A stretch of DNA of 64,000 bases, from assembly GCF_002407065.1 (NCBI RefSeq), contig NZ_CP023564.1, positions 2,666,001 through 2,730,000 on the forward strand, written 5' to 3'. Shown in pieces: positions 1-64,000 of the stretch; position 1 is the stretch's first letter; each line of letters starts with the position of its first letter. The translations under genes were made by a program, and so were the position numbers. The notes beneath the pieces were generated by a model. The model was not told the origin of the DNA. It ran no database searches and saw only the letters and a program-made list of their open reading frames with translations. Source of the DNA: Brachybacterium ginsengisoli. Lineage in GTDB: Bacteria; Actinomycetota; Actinomycetes; Actinomycetales; Dermabacteraceae.

Positions 1-504
1 GGCCAGGATGCTGGCCGCGGAGACGCTCGCGCAGTCGCGGTCCGCCGCCACCTGGAGGTGGACGAGCGGGGCGGGGCGACGCGCCGCGGCGAGGGACGGG
101 GTGAGCACGTCGACGTCTCCGTCCAGGACGATCGCGTCGACCTCGCCGTCCAGCCCCAGGCCCTCGAGGGCGCGCAGGGCCGCGCGGGTCAGCGCCGGCA
201 TGATCCCGATCTCGTCGATCTCCGCAGCGCTCGCCCAGCCGACGGCTCCGGCGCGGGCGGACTCCCGGATGGGGTCCACGAGCGCCTCACGACGGCGCGC
301 AGTCAGCTTCTTGGAGTCGCGCACGCCCTCGGGCAGCGGCGCGATGACGCCGTCGACCACCTCGATCGCGCAGGCGCCCACGGCGACCGGGCCCGCCAGG
401 GCTCCGCGTCCCACCTCGTCGATGCCGACGACGATGCGCCGCCCTCCCCCGCGACGAGCGGCCAGCGCGCGCTCCACCTCGAGGGTCGGGTCGACAGGGC
501 TCAC
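1..504 (-). CDS. rnhB: Ribonuclease HII, C-terminal part outside window
   Basis: Endonuclease that nicks the RNA strand of RNA-DNA hybrids and removes misincorporated ribonucleotides in the cytoplasm. Translating the minus strand from a GTG at 504 gives 168 codons open to the window edge. The type 2 RNase H motif GIDEVGRG, with the first two acidic catalytic residues, lies near residues 26-33; the third acid is in IVLDGD; the fourth is the Asp of AADRDCASVSAASILA at the window edge. The GTG overlaps the lepB stop codon (GTGA), so the two genes are translationally coupled. The frame is absent from simple ATG-based ORF lists because it starts with GTG and runs off the edge. Typical length is about 200-230 residues, so roughly 40-60 residues are missing. 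Confidence 0.93.
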   Translation of the reverse strand, partial: MSPVDPTLEVERALAARRGGGRRIVVGIDEVGRGALAGPVAVGACAIEVVDGVIAPLPEGVRDSKKLTARRREALVDPIRESARAGAVGWASAAEIDEIGIMPALTRAALRALEGLGLDGEVDAIVLDGDVDVLTPSLAAARRPAPLVHLQVAADRDCASVSAASILA

Positions 505-1292
505 GGCTGGTCCGGGACGTCGGCGAAGCTCGCGGGGCCGTCGTCCAGGCGCGTCCAGCTGGAGGCGGGCCAGAAGATGACCTCGGCGCGACCGGTGATG
601 TCGGACTCGTCGACGAAGCCGTCCTCCCCGTGGACCTCGTGGTACGCGGAGTCCGCGGAGGCGTAGCGGTTGTCGCCCATCACCCACACCTTGCCCTCGG
701 GCACGGTGATGTCGAAGGCGTCCTGGCAGGCGGGGGTCGCGGGATTGATGTACGGCTCGTCGAGCGTGACCCCGTTGACCTGGAGAGCCGCGCCCCTGGA
801 CTCGCAGACGACGTGGTCGCCGGAAGTCCCGATCAGGCGCTTGACCAGGTGGTCCTGGGAGGGATCAGGAGCCAGGCCCACGAGGCTCAGCAGCATCATC
901 ACGCGCACGCGCGGGGTGGGGTCATCGGTGGCATCGCCGGGGATCCAGTCGCTGGGGTCCTCGAAGACGATGACATCGCCGCGGTGGAGGTCGAACACCC
1001 CCGGGCTGAGCTTGGAGACCAGGATCTTGTCGTTCTGCATCAGCGTGGGGTTCATCGACGCCGAGGGGATGTAGAAGGGCTGGATCAGGAACGTCTTGAC
1101 CAGCACCGCGATGAGGAGCGCGACCACCATGGTGACCAGGGTGTCCAGCCACAGCGGCATGCGCTGGCGGCGCGAGCGTCGCCCCCGGCCGTGCTCGTCG
1201 GCCGACAGGTCGAGGTCGCGTGCGGAGTCCCCGTCGTCCGCGGGGCCCTCGGGGCGGGACCCAGCAGGTCGGGAGTCATGGGTCGCGTTCAT
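501..1292 (-). CDS. lepB: Signal peptidase I (first of two)
   Basis: Membrane serine protease that removes signal peptides from Sec and Tat substrates. The 263-residue protein has a charged cytoplasmic N-terminus of about 45 residues ending in RRSRRQR, one membrane segment (about 50-70) and an extracytoplasmic catalytic domain. The catalytic Ser is in IPSASMNPT and the general-base Lys in HLVKRLIG; the conserved MGDNR box is at VWVMGDNRYAS. It lies 30 bases downstream of a second lepB and overlaps rnhB by 4 bases, in the rplS-lepB-lepB-rnhB cluster. The longer N-terminus and longer inter-motif loop distinguish it from its neighbour. Confidence 0.95.
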   Translation of the reverse strand: MNATHDSRPAGSRPEGPADDGDSARDLDLSADEHGRGRRSRRQRMPLWLDTLVTMVVALLIAVLVKTFLIQPFYIPSASMNPTLMQNDKILVSKLSPGVFDLHRGDVIVFEDPSDWIPGDATDDPTPRVRVMMLLSLVGLAPDPSQDHLVKRLIGTSGDHVVCESRGAALQVNGVTLDEPYINPATPACQDAFDITVPEGKVWVMGDNRYASADSAYHEVHGEDGFVDESDITGRAEVIFWPASSWTRLDDGPASFADVPDQP

Positions 1293-1322
1293 CGCGTTGA
1301 TCCTATCGGCAGAAGCTGGGCG

Positions 1323-1901
1323 TCAGAGGGCACTTCGTCGCGTGAGAGGCCACACGATGCGATCCGCCTCGCCCACCACGCGGTCCACCGGCACCATCCC
1401 CCCGCCGGGGGCTCCGAGCAGATGACGGGAGTCGGTGGAGTCCGCCCGGTTGTCGCCGAGCACGAACATGTGGCCCTCGGGGACCTGCAGGTCGAACTCG
1501 ATCTCGCTGGGGGCGGTCCCCTCAGGGAGGTAGGGCTCCTCGAGCGGCTCGCCGTCGACGGTGATCTCTCCATCGGTCGTGCAGCACGTCACCCGATCGC
1601 CGCCGACGCCGATGACGCGCTTGACCCAGTAGCGGTCGCCGTCCGCCGAGGCGGAGGAGAAGTACCCACGGCCGTTGAAGACGACGATCTCGCCCCGCTC
1701 GGCGGTGCCGCGCGTGGTGCGGTCGGCCAGGAGCACGTCACCGACCTGGAGCGTGGGGGACATCGAGGCCGAGGGGACGCGGAAGGGCTGGACCACGTAG
1801 TGGCGCACCAGCAGCGCGGCGATCAGCAGCAGCACGACGAAGACGGCGGCGGCCACCACAGGGTGGGACCGCCGCCGTCCGTTCGCGCTGATGCGGGACA
1901 T
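1323..1901 (-). CDS. lepB: Signal peptidase I (second, shorter paralogue)
   Basis: A 192-residue type I signal peptidase with a short basic N-terminus, one membrane helix at about residues 15-35, catalytic Ser in VPSASMSPT, catalytic Lys in YWVKRVIG and the FVLGDNRADS box. It differs from the adjacent paralogue by lacking the long acidic N-terminal extension and by a CC pair (VTCCTTDG) after the lysine motif. The start is 8 bases from the rplS stop, so it is probably co-transcribed with rplS. Tandem lepB genes occur in several actinobacteria; division of substrates between the two cannot be read from sequence. Confidence 0.94.
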   Translation of the reverse strand: MSRISANGRRRSHPVVAAAVFVVLLLIAALLVRHYVVQPFRVPSASMSPTLQVGDVLLADRTTRGTAERGEIVVFNGRGYFSSASADGDRYWVKRVIGVGGDRVTCCTTDGEITVDGEPLEEPYLPEGTAPSEIEFDLQVPEGHMFVLGDNRADSTDSRHLLGAPGGGMVPVDRVVGEADRIVWPLTRRSAL

Positions 1902-1909
1902 TCCTGAGA

Positions 1910-2260
1910 TCAGGAGTGGTCGCGCTTCTCCTTGATGCGGGCCTTCTTGCCCGTGAGGTTGCGCAGGTAGTACAGCTTCGCGCGGCGCACGTCGCCGCGG
2001 GTGACGACCTCGATCTTGTCGACGGTCGGGGCGTGCACGGGGAACACGCGCTCCACGCCGACGCCGAAGGAGATCTTGCGGACGCGGAAGGTCTCGCCCA
2101 CGCCGTGGCCCTGGCGGCCGATGACGTAGCCCTGGAAGACCTGGATACGAGAGCGGTTGCCCTCGATGACCTTCACGTGCACCTTGACGTTGTCGCCGGC
2201 GCGGAACGCGGGGATGTCCTCGCGCAGGGACGCCTTGTCGAGCTCATCGAGCTTCTGCAT
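1910..2260 (-). CDS. rplS: 50S ribosomal protein L19
   Basis: Ribosomal protein at the 30S-50S interface. I place the start at the ATG at 2260 ([15 protein letters not shown]), giving 116 residues, the normal family length, preceded by a GGAGAAAG ribosome-binding site. The open frame runs 69 codons further upstream, but that stretch has no L19 similarity. The core [16 protein letters not shown] and the C-terminal [18 protein letters not shown] are typical. It heads the rplS-lepB-lepB-rnhB cluster. Confidence 0.97.
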
Positions 2261-2600
2261 GTTCTTTCTCCAGCCCTCCGCCTCAGGTCGGACAGCTTCG
2301 TTCGCAGGGCACCCGTCGGAACGGGGCCCGGTCTGAACTGTCGATCCGGCGAGGAGCGAGCTCCTCGTGCCGGCGTGCTGGGCCTCTGGCGGCGACTCCC
2401 ATCGCCACGGATCTGCCCGACCGCTTGCTGCGCCCTCCCCTGAGGCAGAGAGACGCGCGGTGCGCACGAGGGGTCATTCTGCCAGGGCGCGGAAGGAGCG
2501 GCAAGCCCGGGCGGCGGCGACCGTGCTGGTCATCACCGACAGGCGGTGTCTGCTGCGTCACTCCCTGCCGTGGGGGGGGGGAGGAGGATGCCTCGTCACC
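2261..2600 (-). promoter_or_regulatory. rplS upstream region (340 bases, no gene)
   Basis: This gap between the rplS start and the trmD stop should contain the rplS promoter and leader and the trmD 3' end. It holds a self-complementary stretch GAGGAG-CGAG-CTCCTC near 2351-2366 that could form a leader hairpin, and a run of ten G at 2572-2581 (ten C on the coding strand). I see no convincing -10/-35 pair and no ORF with a ribosome-binding site. Confidence 0.35.
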
Positions 2601-3350
2601 TCACGCGCTCTGGGTATCCCCATCCCCGGCCGCCAGCAGATCGGGCCGACGCTCCGCGGTGCGCGCGAGCGACTGCTCCCTGCGCCACGCCGCGATCTTG
2701 CCGTGATCCCCCGAGAGCAGGATCGGCGGGGCCTCGCGGACCACCCCGGCCGGATCGGTCCAGGAGGCCGGCCGGGTGTAGAGCGGGTACTCGAGCAGGC
2801 CCTCGGAATGCGACTCCTCGACGAGCGACTCGGCATTGCCCACCACGCCCGGGACCAGGCGCACCACGGCCTCGGTGATCGCGAGCACCGCGACCTCGCC
2901 GCCGTTGAGCACGTAGTCGCCGAGGGAGGCGAGCGCGACCTCGCAGCCCACGTCCGCGAGGTGCTCGTAGACGCGCTCGTCGATCCCCTCGTAGCGGCCG
3001 CAGGCGAACACCAGCCACTCGCACTGGGACCACTCCTGAGCGGTGGCCTGGGCGAACGGTGCACCGGCGGGGTTCGGGAAGATGATCAGCGGCTCGACGT
3101 CCTCACCCAGCTCGGCGTGCCCGGCCTCGCGCACGCCGGAGAAGGCGGCGGCCCACGGCTCGGGCTTCATGACCATGCCGGCACCACCGCCGAGCGGGGT
3201 GTCGTCCACCGTGCGGTGGCGGTCATGGGTCCACTGACGCAGGTCGTGCACGTGGAGATCGACGAGACCCTCGCGGCGGGCCTTGCCGATCAGCGAGAGC
3301 TCGAGCGGGGTGAGGTACTCGGGGAAGATCGTGATGACGTCGATGCGCAT
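2601..3350 (-). CDS. trmD: tRNA (guanine-N1-)-methyltransferase
   Basis: SPOUT-class enzyme that makes m1G37 next to the anticodon, preventing +1 frameshifting. The 249-residue protein begins [16 protein letters not shown] and has [17 protein letters not shown], the SAM-binding knot region ([29 protein letters not shown]) and the catalytic Asp context near the family's usual position. It starts 7 bases after rimM, in the usual rpsP-KH-rimM-trmD-rplS order, here interrupted by a lipoprotein gene. Confidence 0.97.
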
Positions 3351-3357
3351 GGCCGTC

Positions 3358-3942
3358 TCAGCGCTTCTTCCGCGCCGGCGCCGAGGTCTCGGGCTCGGGC
3401 CCCTGCTCGTCCTCGGGGAGGGCGTCGAACATCCCCCCGGGCGGGTCGGCGATCACCACTCCGGCCTCGAGGTCCACCTCGGGCACCAGCTGCTCGACGA
3501 ACGGCAGCTGGACCCGGCGACGATCCGTGGTCCGCACCACGAGCAGATCCTGCGCCGGGTAGTGGTCGATCCCGATCACGGTGCCGAGCTCGCGCCCGTC
3601 GACGTGCCGGACCGGCAGGCCCTTGAGCTGCGAGAGGTACCAGGCGTCGGGGTCCTCGTCGGCCTCCTGCTCGGCATCCACCTCGACCTCGAGATCGATC
3701 CCGCGCAGGGACTCGGCGTCGCTGCGGTCGGCGACCTCCTCGAAGCGCAGGTACCAGCGGTCCTGCTGCACGCGGGTGCTCTGGATCGTCAGGGAGCGTC
3801 GGCGCCCACCGGCCTCGACCTCGAAGACTGTCCCGATCTGCAGCCGCTCCTCGGGCTGATCGGTGCGCAGCACCAGGGCGACCTCGCCGCGCAGACCGTG
3901 GGCCCTGCCGATGGTCGCGATGATGACGTCGAGCGTGCTCAT
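3358..3942 (-). CDS. rimM: 16S rRNA processing protein RimM
   Basis: Ribosome-maturation factor that binds the 30S head with S19. The N-terminal domain starts [19 protein letters not shown], the family signature, and the C-terminal PRC-barrel region contains [12 protein letters not shown] and [18 protein letters not shown]. At 194 residues it is slightly longer than usual because of a disordered tail ending PARKKR. Its ATG overlaps the stop of the upstream lipoprotein gene by 4 bases and it is followed after 7 bases by trmD, so all three are probably one transcript. Confidence 0.95.
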
Positions 3943-4883
3943 GATCGTCCTCCATGGTTCGTGCCGGTCCGGCCCTCGGCGCTCGCGCCGACGACCGCAT
4001 CGGCCTCGTCGTTCTCGTGGTTCCTGTCGTCGATCTCCCCGGCATCCGGGGAGGAGTATCCGGCGGCTTCGCAGGCCGTGCCGAGCTCGGTGAGGGGGCC
4101 GCTCAGCCCTTCGGACCGGATGTCGCCGGCCAGGGCGTCCGCGAAGGGGGCGCGCACCTGCTCGAGCGCCGCGCCCACCGCGTCGTCGTCGACCGCGTTG
4201 ATCTCGACGGCGAGCAGGTCGGCGGTGTCCTGCACGTCCTCCTGACGGTCCACGGGGACCTCGCGCGGCTGCAGGCCCACGAGCTTGAACATGTTCGAGG
4301 TGAGCACGTTGGCGTTGGCGAAGTGGGTGAGGGTGCCCGGGGTGTCGAAGACGTCGGCGCAGACGAGTGCCGCCGGCTTGGTCCCGTCCTCCCCCGGGGC
4401 GAGCGCCCAGAGCGCCGCCGGGGACACCTCACGGCAGTCGCCCGCCACTCCGTGCCATGCGGTGCGGAAGGCCTCGAGGTCGGCGTCGGCGCCACGCTCG
4501 GGCTCGGTGCGGAACCACTGGGCGAGCGTCTCGGCGCTCTGCTGCGCCGCGGACGGCGCGCCCTCGAAGGCGCCCTCGATGTCATCGCCCATCAGGGCGA
4601 AGAAGTCGGGATCGTCGGGCCCGGCCTCGGCGGCGCTCGCGGCGCGGGCCAGCACGGTCCGGGAGAGGGGGTCGACGTAGTCGGGGTCTCCCCAGAACGT
4701 GGTGCAGGCCGCCTGCAGCGCGGGATCCGCCTGCGGCTCCTGCGTCGCAGCAGACGCGGTGCCGCCCCCGGCGTCGGAGGGGGGCTGCTCGGACCCGGTC
4801 CCGGCGCCGGTGCATCCGGCGAGCAGCAGGCTCAGGCCGAGCAGGATCGCGGCCGACCGGCCCGCAGCGCGGCGTCCTGGCAC
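3939..4883 (-). CDS. Putative secreted lipoprotein, unknown function
   Basis: I choose the GTG at 4883 because it places a basic n-region (PGRRAAGRS) directly before a hydrophobic stretch ending in the lipobox LLAGC, with the lipidated Cys at about residue 24; the open frame extends upstream to 5015 but would cross a large hairpin and the end of the KH gene. The mature part (about 290 residues) is acidic and Ala/Glu/Asp-rich with four further Cys, and no domain is recognised. It overlaps rimM by 4 bases (ATGA). A surface lipoprotein coupled to rRNA- and tRNA-maturation genes is unusual; the function is unknown. Confidence 0.75.
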   Translation of the reverse strand: MPGRRAAGRSAAILLGLSLLLAGCTGAGTGSEQPPSDAGGGTASAATQEPQADPALQAACTTFWGDPDYVDPLSRTVLARAASAAEAGPDDPDFFALMGDDIEGAFEGAPSAAQQSAETLAQWFRTEPERGADADLEAFRTAWHGVAGDCREVSPAALWALAPGEDGTKPAALVCADVFDTPGTLTHFANANVLTSNMFKLVGLQPREVPVDRQEDVQDTADLLAVEINAVDDDAVGAALEQVRAPFADALAGDIRSEGLSGPLTELGTACEAAGYSSPDAGEIDDRNHENDEADAVVGASAEGRTGTNHGGRS

Positions 4884-4905
4884 GGACGTGCGCCTGGAAA
4901 GCCAG

Positions 4906-4950
4906 GAGCGGTGCTGCCCGGACCTCTCGGTCCGCTCGGCAGCACCGCTC
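4906..4950 (-). terminator. Nested hairpin after the rpsP-KH genes
   Basis: A perfect 13-bp inverted repeat (arms 4906-4918 and 4938-4950) encloses a second 6-bp stem (CGGACC/GGTCCG) with a TCTC loop. It lies 22 bases downstream of the KH gene stop and 23 bases before the lipoprotein GTG, so it can terminate the rpsP-KH transcript or attenuate read-through into lipoprotein-rimM-trmD. Confidence 0.7.
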
Positions 4951-4971
4951 CGCAGAGTGGCTCGCGGCACC

Positions 4972-5214
4972 TCAGCGCCGGTCGACGTCGACGATGTCGA
5001 CTCGCACGTCGTCATCCGACAGGGCGGCCGTCACCGTGCGCAGGGCACGGGCGGTGCGCCCCGAGCGGCCGATGACCCGACCGAGGTCGGCGGCGCCGAC
5101 CCGGACCTCGAGCAGCGGACCGCGACGCGTGGACTTCTCGGTCACGCGCACGGCGTCGGGGTCATCGACGATGCCGCGGACGAGGTGGTCGAGGGCTTCG
5201 GCGCGAGAGCTCAT
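4972..5214 (-). CDS. KH-domain RNA-binding protein (KhpA/YlqC-like)
   Basis: An 80-residue single KH domain with the GxxG-type loop VIGRSGRTARALRT at about residues 45-58. The start at 5214 (MSSRAEALDHLV) leaves one base between the rpsP stop and this ATG; the frame continues upstream into rpsP but without family similarity. The family binds RNA, and in other Gram-positives affects cell division and translation. The position directly after rpsP is conserved in actinobacteria. Confidence 0.92.
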   Translation of the reverse strand: MSSRAEALDHLVRGIVDDPDAVRVTEKSTRRGPLLEVRVGAADLGRVIGRSGRTARALRTVTAALSDDDVRVDIVDVDRR

Positions 5215-5215
5215 G

Positions 5216-5686
5216 TCAGGCCTCGTCGGTCGCCGCGTCGGCGGCGTCCTCGGTGGTCTCACCCTCGGCCGGGGCCTCCTCGGAACCGGCGGCGACCTCG
5301 GCGGCCTCGGACTCCTTGGCCTTCTTGGCGCCCTCGCGGCTCTCGGCGGCGGCCTTGTCGGCGTCGGCGATGAGCTCCTCGGCGGTCTTCCTGGTCTCGG
5401 CGGTCTTCAGGGAGCCGGCGGCGTCGCCCTCACCCTTGAACTTGGCCCAGTCGCCGGTGACCTTGAGGAGTGCGGTGACCTGCTCGGTCGGCTGGGCGCC
5501 GACACCGAGCCAGTACTGCGCACGCTCGGACTCGACCTCGATGACCGAGGGGTGCTCGGTCGGGTGGTACATGCCGATCTCCTCGATCACGGCGCCGTCG
5601 CGCTTCTTGCGCGAATCGGCGACGACGATGCGGTAGTACGGTGCACGGACCTTGCCCATGCGCTTCAGGCGGATCTTGACAGCCAC
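5216..5686 (-). CDS. rpsP: 30S ribosomal protein S16
   Basis: Small-subunit assembly protein. The GTG at 5686 gives [20 protein letters not shown], the canonical S16 start, behind a GAAGGAGAG ribosome-binding site; the frame extends 62 codons upstream without similarity. The S16 core covers about residues 1-85. The remainder is an Ala/Glu/Lys-rich extension typical of actinobacterial S16, giving 156 residues in total. It is the first gene of the ribosome-maturation cluster. Confidence 0.97.
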
Positions 5687-5852
5687 GTGGGTGGACTCTC
5701 CTTCAATGATGTTCGGGTGAGTCCCGCCGCAGCCTGTGGGGTCATGCGGGCGCTGACGGTTCTCGGGGTGTCGTGCACGGACGGGTAGAGGGCCGGTCCG
5801 CGCGCATACAGGTTCAGAGTATGCCAGGGATGGGCATCCCTGATCCACTCGT

Positions 5853-5878
5853 CGCCGTGTGCACCGGGGCACACGGCG
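5853..5878 (-). terminator. Hairpin after the Nramp-like gene
   Basis: Perfect 10-bp arms (5853-5862 and 5869-5878, CGCCGTGTGC) with a 6-base loop, 10 bases past the stop of the transporter gene. No U-tract follows, as is common in GC-rich actinobacteria. Confidence 0.6.
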
Positions 5879-5888
5879 CGTCGTGGCC

Positions 5889-7247
5889 TCACCCTCCGCC
5901 CAGCGCGTCCAGCAGCTGGGAGACGCCGAGCACCACGAACAGCAGGGTCACCACGGCGAGCGCGATGTTCCCGGCCGGCCCGTTCCGCCAGGCGGCGGGC
6001 ATGTGGCGGGAGTTCATCAGCACCAGCAGGGTGACCGCCAGGAACGGCATGAAGAAGGACCCCAGCACACCGTAGGCGATGATCACCTGCACCGGCTTGC
6101 CCAGCAGGAGCAGCAGCATCGGCGGGATCGTGAGCCACAGGACGTAGAAGCGGTAGTACTTCCCGCCGATACGGCGGTCCGGATGATCCTCCGCCTTGCC
6201 GCGCACGTGGCCCCAGAAGTCCGCGAACATCACCGAGACGCCGTTCCACACCCCGAGCACGGAGGAGAACGACGAGGCCCAGAAGCCGATCAGGAACACC
6301 CAGCTGAACACGGTGCCGTAGCGGTCCGCGAGCACGTCCGAGAGATCCAGCAGCCCGCGGTCCCCCTCCCCGATCGCGATGGAGGAGGAGTACAGCAGCT
6401 CGGCGCCGACGATGAGCATCGCGACGACGAAGATCCCGGAGATGACGTAGGCCATGGCGTTGTCGATCCGCATGACCTTCATCCAGCGCGGGGTGGACCA
6501 GCCCTTCTCGGTGAGCCAGTACCCGTAGGCGGCGAGGGTGATCGTGCCGCCGACGCCGCCGGCGATCGACAGGGTGTAGATCAGCCCGCCGTCGGGGATG
6601 CGCGGCACCAGGCCGCCGACGATCTCGCCAAGATTCGGGACGGTGACCGCCGCGGCACCCACGACCGTCACGAACATGACGCCCACGAGGATCGCGACGA
6701 GCTTCTCGAGGGCGTGGTACCGCCCCATCCAGACCAGCGCGGCGCCGATCAGCCCCGAGAGGACCGCATAGACCATGAAGGGCATCTGCGCGATCCACTC
6801 GACGTCCCCGAGCACGGGCACCTGCGGGATCAGGGCAGCCAGCGGCAGCGCGGAGGCGCTCATCGCGGTCGCTCCGTACACGAAGCCCCAGATCATGATG
6901 TACGGACCGAAGTACCAGGAGGTCCAGCGGCCCACGCGCCGCCAGCCCTCGAAGATCGAGTGCCCGGTGGCGAGGGTCCAGCGGCCGGCGCCCTCGACGA
7001 GGACGATCTTGATGATCACGCCCGCGATCGCAGCCCAGAGCAGGGCGTAGCCGTACCGGGAGCCGGCGACCAGGGTCGCCACGAGGTCCCCGGCGCCGAT
7101 GCCGGTGGCCGCGACCACGAGGCCGGGACCGATGAGCTTCCAGCGGGGCGGAGGTCCGGAGCCGTCGGCGGTGCCGTCCGACGCCGCGGCGGATCCGGTG
7201 GTCTCGGTGGCGGCAGGCGGCCGGTGCGCTTCATCCTCGGAGTGCAT
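5889..7247 (-). CDS. Divergent Nramp-family membrane transporter
   Basis: Predicted 452-residue polytopic membrane protein with about 11 hydrophobic segments. I start at the ATG at 7247 ([11 protein letters not shown]), which leaves a hydrophilic N-terminus before TM1. TM1 has [20 protein letters not shown]: the position aligns with the Nramp signature, but the metal-binding DPGN is absent, and TM6 reads [15 protein letters not shown] rather than carrying the Met-Pro-His ligands. It therefore belongs to the Nramp fold but probably not to canonical Mn/Fe importers; the substrate is unknown. It stands alone between rpsP and an amidohydrolase gene on the same strand. Confidence 0.8.
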
Positions 7248-7385
7248 CCCCCGACGGTATCGGTATGTCCGGTCGCTCGGACACCGCTCGGCGAGGGAAT
7301 CTCGATCCGGTCGCCGCGGTCGCCCGGCGACGTCGGTCACGGGCGGGGTCCGGTGGGGTCGGCCGGGACAGACCCGGCAGGGCTC

Positions 7386-8516
7386 TCAACGGCCCGCGAC
7401 GATCCGTCCGCCCAGCACTACATGGCTCCGTCGGCGCAGCACCCGATGATCGGTGCGGGGGTCGCCGGGCAGGACGAGGAGGTCCGCGGGCGCTCCGTCC
7501 TCGAGGCCTGGCACCCCGAGGAAGGTTCGGGGCGCCCAGGCCGCGGCGTCCAGGATCGCGGTGGGGTCCAGACCGGCTCGGGCGAGCTCGTCGAGCTCGT
7601 CGTGGACGATGCCGTGGCCCAGCACTCCCCCGGCGTCGGTCCCCACCAGCAGCTGGACCCCGGCGTCGTGCGCGTCCCGGGTGCGGTCGAAGCGGGCCGC
7701 GCGCAGGCGGCGCATGTGCGCGGCGTAGGCGGGGAACTTCCGCTCGCCCTGACTCGCATAGGCCTCGAACTCGCCGACGTTGACGAGGGTGGTGACGACG
7801 GGGACCCCGAGCTGCGCGGCACGGGTGATCGTCCCGTCCGTCAGCCCGGTGGCGTGCTCGAGGCAGTCGAAGCCGGCGTCGAGTGCGAGGGGCAGGGTCG
7901 CCTCGTCGAAGGTGTGGGTGGTGATCCGGGCTCCCGCGGCATGGGCGGCGTCGGCCGCGGCGAGGAAGCCGTCGGCGTCCCAGCAGGGGTCCAGATCACC
8001 CACCGCCCGGTCGATCCAGTCCCCCACCAGCTTCACCCAGCCGTCACCGCGCCGGGCCTCGCGGGTCACCGCGGCGGGGAGGTCCTCGGGCTCGACCTCG
8101 TCCGCGTATCCGATGAGGTAGCGCCGGGTGCGGGCCAGGTGGCGGCCGCAGCGGATCAGTCGTGGCAGATCGTCCTGCCGCTGCAGCGGCGAGTTGTCGA
8201 TGATCGAGCCGGCGTCCCGTATCAGGAGCACCCCGGAGTCGCGATCCGTGATCGCCTGCCGACGGGCCTCCGCCAGCGTGGTGCCCCCGCCGCCGTCGCC
8301 GATGCCCAGATGGCAGTGGAGGTCGGCGAGCCCGGGCACCACCACGCCGTCGAGCTCGCGGATCTCGACGCCCGCGGGCAGCTCAGGTCGCTCGTGGTGG
8401 ATCCGGCCTCCCACCACCCACGCCCCGAGGATCTCCTGCTCGGGGCCCAGCAGGAGCGGGCCGGTCAGTCGCAGGACGGGATCACGGCGCACCGGGCGCG
8501 GAAGGTCAGCGGACAT
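7386..8516 (-). CDS. Amidohydrolase family protein (metal-dependent)
   Basis: A 376-residue amidohydrolase. The start at 8516 (MSADLPRPVRR) avoids an upstream stretch without similarity. Metal ligands are visible in order: HxH in GLADLHCHLGIG, a Lys in DGWVKLVGDW (possible carbamylated lysine), His in ITTHTFDE, His in CLEHATGL and Asp in LVGTDAGG. This arrangement matches the imidazolonepropionase/prolidase-like branch (TIM barrel flanked by a beta-sandwich, the latter seen at the N- and C-termini as VVGGRIHHER and HVVLGGRIVAGR). The substrate cannot be assigned. Confidence 0.88.
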   Translation of the reverse strand: MSADLPRPVRRDPVLRLTGPLLLGPEQEILGAWVVGGRIHHERPELPAGVEIRELDGVVVPGLADLHCHLGIGDGGGGTTLAEARRQAITDRDSGVLLIRDAGSIIDNSPLQRQDDLPRLIRCGRHLARTRRYLIGYADEVEPEDLPAAVTREARRGDGWVKLVGDWIDRAVGDLDPCWDADGFLAAADAAHAAGARITTHTFDEATLPLALDAGFDCLEHATGLTDGTITRAAQLGVPVVTTLVNVGEFEAYASQGERKFPAYAAHMRRLRAARFDRTRDAHDAGVQLLVGTDAGGVLGHGIVHDELDELARAGLDPTAILDAAAWAPRTFLGVPGLEDGAPADLLVLPGDPRTDHRVLRRRSHVVLGGRIVAGR

Positions 8517-8597
8517 GCCGACGAGCCTAGACGGCAGGGCGAGGGCGGGGCTGCGCCCGGCGGCGTTCCCCTCCCCCACCCGGCTCGCTCATCCGCC

Positions 8598-8640
8598 GAG
8601 GCGCGGTTCTGAACCAGATCCTGGATCAGAACCGCGCCTC
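8598..8640. repeat. Palindromic repeat, copy A (likely terminator)
   Basis: Perfect 15-bp arms (8598-8612 and 8626-8640) around a 13-base loop. The 37-base core from 8602 is identical to copy B near 9772-9808. It lies about 100 bases past the stop of the DUF559-like gene and could terminate it. Directly beside it (8644-8740) is GC-rich sequence with two copies of a 20-base unit containing GGTACAGGCGCGGGC. Confidence 0.75.
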
Positions 8641-8684
8641 CGCAGCCTGGGCGGGAGCGGTATCGGGCCGGGCGGGCGGGGGCG

Positions 8685-8725
8685 CGGGCGGTACAGGCGC
8701 GGGCTCGGGCGGTACAGGCGCGGGC
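8685..8725. repeat. GC-rich short tandem repeat
   Basis: Two copies of CGGGCGGTACAGGCGCGGGC starting at 8685 and 8706, embedded in low-complexity GC-rich sequence between palindrome copy A and the stop codon of the DUF559-like gene. No coding potential is evident. Confidence 0.7.
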
Positions 8726-8740
8726 GCGGGAGCGGGAGAG

Positions 8741-9667
8741 TCAGAGATCGTTCCGGGCGCCTGCGGCGGTGAGTCGCGCGATCGCATCGGCGGGATCGAG
8801 CAGATCCGCGACCGACAGCCTCACCACGGACCAGCCGAGCTGATGGAGCACCTCGTTCTTGTGCAGGTCCTTCTGCCATTGCCGACGGTTGAGACGATGC
8901 TCCTCGCTGTCGTACTCGACCGCGACCTTCGCCGCCGGATACGCCAGACCGATGACGAACGTCCGTCCCGTCGCCTCCTCACGGACGCGGAGGTTCGGCG
9001 TCGGCTCCGGGAAGCCGTGTCGCCGCAGGAGGAGCCGGGTGCGAGTCTCCATCGGCGACCAGACCTCCGCACGGGCGTCCGTCGCGGCACGGCGCACCGC
9101 GACGGATCCGGGCCCGCGCAGCCGCCCGACGTCGGGCAGGATCAGAGGAAGAGGGACGTGCACCGCTGCCCCATGCCGTCTCGCGGCGAGAGAGTCGAGG
9201 CAGGCCACGAGGTCGTCATGGGACAGCTTCGAGACGATCTGCCGCAGGACCTCCAGCGGCGGGGTGATGGCGAGGCCCCGCAGGCGGCTGCTGGGGAGAG
9301 CGGTCGCGGCGTGCACGACGAGGCTCTGCCGCGTCCGTCGGCGTCCGCCGCCGGTGTCCTCAGCGGTTCGAAGGATCGTGCAGTGCAGCGGTGCGCCGCC
9401 CGCACGCGTGAGCTCGAGGGGCAGCGGGAGGCCGAGCAGCTCCGCAGCGGTCGCGTGCGAGATGACGGAGCCCGGGACGAGGACGGTCTGCACCAGGAGC
9501 GCGACGCGGACCAGCGGAGCAGGAGCGTCGGCGCGGGAGCAGTACCCGGCCACCGGCGTCGCGATCTCATCCGATGCGAGAACCCGCGGGTGCATGCCCT
9601 GCTCACGCAGGCCGCGGCGCGAGTAGAGGCGGCCCGGGAGGAGGTCGGTGGCACGGCGGAGCGTCAT
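8741..9667 (-). CDS. AbiEi-like / DUF559 (PD-(D/E)xK-like) protein
   Basis: A 308-residue protein with a winged-helix-like N-terminus (about 1-60, RRATDLLPGRLYSRRGLREQ), a middle region like AbiEi-type antitoxins (SVISHATAAELLGLPLP) and a C-terminal Vsr/DUF559-type nuclease-like domain (about 205-300). The latter has KVAVEYDSEEHR and the helix LHKNEVLHQLGWSVVRLS. From memory, active relatives carry an Asp before the strand leading to this EYD; here the position reads FVIGLAYP, so catalysis may be lost. No toxin partner is adjacent. Such genes are common orphan genes in Micrococcales; the role is unknown. It is bracketed by two copies of one palindromic repeat. Confidence 0.75.
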   Translation of the reverse strand: MTLRRATDLLPGRLYSRRGLREQGMHPRVLASDEIATPVAGYCSRADAPAPLVRVALLVQTVLVPGSVISHATAAELLGLPLPLELTRAGGAPLHCTILRTAEDTGGGRRRTRQSLVVHAATALPSSRLRGLAITPPLEVLRQIVSKLSHDDLVACLDSLAARRHGAAVHVPLPLILPDVGRLRGPGSVAVRRAATDARAEVWSPMETRTRLLLRRHGFPEPTPNLRVREEATGRTFVIGLAYPAAKVAVEYDSEEHRLNRRQWQKDLHKNEVLHQLGWSVVRLSVADLLDPADAIARLTAAGARNDL

Positions 9668-9767
9668 CGCCGCACCCTAGGCAGCCGTCGATCTCGAGAC
9701 CGGGCATCCCAGGCCGATGTGCATGACTCATCGCTGGGGAGGAACGCTTCCCGGCCGATTACCCGCA

Positions 9768-9816
9768 GGTCATGCGCGGTTCTGAACCAGATCCTGGATC
9801 AGAACCGCGCATGACC
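9768..9816. repeat. Palindromic repeat, copy B (likely ffh terminator)
   Basis: Perfect 18-bp arms (9768-9785 and 9799-9816) with the same 37-base core as copy A (8602-8638). The outer stem differs from copy A but is still fully paired on both sides. It lies about 140 bases past the ffh stop on the minus strand. Confidence 0.75.
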
Positions 9817-9840
9817 CGGCGGTCACCGGGGATAGCGCGT

Positions 9841-9940
9841 GCCGAGCCGGGCCGAGCGGGGTGGCGCGGGCCGGGCCGGGCGGGGTGACGCGGGCCGGGC
9901 GGGGTGACGCGGGCCGGGCGGGGTGGCGCGGGCCGAGCAG
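9841..9940. repeat. GC-rich 19-bp tandem repeat
   Basis: About four imperfect copies of GGGGTGACGCGGGCCGGGC (GTGGC in the outer copies) fill the space between palindrome copy B and the ffh stop. No gene is seen here. Confidence 0.75.
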
Positions 9941-9955
9941 GCCCGCGCCGCGGCG

Positions 9956-11557
9956 TCACTTGTTGCCGAAGAGCTTCTGCATCTCCGGCGGGAGCTGGCT
10001 GGGGTCGAAGTCGGAGAGATCCGTCTGACCGCCCTGCCCGGCGCCCGCACCGAAGGCCGAGCCGCCCGTGGAGCCCCCGGCGGACCCTGCCTCGGAGGCG
10101 CGACGAGCGGCCTCGGCCTCCTCGCGCGCCGCCTTCGCGGGGTTCTTGGACTTGCCCTTCTTGACCTGCTTCTGCGGGGCCTGCTTGCCCCGGGACTTCT
10201 TGCCCATGCCCATGCCGGGACCGCCGGGCATGCCGGGCATCCCGCCGCCGGCCATGCCCTTGCCCATGGTGCGCATCATCTGCTGGGCCTGCTTGAACCG
10301 CTCCAGCAGCTGGTTGATCTGCTGGACCGTGGTGCCGGAGCCCTTGGCGATGCGGTTGCGGCGGGAGCCGTTGATGATCTTGGGGTCGTTGCGCTCGGCG
10401 GGGGTCATCGAGCGGATGATCGCCTCGACCTTGCCGATCTCGCCCTCGTCGAAGTTGTCGAGCGCCTCGCGGTACTGGCCCATGTTCGGCAGCATGCCGA
10501 GCATCTTCTTGATGCTGCCCATGTTCTTGAGCTGCTGCATCTGGTTCAGGAAGTCGTCGAGGGTGAAGTCCTCGCCGGAGGCCAGCTTCGCGGCGGCCTT
10601 CTCGGCCTCCTCCTGGTCGAAGGCCTTCTCCGCCTGCTCGATGAGGGTGAGCACGTCACCCATGTCGAGGATGCGGTTGGCCATGCGGTCCGGGTGGAAG
10701 CGCTCGAAGTCCTCGAGGCTCTCACCGGTGGAGGCGAAGAGGATCGGGCGCTGGGTGACGCCGGTGATGGACAGCGCGGCACCGCCGCGGGCGTCGCCGT
10801 CGAGCTTGGAGAGCACCACGCCGGTGAAGCCCACGCCGTCGCGGAAGGCCTCGGCCACGCGGGCGGCGTCCTGGCCGATCATCGCGTCGACCACGAAGAG
10901 GGTCTCGTGGGGGTTGACGGCATCGCGGATGTTCCGCGCCTGCTCCATCATCTCCTCGTCGATGCCGAGACGGCCGGCGGTGTCGACGATGACCACGTCA
11001 TGCTGCTGGAACTGGGCGGTGGAGACGCCGTTCATGGCGACCAGCACCGGATCGCCCACGCCGTTGCCCGGCTCGGGGGCGAAGACCGGCACGCCGGCGC
11101 GCTCGCCGACGATCTGCAGCTGGTTGACGGCATTGGGGCGCTGGAGGTCGGCGGCGACCAGCAGCGGGGTGTGGCCCTCCGACTTCATCCACGTCGCGAG
11201 CTTGCCGGCGAGCGTGGTCTTGCCGGCGCCCTGGAGGCCGGCCAGCATGATCACGGTGGGCGGGTTCTTCGCCCAGTGCAGCTCGCCGGTGGCGCCGCCG
11301 AGCACCTCGACCAGCTCGTCGTTGACGATCTTGACGACTTGCTGGGCAGGGTTGAGGGCCTTGGAGACCTCTTCGCCCAGGGCGCGCTCGCGGACCCGGC
11401 CGGTGAAGTCGCGCACCACCGACACGGCGACGTCGGCGTCGAGCAGGGCTCGGCGGATCTCGCGGATCGTCTTGTCGACGTCCGCTTCGGTGAGGCGGCC
11501 ATGGCCGCGCAGACCCTTCAGCGATGCTGTGATGCGATCGGAGAGGTTGTTGAACAC
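9956..11557 (-). CDS. ffh: Signal recognition particle protein Ffh (SRP54)
   Basis: SRP GTPase that binds signal sequences and 4.5S RNA and delivers ribosomes to FtsY. The N domain (about 1-90) is followed by the G domain with GLQGAGKTT, DTAGRLG and SKLDGDARGG, then the Met-rich M domain (about 325-440: MQQLKNMGSIKKMLGMLPNM, MRTMGKGMAGGGMPGMPGG). The 533-residue length includes a Lys- then Ala/Gly-rich tail (KKSRGKQAPQKQVKKGKSK) usual in actinobacteria. The partner receptor gene ftsY is about 6 kb away in this window. Confidence 0.98.
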   Translation of the reverse strand: MFNNLSDRITASLKGLRGHGRLTEADVDKTIREIRRALLDADVAVSVVRDFTGRVRERALGEEVSKALNPAQQVVKIVNDELVEVLGGATGELHWAKNPPTVIMLAGLQGAGKTTLAGKLATWMKSEGHTPLLVAADLQRPNAVNQLQIVGERAGVPVFAPEPGNGVGDPVLVAMNGVSTAQFQQHDVVIVDTAGRLGIDEEMMEQARNIRDAVNPHETLFVVDAMIGQDAARVAEAFRDGVGFTGVVLSKLDGDARGGAALSITGVTQRPILFASTGESLEDFERFHPDRMANRILDMGDVLTLIEQAEKAFDQEEAEKAAAKLASGEDFTLDDFLNQMQQLKNMGSIKKMLGMLPNMGQYREALDNFDEGEIGKVEAIIRSMTPAERNDPKIINGSRRNRIAKGSGTTVQQINQLLERFKQAQQMMRTMGKGMAGGGMPGMPGGPGMGMGKKSRGKQAPQKQVKKGKSKNPAKAAREEAEAARRASEAGSAGGSTGGSAFGAGAGQGGQTDLSDFDPSQLPPEMQKLFGNK

Positions 11558-11655
11558 GAAGCGCTTCCCCTTGGTCGTATGGACCGCATCAGTGTAGTGC
11601 GCTCCGCGCCGACACCCCAGGATGCGCGCGATGGGCCACAGGAGAGAACCACCAC

Positions 11656-11690
11656 CCCGGCCCGCCGCCGCAGGGCGGAGGCGGGCCGGG
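11656..11690 (-). terminator. Hairpin after glnD
   Basis: Perfect 11-bp arms CCCGGCCCGCC (11656-11666) and GGCGGGCCGGG (11680-11690), 13-base loop, 10 bases past the glnD stop. Confidence 0.65.
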
Positions 11691-11699
11691 CCGGAGCGC

Positions 11700-15767
<4,068 letters not shown>

Positions 15768-15891
15768 GTCGGCTCCTGGTGGCGGAGGACCGGTCCGGGC
15801 GGCGGGGCCGTCTCTCGGACCGGGCGACCTGGCAGGTCGTCCCGGACATCGTGTGGCCGAGGGGCTCCTTCACCTAGGCCGAGGGGCCCCC

Positions 15892-15907
15892 GTGACCGTT
15901 CCGTGAC
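15892..15907 (-). promoter_or_regulatory. Candidate GlnR operator upstream of amt
   Basis: On the amt strand the sequence reads GTCAC-n6-GTCAC, two half-sites spaced 11 bases, resembling the GTnAC-n6 pattern of actinobacterial GlnR boxes. It lies 125-140 bases upstream of amt in the 254-base gap 15768-16021, which otherwise contains no gene. Assignment rests on motif shape and context only. Confidence 0.35.
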
Positions 15908-16021
15908 CCGAAGTGCCGCTCCGTGGGACGTGGAGGGAACGCGTTCTCGGCACTCCTAGCGTCGGTCTCCCGGCGTCACGGCGCCGTCTGGCCACCCCAC
16001 ACTCCCCGCAGAAGGACAACC

Positions 16022-17374
16022 ATGCCCCGCGCTCCGTTCGGATCCCAGGCCGCCGCTCTCCTCGAGGGAGGTCTCGGCCGGCGCCGCCTGCTGTAGGTCA
16101 GCGCCGCGTTGGGCGCCTCGGCGGGACTGCTGGGGGCGTGCGCACCGTCCCGGCCCTCCGCCGCCCCTGCCGGTCCGAGCGCCTCGGCCGCGCCGCAGAT
16201 CCTGCAGCCCGGCAGCGGCAGCCCGAGCGGGGACCACTACCTCGCCTCGGAGCCGGACTCGGTGCTGTGGGGCTACGTCCCGACCGTCCACACGGCGCCC
16301 AGCCTGCAGATGGCCTCAGGTCAGACGGTGACCATCGATGCGCTCTCCCACGAGGGGATCCTCGAGGACCAGGGGCGCGATCCACGCGCCTTCTTCGGTG
16401 AACACGGGGTGGACGACGCCGAGGTGCTCGAGGACGCCGTCTCGATCGCCGCCGACTACGACCGCACCCCGAGGGACTTCGCGCTGGACGGACCGCACGT
16501 GGTGACCGGCCCAGTATTCGTCGAGGGCGCGATGCCGGGGGACGTGCTGAAGATCGAGACGCTCGAGGCGGTCCCCCGGGTCCCCTACGGCGTGGTCTCC
16601 AGCCGGCACGGCAAGGGCGCGCTCGCCGTGACCGCCAGCGACGGAGCGCCTGCGGGAATCACCGAGGCACAGGTCATGCCGCCGCCGTCGACCCGGACGG
16701 CGCAGGAGAGCGACCCGACGCAGTGGGGGAACGTCTCGACCTTCACCCGCATCGAGGACGGGCACGGGGTGATGGACCATGGCGCCGCGAAGGTGCGGTT
16801 CCCGCTGCGTCCCTTCATGGGGATGATGGGCGTGGCCCGCTCCACGGCGAGCGACCCCACCGACCCGACGGCGAACTCGATCCCGCCCACGCTCGGCGGC
16901 GGCAACATCGACATCCGCCTGCTGGGCGAGGGGTCGACCTTCTACCTGCCGGTGTCCGCGGAGGGCGCCCTGTTCTACGTGGGCGACCCGCACCACGCCA
17001 TGGGTGACGGCGAGGTCGCGCTCACCGCGATGGAGGGATCGCTGCGCGGGACCTTCCGGCTGACCGTGTGCAAGAAGGGCGAGGGCGACGCCCCGGCGCT
17101 CGCACACCGGTACCCGTTCGCGGAGACGCCCGAGGCGTGGATCCCCATCGGCCTCTCGGATCCCGACGGCAGCGCGAACGGGCAGGGAGGGGACCTGGAC
17201 GTCGCCATGCGCGTCGCCGTGGTCAACGCGCTGGACTTCCTCGAGCAGGAGCGCGGTATGGACCGGGCGACCGCTTACGCCTATCTCTCGGCCGCCGCGG
17301 ACTTCACGATCTCCCAGGTGGTGGATCGGACCGTCGGCGTGCACGGGATCATCCCGAAGGCCCACTTCGACTGA
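16022..17374 (+). pseudogene. Acetamidase/formamidase-family gene with amber codon in signal peptide
   Basis: An ATG at 16022 with AGAAGGA ribosome-binding site opens a frame reading a twin-arginine-like leader (GLGRRRLL), then a TAG at 16094-16096 (codon 25), then VSAALGASAGLLGAC, a hydrophobic stretch ending in a lipobox. The frame then stays open to 17374. The long part matches acetamidase/formamidase (FmdA_AmdA): SRHGKGALAVT, NIDIRLLGEGSTFYLPV, GDPHHAMGDGEVALTAMEG. A TTG at 16109 could restart but would give no usable export signal. It is therefore most likely a recently broken Tat-exported lipoprotein hydrolase; suppression or a sequencing error would be the alternatives. The enzyme class hydrolyses short amides to ammonia, which fits the nearby amt operon. 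Confidence 0.82.
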
Positions 17375-17398
17375 GCGCTCCCCCCCCCAACGATGCAG

Positions 17399-17432
17399 GG
17401 AGGCGGCGCACCCTGCAGGGTGCGCCGCCTCC
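17399..17432. terminator. Bidirectional terminator between amidase and ftsY
   Basis: Perfect 15-bp arms (17399-17413 and 17418-17432) with a TGCA loop, between two convergent genes. A run of nine C (17380-17388) precedes it. Confidence 0.85.
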
Positions 17433-17466
17433 GTGCGTCCGGTCCGGGTGGACCCGGATGCCGCGT

Positions 17467-18996
17467 TCAGCCCTCGAGCAGGGCGTCGACGAAGCCGTGG
17501 GGGTCGAAGGGGGTGAGATCGTCCATCCCCTCGCCCAGGCCCACCATCTTCACCGGGACCCCGAGCTCGCGCTGCACGTTCACGACGATGCCGCCCTTGG
17601 CGGTGCCGTCGAGCTTCGTGAGCACCAGGCCGGTGATGCTGACGGCCTCGGAGAAGACCCTCGCCTGCTGCATGCCGTTCTGCCCGGTGGTCGCGTCGAT
17701 GACCAGGAGGACCTCGGCGACCTGGTCGCCGTGGAGGCCCTTCTCGGCGACACGGCGCACCTTGCCGAGCTCGTCCATCAGGCCCTTCTTGTTCTGCAGG
17801 CGCCCGGCGGTGTCGATGATGACCACGTCGACCTCCTGCGCGATGCCCTCCTTGACCGCGTCGAAGGCCACGGCGGCGGGATCGGCGCCGTCGCGGTCCG
17901 AGCGCACGGTGTCGACGCCGACGCGCGAACCCCAGGTGGCGAGCTGGTCGGCGGCGGCGGCGCGGAAGGTGTCGGCGGCGCCGAGCACGACGGTGCGGCC
18001 GGCGGCGACGAGGACGCGGGCCAGCTTGCCCACCGTGGTGGTCTTGCCGGTGCCGTTGACGCCCACCATGAGGAGCACCGAGGGCACCTCGGTGCCATCG
18101 GGCGCCTCCCGCCGCGTCGCGGCGAGCCGGCGGTCGAGGGTCGGGTCGACCAGGGCGACGAGCTCCTCGCGCAGCGCCTCGCGCACGGCGTCGGCGTCGT
18201 CGGTGCCGAGCACCTGCAGGCGACGGCGGAGGTTCTCGAGCATCTCGTCGGTGGCGTCGGGGCCGAGGTCCGCCATGAGCAGCGTCTCCTCGATCTCGTC
18301 CCAGGTGCTCTCGTCCACGGTGGTGCCGCGGGTGAGCAGGGTGAGGATGCCGCGTCCGAGGGCGCCGGAACGGGAGAGCCTCTCGCGCAGGCGCACCATG
18401 CGGTCGGCCGGGGCCTCGGGCGTCTCGATGACGGGGCCGGCGGCCGCGGGAGTCGGGGAGACCTCCGGCTGCGCGTCGGCGGGCTGCGCCTCGGTGGTCT
18501 GCGCCTCGACGTCCGGCGATGCGGCGGCCTCGACCTCTCCGGCCGGAGCCTCCGCGTGCTCGACGTCGGCGGGCTGCTCCGTCGGGACGGCCGGCGCGGT
18601 GGTGTCAGGAGCATCGGTCGAGGAGTCCTCGACGGTGCCGGTCTCCGGAGCGGCCTCCTGATCGAAGGGGACGTCCTGGGTGGAGGGCGCCTCCTCGGTC
18701 CCGGCGGGCGCGCCCGTCGGGGCCGTCTCCGAGGGGGCCTTCGAGGCGGCCGACGCCTTCGGGGCCGGCGCCGAGAGGGTGTCGTCCCAGGTCGGAGCGG
18801 CGGGCCGCTCCTTGACCGCGGTCGTGCTGCGGGAGGCTCCGGCGTCACGGTCGCCCGACGTTCCGTCGCGGCCGGCGGAATCGTCCGTCGGGGGCTTGCG
18901 CCCTCGGCTGCGGAGGTAGGCCCAGGCGCCGGCGCCGAGCACGAGCACACCACCACCGCTGCCGGCGATCAGTGCGAGGAGGGCATCAGGATCCAC
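17467..18996 (-). CDS. ftsY: SRP receptor FtsY
   Basis: Membrane-associated GTPase that receives SRP-ribosome complexes at the Sec translocon. The 509-residue protein has an N-terminal TM helix (LLALIAGSGGGVLVLGAGAW, about 5-27), a long acidic Ala/Pro/Glu-rich linker to about residue 195, then the NG domain with VGVNGTGKTTT, DTFRAAAADQL, DTAGRLQNK and TKLDGTAKGG. An integral N-terminal helix is typical of actinobacterial FtsY. It is separately transcribed from its partner ffh. Confidence 0.97.
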   Translation of the reverse strand: MDPDALLALIAGSGGGVLVLGAGAWAYLRSRGRKPPTDDSAGRDGTSGDRDAGASRSTTAVKERPAAPTWDDTLSAPAPKASAASKAPSETAPTGAPAGTEEAPSTQDVPFDQEAAPETGTVEDSSTDAPDTTAPAVPTEQPADVEHAEAPAGEVEAAASPDVEAQTTEAQPADAQPEVSPTPAAAGPVIETPEAPADRMVRLRERLSRSGALGRGILTLLTRGTTVDESTWDEIEETLLMADLGPDATDEMLENLRRRLQVLGTDDADAVREALREELVALVDPTLDRRLAATRREAPDGTEVPSVLLMVGVNGTGKTTTVGKLARVLVAAGRTVVLGAADTFRAAAADQLATWGSRVGVDTVRSDRDGADPAAVAFDAVKEGIAQEVDVVIIDTAGRLQNKKGLMDELGKVRRVAEKGLHGDQVAEVLLVIDATTGQNGMQQARVFSEAVSITGLVLTKLDGTAKGGIVVNVQRELGVPVKMVGLGEGMDDLTPFDPHGFVDALLEG

Positions 18997-19098
18997 GGGT
19001 CACCTCCGAGGTCGGGAAAGCCGACGATGCGGCGAGGACGGCCCCAGTCTAGGCAGATGTCCTGAGCGCCCTCCCCCGTGGGTGCGCGGGGGGCGCTC

Positions 19099-19257
19099 TC
19101 AGCGACCGGTGCGGGAGGTGTGCCGTCGGTTCGCGGTCTCCTCGCCGTCCTCCTCGGGCGGCGTCCTCAGCTGAGGGAGCGCGACCACGAGCAGGATCCC
19201 CACCGCGAGCAGCACGGCGAAGGCCAGGAAGGCGATGACGACGAGGACTGCGTTCAT
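19099..19257 (-). CDS. Small single-span membrane protein, unknown
   Basis: A 52-codon frame begins ATG at 19257 and ends TGA at 19101-19099. It encodes MNAVLVVIAFLAFAVLLAVG, continuing with about seven more hydrophobic residues, then a charged tail (RTPPEEDGEETANRR). It fills the gap between ftsY and ndk on the same strand. The ribosome-binding site is weak (AATAAGA), so expression is uncertain, but residue composition is exactly that of a one-TM protein. No family recognised. Confidence 0.55.
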   Translation of the reverse strand: MNAVLVVIAFLAFAVLLAVGILLVVALPQLRTPPEEDGEETANRRHTSRTGR

Positions 19258-19288
19258 GGGTCTTATTCTGCACGCCGGGGCGGGCGTG

Positions 19289-19320
19289 CGGTGAGGCGCG
19301 CCGTGCGGCGCGCCTCACCG
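19289..19320 (-). terminator. Hairpin after ndk
   Basis: Perfect 14-bp arms (19289-19302 and 19307-19320) with a GTGC loop, 13 bases past the ndk stop and upstream of the small membrane ORF. Confidence 0.8.
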
Positions 19321-19333
19321 TTCATGATCGGTC

Positions 19334-19759
19334 TCAGCCGAGCTCGGGGAACCAGATCGCGATCTCGCGGGCGGAGGACTCCTCCGAGTCGGAGCCGTGG
19401 ACGAGGTTCTGGATGACGGGGAGGTCCTGCTCGCAGGCCAGATCTCCGCGGATCGTGCCGGGCGCTGCCTCGGTGGGGTTGGTGGCGCCGGCCAGCGAGC
19501 GGAAGCCCGGGATGACGTTCACGCCCTCGGCGACGATCGCGACCAGGGGGGCGGCGCCCATGTACTCGACCAGGCCGGGGTAGAACGGCTTGCCCTCGTG
19601 CTCGGCGTAGTGCGCGGCGAGCTCCTCGGAGGTCGCGGTGCGCTGGGCGAGGGCGAGGATGTCATAGCCCTTGGCCTCGATGCGGCGGAGGATCTCTCCT
19701 CGCAGGCCGCGCTGGACGGCGTCGGGCTTGAGCAGGACGAGTGTGCGCTGTGCGGTCAT
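19334..19759 (-). CDS. ndk: Nucleoside diphosphate kinase
   Basis: Transfers the gamma phosphate between nucleoside triphosphates and diphosphates. Start at 19759 (MTAQRTLVLLKPDAVQRG) gives 141 residues, the normal size. Conserved elements are LLKPDAVQRG, NPTEAAPGTIRGD and the phosphorylated His in NLVHGSDSEESS. The frame continues upstream 44 codons without similarity. It follows folC and the DUF4233 gene, the usual actinobacterial folC-ndk neighbourhood. Confidence 0.97.
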   Translation of the reverse strand: MTAQRTLVLLKPDAVQRGLRGEILRRIEAKGYDILALAQRTATSEELAAHYAEHEGKPFYPGLVEYMGAAPLVAIVAEGVNVIPGFRSLAGATNPTEAAPGTIRGDLACEQDLPVIQNLVHGSDSEESSAREIAIWFPELG

Positions 19760-19850
19760 GGTTCCAGGGTACCCACGGATCCGGGGACGCGAGGCGCAGG
19801 GGCGGTTCGGAGCGTCGGGCACGCGCCGCGAGTCCGACGACCGGCCCCGC

Positions 19851-20276
19851 TCAGTCCGTCGTGGACCCGTCCGCGCTGTCCTCGCGGGCACGGGACGCGA
19901 GCACCGACGCGTCCACCGCGTCCTTCTCCTGATCCAGCCGATGCCCCTTGAACGCGCCGTAGGCGTAGAGGGCGGCGAAGCCGAGACCCACCACCCACAT
20001 CGGCGTGACCTGGAGGCCCAGGAGGATCACCGGCAGCTGCAGGAGCAGACCGAGCCAGTACGGCCAGGCCCCGCGACGCAGCATCCCGGAGCACAGGAGC
20101 AGGGCGAGCACGGTGAGCAGTCCCCAGACCCAGGTGAGGACCCGGTCCTCGGGGACGAGCTGGTGCGCGGCCAGCACGGCGAAGAACACCACGAACGCCT
20201 CGATGACGAGGATCGTGGCGGAGAACATCCGCTGCGCGCCGTGCGGGCGCGGGGACGGGGTGAGGTCCAGATCCAT
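19851..20276 (-). CDS. DUF4233 membrane protein
   Basis: A 141-residue protein with four hydrophobic segments (about 20-40, 48-64, 72-90, 92-110) and a charged C-terminal tail. It matches the DUF4233 family, found almost only downstream of folC in actinobacteria. It starts 2 bases after the folC stop, so co-translation is likely. Its function is unknown. Confidence 0.85.
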   Translation of the reverse strand: MDLDLTPSPRPHGAQRMFSATILVIEAFVVFFAVLAAHQLVPEDRVLTWVWGLLTVLALLLCSGMLRRGAWPYWLGLLLQLPVILLGLQVTPMWVVGLGFAALYAYGAFKGHRLDQEKDAVDASVLASRAREDSADGSTTD

Positions 20277-20278
20277 GC

Positions 20279-21628
20279 TCAGTCCTCCTCGGGGACGCCG
20301 AGCAGGTCGCGCACCTCGGCAGCAAGGGTGACCGAACCGGCGACCACGACGCCGCCGAACTGGTCCCCGCCCTCCTCGGCGAGGTCCACGGCCGCCTGGA
20401 TCGCGTCGGGCAGGTTCGCCTGCTCGAGCACCCGGTCCTCGTCCTCGAAGATGTCCCGTGCGAGGTCCGCCAGGCGATCGGCGGGGATCGCCCGCGGCGA
20501 GCTCGACTGGGAGATGACCACGCTGTCCAGGAGCGGCTCGAGGACCTCGAGGATCTCCTCGGCGTCCTTCTCCTCCAGGATGCCGACCAGGCCGATGGTG
20601 CGGGTGAAGCGGAAGTTCTCCCGGACCGTCTCGACCAGGGTCAGGGCACCGGCGGGGTTGTGGGCTGCGTCCAGCAGGACCGTGGGGGCCTGGCGCACCA
20701 CCTCGGCGCGGCCCGGCGAGGTGACGCTCGACAGCGCGGCGCTCAGCATCTCGCCGTCCAGGGCGGTGCGGCCGTCCCCGAGCAGGGCCTCAGCCGCGGC
20801 GACGGCGAGCAGGGCGTTGCGCGCCTGGTGCTCGCCGAGCAGGGAGAGGAAGACCTCCTCGTAACGGCCGGCGATGCCCTGGAACGAGAGCATCTGCCCG
20901 CCGACCCCTGGGGTGTGCGAGAGCAGCCCGATCTGCTGGTCCTCGACCGCGGCCTCGGCGCCGAGCTCCGTGATCCGCTCGCGCAGTACGTCGGCGGCGT
21001 CCTGGTAGGGCTGGGAGGCGATGATCGCGGTGGCGTCGGCGGTGAGGATGCCGGCCTTCTCCGCCGCGATCTCCGCGATCGTGTCGCCGAGATAGTCCTG
21101 GTGATCCAGGGAGATCGGGGTGACCACGGCGACGTCCGGGGAGACCGCGCCGGTCGCGTCCCAGGTGCCGCCCAGACCGGTCTCGACGACGGCCACGTCC
21201 ACGGGCGCGGAGGCGAAGGCCTGGAAGGCCATCGCGGTGAGGTACTCGAAGTAGGTCAGGCGCACTCCCCCGGCGGCCGACTGCTCGGCGTCGACGATGG
21301 CGGCGAACGGCTCGACGTCCGCGTAGGCCTGGAGGAAGCCCTCCTCGTCGATCGGGACGCCGTCGATCGCGATCCGCTCCACCGGCGAGTGCAGGTGCGG
21401 GCTCGTGGTGCGACCGGTGCGCAGCCCGGCCTCGCGCAGGATCCGCTCGAGGATGCGGGCGGTGGTGGTCTTGCCGTTGGTCCCGGCGATGCGGATCGAC
21501 CGATAGGAGTTCTGCGGGTCCCCCATCAGCTCCATGACGCGGGTGATCCGCGAGAGATCCGGCTCGATCCGGTTCTCCGGCGCCCGCTCGAGCAGCGCCG
21601 CGTAGACCTCGCGCAGCTCGGATGACAT
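20279..21628 (-). CDS. folC: Folylpolyglutamate / dihydrofolate synthase
   Basis: Mur-ligase-fold enzyme that adds glutamate to dihydropteroate and folates. I use the ATG at 21628 (MSSELREVYAALLERAPEN), giving 449 residues. Conserved: the P-loop RIAGTNGKTTTARIL, TSPHLHSPVERI, FEYLTAMAF, VVETGLGGTWDATG, TPISLDHQDYLGDTI and LLDAAHNPAGA. In many actinobacteria folC follows valS or ileS; here ileS lies upstream on the same strand but is separated by the accessory insert 21.8-24.7 kb. Confidence 0.96.
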   Translation of the reverse strand: MSSELREVYAALLERAPENRIEPDLSRITRVMELMGDPQNSYRSIRIAGTNGKTTTARILERILREAGLRTGRTTSPHLHSPVERIAIDGVPIDEEGFLQAYADVEPFAAIVDAEQSAAGGVRLTYFEYLTAMAFQAFASAPVDVAVVETGLGGTWDATGAVSPDVAVVTPISLDHQDYLGDTIAEIAAEKAGILTADATAIIASQPYQDAADVLRERITELGAEAAVEDQQIGLLSHTPGVGGQMLSFQGIAGRYEEVFLSLLGEHQARNALLAVAAAEALLGDGRTALDGEMLSAALSSVTSPGRAEVVRQAPTVLLDAAHNPAGALTLVETVRENFRFTRTIGLVGILEEKDAEEILEVLEPLLDSVVISQSSSPRAIPADRLADLARDIFEDEDRVLEQANLPDAIQAAVDLAEEGGDQFGGVVVAGSVTLAAEVRDLLGVPEED

Positions 21629-21853
21629 GGCCGGGCGGGATGCGCCCGGGCGGGAAGGACTCGGCACTGCGGCTCCTGGGGATCTGGCGTCGAAGGGGGT
21701 TCGCTCCAGTGTACGAGGGCCGGCTGGACCGTTCCTCCCCACTGCGGGCCGGTCCACATGGGGCGGAGTGCCCATCCCGGGGCGACGGCGATCTCCCTAG
21801 TCTCCGGGCAGGATCGACGGCGGATCGGGCTGTCGGAGGACGAGGGGGCTGCG

Positions 21854-22669
21854 ATGGTCGAGGTGATCGCGACCGTGCCGCAGGCGGCGCGGTGGGCGCT
21901 GTCGCCGGGCGACGGAGGTGCGGCCGGGGGCCGTGCCCGTCGTACGGCGTGGAATCCCGTCTATCGGGTGCTGGTCGGTGACGGTCCCGACGAGGCGGCA
22001 CTCTCCTCGCGCGCCCGGTCGGCGCAGCCCTCACCCGCGGAGCTGGACCTGCTCCGGCGGCATCTGGCCTCGCCGGCGCTCCTGGTCGCCGCCGTGACGG
22101 CCGCAGAGCACACGCACCGGGTGCGGTTCGGCCTGGATCCGGCGGGCGCGAGCACGGAGCGGTCCGATGACACGTCGGAGTCCCGCTGGGGAGAGGTGCC
22201 TCTCCACGCGGTGCCGCAGCAGATCCTCGATCTGCTCGAGGAGTCGGGACCGGATCTCCGGCGACCCGGAGTCGAAGGGCATGCCCGGGGCGGCGCGCTG
22301 CGGCTGTCCGAGGAGCTGGCCCGCGTCGCCCAGGCGGCGCTGGCTGGCGGACCGTCCATCGAGGCGGCGTTCACACAGATCCCCGACATGGATGAGGCGC
22401 TGCGCGACGCGGTGACGACGACCGGTCCGCGTCTCTCGCTCTCCCTCACCCTCCATGACCGGGGCGGCGTCGCCGCCGAGTCGCCCGTGACCTGGTCCCG
22501 GCTGTGGGTGCAGGGGCAGCGCGGCCTGTACCGGCTGGACAGCCGGTCAGGATCCGTCCTGACGGTGCGACCGGTGGCGAGCTCGGACGTCCTGGACACG
22601 CTGCTGCCGATCCTCGAGCAGGGCGTGCGCTTCTCCGCAGCCTGCTCCGAGGCGGGCGGAGCGCGATGA
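21854..22669 (+). CDS. Hypothetical, possible EspG-like partner of WXG protein
   Basis: A 271-residue soluble alpha/beta protein without signal peptide or membrane segment. The ATG at 21854 lies after a GGAGG-containing stretch. Its stop overlaps the start of the WXG-lipase gene by 4 bases (ATGA), so the two are co-translated. The C-terminal half (about 195-255: VTWSRLWVQGQRGLYRLDSR, then a helix DTLLPILEQG) is reminiscent of EspG-type ESX-associated proteins, which bind WXG/PE-PPE substrates. That likeness is weak and by eye; the firm observation is the coupling to a WXG-domain effector. It opens the accessory insert between folC and ileS. Confidence 0.5.
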   Translation: MVEVIATVPQAARWALSPGDGGAAGGRARRTAWNPVYRVLVGDGPDEAALSSRARSAQPSPAELDLLRRHLASPALLVAAVTAAEHTHRVRFGLDPAGASTERSDDTSESRWGEVPLHAVPQQILDLLEESGPDLRRPGVEGHARGGALRLSEELARVAQAALAGGPSIEAAFTQIPDMDEALRDAVTTTGPRLSLSLTLHDRGGVAAESPVTWSRLWVQGQRGLYRLDSRSGSVLTVRPVASSDVLDTLLPILEQGVRFSAACSEAGGAR

Positions 22670-24228
22670 GCGCCTTCTGGGGCATGGACCCCGAGCAGAT
22701 GCGCAGCCACGCCCAGCGGCTCCGCACCGCCTCCGGCGAGGTCGAGGCCCTGTCCGCCCGGCTGGGCACGACGGTGGAGGCGGCGACCTGGACGGGCTCC
22801 GACGCCGACGCGTTCCGAGAGCGCTGGGCGGTGCTGGCCTCGAGCCGGCTGACCGCATTGTGCGAGGAGCTGCTCGCTCTGAGCGAGGCCAGCGCGCAGG
22901 AGGCCGATCAGCAGGATGCCGTCTCCACCCAGAGCGATCCCGTCGGCCCGACCGGCGGCTCCTCGTCGCCTGCCGAACCCTCGCCGACCCGCCGTGGGTA
23001 TCGCCACGAGAATGATCCCCTGATCCCGGGCCGGCTGGGGAGTCCCGCGGAATCTCTCCTCTCCGGCGTCGCCCAGCGCGTCTCCGACGGCATCGGCTGG
23101 GGCGTCGACGCCGGGATCGACCTGCTCGAGGGCGGGCTGGGCCTGTTCGGGGTGAACACCGACGGCATCGCGCAGCTCCACCGGGATGCGGACCACTTCG
23201 GCGGCATCCTCGAGGACTGGGCGACCGGCGATCGGGTCCCGACCGTCGCAGAGGTGGGTGCCGCGGGCCTGCTCACCCTCGGCTCCGCCGGCGTCGGCAT
23301 CCAGGAGGCGATCACCGGAGAGGACACGCCTTTCCTGGACGACCGTCCCGGCGGCATCGTCGAGTCGGTCCGCATGGAGGCGACGAGCGCCCCGCAGGAC
23401 CTCCAGGATCTGATCGCCCGGAACGATGCGCTGCGGCTTCCCGACGGCGGGGCGCAGGACAGCGGCCAGATCGGGATCCAGGAGATCCGACGCGCCGACG
23501 GCGGCGCCCCGGGCTACATCGTGCAGATACCGCCCACCGAGGGGGCCTCCATCACGCACGTCCCGGAGGCATGGGGCGGGCAGGGCAGCTCGCGCGACTG
23601 GGCGTCGAACCTCCGCCTGGTCGCCGGTCAGCAGCCTGCCGCGATGGACGATGTGCGCGCCGCGATGCAGGCGGCCGGGATCCCGGCGGGCTCCGACGTG
23701 ATGATCGTGGGCCACTCGCAGGGCGGGATCGTCGCGAATCACCTCGCCGCGGACCCGGCCTTCAACTCGCCCACGGGCGAGGCGGGCAGCTACAACATCA
23801 CCCACACGTTCACCGTCGGCTCGCCCGTGCAGACGGTGGTGCCGGCGCAGGGCTCCACCCAGTCCGTGAACGTCCATCATCAGATGGACGCGAGCGCGCA
23901 GGGATTCAGCGGAGACCTGATCGCAGGGAGCGATCTGGACGGTCTCCAGATGGACGGCGGGATCCTGGGCGCTCCGAACCGGCACGAAGTCTCGTTGCCG
24001 GGGTATCCGGTGCCGTCCCCGAACCCGGTGGAGATCCTCGAGCACAACCACGATTCGACAGGGCGGGACGGCGAGCTCGACCTCGGCTACTCGGGAAGCG
24101 TCGATCGTGCCACGGGCACCGATCCGACGCTCTCCGCGCTCCAGCGCGAGCTCAGCGGGACCTATCTCGGCGAGGGCACTCACGTCGCCGAGTCACAGGT
24201 CGTGACGGTGGGCCGTGGCGAACCGTGA
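22666..24228 (+). CDS. WXG100-like domain fused to alpha/beta-hydrolase (lipase-like)
   Basis: A 520-residue protein. Residues 1-87 form a WXG100-like domain (MSAFWGMDPEQMRSHAQRLR; W42-T-G44; F50, W54), aligned without gaps to two other proteins in this window. A linker and a central helical, hydrophobic region (about 120-220) follow, then an alpha/beta-hydrolase domain with the nucleophile elbow IVGHSQGG (Ser351) and later His/Asp candidates in LEHNHDS. No classical signal peptide is present. This architecture, a secretion-targeting domain plus enzymatic C-terminus, is that of type VII-secreted polymorphic effectors. The gene is coupled to the preceding possible EspG-like gene; no ESX core gene (EccB/C/D/E) or immunity gene is recognised nearby. 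Confidence 0.8.
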   Translation: MSAFWGMDPEQMRSHAQRLRTASGEVEALSARLGTTVEAATWTGSDADAFRERWAVLASSRLTALCEELLALSEASAQEADQQDAVSTQSDPVGPTGGSSSPAEPSPTRRGYRHENDPLIPGRLGSPAESLLSGVAQRVSDGIGWGVDAGIDLLEGGLGLFGVNTDGIAQLHRDADHFGGILEDWATGDRVPTVAEVGAAGLLTLGSAGVGIQEAITGEDTPFLDDRPGGIVESVRMEATSAPQDLQDLIARNDALRLPDGGAQDSGQIGIQEIRRADGGAPGYIVQIPPTEGASITHVPEAWGGQGSSRDWASNLRLVAGQQPAAMDDVRAAMQAAGIPAGSDVMIVGHSQGGIVANHLAADPAFNSPTGEAGSYNITHTFTVGSPVQTVVPAQGSTQSVNVHHQMDASAQGFSGDLIAGSDLDGLQMDGGILGAPNRHEVSLPGYPVPSPNPVEILEHNHDSTGRDGELDLGYSGSVDRATGTDPTLSALQRELSGTYLGEGTHVAESQVVTVGRGEP

Positions 24229-24264
24229 GCCGGCGGGGACGGCGCCGCAACCGGGCGGCATCCC

Positions 24265-24708
24265 TCAGCCGATCCCGTACTTCTCGAAGAACGCCCCGGC
24301 CGAGACTCTGTCGGCCCTCGGATTCTCCGTGGGCATGTCCGGATCGAGCTCGAGCACGTCGAGCTGCTGCCCGTCACCCAGCCGCGCGACGATGCCGCCG
24401 ACCTTCAGTCCCGATGCGGCGTCGCCGTCGAGCTCGTCGGCGATCACCGAGATGATCGCCCTCATCGCGTCGTCGAACACGTGGACTCCGACCTCCCGCT
24501 CAGTGGTCCCCAGCTCGACGGTGCCCCGAAGTGCTGTCGAGAAGCTGTTGTTCACGAACCGCTCGAGCTCGGCGGATTCGACTCCCTCCACCGCGGCGGC
24601 GGCCTCCGCCGCCTCGTCCGAGACGTCCTTGCCGCCGACCAGGCATCCGCTCAGCACCAGCGTCACCGCCCCGGTCAGGCTCCCGAGAGCTCCCCGTCTG
24701 CTCACCAT
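24265..24708 (-). CDS. Small putative lipoprotein
   Basis: A 147-residue protein starting at 24708 behind a GGAGGAG ribosome-binding site. The leader SRRGALGSLTGAVTLVLSGC ends in a lipobox with lipidated Cys at about residue 22. The mature part is short, acidic and unfamiliar (VNNSFSTALRGTVELGTTER; a two-strand repeat-like pattern). It is convergent with the WXG-lipase gene. An anti-toxin or immunity role for that effector is conceivable because immunity proteins are often adjacent lipoproteins, but the opposite orientation argues against a simple pair. Confidence 0.7.
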   Translation of the reverse strand: MVSRRGALGSLTGAVTLVLSGCLVGGKDVSDEAAEAAAAVEGVESAELERFVNNSFSTALRGTVELGTTEREVGVHVFDDAMRAIISVIADELDGDAASGLKVGGIVARLGDGQQLDVLELDPDMPTENPRADRVSAGAFFEKYGIG

Positions 24709-24933
24709 CACCGCTCCTCCACCGCTGCTCGGGCGAGCTCCTCCGCCCTGCGATTCCGCCCTGCGATTCCGCTCTCCGACTCCGCCTGAGCATGCCACAG
24801 CCTGAGCCCGCGGGGCGGTCGGTCGCTCGGAGCTGTGGACGGACCGCGGGCCGTCCGCTGGACGCCTGCAGACAGCACCGTGGCAGGCAGGGGCGGCGCA
24901 GGACCGTAGGCCCGACCACCTGCCCCCGAACGA

Positions 24934-24968
24934 CGACGGCCCCGGACCGTGCAGGTCCGGGGCCGTCG
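24934..24968 (-). terminator. ileS terminator
   Basis: Perfect 15-bp arms (24934-24948 and 24954-24968) with a GTGCA loop, 11 bases past the ileS stop. The rest of the 271-base gap 24709-24979 contains three 13-base CCGCCCTGCGATT-like repeats near 24744-24782 and no gene. Confidence 0.85.
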
Positions 24969-24979
24969 AGGTCAGGAGA

Positions 24980-27900
24980 TCAGGCGCGGGCCACGGACAC
25001 CGTCACGCTGCCGCCCGAGACCTTCTCCGTCGAGGAGTGCGCGCCCTCGGCCGGAGCCGCGGGCACCGTGAGCTCGACCGCGAGCACCTCGGCGGCGACG
25101 AGTTCGCGGTGCGTGCTGACCGCCGAGACCACGGTCTCGTCACCATCGACGGTCAGACGGATGCGGTCCGAGACCTCGAAGCCCGCCTCGCGGCGCGCGG
25201 CCTGGATCGCACGGACCACGTCGCGCGCAGTGCCCTCGGCCTCGAGCTCGGGGCTCACCCGGGTGTCCAGCGCGATGAAGTCGCCGCCGCGCAGCACGCC
25301 CACGGCATGGCCCTCCATGGCCGAGGAGTCGCCGGCCACGAGGTCGAGCGAGTACTCGCCCTCCTCGAGCGCGATCCCGCCGGAGACGACCTGACCGGCC
25401 TCGTCCACGGACCAGTCGCCCGACTTGGAGCCCTTGATGACGACCTGGACCTGCTTGCCCAGCCGCGGGCCGGCGGCGCGGGCGTTGACGCTGAGCCGCT
25501 GCTCGACGCCCATGCCCTGGGCCTCCTCGCTCGCGACGTCCAGCAGCCGCACCGCCTTGACGTTGAGCTCGTCGGCGATGATCCCCGAGAACCCCTCCAG
25601 GGAGGTCGGGTCGTGGTGGACGACCGCCAGCTCGGCGAGCGGGAGACGGGCGCGCAGCTGCTCCTTCTTGCGCAGGGAGTTGCCGACGCTCGCGATCCCG
25701 CGGACGTCGTCCATGCGGGCCACCAGCTCCGGGTCGCGGGGGAACAGGTTCGCGTCGGGCCAGTCGGTGAGGTGCACGGACCGCCCGCCGGTGAGCTGCT
25801 TCCAGATCTCCTCGGCGACCATCGGCAGCAGCGGCGCCGCCACCTGGCAGAGGGTCTCCAGGCAGGTGGAGAGCACGTCGATCGCCTGCTCGTCGCCCTC
25901 CCAGAAGCGGTCGCGGGAGCGACGCACGTACCAGTTGGTGAGCATGTCCAGGTAGTCCTGGATCAGCTCGGCGGCGTCGGCGATCGCGAGCGCGGTCATC
26001 GACTCCTCCACCTCGCGCACGAGGTCGCCGGTGCGGGCCAGCAGGTACCGGTCCATGACGTCGGTGGAGTCGAAGCGGGTCCGGCCGCGGTATCCCGTCG
26101 GCTTCCCGCTCGCGTCCTTCTCCCCCGCCGCGTTGGCGTACAGCCCCAGGAAGTACCAGACGTTCCACAGCGGCAGCACCATCTGACGGGTGGCATCGCG
26201 GATCTTCGGCTCGTCGACCACGAGATTGCCGCCGCGCAGGATCGGCGAGCTCATGAGGAACCAGCGCATCGCGTCGGCCCCGTACTTGTCGAACATCTCG
26301 CGCACATCGGGATAGTTGCCCAGCGACTTGGACATCTTCTGCCCGTCCTCGCCGAGCACGATGCCGTGGCAGATCACCGAGGTGAAGGCCGGGCGGTCGA
26401 ACAGCGCGGTGGACAGCACGTGCATGACGTAGAACCAGCCGCGGGTCTGCCCGATGTACTCCACGATGAAGTCCGCCGGGTTGTGGGACTCGAACCAGTC
26501 GGTGTTCTCGAAGGGGTAATGCACCTGCGCGAACGGCATCGAGCCGGAGTCGAACCAGACGTCGAAGATCTCCTCGACACGGCGCATGGTGGACTGCCCC
26601 GTCGGGTCATCGGGGTTCGGGCGGGTGAGCTCGTCGATGTAGGGGCGGTGCAGGTCCACCTCGCCGAGCTCGTTGTGCGGCAGGGTGCCGAAGGCCTCCT
26701 CGATCTCGGCGAGAGAGCCGTAGACGTCGATCCGCGGGTGGTTCGGATCGTCGCTCTTCCAGATCGGCAGCGGGGTGCCCCAGTAGCGGTTGCGGGAGAT
26801 CGCCCAGTCGCGGGCGCCCTCGAGCCACTTGCCGAACTGGCCGTGCTTGACGTTCCCGGGGACCCAGTCGATCTGCTCGTTCAGCTCGAGCATGCGCTCG
26901 CGCTGGTCGGCGACCTTCACGTACCAGGAGGAGACCGCCTTGTAGATCAGCGGGTTCCGGCAGCGCCAGCAGTGCGGGTAGGAGTGCACGTAGCTGGCCT
27001 CGCGCATCAGGCGTCCGGCCTGCTGGAGGTTGCGGATGATCGGGCGGTTCGCCTCGAACACCTGCACCCCGGCGATCTCGTCCAGCGCGGTGCCGGCGAA
27101 GTAGTCCAGGAACTGCGCACCCTCGTCCACGGAGACGATCACGGGGATGCCGTACTCGGCGTTGACCTGCTGGTCGATCTCGCCGTAGGCGGTGGCCTGG
27201 TGGACCACGCCGGTGCCGTCATCGGTGGAGACGTAGTCGGCGACGGTGACGATCCAGGCGTTCTCGGTGCCCCACTTGGCGCGGTCCTCGGAGTAGACCG
27301 TCCACAGCGGCTCGTAGGCGACGTGCTCGAGCTCGGACCCGGCGAGGACCCGCTCCTCGCTCGCGGCGAGCGCGTCCTCGGCGCTATCATAGCCGAGCTC
27401 CTTGGCGTAGGAGCCGAGCAGGGCCTGCGCCATCAGGTAGCGACCCTCTCCCGCGCCGGTGCCATCGGCGGCACCCAGCGGCCCGGCGGGGACCACCGCG
27501 TACTCCACCTCCGGGCCGACGGCGAGGGAGAAGTTGGTGGGCAGGGTCCAGGGAGTGGTGGTCCAGGCCAGCGCCTTCACGCCGTCAAGACCCAGCTGCT
27601 GGGCCTTCTCCCCGGTGAAGGGGAAGGTGACGGTGACGGTCTGGTCCTGGCGCTCCTTGTAGACGTCGTCGTCCATCCGCAGCTCGTGCGCGGACAGCGG
27701 CGTCTGGTCCTTCCAGCAGTAGGGCAGCACGTAGTAGCCCTCATACGCCCGGCCCTTGTCGTACAGGGTCTTGAACGCCCACAGCACCGATTCCATGAAG
27801 GTGACGTCGAGGGTCTTGTAGTCGTTCTCGAAGTCGACCCAGCGCGCCTGGCGGGTGACGTAGTCCTCCCACTCCTTGGTGTACTTCAGCACCGAGGCCT

Positions 27901-28276
27901 GGGCGGCGTTGTTGAACTCCTTCACGCCCATCGCCTCGATCTCGGACTTCTCTGTCATGCCGAGCTCCCGCATCGCCTCGAGCTCGGCGGGCAGGCCGTG
28001 GGTGTCCCAGCCGAAGCGGCGATCCACCTTGTTCCCGCACATGGTGCGGAAGCGCGGGACGACGTCCTTGACGAAGCCGGTGAGCAGGTGGCCGTAGTGC
28101 GGCAGGCCGTTGGCGAAGGGCGGGCCGTCGTAGAAGACGAACTCCTCGGCGCCCTCGCGCTGCGCGATGGAGGCGCGGAAGGTGTCGTCGCTGCGCCAGA
28201 ACTCCTGGACCGCGTTCTCGAGCGCGGGCAGGTTCGGCGAGGGGACGAGGGAGTCTCCGGTGACCGGGTAGACCAT
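24980..28276 (-). CDS. ileS: Isoleucyl-tRNA synthetase, eukaryote-like type 2
   Basis: Charges tRNA-Ile. The ATG at 28276 (MVYPVTGDSLVPSPN) gives 1098 residues; the frame extends upstream through the T-box and is not coding there. The catalytic HxGH motif is H60-Y61-G62-H63 within GLPHYGHLLTG, followed by RRFGWDTHGLPAELEAM; the KMSKS loop is GQKMSKSLGN. The editing (CP1) and anticodon-binding domains and a long C-terminal region are present. The residues around HxGH and the large C-terminal part are those of IleRS type 2, the clade that includes eukaryotic cytosolic and mupirocin-insensitive bacterial enzymes. Expression is very likely controlled by the upstream T-box. Confidence 0.95.
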   Translation of the reverse strand: MVYPVTGDSLVPSPNLPALENAVQEFWRSDDTFRASIAQREGAEEFVFYDGPPFANGLPHYGHLLTGFVKDVVPRFRTMCGNKVDRRFGWDTHGLPAELEAMRELGMTEKSEIEAMGVKEFNNAAQASVLKYTKEWEDYVTRQARWVDFENDYKTLDVTFMESVLWAFKTLYDKGRAYEGYYVLPYCWKDQTPLSAHELRMDDDVYKERQDQTVTVTFPFTGEKAQQLGLDGVKALAWTTTPWTLPTNFSLAVGPEVEYAVVPAGPLGAADGTGAGEGRYLMAQALLGSYAKELGYDSAEDALAASEERVLAGSELEHVAYEPLWTVYSEDRAKWGTENAWIVTVADYVSTDDGTGVVHQATAYGEIDQQVNAEYGIPVIVSVDEGAQFLDYFAGTALDEIAGVQVFEANRPIIRNLQQAGRLMREASYVHSYPHCWRCRNPLIYKAVSSWYVKVADQRERMLELNEQIDWVPGNVKHGQFGKWLEGARDWAISRNRYWGTPLPIWKSDDPNHPRIDVYGSLAEIEEAFGTLPHNELGEVDLHRPYIDELTRPNPDDPTGQSTMRRVEEIFDVWFDSGSMPFAQVHYPFENTDWFESHNPADFIVEYIGQTRGWFYVMHVLSTALFDRPAFTSVICHGIVLGEDGQKMSKSLGNYPDVREMFDKYGADAMRWFLMSSPILRGGNLVVDEPKIRDATRQMVLPLWNVWYFLGLYANAAGEKDASGKPTGYRGRTRFDSTDVMDRYLLARTGDLVREVEESMTALAIADAAELIQDYLDMLTNWYVRRSRDRFWEGDEQAIDVLSTCLETLCQVAAPLLPMVAEEIWKQLTGGRSVHLTDWPDANLFPRDPELVARMDDVRGIASVGNSLRKKEQLRARLPLAELAVVHHDPTSLEGFSGIIADELNVKAVRLLDVASEEAQGMGVEQRLSVNARAAGPRLGKQVQVVIKGSKSGDWSVDEAGQVVSGGIALEEGEYSLDLVAGDSSAMEGHAVGVLRGGDFIALDTRVSPELEAEGTARDVVRAIQAARREAGFEVSDRIRLTVDGDETVVSAVSTHRELVAAEVLAVELTVPAAPAEGAHSSTEKVSGGSVTVSVARA

Positions 28277-28309
28277 GAGGAGGGACCTCCGAGGAAGAAC
28301 GGGGCGGCG

Positions 28310-28520
28310 AAAGGACGGCATGCTGTCCGAGGACGCTTCCCGACCCGAGGGCCGGTGGCGCGGTACCACCTCGGTTGATGCCGTGCGCCGACGGATGCGA
28401 CGCAGGGCCTCCCCTTGTTCCTCAGCTGTGACGGGCTGGTCCCGGCGGGTTCTACTGCGCCCGCGCCCGAGGGCGATGGGCGGTTCTTCCCGCGGCTCTC
28501 CGGTGATGGCCGGGTCGATG
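28310..28520 (-). promoter_or_regulatory. T-box leader of ileS (ultrashort Stem I type)
   Basis: Reading the minus strand, a CCGG...CCGG mini-stem at about 28517-28500 exposes a loop with the isoleucine specifier AUC (complement of 28505-28507). It is followed by GGAGAGCC...GGGAAGAACC and AGTAGAACC elements like actinobacterial Stem II regions. The T-box core TGGTACCGCG lies at 28368-28359, where uncharged tRNA-Ile would pair. No run of T follows, so regulation is probably translational by exposing the ribosome-binding site before the ATG at 28276. The rest of the 440-base gap up to 28716 contains the divergent promoters and no other gene. Confidence 0.88.
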
Positions 28521-28716
28521 CCGATGGCGAGAAGTGTACGTGCCCGGCCTGCCGAGGTCACGCCCGGCCCGGGCGGAGGAGACACGGCGAACAGCACGGG
28601 GCGGCGGGGCGGTCCCAGCGAAACCGTGCCCGATCCTCAGCCCCTGCACAGGGGAAGGCACTGGACTGTCCCCAGCGGCGACGAGGACGCCGCTCCCCCG
28701 ATCAGGAGGAGACGAG

Positions 28717-28956
28717 ATGGACGACGACATCCCCCCGCGACGCAGTCGCGCGGTGGCCGGAGCCTCCGCGATGGGCGCTGCGGCGCTGCTCGTGCTCAGC
28801 TTCGGCCCGTCCGCGCTGGCGCTGTCGCCCTCGACCTCGGTGGCGCACCCGGCCCGGACCTCGATCACCGCGTCCGTCACCCCGGCCGCCGCCCCGGTGA
28901 CGGATCTCCGCGGATCCGGTGTCCGCTCGGCCGACGACGCGGACGACGCCCGCTGA
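28717..28956 (+). CDS. Small secreted peptide, unknown
   Basis: A 79-residue protein starting at 28717 behind AGGAGGAGACGAG. A charged N-terminus (MDDDIPPRRSRAVAG) precedes a hydrophobic stretch and a possible cleavage site after ALALS. The mature part of about 40 residues is Ser/Thr/Ala-rich and ends in acidic residues. No family recognised. It is divergent from the ileS T-box and upstream of the ferredoxin gene. Confidence 0.65.
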   Translation: MDDDIPPRRSRAVAGASAMGAAALLVLSFGPSALALSPSTSVAHPARTSITASVTPAAAPVTDLRGSGVRSADDADDAR

Positions 28957-29091
28957 TCGGTCCGCACCCCACGCCGCGGGAAGGCCGGGACGAGGCATGG
29001 CTCACCTCGTCGTGAGCGGGATGTCGTGGAACACTGGGACCTTCACGGAACCGACCCGCGCCGCGGGTCGGACGATGCAGAAGGAGCGAGG

Positions 29092-29364
29092 ATGTCGCTG
29101 TTCGGAGAGCCCTTCACCGCCAAGTGCCTGAAGTCCGGGATCACGGTCGAGGTCGCCGAGGGCCAATCCCTCCTCCAGGCCCTGCTCGACGCGGACATCC
29201 CCATGGACTATTCCTGCGAGGGCGGCGTGTGCGGCACCTGCGTGGTGCCCCTGGTCTCCGGCGAGGTCGAGCACATGGACGAGTTCCTCATGGACGACGA
29301 GCAGGCCGACCAGATGATCACGTGCGTCTCGCGCGGCGAGGGCGAGATCGAGATCGACGTCTGA
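29092..29364 (+). CDS. [2Fe-2S] ferredoxin, plant type
   Basis: A 90-residue electron carrier. The ATG at 29092 follows AGAAGGAGCGAGG; the frame extends upstream without similarity. Cluster ligands are C-x4-C-x2-C in YSCEGGVCGTC, with the last Cys in QMITCVSR. The sequence resembles the ferredoxin domain of phenol-hydroxylase-type reductases. No reductase or oxygenase gene is adjacent, so its electron partner is unknown. Confidence 0.9.
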   Translation: MSLFGEPFTAKCLKSGITVEVAEGQSLLQALLDADIPMDYSCEGGVCGTCVVPLVSGEVEHMDEFLMDDEQADQMITCVSRGEGEIEIDV

Positions 29365-29378
29365 TCCCTCACGCGAGG

Positions 29379-29409
29379 ACCCTGCGCGGGATGACCTCCC
29401 GCGCAGGGT
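29379..29409. terminator. Terminator after the ferredoxin gene
   Basis: Perfect 13-bp arms (29379-29391 and 29397-29409) with a 5-base loop. It serves the ferredoxin gene and possibly the convergent small membrane gene. Confidence 0.85.
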
Positions 29410-29429
29410 AGGTGCGGGCCGAGGCCCCG

Positions 29430-29654
29430 TCAGAGACGCGGGCCGGCGACGACCCAGGTCAGCACCACCAGCACGATCAGCGCGGCGGCGCTGCCGATCG
29501 CCACGGGCAGCGCCAGGCTCGGACCCGCCACCAGCAGCAGGAGCATCCCGACGGAGGCGATGGCGAGCAGGAGGGCGAAGAGGGCGGGATGGCCCACGGC
29601 CGGCTTCCCGCGGCGAAGCTGCAGAGGTGCCGTCGAGTGATGCGTCGTCGCCAT
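29430..29654 (-). CDS. Small two-span membrane protein
   Basis: 74 residues from the ATG at 29654 (MATTHHSTAPLQLRRGK), with GGAGAGG upstream. Two hydrophobic helices (about 22-42 and 47-68) are separated by a Pro turn. No family recognised. It is convergent with the ferredoxin gene; the 180 bases to the ABC exporter gene hold nothing I can identify. Confidence 0.65.
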   Translation of the reverse strand: MATTHHSTAPLQLRRGKPAVGHPALFALLLAIASVGMLLLLVAGPSLALPVAIGSAAALIVLVVLTWVVAGPRL

Positions 29655-29834
29655 GCTGAGGTCCTCTCCACCCTGCGGTGCAGGAGTGCGTCGATCCGGT
29701 GAGCGCGGCCGTCTCCTCCGACGGTGAGCTCCGATGGATCGATCCTCTCCCGGGCGTCGCGGCGACCGCATCCCGCCCAGGGAGGACTTCCCTCTACGCC
29801 TTTGGTCGTACCCCGGCCGTTCCGATGCCGTGGC

Positions 29835-31703
29835 TCAGCGCCGGGCGGGGCCCTGGACGTCGCCCTCCCGCCACGCGTCCTGGCGCGCCAGCTGGGCGAA
29901 GGTGCCGTCGCCGTCCACGAGCTCCTCGTAGGTGCCCCGCTCGACCACCCGTCCGTGCTCCATCACGAGGATCTGGTCCGCGTGGCGGATGGTCGAGAGC
30001 CGGTGCGCGATCGAGACGGTGGTGCGGCCACGGGCGGCGGCGTCCAGCGCCCCGGACATGGCGCGCTCGGTGGCGACGTCCAGCGCCGAGGTGGCCTCGT
30101 CCAGCAGCAGCACCGGCGGGTCGCGGAGGATGGTCCGGGCGAGCGCGAGGCGCTGCTTCTCCCCGCCCGAGAAGCGGTAGCCCCGCTCCCCGACCACGGT
30201 CGCGTACCCCTCGGGAAGCGACAGGATGTGTTCGTGGATCTGGGCGATGCGGCAGGCCCGCTCGAGCTCCTCGTCGCTCGCGTCGGGCCGGGCGAAGCGC
30301 AGGTTCTCGGCGATGGAGGCGTGCAGGAGATACGTCTCCTGGGTGACCACGCCGATGCTCGCGGCGAGGGAGCTCATGGTGATGTCGCGCAGGTCGTGGC
30401 CGTCCAGGGTGATCCGCCCCGCGCTGGGCTCGTAGAGCCGGGCCATGAGGTAGCCGGTGCTGGTCTTGCCCGACCCGGTCGCGCCCACCAGCGCGGTGTG
30501 CTTCCCCGCGGGCACCACGAGGTCGATCCCGTGCAGGGCGGGAGCTTCGGCGCCCGGGTACGTGAACACGACGTCCTCGAAGCGGATCTCACCGCGCACG
30601 GTGCCGGGATCGAGGTCGAGGGCGTCGGGTGCATCGCTGATGAGGATCGGGGCGTCGAGGTACTCGAAGACCCGCGCGAACAGCGCCAGCGAGCTGTTGA
30701 CCTGGCTCGCGACCCGCAGCAGCCCGTTGATCTGGGGGAACAGCCCGGACTGCAGGGCGATGAAGGCGACGAGCGTGCCGATCGTGATGCCCTGGCCGGT
30801 GGGATCGCGGAAGAGCAGGTGCCCGCCGAGCAGGTAGGTCAGCGCCGGGAACAGCGCCATCAGCGTGGTGAACACGGCCATGTGCCAGCGGCCGGCCATC
30901 TCCGAGCGGACCTCGAGGTCGGCGAGCTCGCGGGAGTCCCCGGCGAAGGCTCGGCTGAGGGCCTCGGTACGGCCCATCGTGACCCCGAGCAGGATCCCCG
31001 AGACCGACAGCGACTCCTGGATCCCGGCGGAGAGGTCTGCGGCCTTCTCCTGCCGGGAGCGCACGATCGCCCGTCGGCGTCGGCCCACGCGGCGGTTCAT
31101 CCAGACCGCGAAGGGCAGGGCGATCAGCGAGAAGAGCGTCAGGCGCCAGTCGAGGGCGAACATCGCGACCAGGGCCATCAGCACCCCGGCACCGGCCGAG
31201 ACGATCTGGGTCATCACGGAGGTGACGACGGCCTGCATCGAGCCGATGTCCGAGAAGATGCGGGACTGGATCTCGCCGGTGCGGGTACGGGTGAAGAACC
31301 CCAGCCCCATGCGCTGCAGGTGCGAGAACACCGAGACCCGCAGGTCGTGCATGACGGACTGGCCCACCCGGGTGGAGAGCATCGACTGGGAGACGCCGAG
31401 GGCGCTGGCGACGATGGTGACGGCGATGAGCCCGCCGACGGACCAGCCCAGCACGTCGGCGCGCTGCTCGGGCAGCGCGACGTCCACGATCTCGCGGATC
31501 AGGAACGGGGAGACGACCCCGGCCGCCGCGGCGAGCACGATCAGCGCCAGGACCGCGATGAGGGTCCCGCGGTAGGGGCGGAAGAGCCCCAGGACCCGGC
31601 GGAGGTCCGCCCGCTGACCCGTCGCGGGCTCGGCATCCTCGCGCATCCTTCCGCCGCCCATGCCGCCCATCCCCCCGCCGGGGCCCATCGGTCCGTGGAC
31701 CAT
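29835..31703 (-). CDS. ABC exporter, fused membrane and ATPase domains
   Basis: A 622-residue half-transporter that would act as a dimer. The ATG at 31703 (MVHGPMGPGGGMGG) overlaps the SDR stop by one base (TGATG). A Gly/Met-rich N-terminus is followed by six TM helices (about 45-330), then the ATPase with Walker A VGATGSGKTSTG, signature FSGGEKQRLALARTIL and Walker B VLLLDEATSALD. The MsbA/MDR-like type I exporter family includes drug, lipid and peptide exporters; the substrate is unknown. Confidence 0.92.
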   Translation of the reverse strand: MVHGPMGPGGGMGGMGGGRMREDAEPATGQRADLRRVLGLFRPYRGTLIAVLALIVLAAAAGVVSPFLIREIVDVALPEQRADVLGWSVGGLIAVTIVASALGVSQSMLSTRVGQSVMHDLRVSVFSHLQRMGLGFFTRTRTGEIQSRIFSDIGSMQAVVTSVMTQIVSAGAGVLMALVAMFALDWRLTLFSLIALPFAVWMNRRVGRRRRAIVRSRQEKAADLSAGIQESLSVSGILLGVTMGRTEALSRAFAGDSRELADLEVRSEMAGRWHMAVFTTLMALFPALTYLLGGHLLFRDPTGQGITIGTLVAFIALQSGLFPQINGLLRVASQVNSSLALFARVFEYLDAPILISDAPDALDLDPGTVRGEIRFEDVVFTYPGAEAPALHGIDLVVPAGKHTALVGATGSGKTSTGYLMARLYEPSAGRITLDGHDLRDITMSSLAASIGVVTQETYLLHASIAENLRFARPDASDEELERACRIAQIHEHILSLPEGYATVVGERGYRFSGGEKQRLALARTILRDPPVLLLDEATSALDVATERAMSGALDAAARGRTTVSIAHRLSTIRHADQILVMEHGRVVERGTYEELVDGDGTFAQLARQDAWREGDVQGPARR

Positions 31704-32488
31704 CAGACTCCCTGGTGCCGGGCGACCCGGTGCGCCGCGGCCTGTGCCAGGGGCCGCACGGTCACGAGGTCGAGGTTCACGTGGTGGGGCGCGTTCAGGG
31801 CGTAGGAGATGACGTCCGCGCAGTCCTCGGCGGTCAGCGGCTCCTCGACCCCGTCGTAGACGGCGTCGGCCGCATCCTGATCGCCGAGGCGCACCAGGGA
31901 GAACTCCTCCGTGCGGACCATCCCCGGGGCGATCTCGATGACCCGCACCTTCTCGCCGTTCAGCTCGAGCCGCAGCGCCGCGGCGAGCATGTGCTCCCCG
32001 GACTTCGCCGCGTTGTAGCCGGAGCCGCCGGGGTAGGCCTCCTGCGCGGCCACCGAGGTGACGAACAGCAGGTCGCCGCGGCCGCTGCGACGCAGCGCAG
32101 GGAGCAGGGCGCGCGTGACCCGCACGGCGCCGAGCACGTTGATGTCGTACATCCGCTGCCACTTGTCGAGATCCGCCTCGGCGGCCGTCTCCACGCCGAG
32201 CGCTCCCCCCGCGACGTGCACGACAGCGTTCACCGACCCGCCGAAGAGCTCCTCGCTGCGCCGGACCAGGCCCTCGACGGAGTCGTCGGAGGTGACGTCG
32301 ACGGCCAGCACCTCGCAGCCGGTCTCCTCGGCGAGCTCGTGCAGTCGGTCCTCGCGCCGGGCGACGGCGAGCACCTGCCAGCCGTCGGCGACCAGCCGCG
32401 CGGCGGTGGCCCGGCCGATGCCGGAGGACGCCCCGGTGACGACGGCGGTCAGGCGGGGAGTGGCGCTGGAGACGTTCGCAGTGGTCAT
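31703..32488 (-). CDS. Short-chain dehydrogenase/reductase
   Basis: A 261-residue Rossmann oxidoreductase. Start at 32488 (MTTANVSSATPRL). Cofactor motif VTGASSGIGRATA, NADP preference suggested by Arg in VARREDRL, catalytic Ser in VTSVAAQEAYPG and YxxxK in YNAAKSGEH. It resembles the YdfG/serine-3-dehydrogenase group. Translationally coupled to the downstream ABC exporter. Confidence 0.92.
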   Translation of the reverse strand: MTTANVSSATPRLTAVVTGASSGIGRATAARLVADGWQVLAVARREDRLHELAEETGCEVLAVDVTSDDSVEGLVRRSEELFGGSVNAVVHVAGGALGVETAAEADLDKWQRMYDINVLGAVRVTRALLPALRRSGRGDLLFVTSVAAQEAYPGGSGYNAAKSGEHMLAAALRLELNGEKVRVIEIAPGMVRTEEFSLVRLGDQDAADAVYDGVEEPLTAEDCADVISYALNAPHHVNLDLVTVRPLAQAAAHRVARHQGV

Positions 32489-32544
32489 GACCTCAGAGTA
32501 CGCGGAGGGCGCAGGGCCCGACGGTGCGTCCCGCCGGGCGCGGA

Positions 32545-33456
32545 CTACCACCCGATCTCGAGGCACCCGTGGTGGTCGGTGGGCTCGGTCTGGACCGTCG
32601 CGTGGGCGATGCCGTGACGCTCCGCGAGCAGCTCCTGGGCCGCATCGAGCACGGGGTGCGGCTCCGCGCCCGCCTGCACCACGAGGTGCACGGTGGCGAC
32701 CTCCATGCCGGAGGTGAGGGTCCACAGGTGCAGATCGTGGACTTCGGCCACGCCGGCGAGCGCGCGGAGATCCGCCTCCACCTGCCGGGGGTCGATGTCC
32801 GCCGGAGCGGCCTGCCCCAGCACGGTGAGCACCTCGCGGGCCAGCAGCACCGCGCGCACCGCGATGAACGCCCCCACCGCGAGGGCGACCACGGTGTCGA
32901 TGACGTTCGCGCCGGTGGCGCGGATCAGCACCGCGGCGACGATTACGCCGACCGATCCGAGGGTGTCGCCGAGGACCTCGAGGTAGGCGCCCTTGACGTT
33001 GAGGCTCTCCCCCGCGCCGTCGCGCAGCATCAGCAGCACCACGAGATTCACCACGAGCCCGAGGAACCCCACCACGAGCATCGGGCCGGTGTCCACCTCG
33101 ACCGGGGCGCCGAGCCTGCTGATCCCGCCGAGCGTCACCGCGACGGCGACCACGAGCATGATCAGCACCGCGAGCAGCGCCGCGAAGACCTCGAGGCGGT
33201 AGTTGCCGAAGGTGCGCCGGCCGTCGCGGGAGGGCCGGGCGGCGAGCACGGTCGCGGCGAGCGCCGCGCTGAGCGTGACGACGTCCGCCGCCATGTGCCC
33301 GGCGTCCGAGAGCAGCGCGAGGGAGCCCGAGAGCAGGCCCACCACGAGCTCGACGACGAAGAACCCTCCGATGAGCACGACGGCGACGGCCAGACGTCGG
33401 CGCTGCGCGGCCCCGGCGTGACCGGCGGCCGGAGCAGGACCGTGGGAGTGGCTCAT
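32545..33456 (-). CDS. Cation diffusion facilitator (zinc-type exporter)
   Basis: A 303-residue CDF exporter with a His-containing N-terminus (MSHSHGPAPAAGHAG), six TM helices, the site-A ligands in LLSDAGHMAADV (TM2) and EVLGDTLGSVGV (TM5), and a cytoplasmic C-terminal dimerisation domain with LHLWTLTSGM. Its ATG overlaps the stop of the arsR-family gene by 4 bases, so the two form a regulator-exporter operon, probably for zinc or cobalt. Confidence 0.95.
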   Translation of the reverse strand: MSHSHGPAPAAGHAGAAQRRRLAVAVVLIGGFFVVELVVGLLSGSLALLSDAGHMAADVVTLSAALAATVLAARPSRDGRRTFGNYRLEVFAALLAVLIMLVVAVAVTLGGISRLGAPVEVDTGPMLVVGFLGLVVNLVVLLMLRDGAGESLNVKGAYLEVLGDTLGSVGVIVAAVLIRATGANVIDTVVALAVGAFIAVRAVLLAREVLTVLGQAAPADIDPRQVEADLRALAGVAEVHDLHLWTLTSGMEVATVHLVVQAGAEPHPVLDAAQELLAERHGIAHATVQTEPTDHHGCLEIGW

Positions 33457-33917
33457 GAGGCGGCCCCCTGCGCACGGTCCCGCTCCGGGTGCTGCATGTC
33501 GCTGTGGGCGGTGTGGGTCATCGCGAGCTCGAGCAGCAGGCGCACGTGGGGATCGTCGAGCCGGTAGAACGCCCGGCGGCCCACGCGGCGCACGGCGACG
33601 ATCCGATGCGCCCGCAGCAGCTTGAGCGCATGGGAGACAGAGGACTCGGAGTGGTCGGTGGCCTGCGCCAGGTCGCTCACGCACAGCTCCGCGTCCCGCA
33701 GGGCGATCAGCAGCCCCAGCCTCGAGGGGTCGCCCAGCAGGGAGAACACATCGGCGAGGTCGGCCGTCTCCTCCGGCGCCGGGAGCCTCTCGCGCAGCTC
33801 CTCGAGCTCGTCCTCCTGGAGGGGGACGGCGCGGTCCTGCGGGGAGTCGCCGGGCCGGTCGGCGGCCCCGCTCAGACCGACGAGGCAGCCCGGAACGTCG
33901 TCTGAAGAGCTGTTCAT
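33453..33917 (-). CDS. ArsR/SmtB-family zinc-type metal sensor repressor
   Basis: A 154-residue winged-helix repressor. Start at 33917 (MNSSSDDVPG). The DNA-recognition helix is SESSVSHALKLLRAH. The C-terminal helix carries D-P-H, ten residues, then H-T-A-H: exactly the D-x-H-x10-H-x2-H alpha-5 site of CzrA/SmtB zinc/cobalt sensors. The alpha-3 motif ELCVSDL has one Cys only, arguing against an arsenic site. Overlaps the CDF exporter by 4 bases; in this family metal binding releases the operator. Confidence 0.93.
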   Translation of the reverse strand: MNSSSDDVPGCLVGLSGAADRPGDSPQDRAVPLQEDELEELRERLPAPEETADLADVFSLLGDPSRLGLLIALRDAELCVSDLAQATDHSESSVSHALKLLRAHRIVAVRRVGRRAFYRLDDPHVRLLLELAMTHTAHSDMQHPERDRAQGAAS

Positions 33918-33924
33918 ATGTTCA
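33911..33924 (-). promoter_or_regulatory. Candidate operator at the arsR start
   Basis: The direct repeat TGTTCA-TA-TGTTCA (TGAACA-TA-TGAACA on the gene strand) overlaps the start codon. TGAACA half-sites are typical of SmtB/CzrA operators. It is one of few AT-rich spots in the region. Confidence 0.5.
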
Positions 33925-34085
33925 GTGTTGCATGGATCGCCGGATCGGGATACCGGGCGATGAGGATCGATCTGGTCCTGGGGTCCAGCGCGGCACGGGG
34001 GGATCGACGCCGGACGCGCAGTCGCCGCCGCGGCGACGGATCGAGAAGGCCTCCAGGGGCGGCGCCGGCGGGGCGGCTCCAGGAA

Positions 34086-34127
34086 CGCCGACGGCCGGCA
34101 GGGTGCGATCCCTGCCGGCCGTCGGCG
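34086..34127 (-). terminator. Terminator of the SDF symporter gene
   Basis: Perfect 18-bp arms (34086-34103 and 34110-34127) with a 6-base loop, about 50 bases past the symporter stop. Between them lie hexamer repeats GCGTCC/GCGTCT at 34148-34173. Confidence 0.85.
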
Positions 34128-34179
34128 CCGTGCGGCGCCGCTGCGCCGCGTCCGCGTCCGCGTCTGCGTCTGCGCGGGG

Positions 34180-35502
34180 TCAGACCCCGTGCACGTGCGG
34201 GGCATCATCCAGCGCCGGGGCGTCGACCCCGCGGCCGCGGCCCAGTCGCGCCATGAGCGCGGCGATCGCGCCGTCGCCCGTGACGTTGGTGGCGGTGCCG
34301 AAGGAGTCGATCGCGATGTACGCGGCGATCATCAGACCCACCGCCGCCTCGCCGAAGCCGAGCATCGAGGAGAGCACACCCACGGCCGCCATGATCGCGC
34401 CGCCGGGCACTCCCGGGGCCGCGATCATCACCACGCCGAGCATGAACACGAAGCCCACCAGCGCGCCGACGTTCAGGTCCATGCCCGTGACGATCATGAT
34501 CGCCACTGCGAAGGTGGTGATCTTCAGCGTGGAGCCGGCGAGGTGGATCGTGGCGCACAGCGGCACCACGAAGTCCGCGATCGCGGCCGGCACCCCGTTG
34601 CGCTTGGTGCACTCGGTGGTCACCGGGATCGTCGCCGCCGAGGAGCTGGTCCCCAGAGCCGTCATGTAGGCGGGCATCATCGTCCACAGCATCTTCAGCG
34701 GGTTGCGGCCCATGGCCCAGCCGGCCACGACGTACTGGGCCAGCAGCACCACGACCGTCATGCCGAAGACCAGGACGATGACCGCGAGGAAGGTGCCGAT
34801 GACCGTCCAGATCTGACCGTTCATGGTCAGCCCGAGGAACATGCCGAAGATGTACAGCGGCAGCAGCGGGATGATGATCGCCTCGATGATGCGCACCACG
34901 ATCGTGCGCAGCTGGACGAAGGACTCCTGGAGCGCCCCCTTGGTCACGAGCGTCAGCCCGATGCCGAGGCAGAAGGAGAGCACCAGCGCCGTCATCACGT
35001 CGACGACCGGCGGGATCTCGATCTCGAAGTACGCGGCGATCGCGGAGTCCTCGGGGTTCTCGAGCGAGCCGATGCTGGAGCCGGCGAGCATCCTCGGCAG
35101 CAGGAGCAGGGAGAGGCCGAGCGCGAAGAGCCCGCAGAGGATCGTGGAGACGTAGGCGACGCCGGCGGTGGCGGCGAGCATCCTGCCCGCGCCGCGTCCC
35201 AGCTCGGCGATCGCCGGGGTCACCAGGCCCACGATGATCAGCGGGATGAGGAATCCGAGGAACCCGGAGAACAGCCCGTTGAAGGTGGTGAAGACGCGGG
35301 CGATCGCCTCGGGCATCACCAGGCCGAGGACGATGCCGAGGATGATCGCGACGACGATGCGCGGCAGGAGTCCGAAGCGGCGACGCCGCGGTGCGGGCTC
35401 CGCGGCGCTCATGGACTGCCCCTCGGCGCCGGCGGGGTGGTCGGAGGGGACGTCGGGGCCGCTCGCAGCGGGCTCGACGTCGATGTCGGGGGTGCGGTTC
35501 AT
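34180..35502 (-). CDS. Dicarboxylate/amino acid:cation symporter
   Basis: A 440-residue member of the SDF (PF00375) sodium- or proton-coupled symporters. Start at 35502 (MNRTPDIDVEPAASG), leaving a hydrophilic 45-residue N-terminus before TM1 (LLPRIVVAIILGIVLGLVMP). The HP1 serine-rich hairpin is ALGTSSSAATIPVTTE, and TM7/8 hold the NMDGT-like region and GVPGGAIMAAVGV. Substrate (glutamate, serine or C4-dicarboxylate) is not resolvable by eye. Monocistronic, with its own terminator. Confidence 0.92.
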   Translation of the reverse strand: MNRTPDIDVEPAASGPDVPSDHPAGAEGQSMSAAEPAPRRRRFGLLPRIVVAIILGIVLGLVMPEAIARVFTTFNGLFSGFLGFLIPLIIVGLVTPAIAELGRGAGRMLAATAGVAYVSTILCGLFALGLSLLLLPRMLAGSSIGSLENPEDSAIAAYFEIEIPPVVDVMTALVLSFCLGIGLTLVTKGALQESFVQLRTIVVRIIEAIIIPLLPLYIFGMFLGLTMNGQIWTVIGTFLAVIVLVFGMTVVVLLAQYVVAGWAMGRNPLKMLWTMMPAYMTALGTSSSAATIPVTTECTKRNGVPAAIADFVVPLCATIHLAGSTLKITTFAVAIMIVTGMDLNVGALVGFVFMLGVVMIAAPGVPGGAIMAAVGVLSSMLGFGEAAVGLMIAAYIAIDSFGTATNVTGDGAIAALMARLGRGRGVDAPALDDAPHVHGV

Positions 35503-35682
35503 GGCAGTCCGGTTCAGGGCTGGGGATGGGACCGGGCCAGCGTAGACGGACCGTGCACGGCGCAGGGACGCGCCCGTCGGCCGACGGCTCCGAGGCGTCC
35601 TCGCACCAGGACGGAGCCGCTGGTCGAACTGGGGGCGCCCCACCCCTTGTGGCGCCAGCCACAGATCGCTAAGCTCGCGCGA

Positions 35683-36477
35683 GTGCCTGCTTACGGAAGG
35701 ATCGCCGCCGCCTCCTTCCGGCAGTACTCCACCTACCGCATGGCCACCGCCGCGGGGGTCTTCACCAACACGATCTTCGGGTTCATCCGCGCCTCGATCA
35801 TGTTCGCCGCCATCGGCAGCGCCGGGGGCGATCTGAACGGATACACCGTCGCCCAGGCCGCGACCTATGTCTGGCTGGGTCAGGCGCTGCTCGCGCCGAT
35901 CGAGGCCTTCGGCACCCGCGAGGTGTCCCAGCGCGTGCACCAGGGCGACGTCGCGATCGACCTCCTGCGGCCCACCTCCTTCCTGGGCCTCTACTACGCG
36001 CAGAAGCTCGGCCGCTCCACCTTCCTGCTGCTGGGCCGCGGGGTGCCTCCGGTCGCGATCGGGGCGCTGGTGACAGGCCTCGCCCTGCCCTCGGACCCGC
36101 TCTCGTACCTGCTGGGCGCGTTCGCGCTGCTGCTGGCGATCACGCTGGCCTTCCTCGCGGACATGCTCGTGAACCTGGCCGCCTTCTGGGTGCTGGAGAC
36201 CCGCGGCCTCACCGTCGTGTACACCGCGGTGATGAACCTGCTCTCGGGGTTCCTGATCCCGATCGTCTGGTTCCCCGACTGGCTGCTGGGCATCGCGCGC
36301 GCCACCCCTTTCCCCTCGATGCTCCAGACGCCGATCGACACCCTCTCGGGGCGAATCCCGCCCGCCGAGGCGCTGCCGCTGGTGGGCGTTCAGCTCGGCT
36401 GGATCGCGGTGCTCGCCGCAGCGGCCATGCTGGTGCTGCGCGCCGGCGTGCGGAGCGTGGAGGTGCAGGGTGGCTGA
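35683..36477 (+). CDS. ABC-2 type permease, first subunit
   Basis: A 264-residue membrane protein starting at the GTG at 35683 (PAYGRIAAASFRQYSTYR) with six predicted TM segments. It resembles ABC-2 permeases of the DUF990 family. Its stop overlaps the GTG start of the second permease by 8 bases, and an ATPase follows, making a three-gene exporter operon. The substrate is unknown. Confidence 0.88.
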   Translation: MPAYGRIAAASFRQYSTYRMATAAGVFTNTIFGFIRASIMFAAIGSAGGDLNGYTVAQAATYVWLGQALLAPIEAFGTREVSQRVHQGDVAIDLLRPTSFLGLYYAQKLGRSTFLLLGRGVPPVAIGALVTGLALPSDPLSYLLGAFALLLAITLAFLADMLVNLAAFWVLETRGLTVVYTAVMNLLSGFLIPIVWFPDWLLGIARATPFPSMLQTPIDTLSGRIPPAEALPLVGVQLGWIAVLAAAAMLVLRAGVRSVEVQGG

Positions 36478-37330
36478 CACATCCCACGCCGAGCTCCCCG
36501 GGAGCGTGATCGACCCCGCGGACCGGCCCGTCTCCACAGCACGCATGATCGCGACCCTCTACGTCTCACGACTGCGCTCCCAGGCGACCTTCCGCACCAG
36601 CTTCGTCGCCGACCTCCTCGGGCAGGTGCTGATCGTCGGCACCGAGTTCCTCGAGCTGTGGGTGATCCTCTCCCAGGTCAGCACGCTGGGCGGGATGACG
36701 CTGGTGCAGGTGGCGGTGGTCTACGGGCTCGGGGCGCTCGCCTTCGGGATCGCCGACATGCTGTTCGGCGAGATCGACGGCCTCTCCGCCATGATCAAGT
36801 CCGGCAAGCTCGAGACGCTGCTGATCCGGCCGGTGCCGATGCTGCTGCAGATCTCCAGCCTCGACCTGTCGCTGCGGCGCCTGGGACGAATCGTGGTGGG
36901 GCTGGCGATGTACGCGACCGCGCTCGGCCTGGCCGGGTTCTCCCCGACTCCCGCCACCCTGGCGCTGGCTGTCCTCGCCCCGCTCGCGGGCGCCGCGCTG
37001 TTCGGCGCGCTGTTCACGATGGCCGGCGCGATGCAGTTCTGGCTGGTGGACGGGCGCGAGTTCGCCAACGCCTTCACCTACGGCGGCAACTACGTCGCCA
37101 CCACGCCCGGAGCGGTGTTCGCCCTGCCGATGCGAGCCTTCTTCACCTTCGTCATCCCGGCGACTCTGATCGCCTATGCCCCCGCCCTCGCGCTGCTGGA
37201 TCTGCCCGGACCGGCCCTGGTGCCGTCCTGGGCGGGCTGGATGGGACTGCCCGCAGCGGTCCTGGCCTGGCTCGTCGCCGGTCTGCTCTGGCGCGCGGGA
37301 GTCCGTCGATACACAGGAGCCGGTGGATGA
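36470..37330 (+). CDS. ABC-2 type permease, second subunit
   Basis: A 286-residue protein with GTG start at 36470, a hydrophilic 30-residue N-terminus and about six TM helices. The segment ADMLFGEIDGLSAMIKSGKL and LLIRPVPMLLQ is typical of DUF990-like ABC-2 permeases. It overlaps both neighbours, so the three subunits are translationally coupled. Confidence 0.88.
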   Translation: MADTSHAELPGSVIDPADRPVSTARMIATLYVSRLRSQATFRTSFVADLLGQVLIVGTEFLELWVILSQVSTLGGMTLVQVAVVYGLGALAFGIADMLFGEIDGLSAMIKSGKLETLLIRPVPMLLQISSLDLSLRRLGRIVVGLAMYATALGLAGFSPTPATLALAVLAPLAGAALFGALFTMAGAMQFWLVDGREFANAFTYGGNYVATTPGAVFALPMRAFFTFVIPATLIAYAPALALLDLPGPALVPSWAGWMGLPAAVLAWLVAGLLWRAGVRRYTGAGG

Positions 37331-38328
37331 GCACCCAGCAGAACCAGTCCCCGTCGGCCGCCGTGGAGCTCTCCCGGCTGCGCCGGGACTACATCGTCCG
37401 CGCCCCCGTGCCGGGATCGCGCCGACGTCGGCGCCGCACCGTGCGGGCGGTCGACGACATCTCCCTGCGCGTGGAGCGCGGCGAGTCCGTCGGCTTCGTG
37501 GGCGCCAACGGCGCCGGCAAGTCCACCACCATCAAGATGATGACCGGGATCCTGAAGCCCACCTCCGGCCAGGTGCGGGTGCTGGGACGCGAGCCGGTGC
37601 CCGAGCGGCGTCACCTCGCCCGGGAGATCGGGGTGGTCTTCGGCCAGCGCTCGCAGCTGTGGTGGGACCTGCCGCTGCGGGAGAGCTACCGGATCCTGGG
37701 CTCGATGCACCGGCTCACCGAACGTCGGCGGGAGGAGCGCCTCGAGCGTCTCGTGGACGGCCTGGACCTGGGCGACTTCCTGGACCGGCCGGTGCGGCAG
37801 CTCTCGCTGGGCCAGCGGATGCGGGGCGAGGTCGCGGCCGCCCTCCTGCACTCCCCCGCGCTGGTGGTCCTCGACGAGCCGACGATCGGCCTCGACATGG
37901 TCTCCAAGGAGGGGCTGCGCCGTTTCCTGCGCGAGGACCGGGAGGAGCGGGGCACGACCCTGTTCCTCACCACGCACGACATGGGCGACGTAGAGCGCCT
38001 GTGCGAGCGGATCGTGGTGGTCAACTCCGGCACCGTCGCCTACGACGGGGCGCTGGACTCCTTCCGGGAGGCGCTCGGCGCACCGCGGGAGCTGATCGTG
38101 GACCTCACCGAACCGGTCGCCGCGCTCGAGCTCCCCGAGGCGGCGGTCACCGCTGCGGTCGAGGCCGACGGGATCCGGCACCGCATCACCTTCTCCGGGA
38201 GCCGCCTGACCGTGCCCGCGCTGCTCACGGCCATCGGGACCCAGGCCGAGGTACGGGACCTCTCGCTGGCCGAGCCCGCGATCGAGGACCTGGTGCGCCA
38301 GATCTACGCCCGGGGCGGCATGTCCTGA
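37327..38328 (+). CDS. ABC transporter ATPase of the ABC-2 exporter
   Basis: A 333-residue ATPase starting at 37327 (MSTQQNQSPSAAVELS), overlapping the permease stop (ATGA). Walker A GANGAGKSTT, Q-loop GQRSQLWWDLP, signature LSLGQRMRGE, Walker B LVVLDEPTIGLD, H-loop TTHDMGD. The C-terminal 80 residues form a regulatory extension. It energises the two preceding permeases. Confidence 0.93.
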   Translation: MSTQQNQSPSAAVELSRLRRDYIVRAPVPGSRRRRRRTVRAVDDISLRVERGESVGFVGANGAGKSTTIKMMTGILKPTSGQVRVLGREPVPERRHLAREIGVVFGQRSQLWWDLPLRESYRILGSMHRLTERRREERLERLVDGLDLGDFLDRPVRQLSLGQRMRGEVAAALLHSPALVVLDEPTIGLDMVSKEGLRRFLREDREERGTTLFLTTHDMGDVERLCERIVVVNSGTVAYDGALDSFREALGAPRELIVDLTEPVAALELPEAAVTAAVEADGIRHRITFSGSRLTVPALLTAIGTQAEVRDLSLAEPAIEDLVRQIYARGGMS

Positions 38329-38469
38329 GGAGCGCAGCGGGGGCCCGCTGACCTGCCGGTCGGACACGGCTGGCCGAGCGACCTGCGCTGATGCACACTT
38401 GTCGGAGCAGTTCGGGGACCGGGGCCAGGACCTCGGTGCACCTCGCGCACCGCATGGAAGAGGAGGATC

Positions 38470-39765
38470 ATGGCTCGTTCCTACGCCAGCGTCGGGCAGA
38501 TGCTGACCTACGCCGTGGAGAAGTCGGTGCAGTCGCCGGGGATCGAGAACTGGTCCGATCGCCGGATCCGGGCCGAGTCGATACTGCGGCACATGCTCGA
38601 GTTCGTGCTGATGGCCCCGCGCAGCCGCGGGGCATTCCTGCGCTCCGTGGCGCGCACCGAGCGGACCGCGGGGAGCATCACCGCCCGCCCGCGGCTGCGC
38701 AGCACCTCCCCCGATCTGCTCGCCGAGCTGCTGCCCACCACCCCGGCCGACGAGGACGGCGCCCGACTCGGCATCGTGCTGAGCACCGAGGGCTCCTTCG
38801 ACGAGGCCCGTCTGCGCAGCCTGCGCGGCGCGCTCGGGGAGTCCCCTCACCACCTGCTGGTGGCGATCTCCCGGCGGTCGGACTTCCGACCGACCGCGGA
38901 CGATCTGCCGCCGGGAGTGCTCACCACCAGCTGGTCCCGGCTGAGCCGGCGCATGATGAAGGCCGATCCCGGCCACGCCGACCTGTGGGAGAGCATCGGG
39001 GAGATCGGCGAGAACTCCGGTCGACCCGTCGCGCAGTTCCCCGTCGACGCGAGGAAGCTGCTGACCAAGAAGCGGATCGCGCAGGAGTTCCGGGACCATC
39101 TGGACGTGCTGCACCAGGCGAGCCGCACGCTCCTGGGCACCAGCCCCCACTTCTCCACCCGGCGCGGCCAGACCGACGCGCACCTGCAGGCGGGCGTCGG
39201 CCTGCAGCGCACCGGGATCGAGTTCGGCGAGGTCGCCCAGGGCACCCTCGTGCACTTCCTGCGCACCGGCCAGGAGCCGATCCCGCTCGGGATCGGGCTC
39301 CTGGAGACCGACGAGGACCGCTCCGCCGCCGAGGAGCGCCTCGAGGCCCTCGCCCGCCGCACCGCCTGGCGCGCCGAGGGCGGGACACCGCCGTCGGCCC
39401 CTGACCTGATCGGCTCCGCCGCCTCGCCGGAACTCGAGGGCGCCCGGCTGGTGCTGTGGGCGATCCTGAACCCGATGCTGCTGCGCGATCGCGGCTTCGA
39501 CCTCGCCCCGGCACGCCGCCAGCCCGCCCTGACCGCGAGCACGATGAGCCTGCGGCTGCTCCAGCGCGGAGATGACTCCGGGACCATCTACCGGATCTGG
39601 GTGGGCGGATCGCGGGACTGGGACCACCTGATCCCTAAGGTCACCCGTGAGGCGAGCGACGAGCGCCCGGAGGAGACCTACGCCGTCGCCCCGAGCAAGA
39701 ACCAGTCCACTGCGGACTTCGTGTGGGAGGTGCATCGCGCGCTGCGCTCGCTGACCATCGTGTGA
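38470..39765 (+). CDS. Conserved-looking protein of unknown function
   Basis: A 431-residue soluble protein with a good ribosome-binding site (GGAAGAGGAGG) and a plain ATG. No signal peptide or TM. It is rich in Arg and Glu. The segment from about residue 97, LGIVLSTEGSFDEARLRSL, through HLLVAISRRSDF and LTTSWSRLSRRM, has the alternation of strands and helices seen in PD-(D/E)xK-fold proteins, but no complete catalytic motif is visible, so this is speculative. It stands between an ABC exporter and a lipoate ligase without overlap. I do not recognise the family. Confidence 0.8.
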   Translation: MARSYASVGQMLTYAVEKSVQSPGIENWSDRRIRAESILRHMLEFVLMAPRSRGAFLRSVARTERTAGSITARPRLRSTSPDLLAELLPTTPADEDGARLGIVLSTEGSFDEARLRSLRGALGESPHHLLVAISRRSDFRPTADDLPPGVLTTSWSRLSRRMMKADPGHADLWESIGEIGENSGRPVAQFPVDARKLLTKKRIAQEFRDHLDVLHQASRTLLGTSPHFSTRRGQTDAHLQAGVGLQRTGIEFGEVAQGTLVHFLRTGQEPIPLGIGLLETDEDRSAAEERLEALARRTAWRAEGGTPPSAPDLIGSAASPELEGARLVLWAILNPMLLRDRGFDLAPARRQPALTASTMSLRLLQRGDDSGTIYRIWVGGSRDWDHLIPKVTREASDERPEETYAVAPSKNQSTADFVWEVHRALRSLTIV

Positions 39766-39800
39766 TCCCACCGGGTCCCCGGGTGCGGGAGGATGGGGGC

Positions 39801-40886
39801 ATGGACGAGCGCAGCGACAGCACGGTGATGCACGGCGAGTACAAGGTCCGCGGCGGCAAGCTGGTCGCCGTGGACGTCACCGCGGTCGAGGGAAGGATCG
39901 CCACCGCCCACGTCTTCGGCGACTTCTTCCTCGAGCCCGACGAGGCGCTCGAGGAGATCGACGCCGCCCTGGTGGGCCTGCCGACGGACTCCTCCGCCGA
40001 CGACCTCGGCGGCGCGATCACCGCGCGGCTGGACGGTCTGCCGGAGCCGGTGCAGATGATCGGCTTCGACGCCGGAGCCGTCGCGATCGCGGTGCGCCGC
40101 GCGCTGGGCCACGCCTCGCGCTGGGAGGACCTCACCTTCGAGGTGATCCCGCCGGTGGTGCTGCCCCCGGTCATGCACGTCGCGCTCGACGAGGTGCTGC
40201 CGAAGGAGATGCTCGCCGGTCGTCGCGGACCCCACTTCCGGATCTGGGACTGGGACTCCTCGCTCGTGGTGATCGGCTCCTACCAGTCGCTGCGCAACGA
40301 GATCGATGCCGAGGGAGCGGCCCGCCACGGGATCGGCGTGGTGCGGCGCATCACCGGCGGCGGGGCGATGTTCATGGAGCGCGGCAACTGCATCACCTAC
40401 TCGCTCGTGGTGCCCACCTCGCTGGTGGAGGGGCTCAGCTTCGAGCAGGCCTACGCCTACCTCGACGACTGGGTGATGGGGGCGCTCGCCGAGATCGGGG
40501 TGCGCGCCCGCTACGTGCCGCTGAACGACATCGCCTCCGACCAGGGCAAGATCGGCGGCGCCGCCCAGCGCCGCTTCGCCGGCGGCGTGCTGCTGCACCA
40601 CGTGACCATGAGCTACGACATCGATGCCGACAAGATGGGCGAGGTGCTCCGGATCGGCCGCGAGAAGCTCTCCGACAAGGGCACGAAGAGCGCGAACAAG
40701 CGCGTGGACCCGATGCGCTCGCAGACGGGCCTGGCCCGCGAGCAGATCATCGACGGCTTCCTGGAGTTCTTCCGCGACCGCTACGACACGGTCGACTCGA
40801 CCTACACCGACGGCGAGCTCGCCGCGGCACGCGAGCTGGTGGAGACGAAGTTCGGCACCGAGGAGTGGACCGCCCGCGTGCCGTGA
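39801..40886 (+). CDS. lplA: Lipoate-protein ligase with N-terminal accessory domain
   Basis: A 361-residue protein from the ATG at 39801. Residues 1-85 (HGEYKVRGGKLVAVDVTA, VFGDFFLEPDEALEEIDAAL) look like the lipoate-ligase accessory (C-terminal) domain, here placed first. The catalytic BPL/LplA domain follows with VVRRITGGGAMFME, the catalytic Lys in QGKIGGAAQRR and FAGGVLLHHVTM. The enzyme activates lipoate and transfers it to lipoyl domains of dehydrogenase complexes. The permuted order is unusual compared with E. coli LplA. Confidence 0.88.
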   Translation: MDERSDSTVMHGEYKVRGGKLVAVDVTAVEGRIATAHVFGDFFLEPDEALEEIDAALVGLPTDSSADDLGGAITARLDGLPEPVQMIGFDAGAVAIAVRRALGHASRWEDLTFEVIPPVVLPPVMHVALDEVLPKEMLAGRRGPHFRIWDWDSSLVVIGSYQSLRNEIDAEGAARHGIGVVRRITGGGAMFMERGNCITYSLVVPTSLVEGLSFEQAYAYLDDWVMGALAEIGVRARYVPLNDIASDQGKIGGAAQRRFAGGVLLHHVTMSYDIDADKMGEVLRIGREKLSDKGTKSANKRVDPMRSQTGLAREQIIDGFLEFFRDRYDTVDSTYTDGELAAARELVETKFGTEEWTARVP

Positions 40887-40949
40887 GCCGCGGGAGGGGG
40901 GCGTCGCGCGCGATCCCCGGGCGGTCCCGGCCCCGGGCAGCCGTCTCCA

Positions 40950-41010
40950 TGTCACGGGATGGCGCATGGCGACGTGAGGTGGCATATATGCCACCTCGCA
41001 TCGCTCTGCG
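40950..41010. repeat. Palindromic repeat family 2, copy A
   Basis: Contains the perfect core AGGTGGCATATATGCCACCT. Arms 40964-40986 and 40987-41009 pair at 19 of 23 positions. It shares TGTCAyGGGATGGC and the core with copy B at 42058. It lies between the convergent lipoate-ligase and metallophosphatase genes and may act as a terminator. The rest of the 208-base gap holds no gene. Confidence 0.75.
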
Positions 41011-41094
41011 TCGGCCCAGGACGACGGCGCTCCAGAACGGGGCGGCCTGCGGCAGGGTCCGTCCGCTCACCGGGAGTGGACGACGTCCCGGGGG

Positions 41095-41874
41095 TCAGGA
41101 GGAGAGCAGCCCGCGCGCGGCGTGGTCTCCCCGGTAGATCCCCGTGCGCAGCTCGATCTCGTAGGCCTCGCTCTCGGGCATGCCGAGCGCCCGGGTCGCG
41201 GCGATCTCCGGCTCGACGTCATAGGGCACCCGCAGGAACTGGATCCCGAACGGGGCGTCGGTGCCGCCGCCTGATCCCGCCGCATCGGCCGCCCCCTCGA
41301 GGATGGCGTACGACGGCGTCGGGTCGTCGAGCTGGTTGCCGACGCTGCCGACGTTCACGAGCGTCCCCTCCACGCCGGAGCGCAGGTACGGATCGTGGAT
41401 GTCGCCGTAGACGACGACGTCTGCGCGGGGGACGTCCCCGGTGAAGGGCGTGGGTTCGAACATCATCGCGAACTGCTCCGCGCTGTGGTCCCGGTGCACA
41501 CGGGTGAACTCGTCGATCGGCGAGGCGTGCAGCAGCCGCACCCGTCGGCCCGAGAGCTCCACATCGACGCTGCCGGGGACGCCGAAGAGCCAACGCCGCT
41601 CTTCTGCGGTCAGATCCTCGCGCCACCAGGCGTGCGCCGCGCTCCGGATCTCTCCGTCCCCGGCGACGAACACCTCCCAGTTGCCGCGCACGGTCGCCTC
41701 GCAGCGCTCCCGGGTCAGCGCCGTGCAGGCAGAGCCGCGAGGCCCCTTGCCCACCACGTCGCCGAGGTTGATCACGCGGGTGATGCCGCGCGCGGCGATG
41801 TCGGCGAGCACCGCCTCATAGGCGGTGAGGTTGCCGTGCACGTCGGAGACCACGGCCAGGCGTTCGACAGTCAT
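41095..41874 (-). CDS. Calcineurin-like metallophosphoesterase
   Basis: A 259-residue cytoplasmic phosphoesterase from the ATG at 41874 (MTVERLAVVSDVHGNL). Dinuclear metal motifs appear in order: SDVHGN (D9, H11), NLGDVVGKGP, VRGNWEVF, LLHASPIDE and YGDIHDPYL (GDIH in place of the commoner GHTH). It resembles YfcE/ApaH-like bacterial phosphodiesterases of unknown substrate. The gene stands alone between two copies of a palindromic repeat. Confidence 0.88.
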   Translation of the reverse strand: MTVERLAVVSDVHGNLTAYEAVLADIAARGITRVINLGDVVGKGPRGSACTALTRERCEATVRGNWEVFVAGDGEIRSAAHAWWREDLTAEERRWLFGVPGSVDVELSGRRVRLLHASPIDEFTRVHRDHSAEQFAMMFEPTPFTGDVPRADVVVYGDIHDPYLRSGVEGTLVNVGSVGNQLDDPTPSYAILEGAADAAGSGGGTDAPFGIQFLRVPYDVEPEIAATRALGMPESEAYEIELRTGIYRGDHAARGLLSS

Positions 41875-41904
41875 GGCCCCACCGTACGTGCGGCGCGACG
41901 CGCC

Positions 41905-42057
41905 GGCCACGCCGCCTCACCACGCCACGCCGACGCCCCGCCTCCCGACGCCGCGCCTCCCGACGCCCCGCCATGCCGACTCCCCGCCATGCCGACTCCC
42001 CGCCACGCCACGCCGCCTCCCGACGCCCCGCCCCGCCCCGCCCCGCCCCGCCCCGTT
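41905..42057. repeat. Low-complexity CCCCG/CCGCCTCCCGACG repeats
   Basis: The 406-base gap 41875-42280 between the divergent metallophosphatase and valS genes begins with about 150 bases of imperfect CGCCTCCCGACGCC- and CCGCCATGCCGACTCC-like repeats ending in a CCCCG pentamer run. Palindrome copy B follows. The last 160 bases must hold the valS promoter; I see no ORF there. Confidence 0.7.
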
Positions 42058-42118
42058 TGTCATGGGATGGCCTATAGCGACGAGAGGTGGCATATATGCC
42101 ATCTCTCGTCGCCATAGA
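42058..42118. repeat. Palindromic repeat family 2, copy B
   Basis: Arms 42072-42094 and 42095-42117 pair at 21 of 23 positions (22 if G-U is counted) around GGTGGCATATATGCCATC. It is homologous over about 55 bases to copy A at 40950. Unlike copy A it lies between divergent genes, so a terminator role is unlikely. Confidence 0.75.
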
Positions 42119-42280
42119 CCCTTCCGCGACATCCGTCGGCTGCCGCGCGGTCCGTTCCAGGGCGCGGGCAGGGCCCGCCGGCCCCCGACCGCCCCGTCCC
42201 GCGCCCCGTCCGCACGCGAGGGCGCTCACACTGCTGACGCCTGCGTTGCGCACGGACGCAGACCTGGAACAATGGCGAGC

Positions 42281-44962
42281 ATGACCGATACCGCACCGCG
42301 CCCCGACTCCGCCCTCCCCGACCGCCCCTCCCTCGAGGGCCTCGAGGCGAAGTGGGACGGCGTATGGAGCGAGCAGGATCTCTACGCCTTCGATCCGGAG
42401 ACCACCCGCGATCAGGTCTTCAGCGTCGACACCCCGCCGCCCACGGCCTCAGGCTCCCTGCACGTCGGCCACGTGTTCGGCTATTCCCAGGCCGACATGA
42501 TCGTGCGCTACCAGCGCATGCGCGGCAAGAACGTGTTCTACCCGCTGGGCTGGGACGACAACGGCCTGCCCACCGAGCGCCGCGCCCAGAACTACTACGG
42601 CGTGCGCTGCGATCCCACGCTCCCCTACGTCGAGGACTTCACGCCCCCGCAGGAGGGCGGCTCGAACAAGTCCGCGAAGGCCGCGAACCAGCAGCCGATC
42701 TCGCGCAAGAACTTCATCGAGCTGTGCGAGCAGCTGACCGCTCTGGACGAGAAGTCCTTCGAGGACGTCTTCCGCGCGCTGGGGCTCTCGGTGGACTGGC
42801 AGCACAGCTACCAGACCATCAACTCCGCCTCCCGCGCCACCTCGCAGCGCGCCTTCCTCGAGAACCTGCAGCAGGGCCAGGCCTACCAGTCCGAGGCCCC
42901 CACCATGTGGGACGTCACCTACCGCACCGCGGTGGCGCAGGCCGAGCAGGAGGACCGCGAGCGCGAGGGCGCCTACCACCGCCTGGGCTTCACCCGCACG
43001 GATGCCGGGGCCGGTGAGGACGCGACCGTCTACATCGAGACCACCCGCCCCGAGCTGCTGCCGGCCTGTGTCGCCCTCGTGGCGCACCCCGACGACGAGC
43101 GCTACCAGGGCCTGTTCGGCACCACCGTCACCTCTCCCCTGTTCGGCGTCGAGGTGCCCGTGATGGCGCACCCCCTCGCGCAGCCGGACAAGGGCGCAGG
43201 CATCGCGATGATCTGCACCTTCGGCGACTCCAACGACGTCACCTGGTGGCGCGAGCTCTCCCTGCCCACCCGCTCCGTGGTGGGCCGCGACGGCCGCTTC
43301 CTGCCCGAGGCGCCGTGGATCTCCACCGCCGAGGGCCAGGCCGCCTATGCCGAGCTCGCGGGCCTGACCGTGTTCAGCGCGCAGAAGCGCGTGGTCGAGA
43401 TGGCCGCCGAGTCCGGCGACCTCGTGGGCGAGCCGAAGAAGATCACCCACCCGGTGAAGTTCTACGAGAACGGCGACAAGCCGCTCGAGTTCGTGACCTC
43501 CCGGCAGTGGTACCTCACCAACGGCGGCCGCGACACCACCGAGGGCGGTCTGCGCGACGACCTGATCGCCCTCGGCTCCGAGCTCACCTGGCACCCGGCC
43601 TACATGGAGTCCCGCTATCGCAACTGGGTCGAGGGCCTCGCCGGAGACTGGCTGATCTCGCGCCAGCGCTTCTACGGCGTGCCCTTCCCGGTCTGGTACG
43701 GCGTGGGCGCGGACGGCGAGACCGACTACGACACCATCCTCACCCCCGCGATCGAGGACCTGCCGATCGATCCCACGATCGATGTGCCGGCCGGGTTCTC
43801 CGAGGAGCAGCGCGGGCAGGCCGGCGGCTTCGTCGCCGACCCCGACATCCTCGACACCTGGGCCACCTCCTCGCTGACCCCGCAGCTCGCGGGCGGCTGG
43901 AACGCGGCCGACGGCGGCGACCTGTTCTCGAAGGTGTATCCGATGGACCTGCGCCCCCAGGGCCACGACATCATCCGCACCTGGCTGTTCTCGACGATCG
44001 TGCGCTCGCACCTGCAGCAGGACTCCCTGCCGTGGAAGCACGCCTCGATCAACGGCTGGATCCTGGACCCGGACCGCAAGAAGATGTCGAAGTCCAAGGG
44101 CAACGTGGTCACGCCCATCGGCCTGCTGGAGCAGCACGGCTCGGACGGCGTGCGCTACTGGGCCGGTCGCGCCCGCCAGGGCGTGGACACCGCCTTCGAC
44201 GAGGGGCAGATGAAGATCGGTCGCCGCCTGGCGATCAAGATCCTCAACGCCTCGAAGTTCGCGCTCGGCTTCGGCGAGGCGCCGGCGGATCCCGCCGGGC
44301 GCCTGGCCGCCGACCCGTCGGTGGTCACCGATCCGCTGGACCGCGCGCTGCTCGCACAGCTGGCCGACGTGGTCGAGCAGGCCACCGTCGCCTTCGAGGA
44401 CATGGACTACGCCCGCAGCCTCGAGGCCGTCGAGCCGTTCTTCTGGGCCTTCTGCGACGACTACATCGAGCTGGTCAAGGAGCGTGCGCACGGCAACTCC
44501 CCCGCCGGCGAGGCCGGTGCTGCCTCGGCCCGGGCCGCGCTCGCGATCGCGCTCGAGGTGCTGCTGCGCCTGTTCGCCCCCGTGGTCGTGTTCGCGACCG
44601 AGGAGGTCTGGTCGTGGTGGCGCACCGGCAGCGTGCACACCCAGGAGTGGCCCGAGTCCGCTCCGCTGCGCGAGGCGGCGGCCGGCCAGGACGGCGCGCT
44701 CGTGGACTCGGTCGCCCAGGCGGCCATCACGCTGCGCCGGATCAAGTCCGATGCGAAGGTCTCGCAGAAGACCCCGATCCTCGCGGTGACCGTCGAGGCT
44801 CCGCAGTCCGTGCTCGCGCACCTCGAGGCCGCCGCGGCGGACCTCACCGCGCTCGGCCGGGTGGAGAAGCTCGAGCTGGTCGTCGGCGAGGGCGAGGAGA
44901 TCCTCACCCGCGACGTGGAGCTGGGCGAGCCGCCGGTCAAGCAGCCGCGCGCCAAGGGCTGA
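42281..44962 (+). CDS. valS: Valyl-tRNA synthetase
   Basis: Charges tRNA-Val. I start at the ATG at 42281 (MTDTAPRPDSALPDR, 893 residues); an in-frame ATG at 42272 is equally possible because neither has a strong ribosome-binding site. HxGH motif in SGSLHVGHVF, GWDDNGLPTERRAQNYYG, editing-domain YIETTRPELLPACVALV, KMSKS loop in DRKKMSKSKGNVV, C-terminal anticodon-binding domain and a short coiled tail. No T-box is seen upstream. The following small membrane gene starts 28 bases later and is probably co-transcribed. Confidence 0.96.
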   Translation: MTDTAPRPDSALPDRPSLEGLEAKWDGVWSEQDLYAFDPETTRDQVFSVDTPPPTASGSLHVGHVFGYSQADMIVRYQRMRGKNVFYPLGWDDNGLPTERRAQNYYGVRCDPTLPYVEDFTPPQEGGSNKSAKAANQQPISRKNFIELCEQLTALDEKSFEDVFRALGLSVDWQHSYQTINSASRATSQRAFLENLQQGQAYQSEAPTMWDVTYRTAVAQAEQEDREREGAYHRLGFTRTDAGAGEDATVYIETTRPELLPACVALVAHPDDERYQGLFGTTVTSPLFGVEVPVMAHPLAQPDKGAGIAMICTFGDSNDVTWWRELSLPTRSVVGRDGRFLPEAPWISTAEGQAAYAELAGLTVFSAQKRVVEMAAESGDLVGEPKKITHPVKFYENGDKPLEFVTSRQWYLTNGGRDTTEGGLRDDLIALGSELTWHPAYMESRYRNWVEGLAGDWLISRQRFYGVPFPVWYGVGADGETDYDTILTPAIEDLPIDPTIDVPAGFSEEQRGQAGGFVADPDILDTWATSSLTPQLAGGWNAADGGDLFSKVYPMDLRPQGHDIIRTWLFSTIVRSHLQQDSLPWKHASINGWILDPDRKKMSKSKGNVVTPIGLLEQHGSDGVRYWAGRARQGVDTAFDEGQMKIGRRLAIKILNASKFALGFGEAPADPAGRLAADPSVVTDPLDRALLAQLADVVEQATVAFEDMDYARSLEAVEPFFWAFCDDYIELVKERAHGNSPAGEAGAASARAALAIALEVLLRLFAPVVVFATEEVWSWWRTGSVHTQEWPESAPLREAAAGQDGALVDSVAQAAITLRRIKSDAKVSQKTPILAVTVEAPQSVLAHLEAAAADLTALGRVEKLELVVGEGEEILTRDVELGEPPVKQPRAKG

Positions 44963-44990
44963 GCCCACGACATCACGAGGAGGGATCGAG

Positions 44991-45482
44991 ATGGGATCCA
45001 CCACGGTCCGTGCAGGGTCGAGCTCCGGGCTCATGTGGGCCGGCGCTGCGCTCGTCTTCATCGGCTTCTTCACGGCGCTGTACTCCGTGGCGCTGCTGGT
45101 GCGCAGCGAGTTCGTGAGCGCCGCGCTGGTGGTGCTCCTCGGGCTCCTGGTGATCGCCGCCGGGATCGCGCTGTTCGTGCTGGCGCGGCGCGCCTGCGCG
45201 CGGGTCGACGACCGCGGGGTCTCCTGGTCCACGATGCTCGGGGCCCGCGGCTTCGTGCCGTGGGAGCAGGTGCACCAGGTGGTCGTCCCGCAGATGCACG
45301 AGCAGGGCGACTCCGTGCTGCTGTGGCTCCGGGACGGCACCGTGGTGCCGGTCGACTCCCTGCGCAAGACGCAGAGCGCGGACGACAACACCGGTACGCA
45401 CGAGTGGTACCAGCGGTCCGGGGCCGCCGTGATCCGCGCCCATCAGCAGTGGCTCGCCCAGCACCCGCAGCAGAGCCGCTGA
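44991..45482 (+). CDS. Membrane protein with PH-like cytoplasmic domain
   Basis: A 163-residue protein with two TM helices (about 13-37, 43-65) followed by a soluble beta-rich segment (RVDDRGVSWSTMLGARGFVPWEQVHQVVVP) resembling bacterial PH-like domains. ATG at 44991 behind CGAGGAGGGATCGAG. It follows valS closely. Function unknown. Confidence 0.82.
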   Translation: MGSTTVRAGSSSGLMWAGAALVFIGFFTALYSVALLVRSEFVSAALVVLLGLLVIAAGIALFVLARRACARVDDRGVSWSTMLGARGFVPWEQVHQVVVPQMHEQGDSVLLWLRDGTVVPVDSLRKTQSADDNTGTHEWYQRSGAAVIRAHQQWLAQHPQQSR

Positions 45483-45509
45483 CAGGAACGGCGAGCAGAA
45501 CAGCAGAGG

Positions 45510-45535
45510 AGCGGCGACCCGGACGGATCGCCGCT
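45510..45535. terminator. Terminator between convergent genes
   Basis: 8-bp arms AGCGGCGA/TCGCCGCT (45510-45517, 45528-45535), loop 10 bases, within a longer imperfect inverted repeat between the PH-like protein and WXG genes. Confidence 0.55.
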
Positions 45536-45551
45536 GCTCAGCTGTGTCACC

Positions 45552-46901
45552 TCACCACGGGGTGATGGAGTCGACCGCGTCTCCGACGGTGCTCTTGGCA
45601 CTGTTGAAGGCTCCCTGCACGTCGTCGATCGCACTGTCGACGTTGTAGTCGCCGGGGGTGATGGACTCGACGATCGCGTTGGGGCTCACCGACACGGCGC
45701 CGCCTCCGCCCAGACCGAGCTCCGCGGCGAACTTTCCTCCGGCGTTGAAGGAGATCTCGTCCGTCGAGATTGTGTATCCACCGCTGGCGTCCGCGCCCGC
45801 ACCGGCGGTCGCGCTCACCCCACCGGACACCGAGAACCAGCCATGGGGTCCGTTGACCGAGTAGTCCTGCTTGTACTCGGCCCCGGCGAAGGCCCCCGCG
45901 CTGAACCCGCTGCTGATCCCGTTGACCTCGCCATCGGCGTTGCGCGTGACGTTCTGGTGAGCCGTGGCGTGGGCATCGGCACCGACCCAGGCGCTCTGGG
46001 TCATCCCGGCGGACGCCCCGGACTCATGCGTGAGGGCGGTGGAGTTCTCGGCGTAGAGCCCGCTTCCCGCCCGGGCACCGACGCTGTAGCCGTCGGGGCC
46101 GACCGTGCCGCCCGCCTCCACGTACGCCTCCGCGCCGACCTTCCCGGAGGCGTCGATCCCGAAGCCGCCGGGCAGGTTCAGGTGCTCGTCGATCCCCGCC
46201 TCGAGACTGCCTCGGGCGCCGAGGGATCCGGTCATGTTGCCGTACTGGTCGGTGCCGCCCTTCATGCCGGCGCTGTAGTCCACGCCGGCGTGGACGTCCA
46301 CGTAGCCGGCCTCGTTCTCGACCTCGCGACCCGGAAGCAGATCCCTCTGCCAGTTGAAGCCGTCCCCGAGCTGCTCGCCCCCGTACCGGGTGCCGCGGCT
46401 GCCGTAGTCATCGCCCCCGTAGAAGCCCTGCGGGCCGCTGGCCCCGCCGCCCGAGAGCCAGTCCCCGAAGCTCGGTCCGCCAGGCATGCCCGGCAGGCCC
46501 GGGCCGAACGGGAGACCGGGCAGGCCGGGACCGATCGGCAGGCCAGGGATCGGGAACGGCAGCGGCAGGAGCGGGTTGCCGAAGGGAATCGGACCGTCGA
46601 GGAGGTCACGGAGGACACCGAGGATGCCACCCTCGTCGGCCGAGGCGTCGTCCTGCTCCTCGGCGTGCTGGTCGAGCTCCCGGGCGAGGCGCTCCAGGGT
46701 GTCGGCAGCGCTCCGTGCCTTCGCCTCGGCGGCGCCGTGCCACTGCTCACGGAAGGACTCGGCATCCGGTCCCTGCCACTCGACCGCGTCGACCGTGGTG
46801 GAGAGGGTCGTGATCAGCTCGGCGAGACGCTGTGCGCCACCGGTGCAGACCGAGGACTGCCCCCGCATCTGCTCGGTATCGCCGCCGTAGAAGCCGCTCA
46901 T
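45552..46901 (-). CDS. WXG100-like protein with Pro-rich linker and Gly-rich beta C-terminus
   Basis: A 449-residue protein. Residues 1-87 (MSGFYGGDTEQMRGQ; W42-Q-G44; F50, W54; HAEEQDDAS) align without gaps to the WXG domains of the genes at 22666 and 57556. A Pro/Gly linker (about 95-145, FPIPGLPIGPGLPGLPFGPG) leads to a roughly 290-residue Gly/Ala/Ser-rich region of short beta-like repeats (GIDASGKVGAEAYVEAGG, SAWVGADAHATAHQN), resembling filamentous or pore-forming surface proteins, and an amphipathic C-terminal helix. No signal peptide, so ESX-type export is the likely route. AGGGGAGACACG ribosome-binding site. Confidence 0.8.
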   Translation of the reverse strand: MSGFYGGDTEQMRGQSSVCTGGAQRLAELITTLSTTVDAVEWQGPDAESFREQWHGAAEAKARSAADTLERLARELDQHAEEQDDASADEGGILGVLRDLLDGPIPFGNPLLPLPFPIPGLPIGPGLPGLPFGPGLPGMPGGPSFGDWLSGGGASGPQGFYGGDDYGSRGTRYGGEQLGDGFNWQRDLLPGREVENEAGYVDVHAGVDYSAGMKGGTDQYGNMTGSLGARGSLEAGIDEHLNLPGGFGIDASGKVGAEAYVEAGGTVGPDGYSVGARAGSGLYAENSTALTHESGASAGMTQSAWVGADAHATAHQNVTRNADGEVNGISSGFSAGAFAGAEYKQDYSVNGPHGWFSVSGGVSATAGAGADASGGYTISTDEISFNAGGKFAAELGLGGGGAVSVSPNAIVESITPGDYNVDSAIDDVQGAFNSAKSTVGDAVDSITPW

Positions 46902-46956
46902 CGTGTCTCCCCTGTTCCGTGCCTCGTGTGCTGTACGACCGCTCGCCGCAGCATGA

Positions 46957-47001
46957 CGACGAGCCTAGACTCTGTCGGCGCCCCCGCCCATGGGGACAAC
47001 T
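46957..47001 (-). promoter_or_regulatory. Candidate promoter of the WXG gene at 46901
   Basis: On the gene strand AGT-n2-TCCCC is followed, 34 bases from the A of AGT, by TAGGCTCGTCG. The same two blocks at identical 34-base spacing precede the WXG gene at 57556. No standard -10/-35 assignment is made. Confidence 0.35.
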
Positions 47002-47066
47002 CCCCACCCCCGGATGTCCCTGCCGCGACCGCCCCTCGCCCGCCCGCCCGACGGCGACGCCGGGTC

Positions 47067-48857
47067 TCAGCGCACGACCTCGCGGTGGCCGGCATCCACC
47101 CGTCGGGTCCAGCCACGGGCATCGAGGTGCTCGAGCAGGGGCACGGCGACCCGACGGGTGGTGCCGAGCGCCTGTCGGGCCTGGCTGGTCGTGAACGGCT
47201 GCGGGAGCGAGGCGAGCTCCCGCATGGCGCGGGCCGGTGCGGTGGGCAGCAGGATCACCTCTCCGGGCAGCCGGAGCAGCCGTCCCTGCGCGGCGGCGGC
47301 GGCGAGCTCCCGCGGGGTCAGTCGGAGCGCGGCGAGGTCGTCCGCCTCCGGGGCCCGGAACGGGGTCCCGCGCAGCGACTCCTCCAGGGCGGCGACGCCG
47401 TGCTCGGCCGCGCCCAGGCCACGAGGACCGGACGCATCCACCACTCGGCCGTCGGCGGTGTCGAGTCCGGCGGCCGCCACCACCGCGCCGAGGAGGCCCG
47501 TGTCCGGCAGGGAGAGAGCATCCGTGGCGGCCTTGCGCGGCACGCCGGCGGAGAGCGGATGCGCGGCACGGTCCTCGCGCACCAGCTCCAGGAGCCGCTC
47601 CGTCCAGCGCTCCATCGTCCCGGAGTCGACGAGCCAGTCCCCATGACGCCGGACCTGCTCCGGCAGCCGATGCGAAAGCGGTACTCCGTTCCTGGCCAGC
47701 TCGTGCTCCCGCACCGCACCGCGACGGCTCACCTCGAGCGCGGGATCGCCGCCCTCGGGAAGCGATTCGAGGACCGCACGACGCCGGGCGCCGTCACCGC
47801 GCCGGTCCAGCACCGGCGGATCCACGTCGAGCACCTGCACCCCGTTCCGCACGGCATGGCCGCCTCCCCGCAGCACCAGCCGATCCCCGACGGCGAGCGG
47901 CAGCGGGCGCTCGAGCGTGAGGCGGGCGTGGTCCGATCCGAACGGCCGAACCCTCGCGGGCACCACCGCCGTCCCGACGTGCACCATGAGCTCGGCGGGA
48001 GCCCCTGCGAGCGCCTCGCCCTCCCGACGTCGCACGTCCACGACGTCCGCGAGGGTCCAGGCATCGGGCGTGAGCAGAGCATCGCCGCGACCGATCTCCT
48101 CGGTGCTCACCCCGCGCAGGTTCACCGCGGCGCGACTGACCGGTCCGAGCTGTTCGAGCGGCCCCCCGCGGCTCTGCAGCCCGCGCACCACGACCTCGCC
48201 CCCACGCTCCGCCCCGCACAGCGCGAGGCGGTCCTCGCGGCGCAGCACGCCCCCGCTGAGCGTGCCGGTGACGACGGTCCCGGCTCCGGAGATCGTGAAG
48301 GAGCGGTCCACCCACAGCCGCACGCGCTCCTCCGGGTCGGGACGGCGCGCCGCGGCGACCACGGAGCCGATCACGGTGCGCAGCTCGTCCAGCCCCTGTC
48401 CGGTCCTCGCGGAGACGGCCACGGCGGGGGCCGCGGCGAGGCCCGTCCCGGCAAGCTCGGATCGTGCCTGGGCGAGCGTGACGTCGACCCGTCCCGGGGC
48501 GAGATCCGCCCGGGTGACGACGATCAGGCCCTGGTCGATGCCCAGCGCCGCGATGGCGTCGCGATGGTCCGAGGACTGCGCCTGCCAGCCCTCGTCGGCC
48601 GCGACGACGAAGCAGACGATCGGCGCGGGGCCCAGCCCGGCGAGCATGTTGCCGAGGAACCGCTCATGGCCCGGGACGTCCACGAAGGAGACCTCCGCCC
48701 CCGAGGGCAGCTCGGTCCAGGCGAAGCCGAGGTCGATGGTCAGCCCGCGCCGTCGCTCCTCCGCCCACCGGTCCGGCTCGATCCCGGTGAGGGCCCTGAC
48801 CAGCGTGGACTTGCCATGGTCGACGTGACCGGCGGTCGCGATGACATGGCTCGTCAC
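47067..48857 (-). CDS. selB: Selenocysteine-specific elongation factor SelB
   Basis: GTPase that brings Sec-tRNA to UGA codons marked by a SECIS hairpin. The GTG at 48857 overlaps the selA stop (GTGA) and gives 596 residues starting TSHVIATAGHVDHGKSTLV. G-domain motifs: GHVDHGKS, RRGLTIDLGF, DVPGHERFLG, VVTRADLA. Beta-barrel domains II/III (SFTISGAGTVVTGTLSGG) and four C-terminal winged-helix domains that bind SECIS RNA follow. It is part of the minus-strand tRNA-Sec-selA-selB unit. Confidence 0.95.
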   Translation of the reverse strand: MTSHVIATAGHVDHGKSTLVRALTGIEPDRWAEERRRGLTIDLGFAWTELPSGAEVSFVDVPGHERFLGNMLAGLGPAPIVCFVVAADEGWQAQSSDHRDAIAALGIDQGLIVVTRADLAPGRVDVTLAQARSELAGTGLAAAPAVAVSARTGQGLDELRTVIGSVVAAARRPDPEERVRLWVDRSFTISGAGTVVTGTLSGGVLRREDRLALCGAERGGEVVVRGLQSRGGPLEQLGPVSRAAVNLRGVSTEEIGRGDALLTPDAWTLADVVDVRRREGEALAGAPAELMVHVGTAVVPARVRPFGSDHARLTLERPLPLAVGDRLVLRGGGHAVRNGVQVLDVDPPVLDRRGDGARRRAVLESLPEGGDPALEVSRRGAVREHELARNGVPLSHRLPEQVRRHGDWLVDSGTMERWTERLLELVREDRAAHPLSAGVPRKAATDALSLPDTGLLGAVVAAAGLDTADGRVVDASGPRGLGAAEHGVAALEESLRGTPFRAPEADDLAALRLTPRELAAAAAQGRLLRLPGEVILLPTAPARAMRELASLPQPFTTSQARQALGTTRRVAVPLLEHLDARGWTRRVDAGHREVVR

Positions 48858-50194
48858 CCGCGCCCCCTGGCCGCAGCCCGGGCCGCGAGCACGGCCTCGA
48901 CCACGCGCCCGTCCTCCTCGACGGGCACGCAGCGCAGGTCGAGCAGGCACCGCCCGCCCTGCACGGTGGTCACCACGGCCGGATCCCCGGTGCGCAGCGG
49001 GGCGGCGAGCTCGACCTCGAGGGAGATCGCCCAGCCGGGCAGCGGGACCTCGGCCCCTCCCCCGCCGCCGACGCGGCCGTCGTGCGGGACCAGCCGTCCT
49101 TCGATCCTGTCGGCCAGCAGCGCAGTGCGCTCGCACAGACGGGCCGGGTCCGTGCGCAGCGCGTCGAGCACCGGCGGCACCGGGCCCTCCAGCGTCGCCT
49201 CGAGCGCGGCGAGCGCGAGCTTGTCGGCGCGCACCGCCCGGGCCATCGGGTGGCGGGCGAGCCGGGCGATGACCTCGGCCCTGCCCAGCACGATCCCCGC
49301 CTGGGGCCCGCCGAGGAGCTTGTCGCCGCTGATGATGACCAGGTCCGCCCCGTCGCGCAGGGCGGTGGCGACGTCAGGCTCCTCCGGCAGCAGGGGCTCG
49401 GGTGCCAGCAGGCCGCTGCCCAGGTCGGCGACCAGCGGGATGTCGGCGTCGCGGCAGGGTCCGGCGAGCTCGCTGATCGGCGCCGCGCTCGTGAAGCCGG
49501 TGATGCGGTAGTTGCTGGTGTGCAGGCGCAGCACGCAGCCGGTGCCGGGGTGCAGGGCGTCCGTGTAGTCGGCGAGGTGGGTGCGGTTGGTGGTGCCGAC
49601 CTCCCGCAGCCGCGCGCCGGTGGAGGTGATGAGGTCGGGCAGGCGGAAGCCGGCTCCGATCTCGATCATCTCGCCGCGGCTGAGCACCACCTCGCCGGTG
49701 CCGGCGAGCGCTGTCGTGGCCAGCAGCAGGGCCGCGGCGCCGTTGTTAACCACCAGCGCGTCCTCCGCCTCCGGGCAGGCGGCCAGGATCGCGGCCCGGG
49801 CGCCGGCGCCGCGCCGGGAGCGGGCACCGGTGGCGAGGTCGAACTCGACGTCGGTGTAGCCGGCGGCGGCGTCCAGCGCGGCGCGCGCCGCCGCGGACAG
49901 CGGCGCCCGTCCGAGGTTCGTGTGGACGATGACGCCGGTCGCGTTGAGGACCGGGCGCAGTGAGGCCGACGGGCGGTCCCCGAGGGCGGCGAGGACCTCG
50001 CCCTCGACCAGTTCAGGGGTGATCTCCCCGCTGCGGGCACGGGCCTGCGCCGCGTGCACGATGCCGACCACCACGCGCTGGCTCATCGTCGCCGCGGCCG
50101 CGGCGATCCCGGGGTGTGCCAGCAGGTGATCGGTGCGCGGGATCCGACGGCGCGGGTCGGTGCCCTCTCCGCCGGGCTGCGGGCGCTCGGTCAC
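48854..50194 (-). CDS. selA: L-seryl-tRNA(Sec) selenium transferase
   Basis: PLP enzyme converting Ser-tRNA-Sec to Sec-tRNA-Sec with selenophosphate. 446 residues; N-terminal tRNA-binding region (RRRIPRTDHLLAHPGIAA), NATGVIVHTNLGRAPLS, VNNGAAALLLATTAL and the PLP-lysine in VIISGDKLLGGPQAG. It lies 69 bases after the tRNA-Sec gene and overlaps selB. Confidence 0.96.
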   Translation of the reverse strand: MTERPQPGGEGTDPRRRIPRTDHLLAHPGIAAAAATMSQRVVVGIVHAAQARARSGEITPELVEGEVLAALGDRPSASLRPVLNATGVIVHTNLGRAPLSAAARAALDAAAGYTDVEFDLATGARSRRGAGARAAILAACPEAEDALVVNNGAAALLLATTALAGTGEVVLSRGEMIEIGAGFRLPDLITSTGARLREVGTTNRTHLADYTDALHPGTGCVLRLHTSNYRITGFTSAAPISELAGPCRDADIPLVADLGSGLLAPEPLLPEEPDVATALRDGADLVIISGDKLLGGPQAGIVLGRAEVIARLARHPMARAVRADKLALAALEATLEGPVPPVLDALRTDPARLCERTALLADRIEGRLVPHDGRVGGGGGAEVPLPGWAISLEVELAAPLRTGDPAVVTTVQGGRCLLDLRCVPVEEDGRVVEAVLAARAAARGRG

Positions 50195-50263
50195 GGGACC
50201 TCCTGGGGCCGACGAGGCGACCGCGCCGCGGGGGCGACGGCGCCTGGGGCGATGATGGATTCT

Positions 50264-50358
50264 TGGCGGAGACGGACGGGAATCGAACCCGCCAGACCGA
50301 GATGCTCGGTCTCACCGGTTTTGAAGACCGGGGCGCCCACCAGGACACGTACGCCTCC
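50264..50358 (-). tRNA. selC: tRNA-Sec (UCA)
   Basis: On the minus strand a 95-base cloverleaf runs from GGAGGCGT to an encoded CCA (complement of 50264-50266). The anticodon loop CTTCAAA carries UCA, the T loop is GGTTCGATTCC, and the extra arm is long (GAGACCGAGCATCTCGGTCT). The 3' acceptor strand CCGTCTCC pairs at seven of eight positions with the 5' strand, the elongated stem expected for tRNA-Sec. It sits between selA and the divergent selD. Confidence 0.95.
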
Positions 50359-50434
50359 ATCGCCCAAGGTAGCACCGTGGATCCGGGAGCGACTGCGCTG
50401 GTCACCCACCGAGGCGACGGCCTAGGCTCGGGTC

Positions 50435-51454
50435 ATGAGCGAGAACCAGATCCGCCCCGTGGCCCAGCCCTCGATCCGTCTGACCACGATGGCGCATGGC
50501 GGTGGCTGTGCCTCGAAGATCCCGCCGGGAGAGCTCGAGGACGTGGTCTCAGCGCTCTCCGGCCAGCAGTACGAGCAGGTGATCGTGGGCCTGGAGGACG
50601 GTGACGACGCCGCCGCGGTGCGGATCGGCGGGCCCGACGGGAGCACCGCGGTGCTCTCGACCGCGGATTTCTTCACCCCGGTGGTCGACGACGCCTTCGA
50701 CTGGGGGCGCATCGCAGCCGCCAATGCGCTCTCGGACATCTACGCCATGGGCGGTGACCCGGTGGTGGCGATCAACCTGGTGGGCTGGCCCCGCGGGGTG
50801 CTCCCCTACGAGCTGCTGCAGGAGGTCCTCGCGGGCGGCCTGTCAGTCGCGCAGGCGGCGGGCGTGCCGGTGATCGGCGGGCATTCGGTCGACGATCCGG
50901 AGCCGAAGTACGGGATGGCGGTCACGGGCACCGCGGATCCGGAGCGCCTGCTGCGCAACGACGCCGCGGAGGCGGGGCTGCCGATCACCCTCACCAAGCC
51001 GCTCGGGGTGGGGCTGCTGAACAACCGGATGAAGAGCACCGGAGAGGTCTCCGCCGCGGCGATCGAGACGATGACCGCCCTGAACCGGGATGCCTCGAAG
51101 GCTGCGCTCGCCGCCGGCGCACGGGCCGCGACCGACGTGACCGGCTTCGGGCTGCTGGGGCATCTGTTCAAGATGGGGCGCGCCTCCGGGGTGGGCATGG
51201 TCGTGGACCGCTCCGCCGTCCCGCTGGTGGACGGCGCGGCCGAGGCTCTCCGGGACGGCTACGTCTCCGGAGGCACCCGGCGGAACCTCGACTGGGTGCG
51301 GGAGCACCTCCGCACCGCGGAAGGCGTGACCGAGGAGGATCTGCTGGTCCTGGCGGACGCTCAGACCTCCGGCGGCCTGCTGGTGATCGGCGAGGTCCCC
51401 GGCTACCCGATCATCGGGGAGACCGTGGAGGGGTCCGGCATCGAGGTGCGCTGA
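50435..51454 (+). CDS. selD: Selenophosphate synthetase
   Basis: Makes selenophosphate from selenide and ATP. 339 residues; catalytic Cys25 in HGGGCASKI (Cys rather than Sec), VGLEDGDDAAAV, STADFFTPVVDD, NALSDIYAMGG and GFGLLGHLFKM. Divergent from tRNA-Sec with 76 bases between. Supplies the selenium donor for selA. Confidence 0.97.
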   Translation: MSENQIRPVAQPSIRLTTMAHGGGCASKIPPGELEDVVSALSGQQYEQVIVGLEDGDDAAAVRIGGPDGSTAVLSTADFFTPVVDDAFDWGRIAAANALSDIYAMGGDPVVAINLVGWPRGVLPYELLQEVLAGGLSVAQAAGVPVIGGHSVDDPEPKYGMAVTGTADPERLLRNDAAEAGLPITLTKPLGVGLLNNRMKSTGEVSAAAIETMTALNRDASKAALAAGARAATDVTGFGLLGHLFKMGRASGVGMVVDRSAVPLVDGAAEALRDGYVSGGTRRNLDWVREHLRTAEGVTEEDLLVLADAQTSGGLLVIGEVPGYPIIGETVEGSGIEVR

Positions 51455-51494
51455 GCGCGGGCTGGGCACACCGAGCCGCCTCCCGCTGCGGCGG

Positions 51495-52610
51495 TCAGCC
51501 CGACGTGGTGATCGAGTCGTCGGTGATGCCGGCGGCGCGCCGCGCGGCGAGCCGGGCCTTCTGCGGCTCGACGACCCGACGGGGGTCCTCCACGGACTCC
51601 AGCCCGGCATAGAGCACGCCGAAGCGGGTCAGGGCGGAGGAGGCCAGCAGTGCCGCACCGCTCGCCGCCGCGACGTACCGGTTGCGGCCGCCGAACACCG
51701 CGCCGATGCCTCCGGCGACCGCGAGGCGCTCCGCCCAGGTGAGCAGCTTCCCTGCTCGACCGGTCTCGAGCGGTTCGGCCTCCAGGGGGTGCATGGAGGC
51801 CTTCATGCGGTGCATCGAGACCAGGTCCCCTGCCACCCCTGCCGCGGCGAGGATCCGCGCGGGTCGGGTCTCGGCCACCGGGGCGGTGATCAGGGCGGCG
51901 CCACCGGAGGCGAGGCTCGCGGAGGAGGCGAAGAGGTAGGCGAGGTGTCTGCGGCCGGCCTCCCAGGTGGGGACCACGGTGTTGCCCAGCAGCGCCCCGG
52001 TGTACGAGGCCAGCAGCGGGGCCAGGACCCCCTGGCCGAGCGCCGCGGGCACCTCGGCGGCGCCGAGCAGGCGGCGCAGGGCGCCCAGCGGCAGTCGCTC
52101 CCCCGTCAGGCGATCCACCTCGAGCACACCGAGCAGCCCGGAGAAGGTCGCGAAGCCGCTGAGGATCCAGGTGCCCAGGCTCATCGGCGAGGTCACCTTC
52201 ACGGTCCGCATCATGTTGAGGAAGCGCTCGGGACGGCCGAGATCCTCGATCAGCGCGATGGTTCCGACGCCGACCGCCCCGATCGCCACCAGGCGGGTGC
52301 TGCGCCGCAGGGCGGGTCGCCCCGTGCACTGCGCCCCGAGGGCGAGCAGGCCGGAGCCGCCGGCCACGCCGCCCAGGAAGAGGTAGACGGCGATCGGCTC
52401 CCGCCACGGCGGCGCCTTGACGATCGGGCGGCCGTAGTAGGAGTCGAACTCACCCGCCCGCTCGATCTCGACGTCCTCGACGAGCGCGCCCTCGCGAGAG
52501 CCGTCCCCCATGCCGATCTCGCCGAGGCCACGGCGTCGCCGGGCCCCGCCGCGGCGGCGCCGACGGGGCTGCTGCGGCGGCCGGTCGGCGTCGAACTCGC
52601 TGATGCTCAT
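51495..52610 (-). CDS. NrfD/PsrC-like membrane subunit of formate dehydrogenase
   Basis: A 371-residue protein with a basic N-terminus (PRRRRRGGARRRR) and about eight TM helices, beginning YLFLGGVAGGSGLLALGAQC. NrfD-type quinone-interacting subunit rather than a cytochrome b of the FdnI type. Its ATG at 52610 overlaps the stop of the iron-sulfur subunit (ATGA), so it is the third subunit of the complex. Confidence 0.9.
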   Translation of the reverse strand: MSISEFDADRPPQQPRRRRRGGARRRRGLGEIGMGDGSREGALVEDVEIERAGEFDSYYGRPIVKAPPWREPIAVYLFLGGVAGGSGLLALGAQCTGRPALRRSTRLVAIGAVGVGTIALIEDLGRPERFLNMMRTVKVTSPMSLGTWILSGFATFSGLLGVLEVDRLTGERLPLGALRRLLGAAEVPAALGQGVLAPLLASYTGALLGNTVVPTWEAGRRHLAYLFASSASLASGGAALITAPVAETRPARILAAAGVAGDLVSMHRMKASMHPLEAEPLETGRAGKLLTWAERLAVAGGIGAVFGGRNRYVAAASGAALLASSALTRFGVLYAGLESVEDPRRVVEPQKARLAARRAAGITDDSITTSG

Positions 52611-53608
52611 CGGCGCCCGCCCAGGAAGGAGAGCGCGGCCACGGCCACCATGCCCGCCGCGGCGAGGCCCACCCGGGCGTAGCTGCCGGGGAGGCTCGCG
52701 GTGGGGACGTGCGGGTCCGGCGGCAGGCCGTACACCTCGGGCTCGTCCAGCAGCAGGAACACCGATCCGATGCCGCCCACCCCGTCCTTGGGGTTCGCAC
52801 CGTACAGGCGGGCCTCGGTCATGCCGCGGTCGTGGAGATCCGCGACCCGTCCTCGCGCATCCTCGGCGAGCTCGGTGTGCTCCCCGAAGCGGATCGACTG
52901 CGTGGGGCAGGTCGCCGAGCAGGCGGGCTGCTCGCCGTCGGCGAGGCGGTCGTGGCACAGGGTGCACTTGCTCGCGGTGCCCATGCGGTCGATCTTCTCG
53001 TCGCGGTTCGCGTGCGGCGAGATGGTGCCGTCGTCACGGCGCTCGATGACCCCGAACGGGCAGGCGCTCACACAGGTCCCGCAGCCGTTGCAGACGTCCT
53101 GCTGGACCACCACCGAGCCGTGCTCGGAGCGGAAGATCGCCCCGGTGGGGCACACGTCCAGGCAGCCGGCGTTGGTGCAGTGCTTGCACACGTCCGAGGA
53201 CATCAGCCAGCGGAACTCAGGGGTGTCCGGCGGGGTGCGGTCCGTGCTCGAGAGATCGCCGGCGGGGGTGGCGCCGCGAGCACCTGAGGACTTCGGGCCG
53301 ATCCCGGGCATGCCCAGGCTGACCAGCTTGCGGCCCGACTCCCGGGCCTCCTCGATGCGGTCCTGCCCCTGCTCGACGAAGGCCACGTGCCGCCAGGTGT
53401 TGGCGCCGAGCGCCCCGGTGTTGTCGTAGCTCGAGCCGAGGATCTGCAGGTCGCCGTCGATCGGGTTGCGATTCCACTCCTTGCACGCCACCTCGCAGGC
53501 CTTGCAGCCGATGCAGATCGAGGTGTCGGTGAAGAAGCCCTTGCGCTCGTGGTCGTGTCCCCACCCGGCATCCGCGGCGGGACCGGCAGGCCCTGAGAGC
53601 AGGCTCAT
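52607..53608 (-). CDS. Formate dehydrogenase iron-sulfur subunit
   Basis: A 333-residue electron-transfer subunit with four [4Fe-4S] motifs: CIGCKACEVAC, CKHCTNAGCLDVC, CNGCGTCVSAC and CTLCHDRL with the later PACSATCP. A C-terminal hydrophobic helix (VGLAAAGMVAVAALSFLGG) can anchor it to the membrane, as in FdnH. It overlaps the catalytic-subunit stop and the NrfD start by 4 bases each. Confidence 0.94.
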   Translation of the reverse strand: MSLLSGPAGPAADAGWGHDHERKGFFTDTSICIGCKACEVACKEWNRNPIDGDLQILGSSYDNTGALGANTWRHVAFVEQGQDRIEEARESGRKLVSLGMPGIGPKSSGARGATPAGDLSSTDRTPPDTPEFRWLMSSDVCKHCTNAGCLDVCPTGAIFRSEHGSVVVQQDVCNGCGTCVSACPFGVIERRDDGTISPHANRDEKIDRMGTASKCTLCHDRLADGEQPACSATCPTQSIRFGEHTELAEDARGRVADLHDRGMTEARLYGANPKDGVGGIGSVFLLLDEPEVYGLPPDPHVPTASLPGSYARVGLAAAGMVAVAALSFLGGRR

Positions 53609-56600
53609 CGATTCCTCATCTCCTTGATCGAGCTCTCCCCCGAGGGTACGGCGGAGGCCTCCTCCGGACCACGGACCTCGTGCGCGATCGAGTCATCGGC
53701 AGGGCCCGCCCCGGGGGCGCCGTCCGCGCCATCCACGGCCCGATGCTCCTCCGGGGCCAGACCTGCCCGGCGCCGGAGCTCCTCCACCAGCTCGCCCCGC
53801 GCCCGACCCTGGGGCCTGCGCCCCGGGAGGATCGCGCACGAGTTGTTCTTGCTGTTCTGGATCTGCGTGTTGGCGTCGAGGTTCATGCCAATCAGGTCAT
53901 TGGCGCCGTCTCCCTGGACGATCGCCTCGCTGCCGCGGCCCCAGTGGAAGGGCAGGCCGATCTGGTGCACGGTCCGCTCCCCCACCTGCAGCGGCGTCAT
54001 CCGCTCGGTGACCAGCACCTTGGCCTCGATCGCGCTGCGCGCCGAGATGATGGTCGCCCAGCCGTAGGGCTCCAGCCCCACCTCCTCGGCCAGCTCCGGC
54101 GAGACCTCGCAGTACATCTCCGGCTGCAGCTCCGCGAGATACGGCAAGAAGCGGCTCATCCCGCCGGCGGTGTGGTGCTCGGTGATCCGGTACGTGGTGA
54201 AGATGTACGGATACACCTCGCCGCCGCGGGCCGAGGCGCCGGGCGAGCTGAGGTTGTCCTCGCTGCGGAAGGTGACCCGGGTGGGGTTGGACTGCTGCGA
54301 GTAGAGCGGGTTGGGGATCGTGGACTCCGGTGACTCGTAGTGCGTCGGCAGCGGCCCGTCCACCAGACCGGTGGGCGCGAACAGCCACCCTCGGCCGTCG
54401 GACTGCATGATGAACGCGTCGGTGCCGGAGAGCGCCGCCGCCCCGCCGCGCTCGGGGTCGCCCGGATCATCGGGACGCTTGGTCAGCGGGAAGTCGGGGA
54501 CGTCGTCGCCGGTCCAGGTCCCGGCCTCCTCGTCCCACCACACCAGCTTCTTGCGCTCGCTCCAGGGCCGTCCCTCGGGATCGGCCGAGGCACGGTTGTA
54601 GAGCACCCGGCGGTTCGCGGGCCAGGCCCAGCCCCACTCGGCCGCGATCTCGCCCTGCTCCGGGGTCGCCGGGCGGCGCCGGGCCTGGTTCACCCCGTCG
54701 GCGTAGACGCCGGCGTAGATCCAGCACCCGCCGTCGGTCGAGCCGTCGGCCCGCATCTCCGCGAAGGAGGACAGCGGGCGGCCCGCCCGCTCACCGTCGA
54801 GGTGTCGGCCGTTGATCTCGGCGAGCACCGCCTCAGCATCCGGCTCCCCGTGCTCGTTGACCGGATAATCCCAGGTCAGCTCCTGGATGGCACGGTCGCG
54901 CGGATCGGTGGAGTCCTGGAGCTTCTCGCGGATGCGACGCCCGAGCTCGTACATGAACTCCAGATCGCTGCGGGCGTCACCGGGCGGTTCGACGGCCTGG
55001 TCGCGCCACTGCACCATGCGCTGGGTCTGGGTGAAGGAGCCTGCCTTCTCCGTGTGGTTGGCCGCCGGCAGGAAGAACATCTCGGTGCCGACCTCCTCCG
55101 GGGAGAGCTCACCGGACTCCACCTCGGGTCCGTCGCGCCAGAAGGTGGCGGACTCGATCATGTAGAAGTCCCTCACCACCATCCACTTCAGCTTCGCCAT
55201 GGCCTTGCGCTGGAGCCTGCCGTTGGCGGATCCGACGGCAGGGTTCTGGCCGAACAGGAAGTAGCCGTCGACCCCGCCCTCGAGCATCCTCATGGTGGTC
55301 TGGTAGGTGCCGTGGGCGCCGGTCAGCTTGGGCAGGTGGTGGTAGCCCCAGTCGTTCTCCGCCGTGGCGTTGTCGCCCCACCAGGCCTTCAGGAGGTTGA
55401 TGGTGTAGACGTCCGCGTTCGCCCAGAAGCCCTTCTGCTCCTTGGTGCCGATGGCGCGGGTGAACGCGGCGAAGTCGTCCTGGCCCACCTTCGGCATCGG
55501 CAGGTAGCCGGGGAGGATGTGGTAGAGCGTGGGGATGTCCGTGGAGCCCTGAATGGTGGCGTGGCCGCGCAGGGCCATGATGCCGCCGCCGGGACGGCCC
55601 ATGTTGCCCATGAGCAGCTGCAGCACTCCGGCGGTGCGGATCATCTGCGCGCCGCCCTGGTGCTGGGTCCAGCCCAGGGCATAGGCGAAGACGGTGGTCC
55701 GCTCGCGGCCCGAGTTCTCGGCGATGGCCGTCGCCAGATGCTCGAAGTCCTCCGGGGAGATGCCGCAGGTGTCCTGGACCATCTGCGGGGTGTAGCGCGC
55801 GTAGTGGCGCCGCAGGATCTGGAAGACGGTGCGCGGGTGCTGCAGGGTCTCGTCCCGCTCGGGCAGCCCGCGGGCCACGTCCTCAGGATCACCGGCGTAG
55901 GCCCACCGGCTGTTGTCGTAGGTGCTGGACTCCTCGTCGAAGCCGGAGAACAGCCCGTCCAGGTCCTCCGTGTCGGCGTACTCCTCGGAGATGATCGTCG
56001 AGGCGTTCGTGAAGGCCCGGACGTACTCCGAGAAGTACAGCTCGTTCTCGAGCACATGCCGGATCACGCCGCCCAGCAGCACGATGTCCGTGCCGGTGCG
56101 GATCGGGATGTGTCGATCAGCGTTCGCCGAGGTGCGGGTGAAGCGCGGATCGACATGGATCACGCGGGCACCGCGCTTCTTCGCCTCGATCACCCATTGG
56201 AAGGCCACCGGATGGGCTTCGGCCATGTTGGAGCCCTCGATGACGATGAGGTCCGCATTGGCGAAGTCCTGCACTGGCTGCGTGGCACCGCCACGCCCGA
56301 ACGAGGCTCCCAGACCGGGAACCGTGGCGGAGTGTCAAATACGGGCCTGGTTCTCGATCTGGATCGCGCCCGCCGCCGTGAAGAACTTCTTGATCAGATA
56401 GTTCTCCTCGTTGTCGATGGTCGCGCCGCCGAGGCTGGCGATGCCCATCGTGCGCTTGAGGGGACGGCCCTGATCGTCCTCCTCCTCCCAGTACGCGCGC
56501 CTCGCCTCGATGAACCGATCCGCGATCATGTCCATCGCGACATCGAGATCGAGGTCCTCCCAGTCGGTCGCGTACGGGCGGCGGTAGCGCACCGTGGTCT

Positions 56601-56901
56601 GACGGAGATAGGAGTTGGCCAGCTGCTGGCTGGCGGCGCCCTTCGGGCAGAGACGACCGCGGGACACCGGCGAGTCAGGGTTCCCCTCGATCTGGACGAC
56701 CTTGCCGTCCTGATGGAAGACCTTCTGCCCGCAGCCGACGGCGCAGTACGGGCAGACGCTGTCCGCGACCCCGTCAGCCGTGACGGTGCGCGGGACCGTG
56801 CTGCGGGTCGCCGCCGACGTGACGGCCGTGCCCCGCCCGGTCGGATCCGCCCCACGGAGCTGCCGGAGAACCGGCCAGTCGAGGAACGTGAGACGTGACA
56901 T
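53605..56901 (-). CDS. fdhA: Formate dehydrogenase catalytic subunit, selenoprotein (UGA at 56337-56335)
   Basis: Molybdopterin enzyme oxidising formate to CO2. The frame is split by one in-frame TGA, residue 189, in ENQARI-U-HSATV, exactly the Sec position of FdhF/FdnG. Read through, it is 1098 residues. The N-terminal [4Fe-4S] ligands are C50, C53, C57 and C85; molybdopterin-binding domains follow (SNMAEAHPVAFQWV, HVDPRFTRTSA, GNMGRPGGGIMALRGHA) and the C-terminal domain contains SNPTRVTFRS. No twin-arginine signal is seen (N-terminus MSRLTFLDWPVLRQLRG). A naive annotation would report two genes or a pseudogene. Confidence 0.95.
56288..56337 (-). promoter_or_regulatory. SECIS element in fdhA
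   Basis: Immediately after the UGA, on the coding strand, GGTTCCC pairs with GGGAGCC around the loop GGTCT, the loop with the GU that SelB recognises in the E. coli fdhF element. A lower stem CCGCCACG/CGTGGCGG can extend it. The loop begins 21 bases from the U of the UGA. Confidence 0.82.
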
Positions 56902-57004
56902 GCCGGCATGCTATCAGCGCGGACCAGGGCTGACCGGCCTCCGCGCCCCTCGTGTTCCGACGTGGGGCGTGGGGGCGGAGCGGGCCCGCCCGGATCGGGA
57001 CCGG

Positions 57005-57556
57005 TCAGAACAGGTCGATGTTCGGGCGCGGCAGAGGCTGCGGCAGAGGCCAGAGATCAGGCAGGGGAAGCGGTGCAGGCAGCGGCTGGGGCAGCGGCCA
57101 GTCCTCCGGCGTGGGCCACGGCTCCGGCAGCGGGAGCGGCTCCGGGAGGGGCAGCGGGTCACCCGGGATCGGCAGGTCCGGGAACGCCGGAAGCGTCGGG
57201 AACGGCAGGTTCGGGAACCCCGGCAGGGTCGGGATCGGGAGGAAGTCCGGCAGCTTCTCGAGAACGGGGATCCCGGACCCGGATCCGCCGTCCGAGGACG
57301 CCTCGTCCTGCTCGTCGGCGTGACGGTTCAGCTCATCGGCGTCGGCCCGCAGAGCGTCGATCGCCGACTCGAGCCGGGTCTGCACCTCGCTGGACCAGCG
57401 CTCGCGGAATTCGTCGGCATCAGGGCCCACCCACGCCACGGAGCCGACCAGCGCCACGCACCGGGCGAGCAGTGACTCGACCGTCCCCGCCGCTCCCTGG
57501 CACGCCGTCGCCTGCTGGCGCACAGCCTCACTGTCGGCTCCCCAGAACCCGCTCAT
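57005..57556 (-). CDS. WXG100-like protein with Pro-rich tail
   Basis: 183 residues from the ATG at 57556 (a TTG precedes it in frame). Residues 1-87 (MSGFWGADSEAVRQQ; W42-V-G44; F50, W54; HADEQDEAS) are the same domain as in the genes at 22666 and 46901. The rest is a Leu/Pro repeat tail (LPLPEPLPLPEPWPTPEDWP) ending NIDLF. It looks like a family member lacking a C-terminal domain, or a structural/adaptor version. Upstream GGGGGAGACGTTG resembles the ribosome-binding region of the gene at 46901. Located just downstream of the selenocysteine island. Confidence 0.8.
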   Translation of the reverse strand: MSGFWGADSEAVRQQATACQGAAGTVESLLARCVALVGSVAWVGPDADEFRERWSSEVQTRLESAIDALRADADELNRHADEQDEASSDGGSGSGIPVLEKLPDFLPIPTLPGFPNLPFPTLPAFPDLPIPGDPLPLPEPLPLPEPWPTPEDWPLPQPLPAPLPLPDLWPLPQPLPRPNIDLF

Positions 57557-57587
57557 CAACGTCTCCCCCGTTCGGCATCTTCCTACG

Positions 57588-57632
57588 CGTCGAACCTATG
57601 GGGGTCCGCACGAGGTGTCGACGGGGAGGACT
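57588..57632 (-). promoter_or_regulatory. Candidate promoter of the WXG gene at 57556
   Basis: AGT-n2-TCCCC and TAGGTTCGACG at 34-base spacing, matching the block upstream of the WXG gene at 46901. The TAGG block lies 32-42 bases before the ATG. Confidence 0.35.
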
Positions 57633-57677
57633 ATCCATGCGAGCGGCAGGCATCGGCCGCCCCGCCGCCGGGTGAGC

Positions 57678-57767
57678 TCAATCCCGGTCGGGGACTCAAT
57701 CCCGGTCGGGGACTCAATCCCGGTCGGGGACTCAATCCCGGTCGGGGACTCAATCCCGGTCGGGGAC
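57678..57767 (-). repeat. 18-bp minisatellite, five perfect copies
   Basis: Five identical head-to-tail units, on the gene strand GTCCCCGACCGGGATTGA. The first unit is the end of the chorismate mutase gene (Val-Pro-Asp-Arg-Asp-stop); the other four repeat it, stop codon included, in the 3' untranslated region. Each unit contains the self-complementary CCCGACCGGG. Confidence 0.97.
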
Positions 57768-58093
57768 CTCGTCGCGGATCCGCTCGTGATGGCGGATCAC
57801 CTCGGTGACGATGAAACGCAGGAACGCCTCGGCGAAGGTCGGGTCCAGGCCCGCCTCGTCGGCGAGCGAGCGGAGATGGGCGATCTGCTCCTTCTCGCGC
57901 GAGGGATCGGCCGGGGGCAGCCCGTGCTCCGCCTTGAGCACGCCCACCCGCTGGGTGTGCGAGAAGCGCTCGGCGAGGAGGTGGACCAGGGCCGCGTCGA
58001 TGTTGTCGATGCTTCGTCGCTCGTCGAGAAGGATCTGCTTCGCCCTCACGACCTCCGGAGCATCCTCGACCGGCGCGGAGTCGTGCTCAGAGG

Positions 58094-58097
<4 letters not shown>
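57750..58097 (-). CDS. Chorismate mutase (AroQ class)
   Basis: Converts chorismate to prephenate in Phe/Tyr synthesis. The 115-residue all-helical protein has [40 protein letters not shown] and a C-terminal helix [19 protein letters not shown], the AroQ pattern. Its ATG overlaps the clpX stop by 4 bases. No signal peptide, so it is the cytoplasmic form. Its last 18 bases are amplified downstream. Confidence 0.93.
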
Positions 58098-59434
<1,337 letters not shown>

Positions 59435-59638
59435 GTCCGTGTCCTCTCGTCAGGCCGTCAGCATGCACCAGCAGTCTCCGCGGGGAGGTCCCCCGGCCCT
59501 GCAGGCGCCCTCCACGGTATCGCGAAGGGCTGTCCGATCACGGGAGGCGCCGCCCGGAGTTGCCGCCTTCCCGCCGGGGCCGTCGCCCCGGTGCGGATGC
59601 CCGCGCCCCCGAGGGAGGAGGCGCGGGCGGTGCCGCCC

Positions 59639-59662
59639 GAGCCGGGTCCGCGGACCCGGCTC
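59639..59662 (-). terminator. Palindrome after clpP2
   Basis: A 24-base perfect palindrome (12-bp half GAGCCGGGTCCG), 12 bases past the clpP2 stop in the 240-base gap before clpX. The rest of that gap holds no gene. Confidence 0.6.
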
Positions 59663-59674
59663 AGCGGCGTCGGA

Positions 59675-60358
59675 TCACTTCGCGATCTGCGCCGCGGGAG
59701 CCTTGCGGGACTCCAGCACCTGATCGACCAGTCCGTACTCGAGGGCGGACTTCGCGGTGAGGATCTTGTCGCGCTCGATGTCCTTGGTGATCTGGCCCTT
59801 GTCCCGACCGGTGTGGAACGCCAGGGTGTCCTCGAGCCACTCGCGCATGCGCATGATCTCGTTGGCCTGGATCTCGAGGTCCGAGGCCTGGCCGCCGCCG
59901 CCCTCGCCCCCCATGGCGGGCTGGTGGATGAGGATGCGCGCGTTGGGCAGCGCGAGGCGCTTCCCGGGCGAGCCGGCGGCGAGCAGCACTGCGGCGGCGG
60001 AGGCCGCCTGGCCCAGGCACACGGTGGTGACCTCGGGCTTGATGTACTGCATCGTGTCGTAGATGGCGGTCAGCGCGGTGAACGAGCCGCCGGGGCTGTT
60101 GATGTACAGCGTGATGTCGCGGTCCGGGTCCTGGGACTCCAGGACCAGGAGCTGGGCCATCACGTCGTCAGCCGAGGCGTCGTCCACCTGGACGCCCAGG
60201 AAGATGATGCGGTCCTCGAACAGCTTGGTGTACGGGTCCTGGCGCTTCATGCCGTAGGCGGTGCGCTCCTCGTACTGCGGGAGCACGTAGCGCGAGGTGG
60301 GCATCGTGCCGGCCTGAGCGATCGGCAGTGCGCCGAAGGGGCGGGGATCGAAGGTCAC
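59675..60358 (-). CDS. clpP2: ATP-dependent Clp protease proteolytic subunit, ClpP2-type
   Basis: Serine protease subunit. I use the GTG at 60358 (AAGGAGACCCC before it), giving 227 residues; an internal ATG at 60304 (MPTSRYVLP) is the alternative. Catalytic Ser in [13 protein letters not shown], His in [10 protein letters not shown], Asp in [13 protein letters not shown]. The Gly-rich insert after the His (GGEGGGGQ) is typical of ClpP2. Downstream of clpP1 by 43 bases; actinobacteria need both for the active tetradecamer. Confidence 0.97.
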
Positions 60359-60401
60359 GGGGTCTCCTTGCGTGAAGGGTTCGCTGGATGTCTGGGGGCG
60401 G

Positions 60402-61034
60402 TCACTCGGCGGTGCCGCCACCGCCGGTGACGTCGCCGGAGCCGCTGATGATCTTGTCGATGAAGCCGTACTCGAGCGCCTCCTCGGCCGTGAACCAGTT
60501 GTCACGGTCGGAGTCGGCGTTGATCTGCTCGACGCTCTTGCCGGTCTGCTCGGCGATCAGCTCGGCGAGCGTGCGCTTCATCGAGAGGATGAGCTCGGCC
60601 TGGATCTTGATGTCCGTGGCGGTGCCGCCCAGTCCGCCCAGCGGCTGGTGCATCAGCACGCGGGTGTGCGGGGTGGCGTAGCGCTTGCCCTTGGTGCCGG
60701 AGGAGAGCAGGAACTGACCCATCGAGGCCGCCATGCCCATGCCGATCGTCACCACGTCGGGCTTGATGAACTGCATGGTGTCGTAGATGGCCATGCCTGC
60801 GGTGATCGAGCCGCCGGGGCTGTTGATGTAGAGGAAGATGTCCTTCTCGGGATCCTCCGCCGCGAGGAGGAGGAGCTTCGAGCAGATGGCGTTGGCGTTC
60901 TCGTCGCGCACCTCCGAGCCGAGCCACACGATGCGCTCGCGGAGGAGGCGCTGGTAGACGTTGTCGTCCAGCCCCATCGGGGTGTCGCCGGCCGCATTGC
61001 GGGGCGGGGAGGTCTGAGTGCTCTGCGAGGACAC
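60402..61034 (-). CDS. clpP1: ATP-dependent Clp protease proteolytic subunit, ClpP1-type
   Basis: 210 residues. Catalytic Ser in [13 protein letters not shown], His in [12 protein letters not shown], Asp in [12 protein letters not shown]. First gene of the clpP1-clpP2 operon. A ClgR-like palindrome lies about 70 bases upstream. Confidence 0.97.
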
Positions 61035-61104
61035 GGGGTCTCCTTCATGCCGGAATTCGCTGATGGGTCGACTCTAGGCGCTGGGCGGACCCTGGGCGGG
61101 CCCT

Positions 61105-61121
61105 GTTCGCCGCAGGCGCAC
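61105..61121 (-). promoter_or_regulatory. Candidate ClgR operator before clpP1
   Basis: GTTCGCC-GCA-GGCGCAC, a 7-bp inverted repeat with one mismatch, close to the CGCY-N3-RGCG-type ClgR sites that activate clp operons in actinobacteria. It lies 71-87 bases upstream of clpP1. The 414-base gap 61035-61448 also contains the AT-rich stretch 61257-61285, probably promoter of the NlpC gene, and no ORF I trust. Confidence 0.4.
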
Positions 61122-61448
61122 TGACCGCCGCCGCGAGGTGCTCGGCCGTCGTGCCCGCCCCTCCGATGCCCTGACCCGTGCATCTCCATCCCGCCCGGAT
61201 GTGCCGCACCCGTCCCTGCTTCGTCAAGGACGGGCGGATTCTGGTCACGACGGGACGAATTAGGTAAAGACAGCATCAAATCAACGGTCGAGCTCTCCCA
61301 AGGCCGCAGACCTGTGCCTCCGCCGCTCATATGTTGTTCCCATCGCCACGACATCGGTGGCCACCGTCCACGACAGCAGTGGTCGCCCATCGCACGAAGC
61401 AGATCCCCCCGGCCCCTGGTCGGGCCCGGAAGGAAAACACCGCACATC

Positions 61449-62267
61449 ATGGCTCAGAACAACACTCACCGGATCCCCGGCCGCGCTCAGCTCCCGACCC
61501 AGCATGCACAGCGTGCGGCTCGCGGCCTCGGTGGAGCAGCCATCCTCGGCGGCGTCGTCCTCGGCACGGCCTTCACCGGCGGCGCGGCCCAGGCCGCCCC
61601 CGCCGCTCCGGTCGCGAGCGCCCCCGTCGCTCAGGCCGCCCCGGCAGCCCCCGTCGCCACCGCCCCGGCAGCGGTGCTCGACTCCACCCAGAAGCTGCGC
61701 TGGGGCTCCCGCGGCGGCGCGGTCAAGGATCTGCAGTCCGCTCTGAACGATCGCGGCGCGAACATCTCGGTCGACGGGGTCTTCGGCCCCCGCACCCACT
61801 CCGCGGTCAAGAGCTACCAGTCCTCCAAGGGCCTGCAGGTCGACGGCATCGTCGGCTCGAAGACCCGTGGCGCCCTCAACGGCGGCGGAGCCTCCGGCGG
61901 GGCCTCGGCTCCCGCCTCCTCGCCCTCCTCGAGCTCCTCCAGCTCGATCGTGAACGCGGCGCGCTCCGCCGTCGGCACCCCTTACTCCTGGGGCGGCTCC
62001 TCGCTCAGCGGCATGGACTGCTCCGGCCTGGTGAACTACGCCTACCGCTCCGCCGGCATCAGCATCCCGCGCACCTCGAGCCAGATCGCCAACGCCGGCA
62101 CCTGGATCTCGCAGTCCTCGGCTCAGCCCGGCGACATCGTGGTCTGGTCCGGCCACGTCGCGATCTACGCCGGCAACGGCCAGATCATCGACGCCTCCGG
62201 ATCCAAGCGCGTCGTCACCGAGCGCGCCATCTGGGGCAACCCGATCGGCTTCGTGACCTACCGCTGA
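61449..62267 (+). CDS. Secreted NlpC/P60 peptidoglycan hydrolase
   Basis: A 272-residue exported endopeptidase from the ATG at 61449. Signal peptide with LGGAAILGGVVLGTAF and cleavage near AQA-AP; an Ala/Pro/Val spacer; a PG_binding_1 domain (about 80-145: LRWGSRGGAVKDLQSALNDR, VDGVFGPRTHSAVKSYQ); a Ser-rich linker; an NlpC/P60 domain with catalytic Cys in MDCSGLVNYAY and His in WSGHVAIYAG. It would cleave stem peptides in the cell wall. Preceded by a long untranslated leader from the clpP1 side. Confidence 0.95.
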   Translation: MAQNNTHRIPGRAQLPTQHAQRAARGLGGAAILGGVVLGTAFTGGAAQAAPAAPVASAPVAQAAPAAPVATAPAAVLDSTQKLRWGSRGGAVKDLQSALNDRGANISVDGVFGPRTHSAVKSYQSSKGLQVDGIVGSKTRGALNGGGASGGASAPASSPSSSSSSSIVNAARSAVGTPYSWGGSSLSGMDCSGLVNYAYRSAGISIPRTSSQIANAGTWISQSSAQPGDIVVWSGHVAIYAGNGQIIDASGSKRVVTERAIWGNPIGFVTYR

Positions 62268-62282
62268 TCCTCGGCCCCTCGA

Positions 62283-62321
62283 GCGACGGCCCGACACCCT
62301 CCCAGGGTGTCGGGCCGTCGC
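62283..62321. terminator. Bidirectional terminator after the NlpC/P60 gene
   Basis: Perfect 18-bp arms (62283-62300 and 62304-62321) with a CCC loop, between convergent genes. Confidence 0.88.
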
Positions 62322-62338
62322 CGTCGTCAGGGTGCCGC

Positions 62339-62926
62339 TCAGCCGCGCAGCGGACGGTAGACGCGCCCGAGGGCGGCCTCGGCCCCCGGGATCCGCTCGA
62401 CGAGCTCCCAGCGGACGACCCGCCCTCCCGGCACCGCGAAGGCGCGGGTGCCGTCCCCCAGGAACACCGGCGCAGAGAAGATCTGCAGCTCGTCGATGAG
62501 GTCGTGCTCGAGCGCCTGACGACCGATGTCCGCGCTGATGATCTGGATGTCCCGTCCGTCGGCGATCTGCTGGGCACGGCCCACCGCCTCGACGATGTCG
62601 ACGTCGAGGGCGGTCACCTGCGGATCGTCGGCGAGCTCCAGGGGCCGGTGGGTCAGGATCAGCTCGGTGCCGGACCAGGCCCCGCCGTACGCCTCAGCGG
62701 TCAGCTCGTCACGCTCGGCGGCCTGGGCCCGGGCGGCGTCGTAGCCGCGGCGGCCCGAGATGATCACGCCCACCGGCTCCGCGAGCTTCGCCACGACGTC
62801 GCCGTCCATGCGCGGCAGCGTCTCCATCCAGGACATGTCATGGTCGGGACCGGTGATGAAGCCGTCCAGGCTGACCGTGAACCCCCAGGTCACCTTGCTC
62901 CTTACGGGTGCTTCCGAGCTCATCAT
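62339..62926 (-). CDS. Dihydrofolate-reductase/RibD C-terminal-like reductase
   Basis: A 195-residue protein from the ATG at 62926 (GAGGAGAT upstream). N-terminus VTWGFTVSLDGFITGPDHDM is typical of the RibD_C/DHFR-like family; VIISGRRGYDAARA and DIQIISADIGRQALEHDLID follow. Probably an NADPH-dependent reductase of unknown substrate; not the essential folA. A hairpin at 62992-63033 separates it from tig. Confidence 0.88.
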   Translation of the reverse strand: MMSSEAPVRSKVTWGFTVSLDGFITGPDHDMSWMETLPRMDGDVVAKLAEPVGVIISGRRGYDAARAQAAERDELTAEAYGGAWSGTELILTHRPLELADDPQVTALDVDIVEAVGRAQQIADGRDIQIISADIGRQALEHDLIDELQIFSAPVFLGDGTRAFAVPGGRVVRWELVERIPGAEAALGRVYRPLRG

Positions 62927-62991
62927 GGGATATCTCCTCGCGGCGCTGCGGGGACCTCCGGAAGGCCCGTGGCAGCGAGTCTCCCACCGAC

Positions 62992-63033
62992 GAGGACGGG
63001 CCGCCACCCCCGAAGGGATGACGGCCCGTCCTC
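62992..63033 (-). terminator. Terminator after tig
   Basis: 11-bp arms GAGGACGGGCC (62992-63002) and GGCCCGTCCTC (63023-63033), with further pairing inside; a second small hairpin CGCCCCT-AGG-AGGGGCG lies at 63041-63057. Confidence 0.75.
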
Positions 63034-63061
63034 ATGCAGCGCCCCTAGGAGGGGCGGCGGG

Positions 63062-64000
63062 TCACTCGGTCTCGGTCGCCTCGGCGGCCTCGTCCTTCGA
63101 CGCCGCGGCCTTCTTGGCCGGAGCCTTCTTGGCGGCGGGCTTCTTGGCCGGAGCCTTCTTCGCAGGCGCCTTCTCCTCGGCGGCCTCGTCAGCCTCATCC
63201 TTCGAGGCCGCGGCCTTCTTGGCCGGAGCCTTCTTGGCGGCGGGCTTCTTGGCCGGAGCCTTCTTCGCAGGCGCCTTCTTCTCCGCGGGCTCCTCCTCGG
63301 AGGTCTCCCCCTCGGCGTCCTCGTCCTCAGCGCCCTTCAGGCCCAGGTCGAGCACCTCACCGGAGGCGTTCTTCACGACGACCTCCGCGAGGACGACGTC
63401 GAGCGCCTTGGAGCGCTGGACCTCGGAGAAGATCTGCTCGAGCTGACCGGACTGCGCGAGCATCTGCAGGAGCTGGTTGGGCTCGATGCCGTACTGCGCG
63501 GACAGCTGGGTCATGTAGCTCATGAGGTCGTTCTGGTCGACCTGCACCTCGCGGGTGCCGTTGATCTCGTCGAGCAGGAACTGGGCGCGGACAGCCTTCT
63601 CGGTGTCCTCGCGGATCTCCTCGCCGTGGGGATCGCCGGCCTCCTTGCCCTCGTTCTCGAGGTGGGAGGTGATCTCGTCCTCGACGAGCTGCTCCGGGAC
63701 CGGGATCTCGAGCTCCTCCAGGAGCTTCTCGAGAAGGGCGTTGCGGGCCAGGGCCACGCGGTTGCCCTCGGCGTCGGCGGCGGCCTGCTTCTTCAGGTCG
63801 TCCTTGAGCTCGTCGATGGTGTCGAACTCGGAGGCCATCTCGGCGAACTCGTCGTCGGCCTCGGGCAGCTCGCGCACCTTGACGGACTGCGCGGTGACCT
63901 TGACCTGGGCGGTCTCGCCCGCACGGTCGCCACCGGCGAGCGCGGACTCGAAGGTGGTGGTCTCCTCGGCGGAGAGCCCCACGAGCGCCTCGTCGAGGCC
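63062..64000 (-). CDS. tig: Trigger factor, C-terminal part (N-terminus outside window)
   Basis: Ribosome-associated chaperone and prolyl isomerase. The frame is open to the window edge (312 residues visible), beginning GLDEALVGLSAEE within the PPIase domain. VKVRELPEADDEFAEMASEF and the chaperone arms (LLEELEIPVPEQLVEDEI) follow. After about residue 225 comes an acidic stretch and a Lys/Ala/Pro tail with two 35-residue repeats (KKAPAKKAPAKKPAAKKAPA). The tail resembles histone H1-like or nucleic-acid-binding extensions and is not part of the canonical family. The DNA repeat has a 105-base period (63096 and 63201). Confidence 0.95.
   Translation of the reverse strand, partial: GLDEALVGLSAEETTTFESALAGGDRAGETAQVKVTAQSVKVRELPEADDEFAEMASEFDTIDELKDDLKKQAAADAEGNRVALARNALLEKLLEELEIPVPEQLVEDEITSHLENEGKEAGDPHGEEIREDTEKAVRAQFLLDEINGTREVQVDQNDLMSYMTQLSAQYGIEPNQLLQMLAQSGQLEQIFSEVQRSKALDVVLAEVVVKNASGEVLDLGLKGAEDEDAEGETSEEEPAEKKAPAKKAPAKKPAAKKAPAKKAAASKDEADEAAEEKAPAKKAPAKKPAAKKAPAKKAAASKDEAAEATETE

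Follow-up and report, generated by a model that had tools for sequence, protein, structure and literature searches.

LXG polymorphic toxins of the Bacillota T7SSb consist of a constant N-terminal targeting domain and a variable toxin, and immunity genes lie next to them. In Staphylococcus aureus, the type VII-secreted lipase TslA is neutralised by the lipoprotein TilA (PMC10730906), and fusions of a WXG domain to nucleases, peptidases, and other toxins, Actinobacteria included, were reported by Zhang et al. 2012 (PMC3482391). A T7SSd is described from Olsenella and Bifidobacterium (Garrett, Higginson, and Palmer 2024, PMC11217815), and the PFNA operon of bifidobacteria has been described as sensing host immune signals (PMC8430577). 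Here, we analyse three genes in a 64,000-nucleotide stretch of the Brachybacterium ginsengisoli chromosome (hereafter, the window), designated by their start positions 22666, 46901, and 57556 (Table 1). Judging from their sequences, from which we infer secretion, toxicity, and immunity alike, their products are probably effectors of a T7SSd-like system and, in part, interbacterial toxins.

Table 1. Features of the window discussed in the text.
Feature	Position	Strand	Remarks
Lipase upstream partner, family without known match	21854..22669 (open frame from 21758)	+	stop overlaps lipase start by 4 nt
WXG100-lipase fusion, 520 aa	22666..24228	+	WXG domain 22666-22926; alpha/beta-hydrolase C-terminus with GHSQGG
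Lipoprotein, candidate immunity protein	24265..24798 (likely start ~24708)	-	lipobox LSGC; convergent with lipase
ileS, usual neighbour of lipase/lipoprotein pair	24980..28597	-	context
valS, neighbour of 46901-type gene	41825..44962	+	context
Small protein, membrane-spanning by eye, candidate partner/immunity	44991..45482	+	convergent with 46901 gene
WXG100 and Gly-rich C-terminal part, 449 aa	45552..46901	-	WXG domain 46641-46901
WXG100 and Pro-rich tail, 183 aa	57005..57556	-	WXG domain 57296-57556

A shared WXG100 domain

In a MAFFT alignment, the three window proteins are gap-free over residues 1–94 and have 22 invariant columns, which include M1, S2, F4, G6, D8, W42-x-G44, D46-A47, F50-R51-E52-x-W54, Q83-D84, and S87. 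Over residues 1–87 in fixed register, the three pairs have 31, 36, and 38 identities and BLOSUM62 scores of 143, 170, and 202. In 20,000 shuffles per pair, the mean score lies between -53 and -57 (sd ~18), and the highest scores reached are 21, 39, and 24. Residues 88–183 show no similarity among the three (6–8 identities out of 96; BLOSUM62 scores of -87 to -137). The proteins share an 87-residue N-terminus beyond chance, and nothing after it. The coordinates, strands, and starts given for the genes in the initial annotation are correct, and the gap-free alignment of 87 residues that it claimed is confirmed by MAFFT, identities, and shuffles, with C-termini as it described them. The gap-free register is limited to the window proteins: L011 has one residue more, L016 three more, and several other members one or two fewer. 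G6, W42, G44, D46, Q83, and S87 are invariant in the alignment of 74 family proteins.

The best PDB matches of the domain profile are EsxA/EsxB-type structures (E-values of 7e-7 to 2e-4, with EsxA 2vs0 at 7e-7); some designed helical bundles also match, weakly. The NCBIfam model TIGR03930 matches the three proteins with E-values of 1.8e-7, 4.2e-4, and 6.8e-4, at scores under its curated cut-off. The Pfam WXG100 model gives them 22.8, 15, and 18 bits against a curated cut-off of 27.3 (27.8 for the 22666 protein in the genome search), and at 0.01 it recognises only 19 of the 74 family members. By these profile comparisons, the shared N-terminus is a real WXG100 domain, predicted to be helical, of ~90 residues and with a central W-x-G; the TIGR03930 and EsxA matches bear out the family assignment made initially.

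The family in the genome and the genus

The domain is not confined to three genes, the number originally given: while these do share it, the genome has 16 WXG profile matches, of which ~10 carry C-terminal extensions and four are small WXG proteins. We excluded two weak matches from this set of effectors: L021, whose frame lacks a start codon ahead of the matching part, and L023, with an E-value of 0.04. The fusions are scattered, and none adjoins the ATPase gene described below. All 24 genus genomes searched contain 5–21 WXG matches. A scan of 60 fetched regions with the WXG profile gave 64 frames, none shorter than ~205 aa, so this profile detects no small stand-alone (Lap-like) WXG gene there. 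In the long proteins, the conserved start coincides with the WXG domain, and by eye no signal peptide precedes it. Some of their frames have possible upstream starts.

Among the extensions found across the genus are lipases, calpain-like proteases, NucA-type nucleases, and Gly-rich or helical tails. The profile listing of C-terminal domains that the initial annotation called for yielded, among the 74 proteins, 13 lipases (one BLAST cluster), three Peptidase_C2, and five Endonuclea_NS_2 domains. One constant domain thus leads lipases, proteases, nucleases, and further C-terminal types, each with particular genes next to it, which is the polymorphic-effector pattern. The swapped C-termini that had been read in this way thus hold genus-wide, but in the window two of the three C-termini have no recognisable toxin domain in a Pfam search, and two of the genes there are not swapped in place: the lipase lies beside ileS at most genus loci and the 46901 type beside valS at all those fetched. 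The family had also looked undescribed; WXG-led polymorphic toxins of Actinobacteria are, as a class, already known (PMC3482391).

Neighbouring genes and candidate immunity

With a lipobox rule applied within 500 nt, and with the repeats L179 and L185–L188 left out of the lipase count, 18 of 30 lipases have a lipoprotein gene next to them, as against none of the five nucleases and one of 53 other (non-enzyme) members. The 12 lipases without a lipoprotein by this rule include L080, which has a tblastn match. Two of three calpains have a lipoprotein by the rule, one of them a different lipoprotein; by tblastn, a related lipoprotein family occurs near all three. Behind each of the five nucleases is a related partner without a signal peptide (cytoplasmic-type). 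These adjacent genes are candidates for specific immunity genes. The partner proteins matched no known family in Pfam and PDB profile searches. An EsaG/DUF600 identity for the nuclease partner lacks Pfam or PDB support, and clusters of aminotransferase-like (by eye) and tRNA-synthetase neighbours represent conserved surroundings rather than partners.

The candidate catalytic triad of the window lipase is S351 (in GHSQGG), D417, and H462. All 40 rows of a lipase alignment have S351 and D417, and 32 have H462, five loci having entered this alignment twice. A lipase 58–74 per cent identical to that of the window occurs in 16 of the 23 other genus genomes, and one at 43–52 per cent in six; the remaining genome (74 per cent complete) has only a 30 per cent match. 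Short flanks show ileS next to the 22666-type lipase at 17 of 23 genus loci. At 15 of 23 genus lipase loci, own locus included, tblastn finds a relative of the window lipoprotein in the equivalent convergent position. Among the 12 best full-length orthologues, lipases are 64–74 per cent identical and the adjoining lipoproteins 29–53 per cent, with three of the 12 lacking one. Divergence is thus faster in the lipoprotein, which is doubled at L070, than in the lipase. In the window, the lipoprotein gene is convergent with the lipase and not in a shared operon.

An overlapping upstream gene of the 21854–22669 type also precedes the lipase in L093–L097. Its product, with no Pfam match at 0.1 and no meaningful match in a PDB profile search, is a possible secretion chaperone. 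The partners of ~255–350 aa (this protein and the A8 family) resemble EspG-like chaperones by eye, a likeness for which Pfam and PDB profiles found no support.

The C-terminal part of the 46901 protein falls into one single-linkage BLAST cluster with those from 10 further genus loci that were fetched, and each of these 10 has valS in its flank. Relatives of the 44991–45482 protein, which itself has only weak Pfam matches, adjoin 11 of 11 members of this C-terminal type.

A type VII locus on the same chromosome

A type VII locus is located at ~1.32–1.35 Mb. Its ATPase contains an FHA domain and scores 546 bits with TIGR03928 (EssC) versus 360 with TIGR03924 (EccC), both under the cut-offs. No other region of the genome scores as EssC/EccC along its full length; the next match is an FtsK-like frame of 1,039 aa, over the ATPase core only. 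EccB has no match in this genome and is matched in 26 of the 98 genomes of the class sample, which includes it. Its absence, and an ATPase nearer to EssC than to EccC, rule out an ESX (T7SSa) identity. The locus also encodes a WXG100 protein (just under the cut-off), a Pkinase protein, and a 2072-aa protein with 11 Big_9 and five fn3 stretches, so that candidates for TsdA-, TsdD-, and TsdI-type parts (WXG100, kinase, and large Ig-like protein) are present. The locus is best read as T7SSd-like, not ESX. Of the ESX/type VII link suggested initially, the type VII part stands and the ESX part does not; a genome devoid of type VII components, named at the time as evidence against the link, is not what we found.

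An EssC/EccC orthologue is present in 24 of 24 genus genomes (in some drafts as pieces), at 79–94 per cent identity in 22 of the 23 others and 62 per cent in one. Outside the genus, G032 has the ATPase but no WXG match, and G033 and G035–G037 have WXG matches, but only distant (30–39 per cent) ATPase relatives. Residues 1–100 of the ATPase have no Pfam match, and their PDB matches are ubiquitin-like only (E-values of 0.33–0.89) and not significant, so that neither search supports a YukD/EsaB domain. For the 160-aa protein beside the ATPase, an LpqN-like identity was rejected: Pfam gave no match, and in BLASTP the protein showed no resemblance to the look-alike near L016.

Here and, largely, in six other genomes, the locus is merged with genes of the bifidobacterial PFNA operon, and G032 has six of its genes (kinase, fn3, AAA, DUF58, transglutaminase, and PP2C) in published order; the control queries of this search, tyrS and SHMT, were found only in G010 and provide no real negative control. 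Tentatively, and with somewhat less than even confidence, we suggest that the PFNA genes may be the envelope and control half of an Actinomycetota type VII subtype, in which an EsaB-like ubiquitin fold, which T7SSd reportedly lacks, would be fused to the ATPase N-terminus, and which would export lipases, calpains, and nucleases that carry the WXG100 tag, are encoded at dispersed sites, and are matched by lipoprotein or cytoplasmic immunity.

Proposed mechanism and alternatives

We propose that the WXG100 helical hairpin is recognised by the EssC/EccC-type ATPase, with the C-terminal part as cargo. The 22666 protein would be a serine lipase that is secreted and works at the membrane, in all likelihood that of competing Gram-positive cells. 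The lipoprotein encoded convergently would be anchored on the outside of the producer's membrane and block the lipase there, and the upstream gene product may help the lipase to fold or to be exported. Proteins 46901 and 57556, whose tails have no assigned activity, would leave by the same route. Export by this ATPase, toxicity, immunity, and the chaperone role are all predictions.

It is hardly credible that the N-terminal similarity is a generic helical or compositional background, without link to secretion, a possibility raised initially. The Pfam and NCBIfam scores under curated cut-offs and the weak matches to designed helical bundles would fit it, but the shuffle test, EsxA and EsxB as best PDB matches, six residues invariant in 74 proteins, and a type VII locus in the genome argue otherwise. 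Export by another route, with the 1.34 Mb locus serving only its own small WXG100 proteins, is improbable: the single full-length EssC/EccC region weighs against it, as does the conserved start of the long proteins, which coincides with the WXG domain and has no signal peptide visible by eye ahead of it, even if the scattered fusions, none beside the ATPase gene, and the ATPase of G032 without a WXG match are what it would predict.

A weightier alternative, though still an unlikely one, is that type VII secretion does export the window lipase and Gly-rich protein, but that they serve the producer's own envelope as housekeeping proteins (lipid remodelling, surface structure) and not as weapons, with the lipoprotein as regulator or anchor. 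Both loci are fixed (ileS in 17/23, valS in 10/10), which a housekeeping role would fit too; conservation of the lipase at 58–74 per cent in 16/23 other genomes and the 12/30 lipases without a lipoprotein by rule also suit it. The faster divergence of the lipoprotein and its doubling at L070 count against this alternative, and the same N-terminus before nucleases with a cytoplasmic-type partner in 5/5 cases is hard to call housekeeping.

Comparison with known systems

If the effector reading is correct, the whole genus carries a large dispersed type VII effector set (5–21 WXG matches in each genome, counting the small WXG100 proteins), easily searched by its short tagged N-terminus, with lipase, calpain, and nuclease types whose candidate immunity partners have the expected cellular location. 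It would extend the lipase–lipoprotein pairing of Staphylococcus to Actinomycetota, suggest where some bacterial calpains work, and link the PFNA operon of bifidobacteria with a secretion machine, making its function directly testable.

The toxin class itself is known. In the part of the 2012 catalogue that was searched (PMC3482391), 'calpain' does not appear, and its passages show no counterpart of the Brachybacterium lipase and calpain sets with lipoproteins. As with LXG toxins, a constant N-terminal part, predicted to target the proteins for export, precedes variable C-termini with candidate immunity genes nearby, but this constant part is an 87-residue WXG100 domain, not LXG, and the partners are proteins of ~255–350 aa instead of small Lap-like WXG genes. 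The window lipase resembles TslA/TilA (PMC10730906) in being a putative type VII lipase that has Ser/Asp/His residues and lies next to a lipoprotein, of which some loci hold more than one copy; in TslA, however, the targeting domain is C-terminal, whereas in Brachybacterium it is N-terminal and WXG100-type with the lipase domain C-terminal, and the staphylococcal lipoprotein gene is co-transcribed, whereas that of the window is convergent. The PFNA operon and the type VII locus both have kinase, fn3, AAA, DUF58, transglutaminase, PP2C, and FHA genes, but WXG, FtsK, and EccC are absent from the main text of the PFNA paper (PMC8430577). With T7SSd (PMC11217815), the locus shares a WXG100 protein, an EssC-like FHA ATPase, a Ser/Thr kinase, a giant Ig-like protein, and its occurrence in Actinomycetota, and it adds AAA, DUF58, transglutaminase, RDD-FHA, PP2C, and further FHA genes. 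The T7SSd paper places Rhs and LXG-like candidates at the locus, whereas the putative Brachybacterium effectors are scattered and led by WXG100.

The shared WXG100 domain and its distribution

The initial annotation described an ungapped WXG-type N-terminus in three proteins whose starts (22666, 46901 and 57556) are correct, and residues 1–94 of these proteins indeed align gap-free, with 22 invariant columns. In fixed register, residues 1–87 of the three pairs have BLOSUM62 scores of 143, 170 and 202, and the maxima of shuffled controls (20,000 per pair) are 21, 39 and 24. Because these maxima are far lower and residues 88–183 score pairwise below 0, the N-terminal similarity is real and sharply bounded. 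The proteins match Pfam WXG100 (E = 1.1e-4, 0.031 and 0.0034) and NCBIfam TIGR03930 WXG100_ESAT6 (E = 1.8e-7, 4.2e-4 and 6.8e-4) below the curated cut-offs, and a 14-row profile of the domain matches the solved structures of EsxA and EsxB (best E = 7e-7).

On the 3.95-Mb chromosome, a 3-row profile (E up to 1) matches 16 places: the three window genes, seven further long proteins (L011–L016, L020), four small WXG proteins adjoining the ATPase gene discussed below and two doubtful cases (L021, L023). With the 14-row profile (E up to 1e-4), all 24 genus genomes (own plus 23) yield 5–21 matches apiece; of 14 genomes belonging to other families of the order, 7 yield 1–5. In a wider sample of the order (threshold 1e-6), 22 of 99 genomes have WXG matches (genus, 6/6; another genus of the family, 1/1; elsewhere, 15/92). 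Five of the six named loci matched by the lipase profile are from Brachybacterium, and the sixth is from an Actinomycetales MAG.

Aminoacyl-tRNA synthetase genes, a different one in each case, adjoin or lie close to different WXG-effector genes, and two WXG genes flank a selenocysteine cluster (window 47070–56901; see table).

Coordinates of features in the window, in compared loci (L) and on the chromosome
Feature	Position	Strand	Remark
Lipoprotein	24265–24798	-	convergent with lipase
ileS	24980–28597		by lipase
valS	41825–44962		by 46901 type
selB	47070–48857	-	selenocysteine cluster
selA	48857–50194	-	selenocysteine cluster
tRNA-Sec	50264–50358	-	selenocysteine cluster
selD-like	50435–51454	+	selenocysteine cluster
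Formate dehydrogenase	56901–56200	-	frame continues across in-frame TGA, residue 189
leuS	L031:3513–6470		by L020
gltX	L029:9447–10964		~2.4 kb from L012
pheS	L171:4012–5202		by WXG gene of L171
WXG100-calpain	L028:5087–6253
107-aa gene	L028:4767–5090	-	four-base overlap with end of calpain-type WXG gene
HEVRH-containing WXG protein	L176:2882–3811	-
EssC/EccC-type ATPase	chromosome 1339647–1344113		1,488 aa
ATPase residues 1–100	L099:1501–1800		conserved stretch of ~90 residues at start
Small WXG pairs	L025:5238–6794 (genome 1345238–1346794)		tandem duplication downstream of ATPase

C-terminal domains and their neighbours

We assembled 74 family proteins: 64 from 60 genus regions (an uneven sample, drawn from lipase loci and from the highest-scoring matches in long open frames) and 10 long ones from the own genome. 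Across these, G6, W42, G44, D46, Q83 and S87 are invariant, and Pfam WXG100 at 0.01 matches 19. By BLASTP (1e-6), their C-terminal parts form clusters of 17 helical/Gly-zipper (a label assigned by eye), 13 lipase, 11 46901-type, 5 nuclease and 3 calpain proteins, besides clusters of 4, 3, 2 and 2 and 14 singletons. Pfam at 0.01 names PGAP1 (9), Endonuclea_NS_2 (5), Lipase_3 (4), Hydrolase_4 (4), Peptidase_C2 (3), Cutinase (2) and a few other families. The unrelated C-terminal types of the family fit the proposed pattern of polymorphic effectors; the positions of the window lipase beside ileS and of the 46901 gene beside valS speak against reading these two as typical polymorphic toxins.

The window lipase is 36 per cent identical over its full length to its paralogue at 216 kb. 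Of 40 aligned lipase rows (five loci entered twice), all carry S351 and D417, and 32 carry H462, the other rows being possibly misaligned. Changes of S164, D224 or H251 inactivated the Staphylococcus aureus type VII lipase TslA (PMC10730906). The C-terminal part of the L176 protein contains an HEVRH (HExxH-type) motif, by which the protein is possibly a metallopeptidase; Pfam yields weak matches there and names no family. Calpain-like proteases of the genus are fused to the WXG100 domain at L028, L173 and L175 (the last copy apparently broken). A 2015 study placed short Brachybacterium calpains close to the root of the calpain family tree and reported WXG100-calpain fusions in Herpetosiphon and Segniliparus (PMC4631099).

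Relatives of the window lipoprotein occupy the same convergent position at 15 of 23 genus lipase loci, own included. Lipoprotein genes recognized by a lipobox within 500 nt accompany 18/30 lipases, 2/3 calpains, 0/5 nucleases and 1/53 other family members, that one being doubtful. This rule finds no lipoprotein at 9 of the 22 loci L064–L085 (one of the nine, L080, was matched by tblastn), and the lipase partner is therefore often absent or unrecognized. At L146, L180 and L182, which form a second group of lipases, the lipoprotein gene is downstream in the same direction. For calpains, the rule picks a different, 327-aa lipoprotein at L028 and none at L173; by tblastn, all three have a member of a single family of related lipoproteins nearby, convergent or divergent. 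Downstream of each of the five nucleases is a related gene lacking an evident signal peptide (~160–169 aa in four cases, the fifth found by tblastn). A partner family of 265–349 aa adjoins 18 WXG family members (15 downstream in the same direction, 3 convergent), mostly of the Gly-zipper type among the clusters listed. By linkage, outside-anchored partners of lipid- or envelope-acting enzymes, together with a cytoplasmic-type nuclease partner, would look like the expected immunity pattern.

The lipase start is overlapped by the stop of the preceding gene in the window, in L093–L097 and in three further genus loci (L179, L181 and L182). The 107-aa gene of L028 has no Pfam match.

The type VII machine

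The chromosome encodes a single EssC/EccC-type ATPase, the component that the initial annotation had proposed to look for. It contains an FHA domain and scores 546 bits against the EssC model of Bacillota versus 360 against EccCa, both below curated cut-offs. A model search found EccB absent from this genome; the same model has matches in 26 of 98 genomes sampled from the class. PDB profile matches of the N-terminal stretch are only to ubiquitin-like proteins and not significant (E = 0.33–0.89). Before the ATPase gene lie, in order, genes for a giant Big_9/fn3 protein, an AAA ATPase (MoxR-type by our own label, with partial NCBIfam matches to chelatase-like families), DUF58, transglutaminase, RDD-FHA, PP2C, FHA, Ser/Thr kinase and a 236-aa protein; after it are genes for a WXG100 and a 160-aa protein. 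One copy of the duplicated small WXG pair appears degraded (truncated, without a good start), and the genome G011 likewise has two pairs.

WXG-ATPase co-occurrence is good within the genus and loose outside. Among the 14 outside genomes, three (G028, G030, G031) combine a WXG match with an ATPase at 48–57 per cent identity, and one (G032) has an ATPase (44 per cent) without a WXG match. In four (G033, G035–G037), WXG matches occur and all ATPase relatives are distant; the remaining six lack WXG matches, and their ATPase matches are all partial or distant.

Function and relationship to known systems

The simplest account is a system like T7SSd, a type VII subtype described in Actinomycetota, with WXG100-tagged substrates that are partly interbacterial toxins. 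The WXG100 hairpin on each substrate would serve as its own targeting signal, and a subset of the effectors would act against other bacteria. The main rival is a housekeeping envelope role for the lipase and 46901 genes of the window, consistent with ileS in the short flanks of 17/23 lipase loci and valS in the flanks of 10/10 fetched 46901-type loci. Against it, lipoproteins diverge more than lipases, and lipases more than the ATPase: identity is 79–94 per cent for the ATPase in 22 of the 23 other genomes of the genus, 64–74 per cent for the 12 best full-length orthologues of the lipase, and 29–53 per cent for the lipoproteins adjoining these (none was found at three of the 12). This gradient favours, without proving, the lipoprotein as a putative arms-race partner. 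We found no description of the Brachybacterium WXG fusion set in the literature, subscription papers and preprints being mostly outside the search.

We compared the locus in two further genus genomes and in four genomes of other families, the latter chosen for an ATPase at 44–57 per cent identity over most of its length. By tblastn, the giant, AAA, transglutaminase, PP2C and kinase genes lie within ~25 kb in all six, and the DUF58 gene is near in five. Several of these matches are weak in G010, of the genus, where the kinase is matched by its last 75 residues only; G032 gave no tblastn match to the RDD-FHA, the second FHA or the 236-aa gene. The main text of the 2024 paper defining T7SSd (PMC11217815) does not mention transglutaminase, fibronectin, DUF58 or MoxR, and no paper combining PFNA (a bifidobacterial operon), Bifidobacterium and type VII secretion was found in the literature searched. 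G032 has its kinase, giant, AAA, DUF58, transglutaminase and PP2C genes in the order reported for the six leading genes of the PFNA operon in bifidobacteria (PMC8430577).
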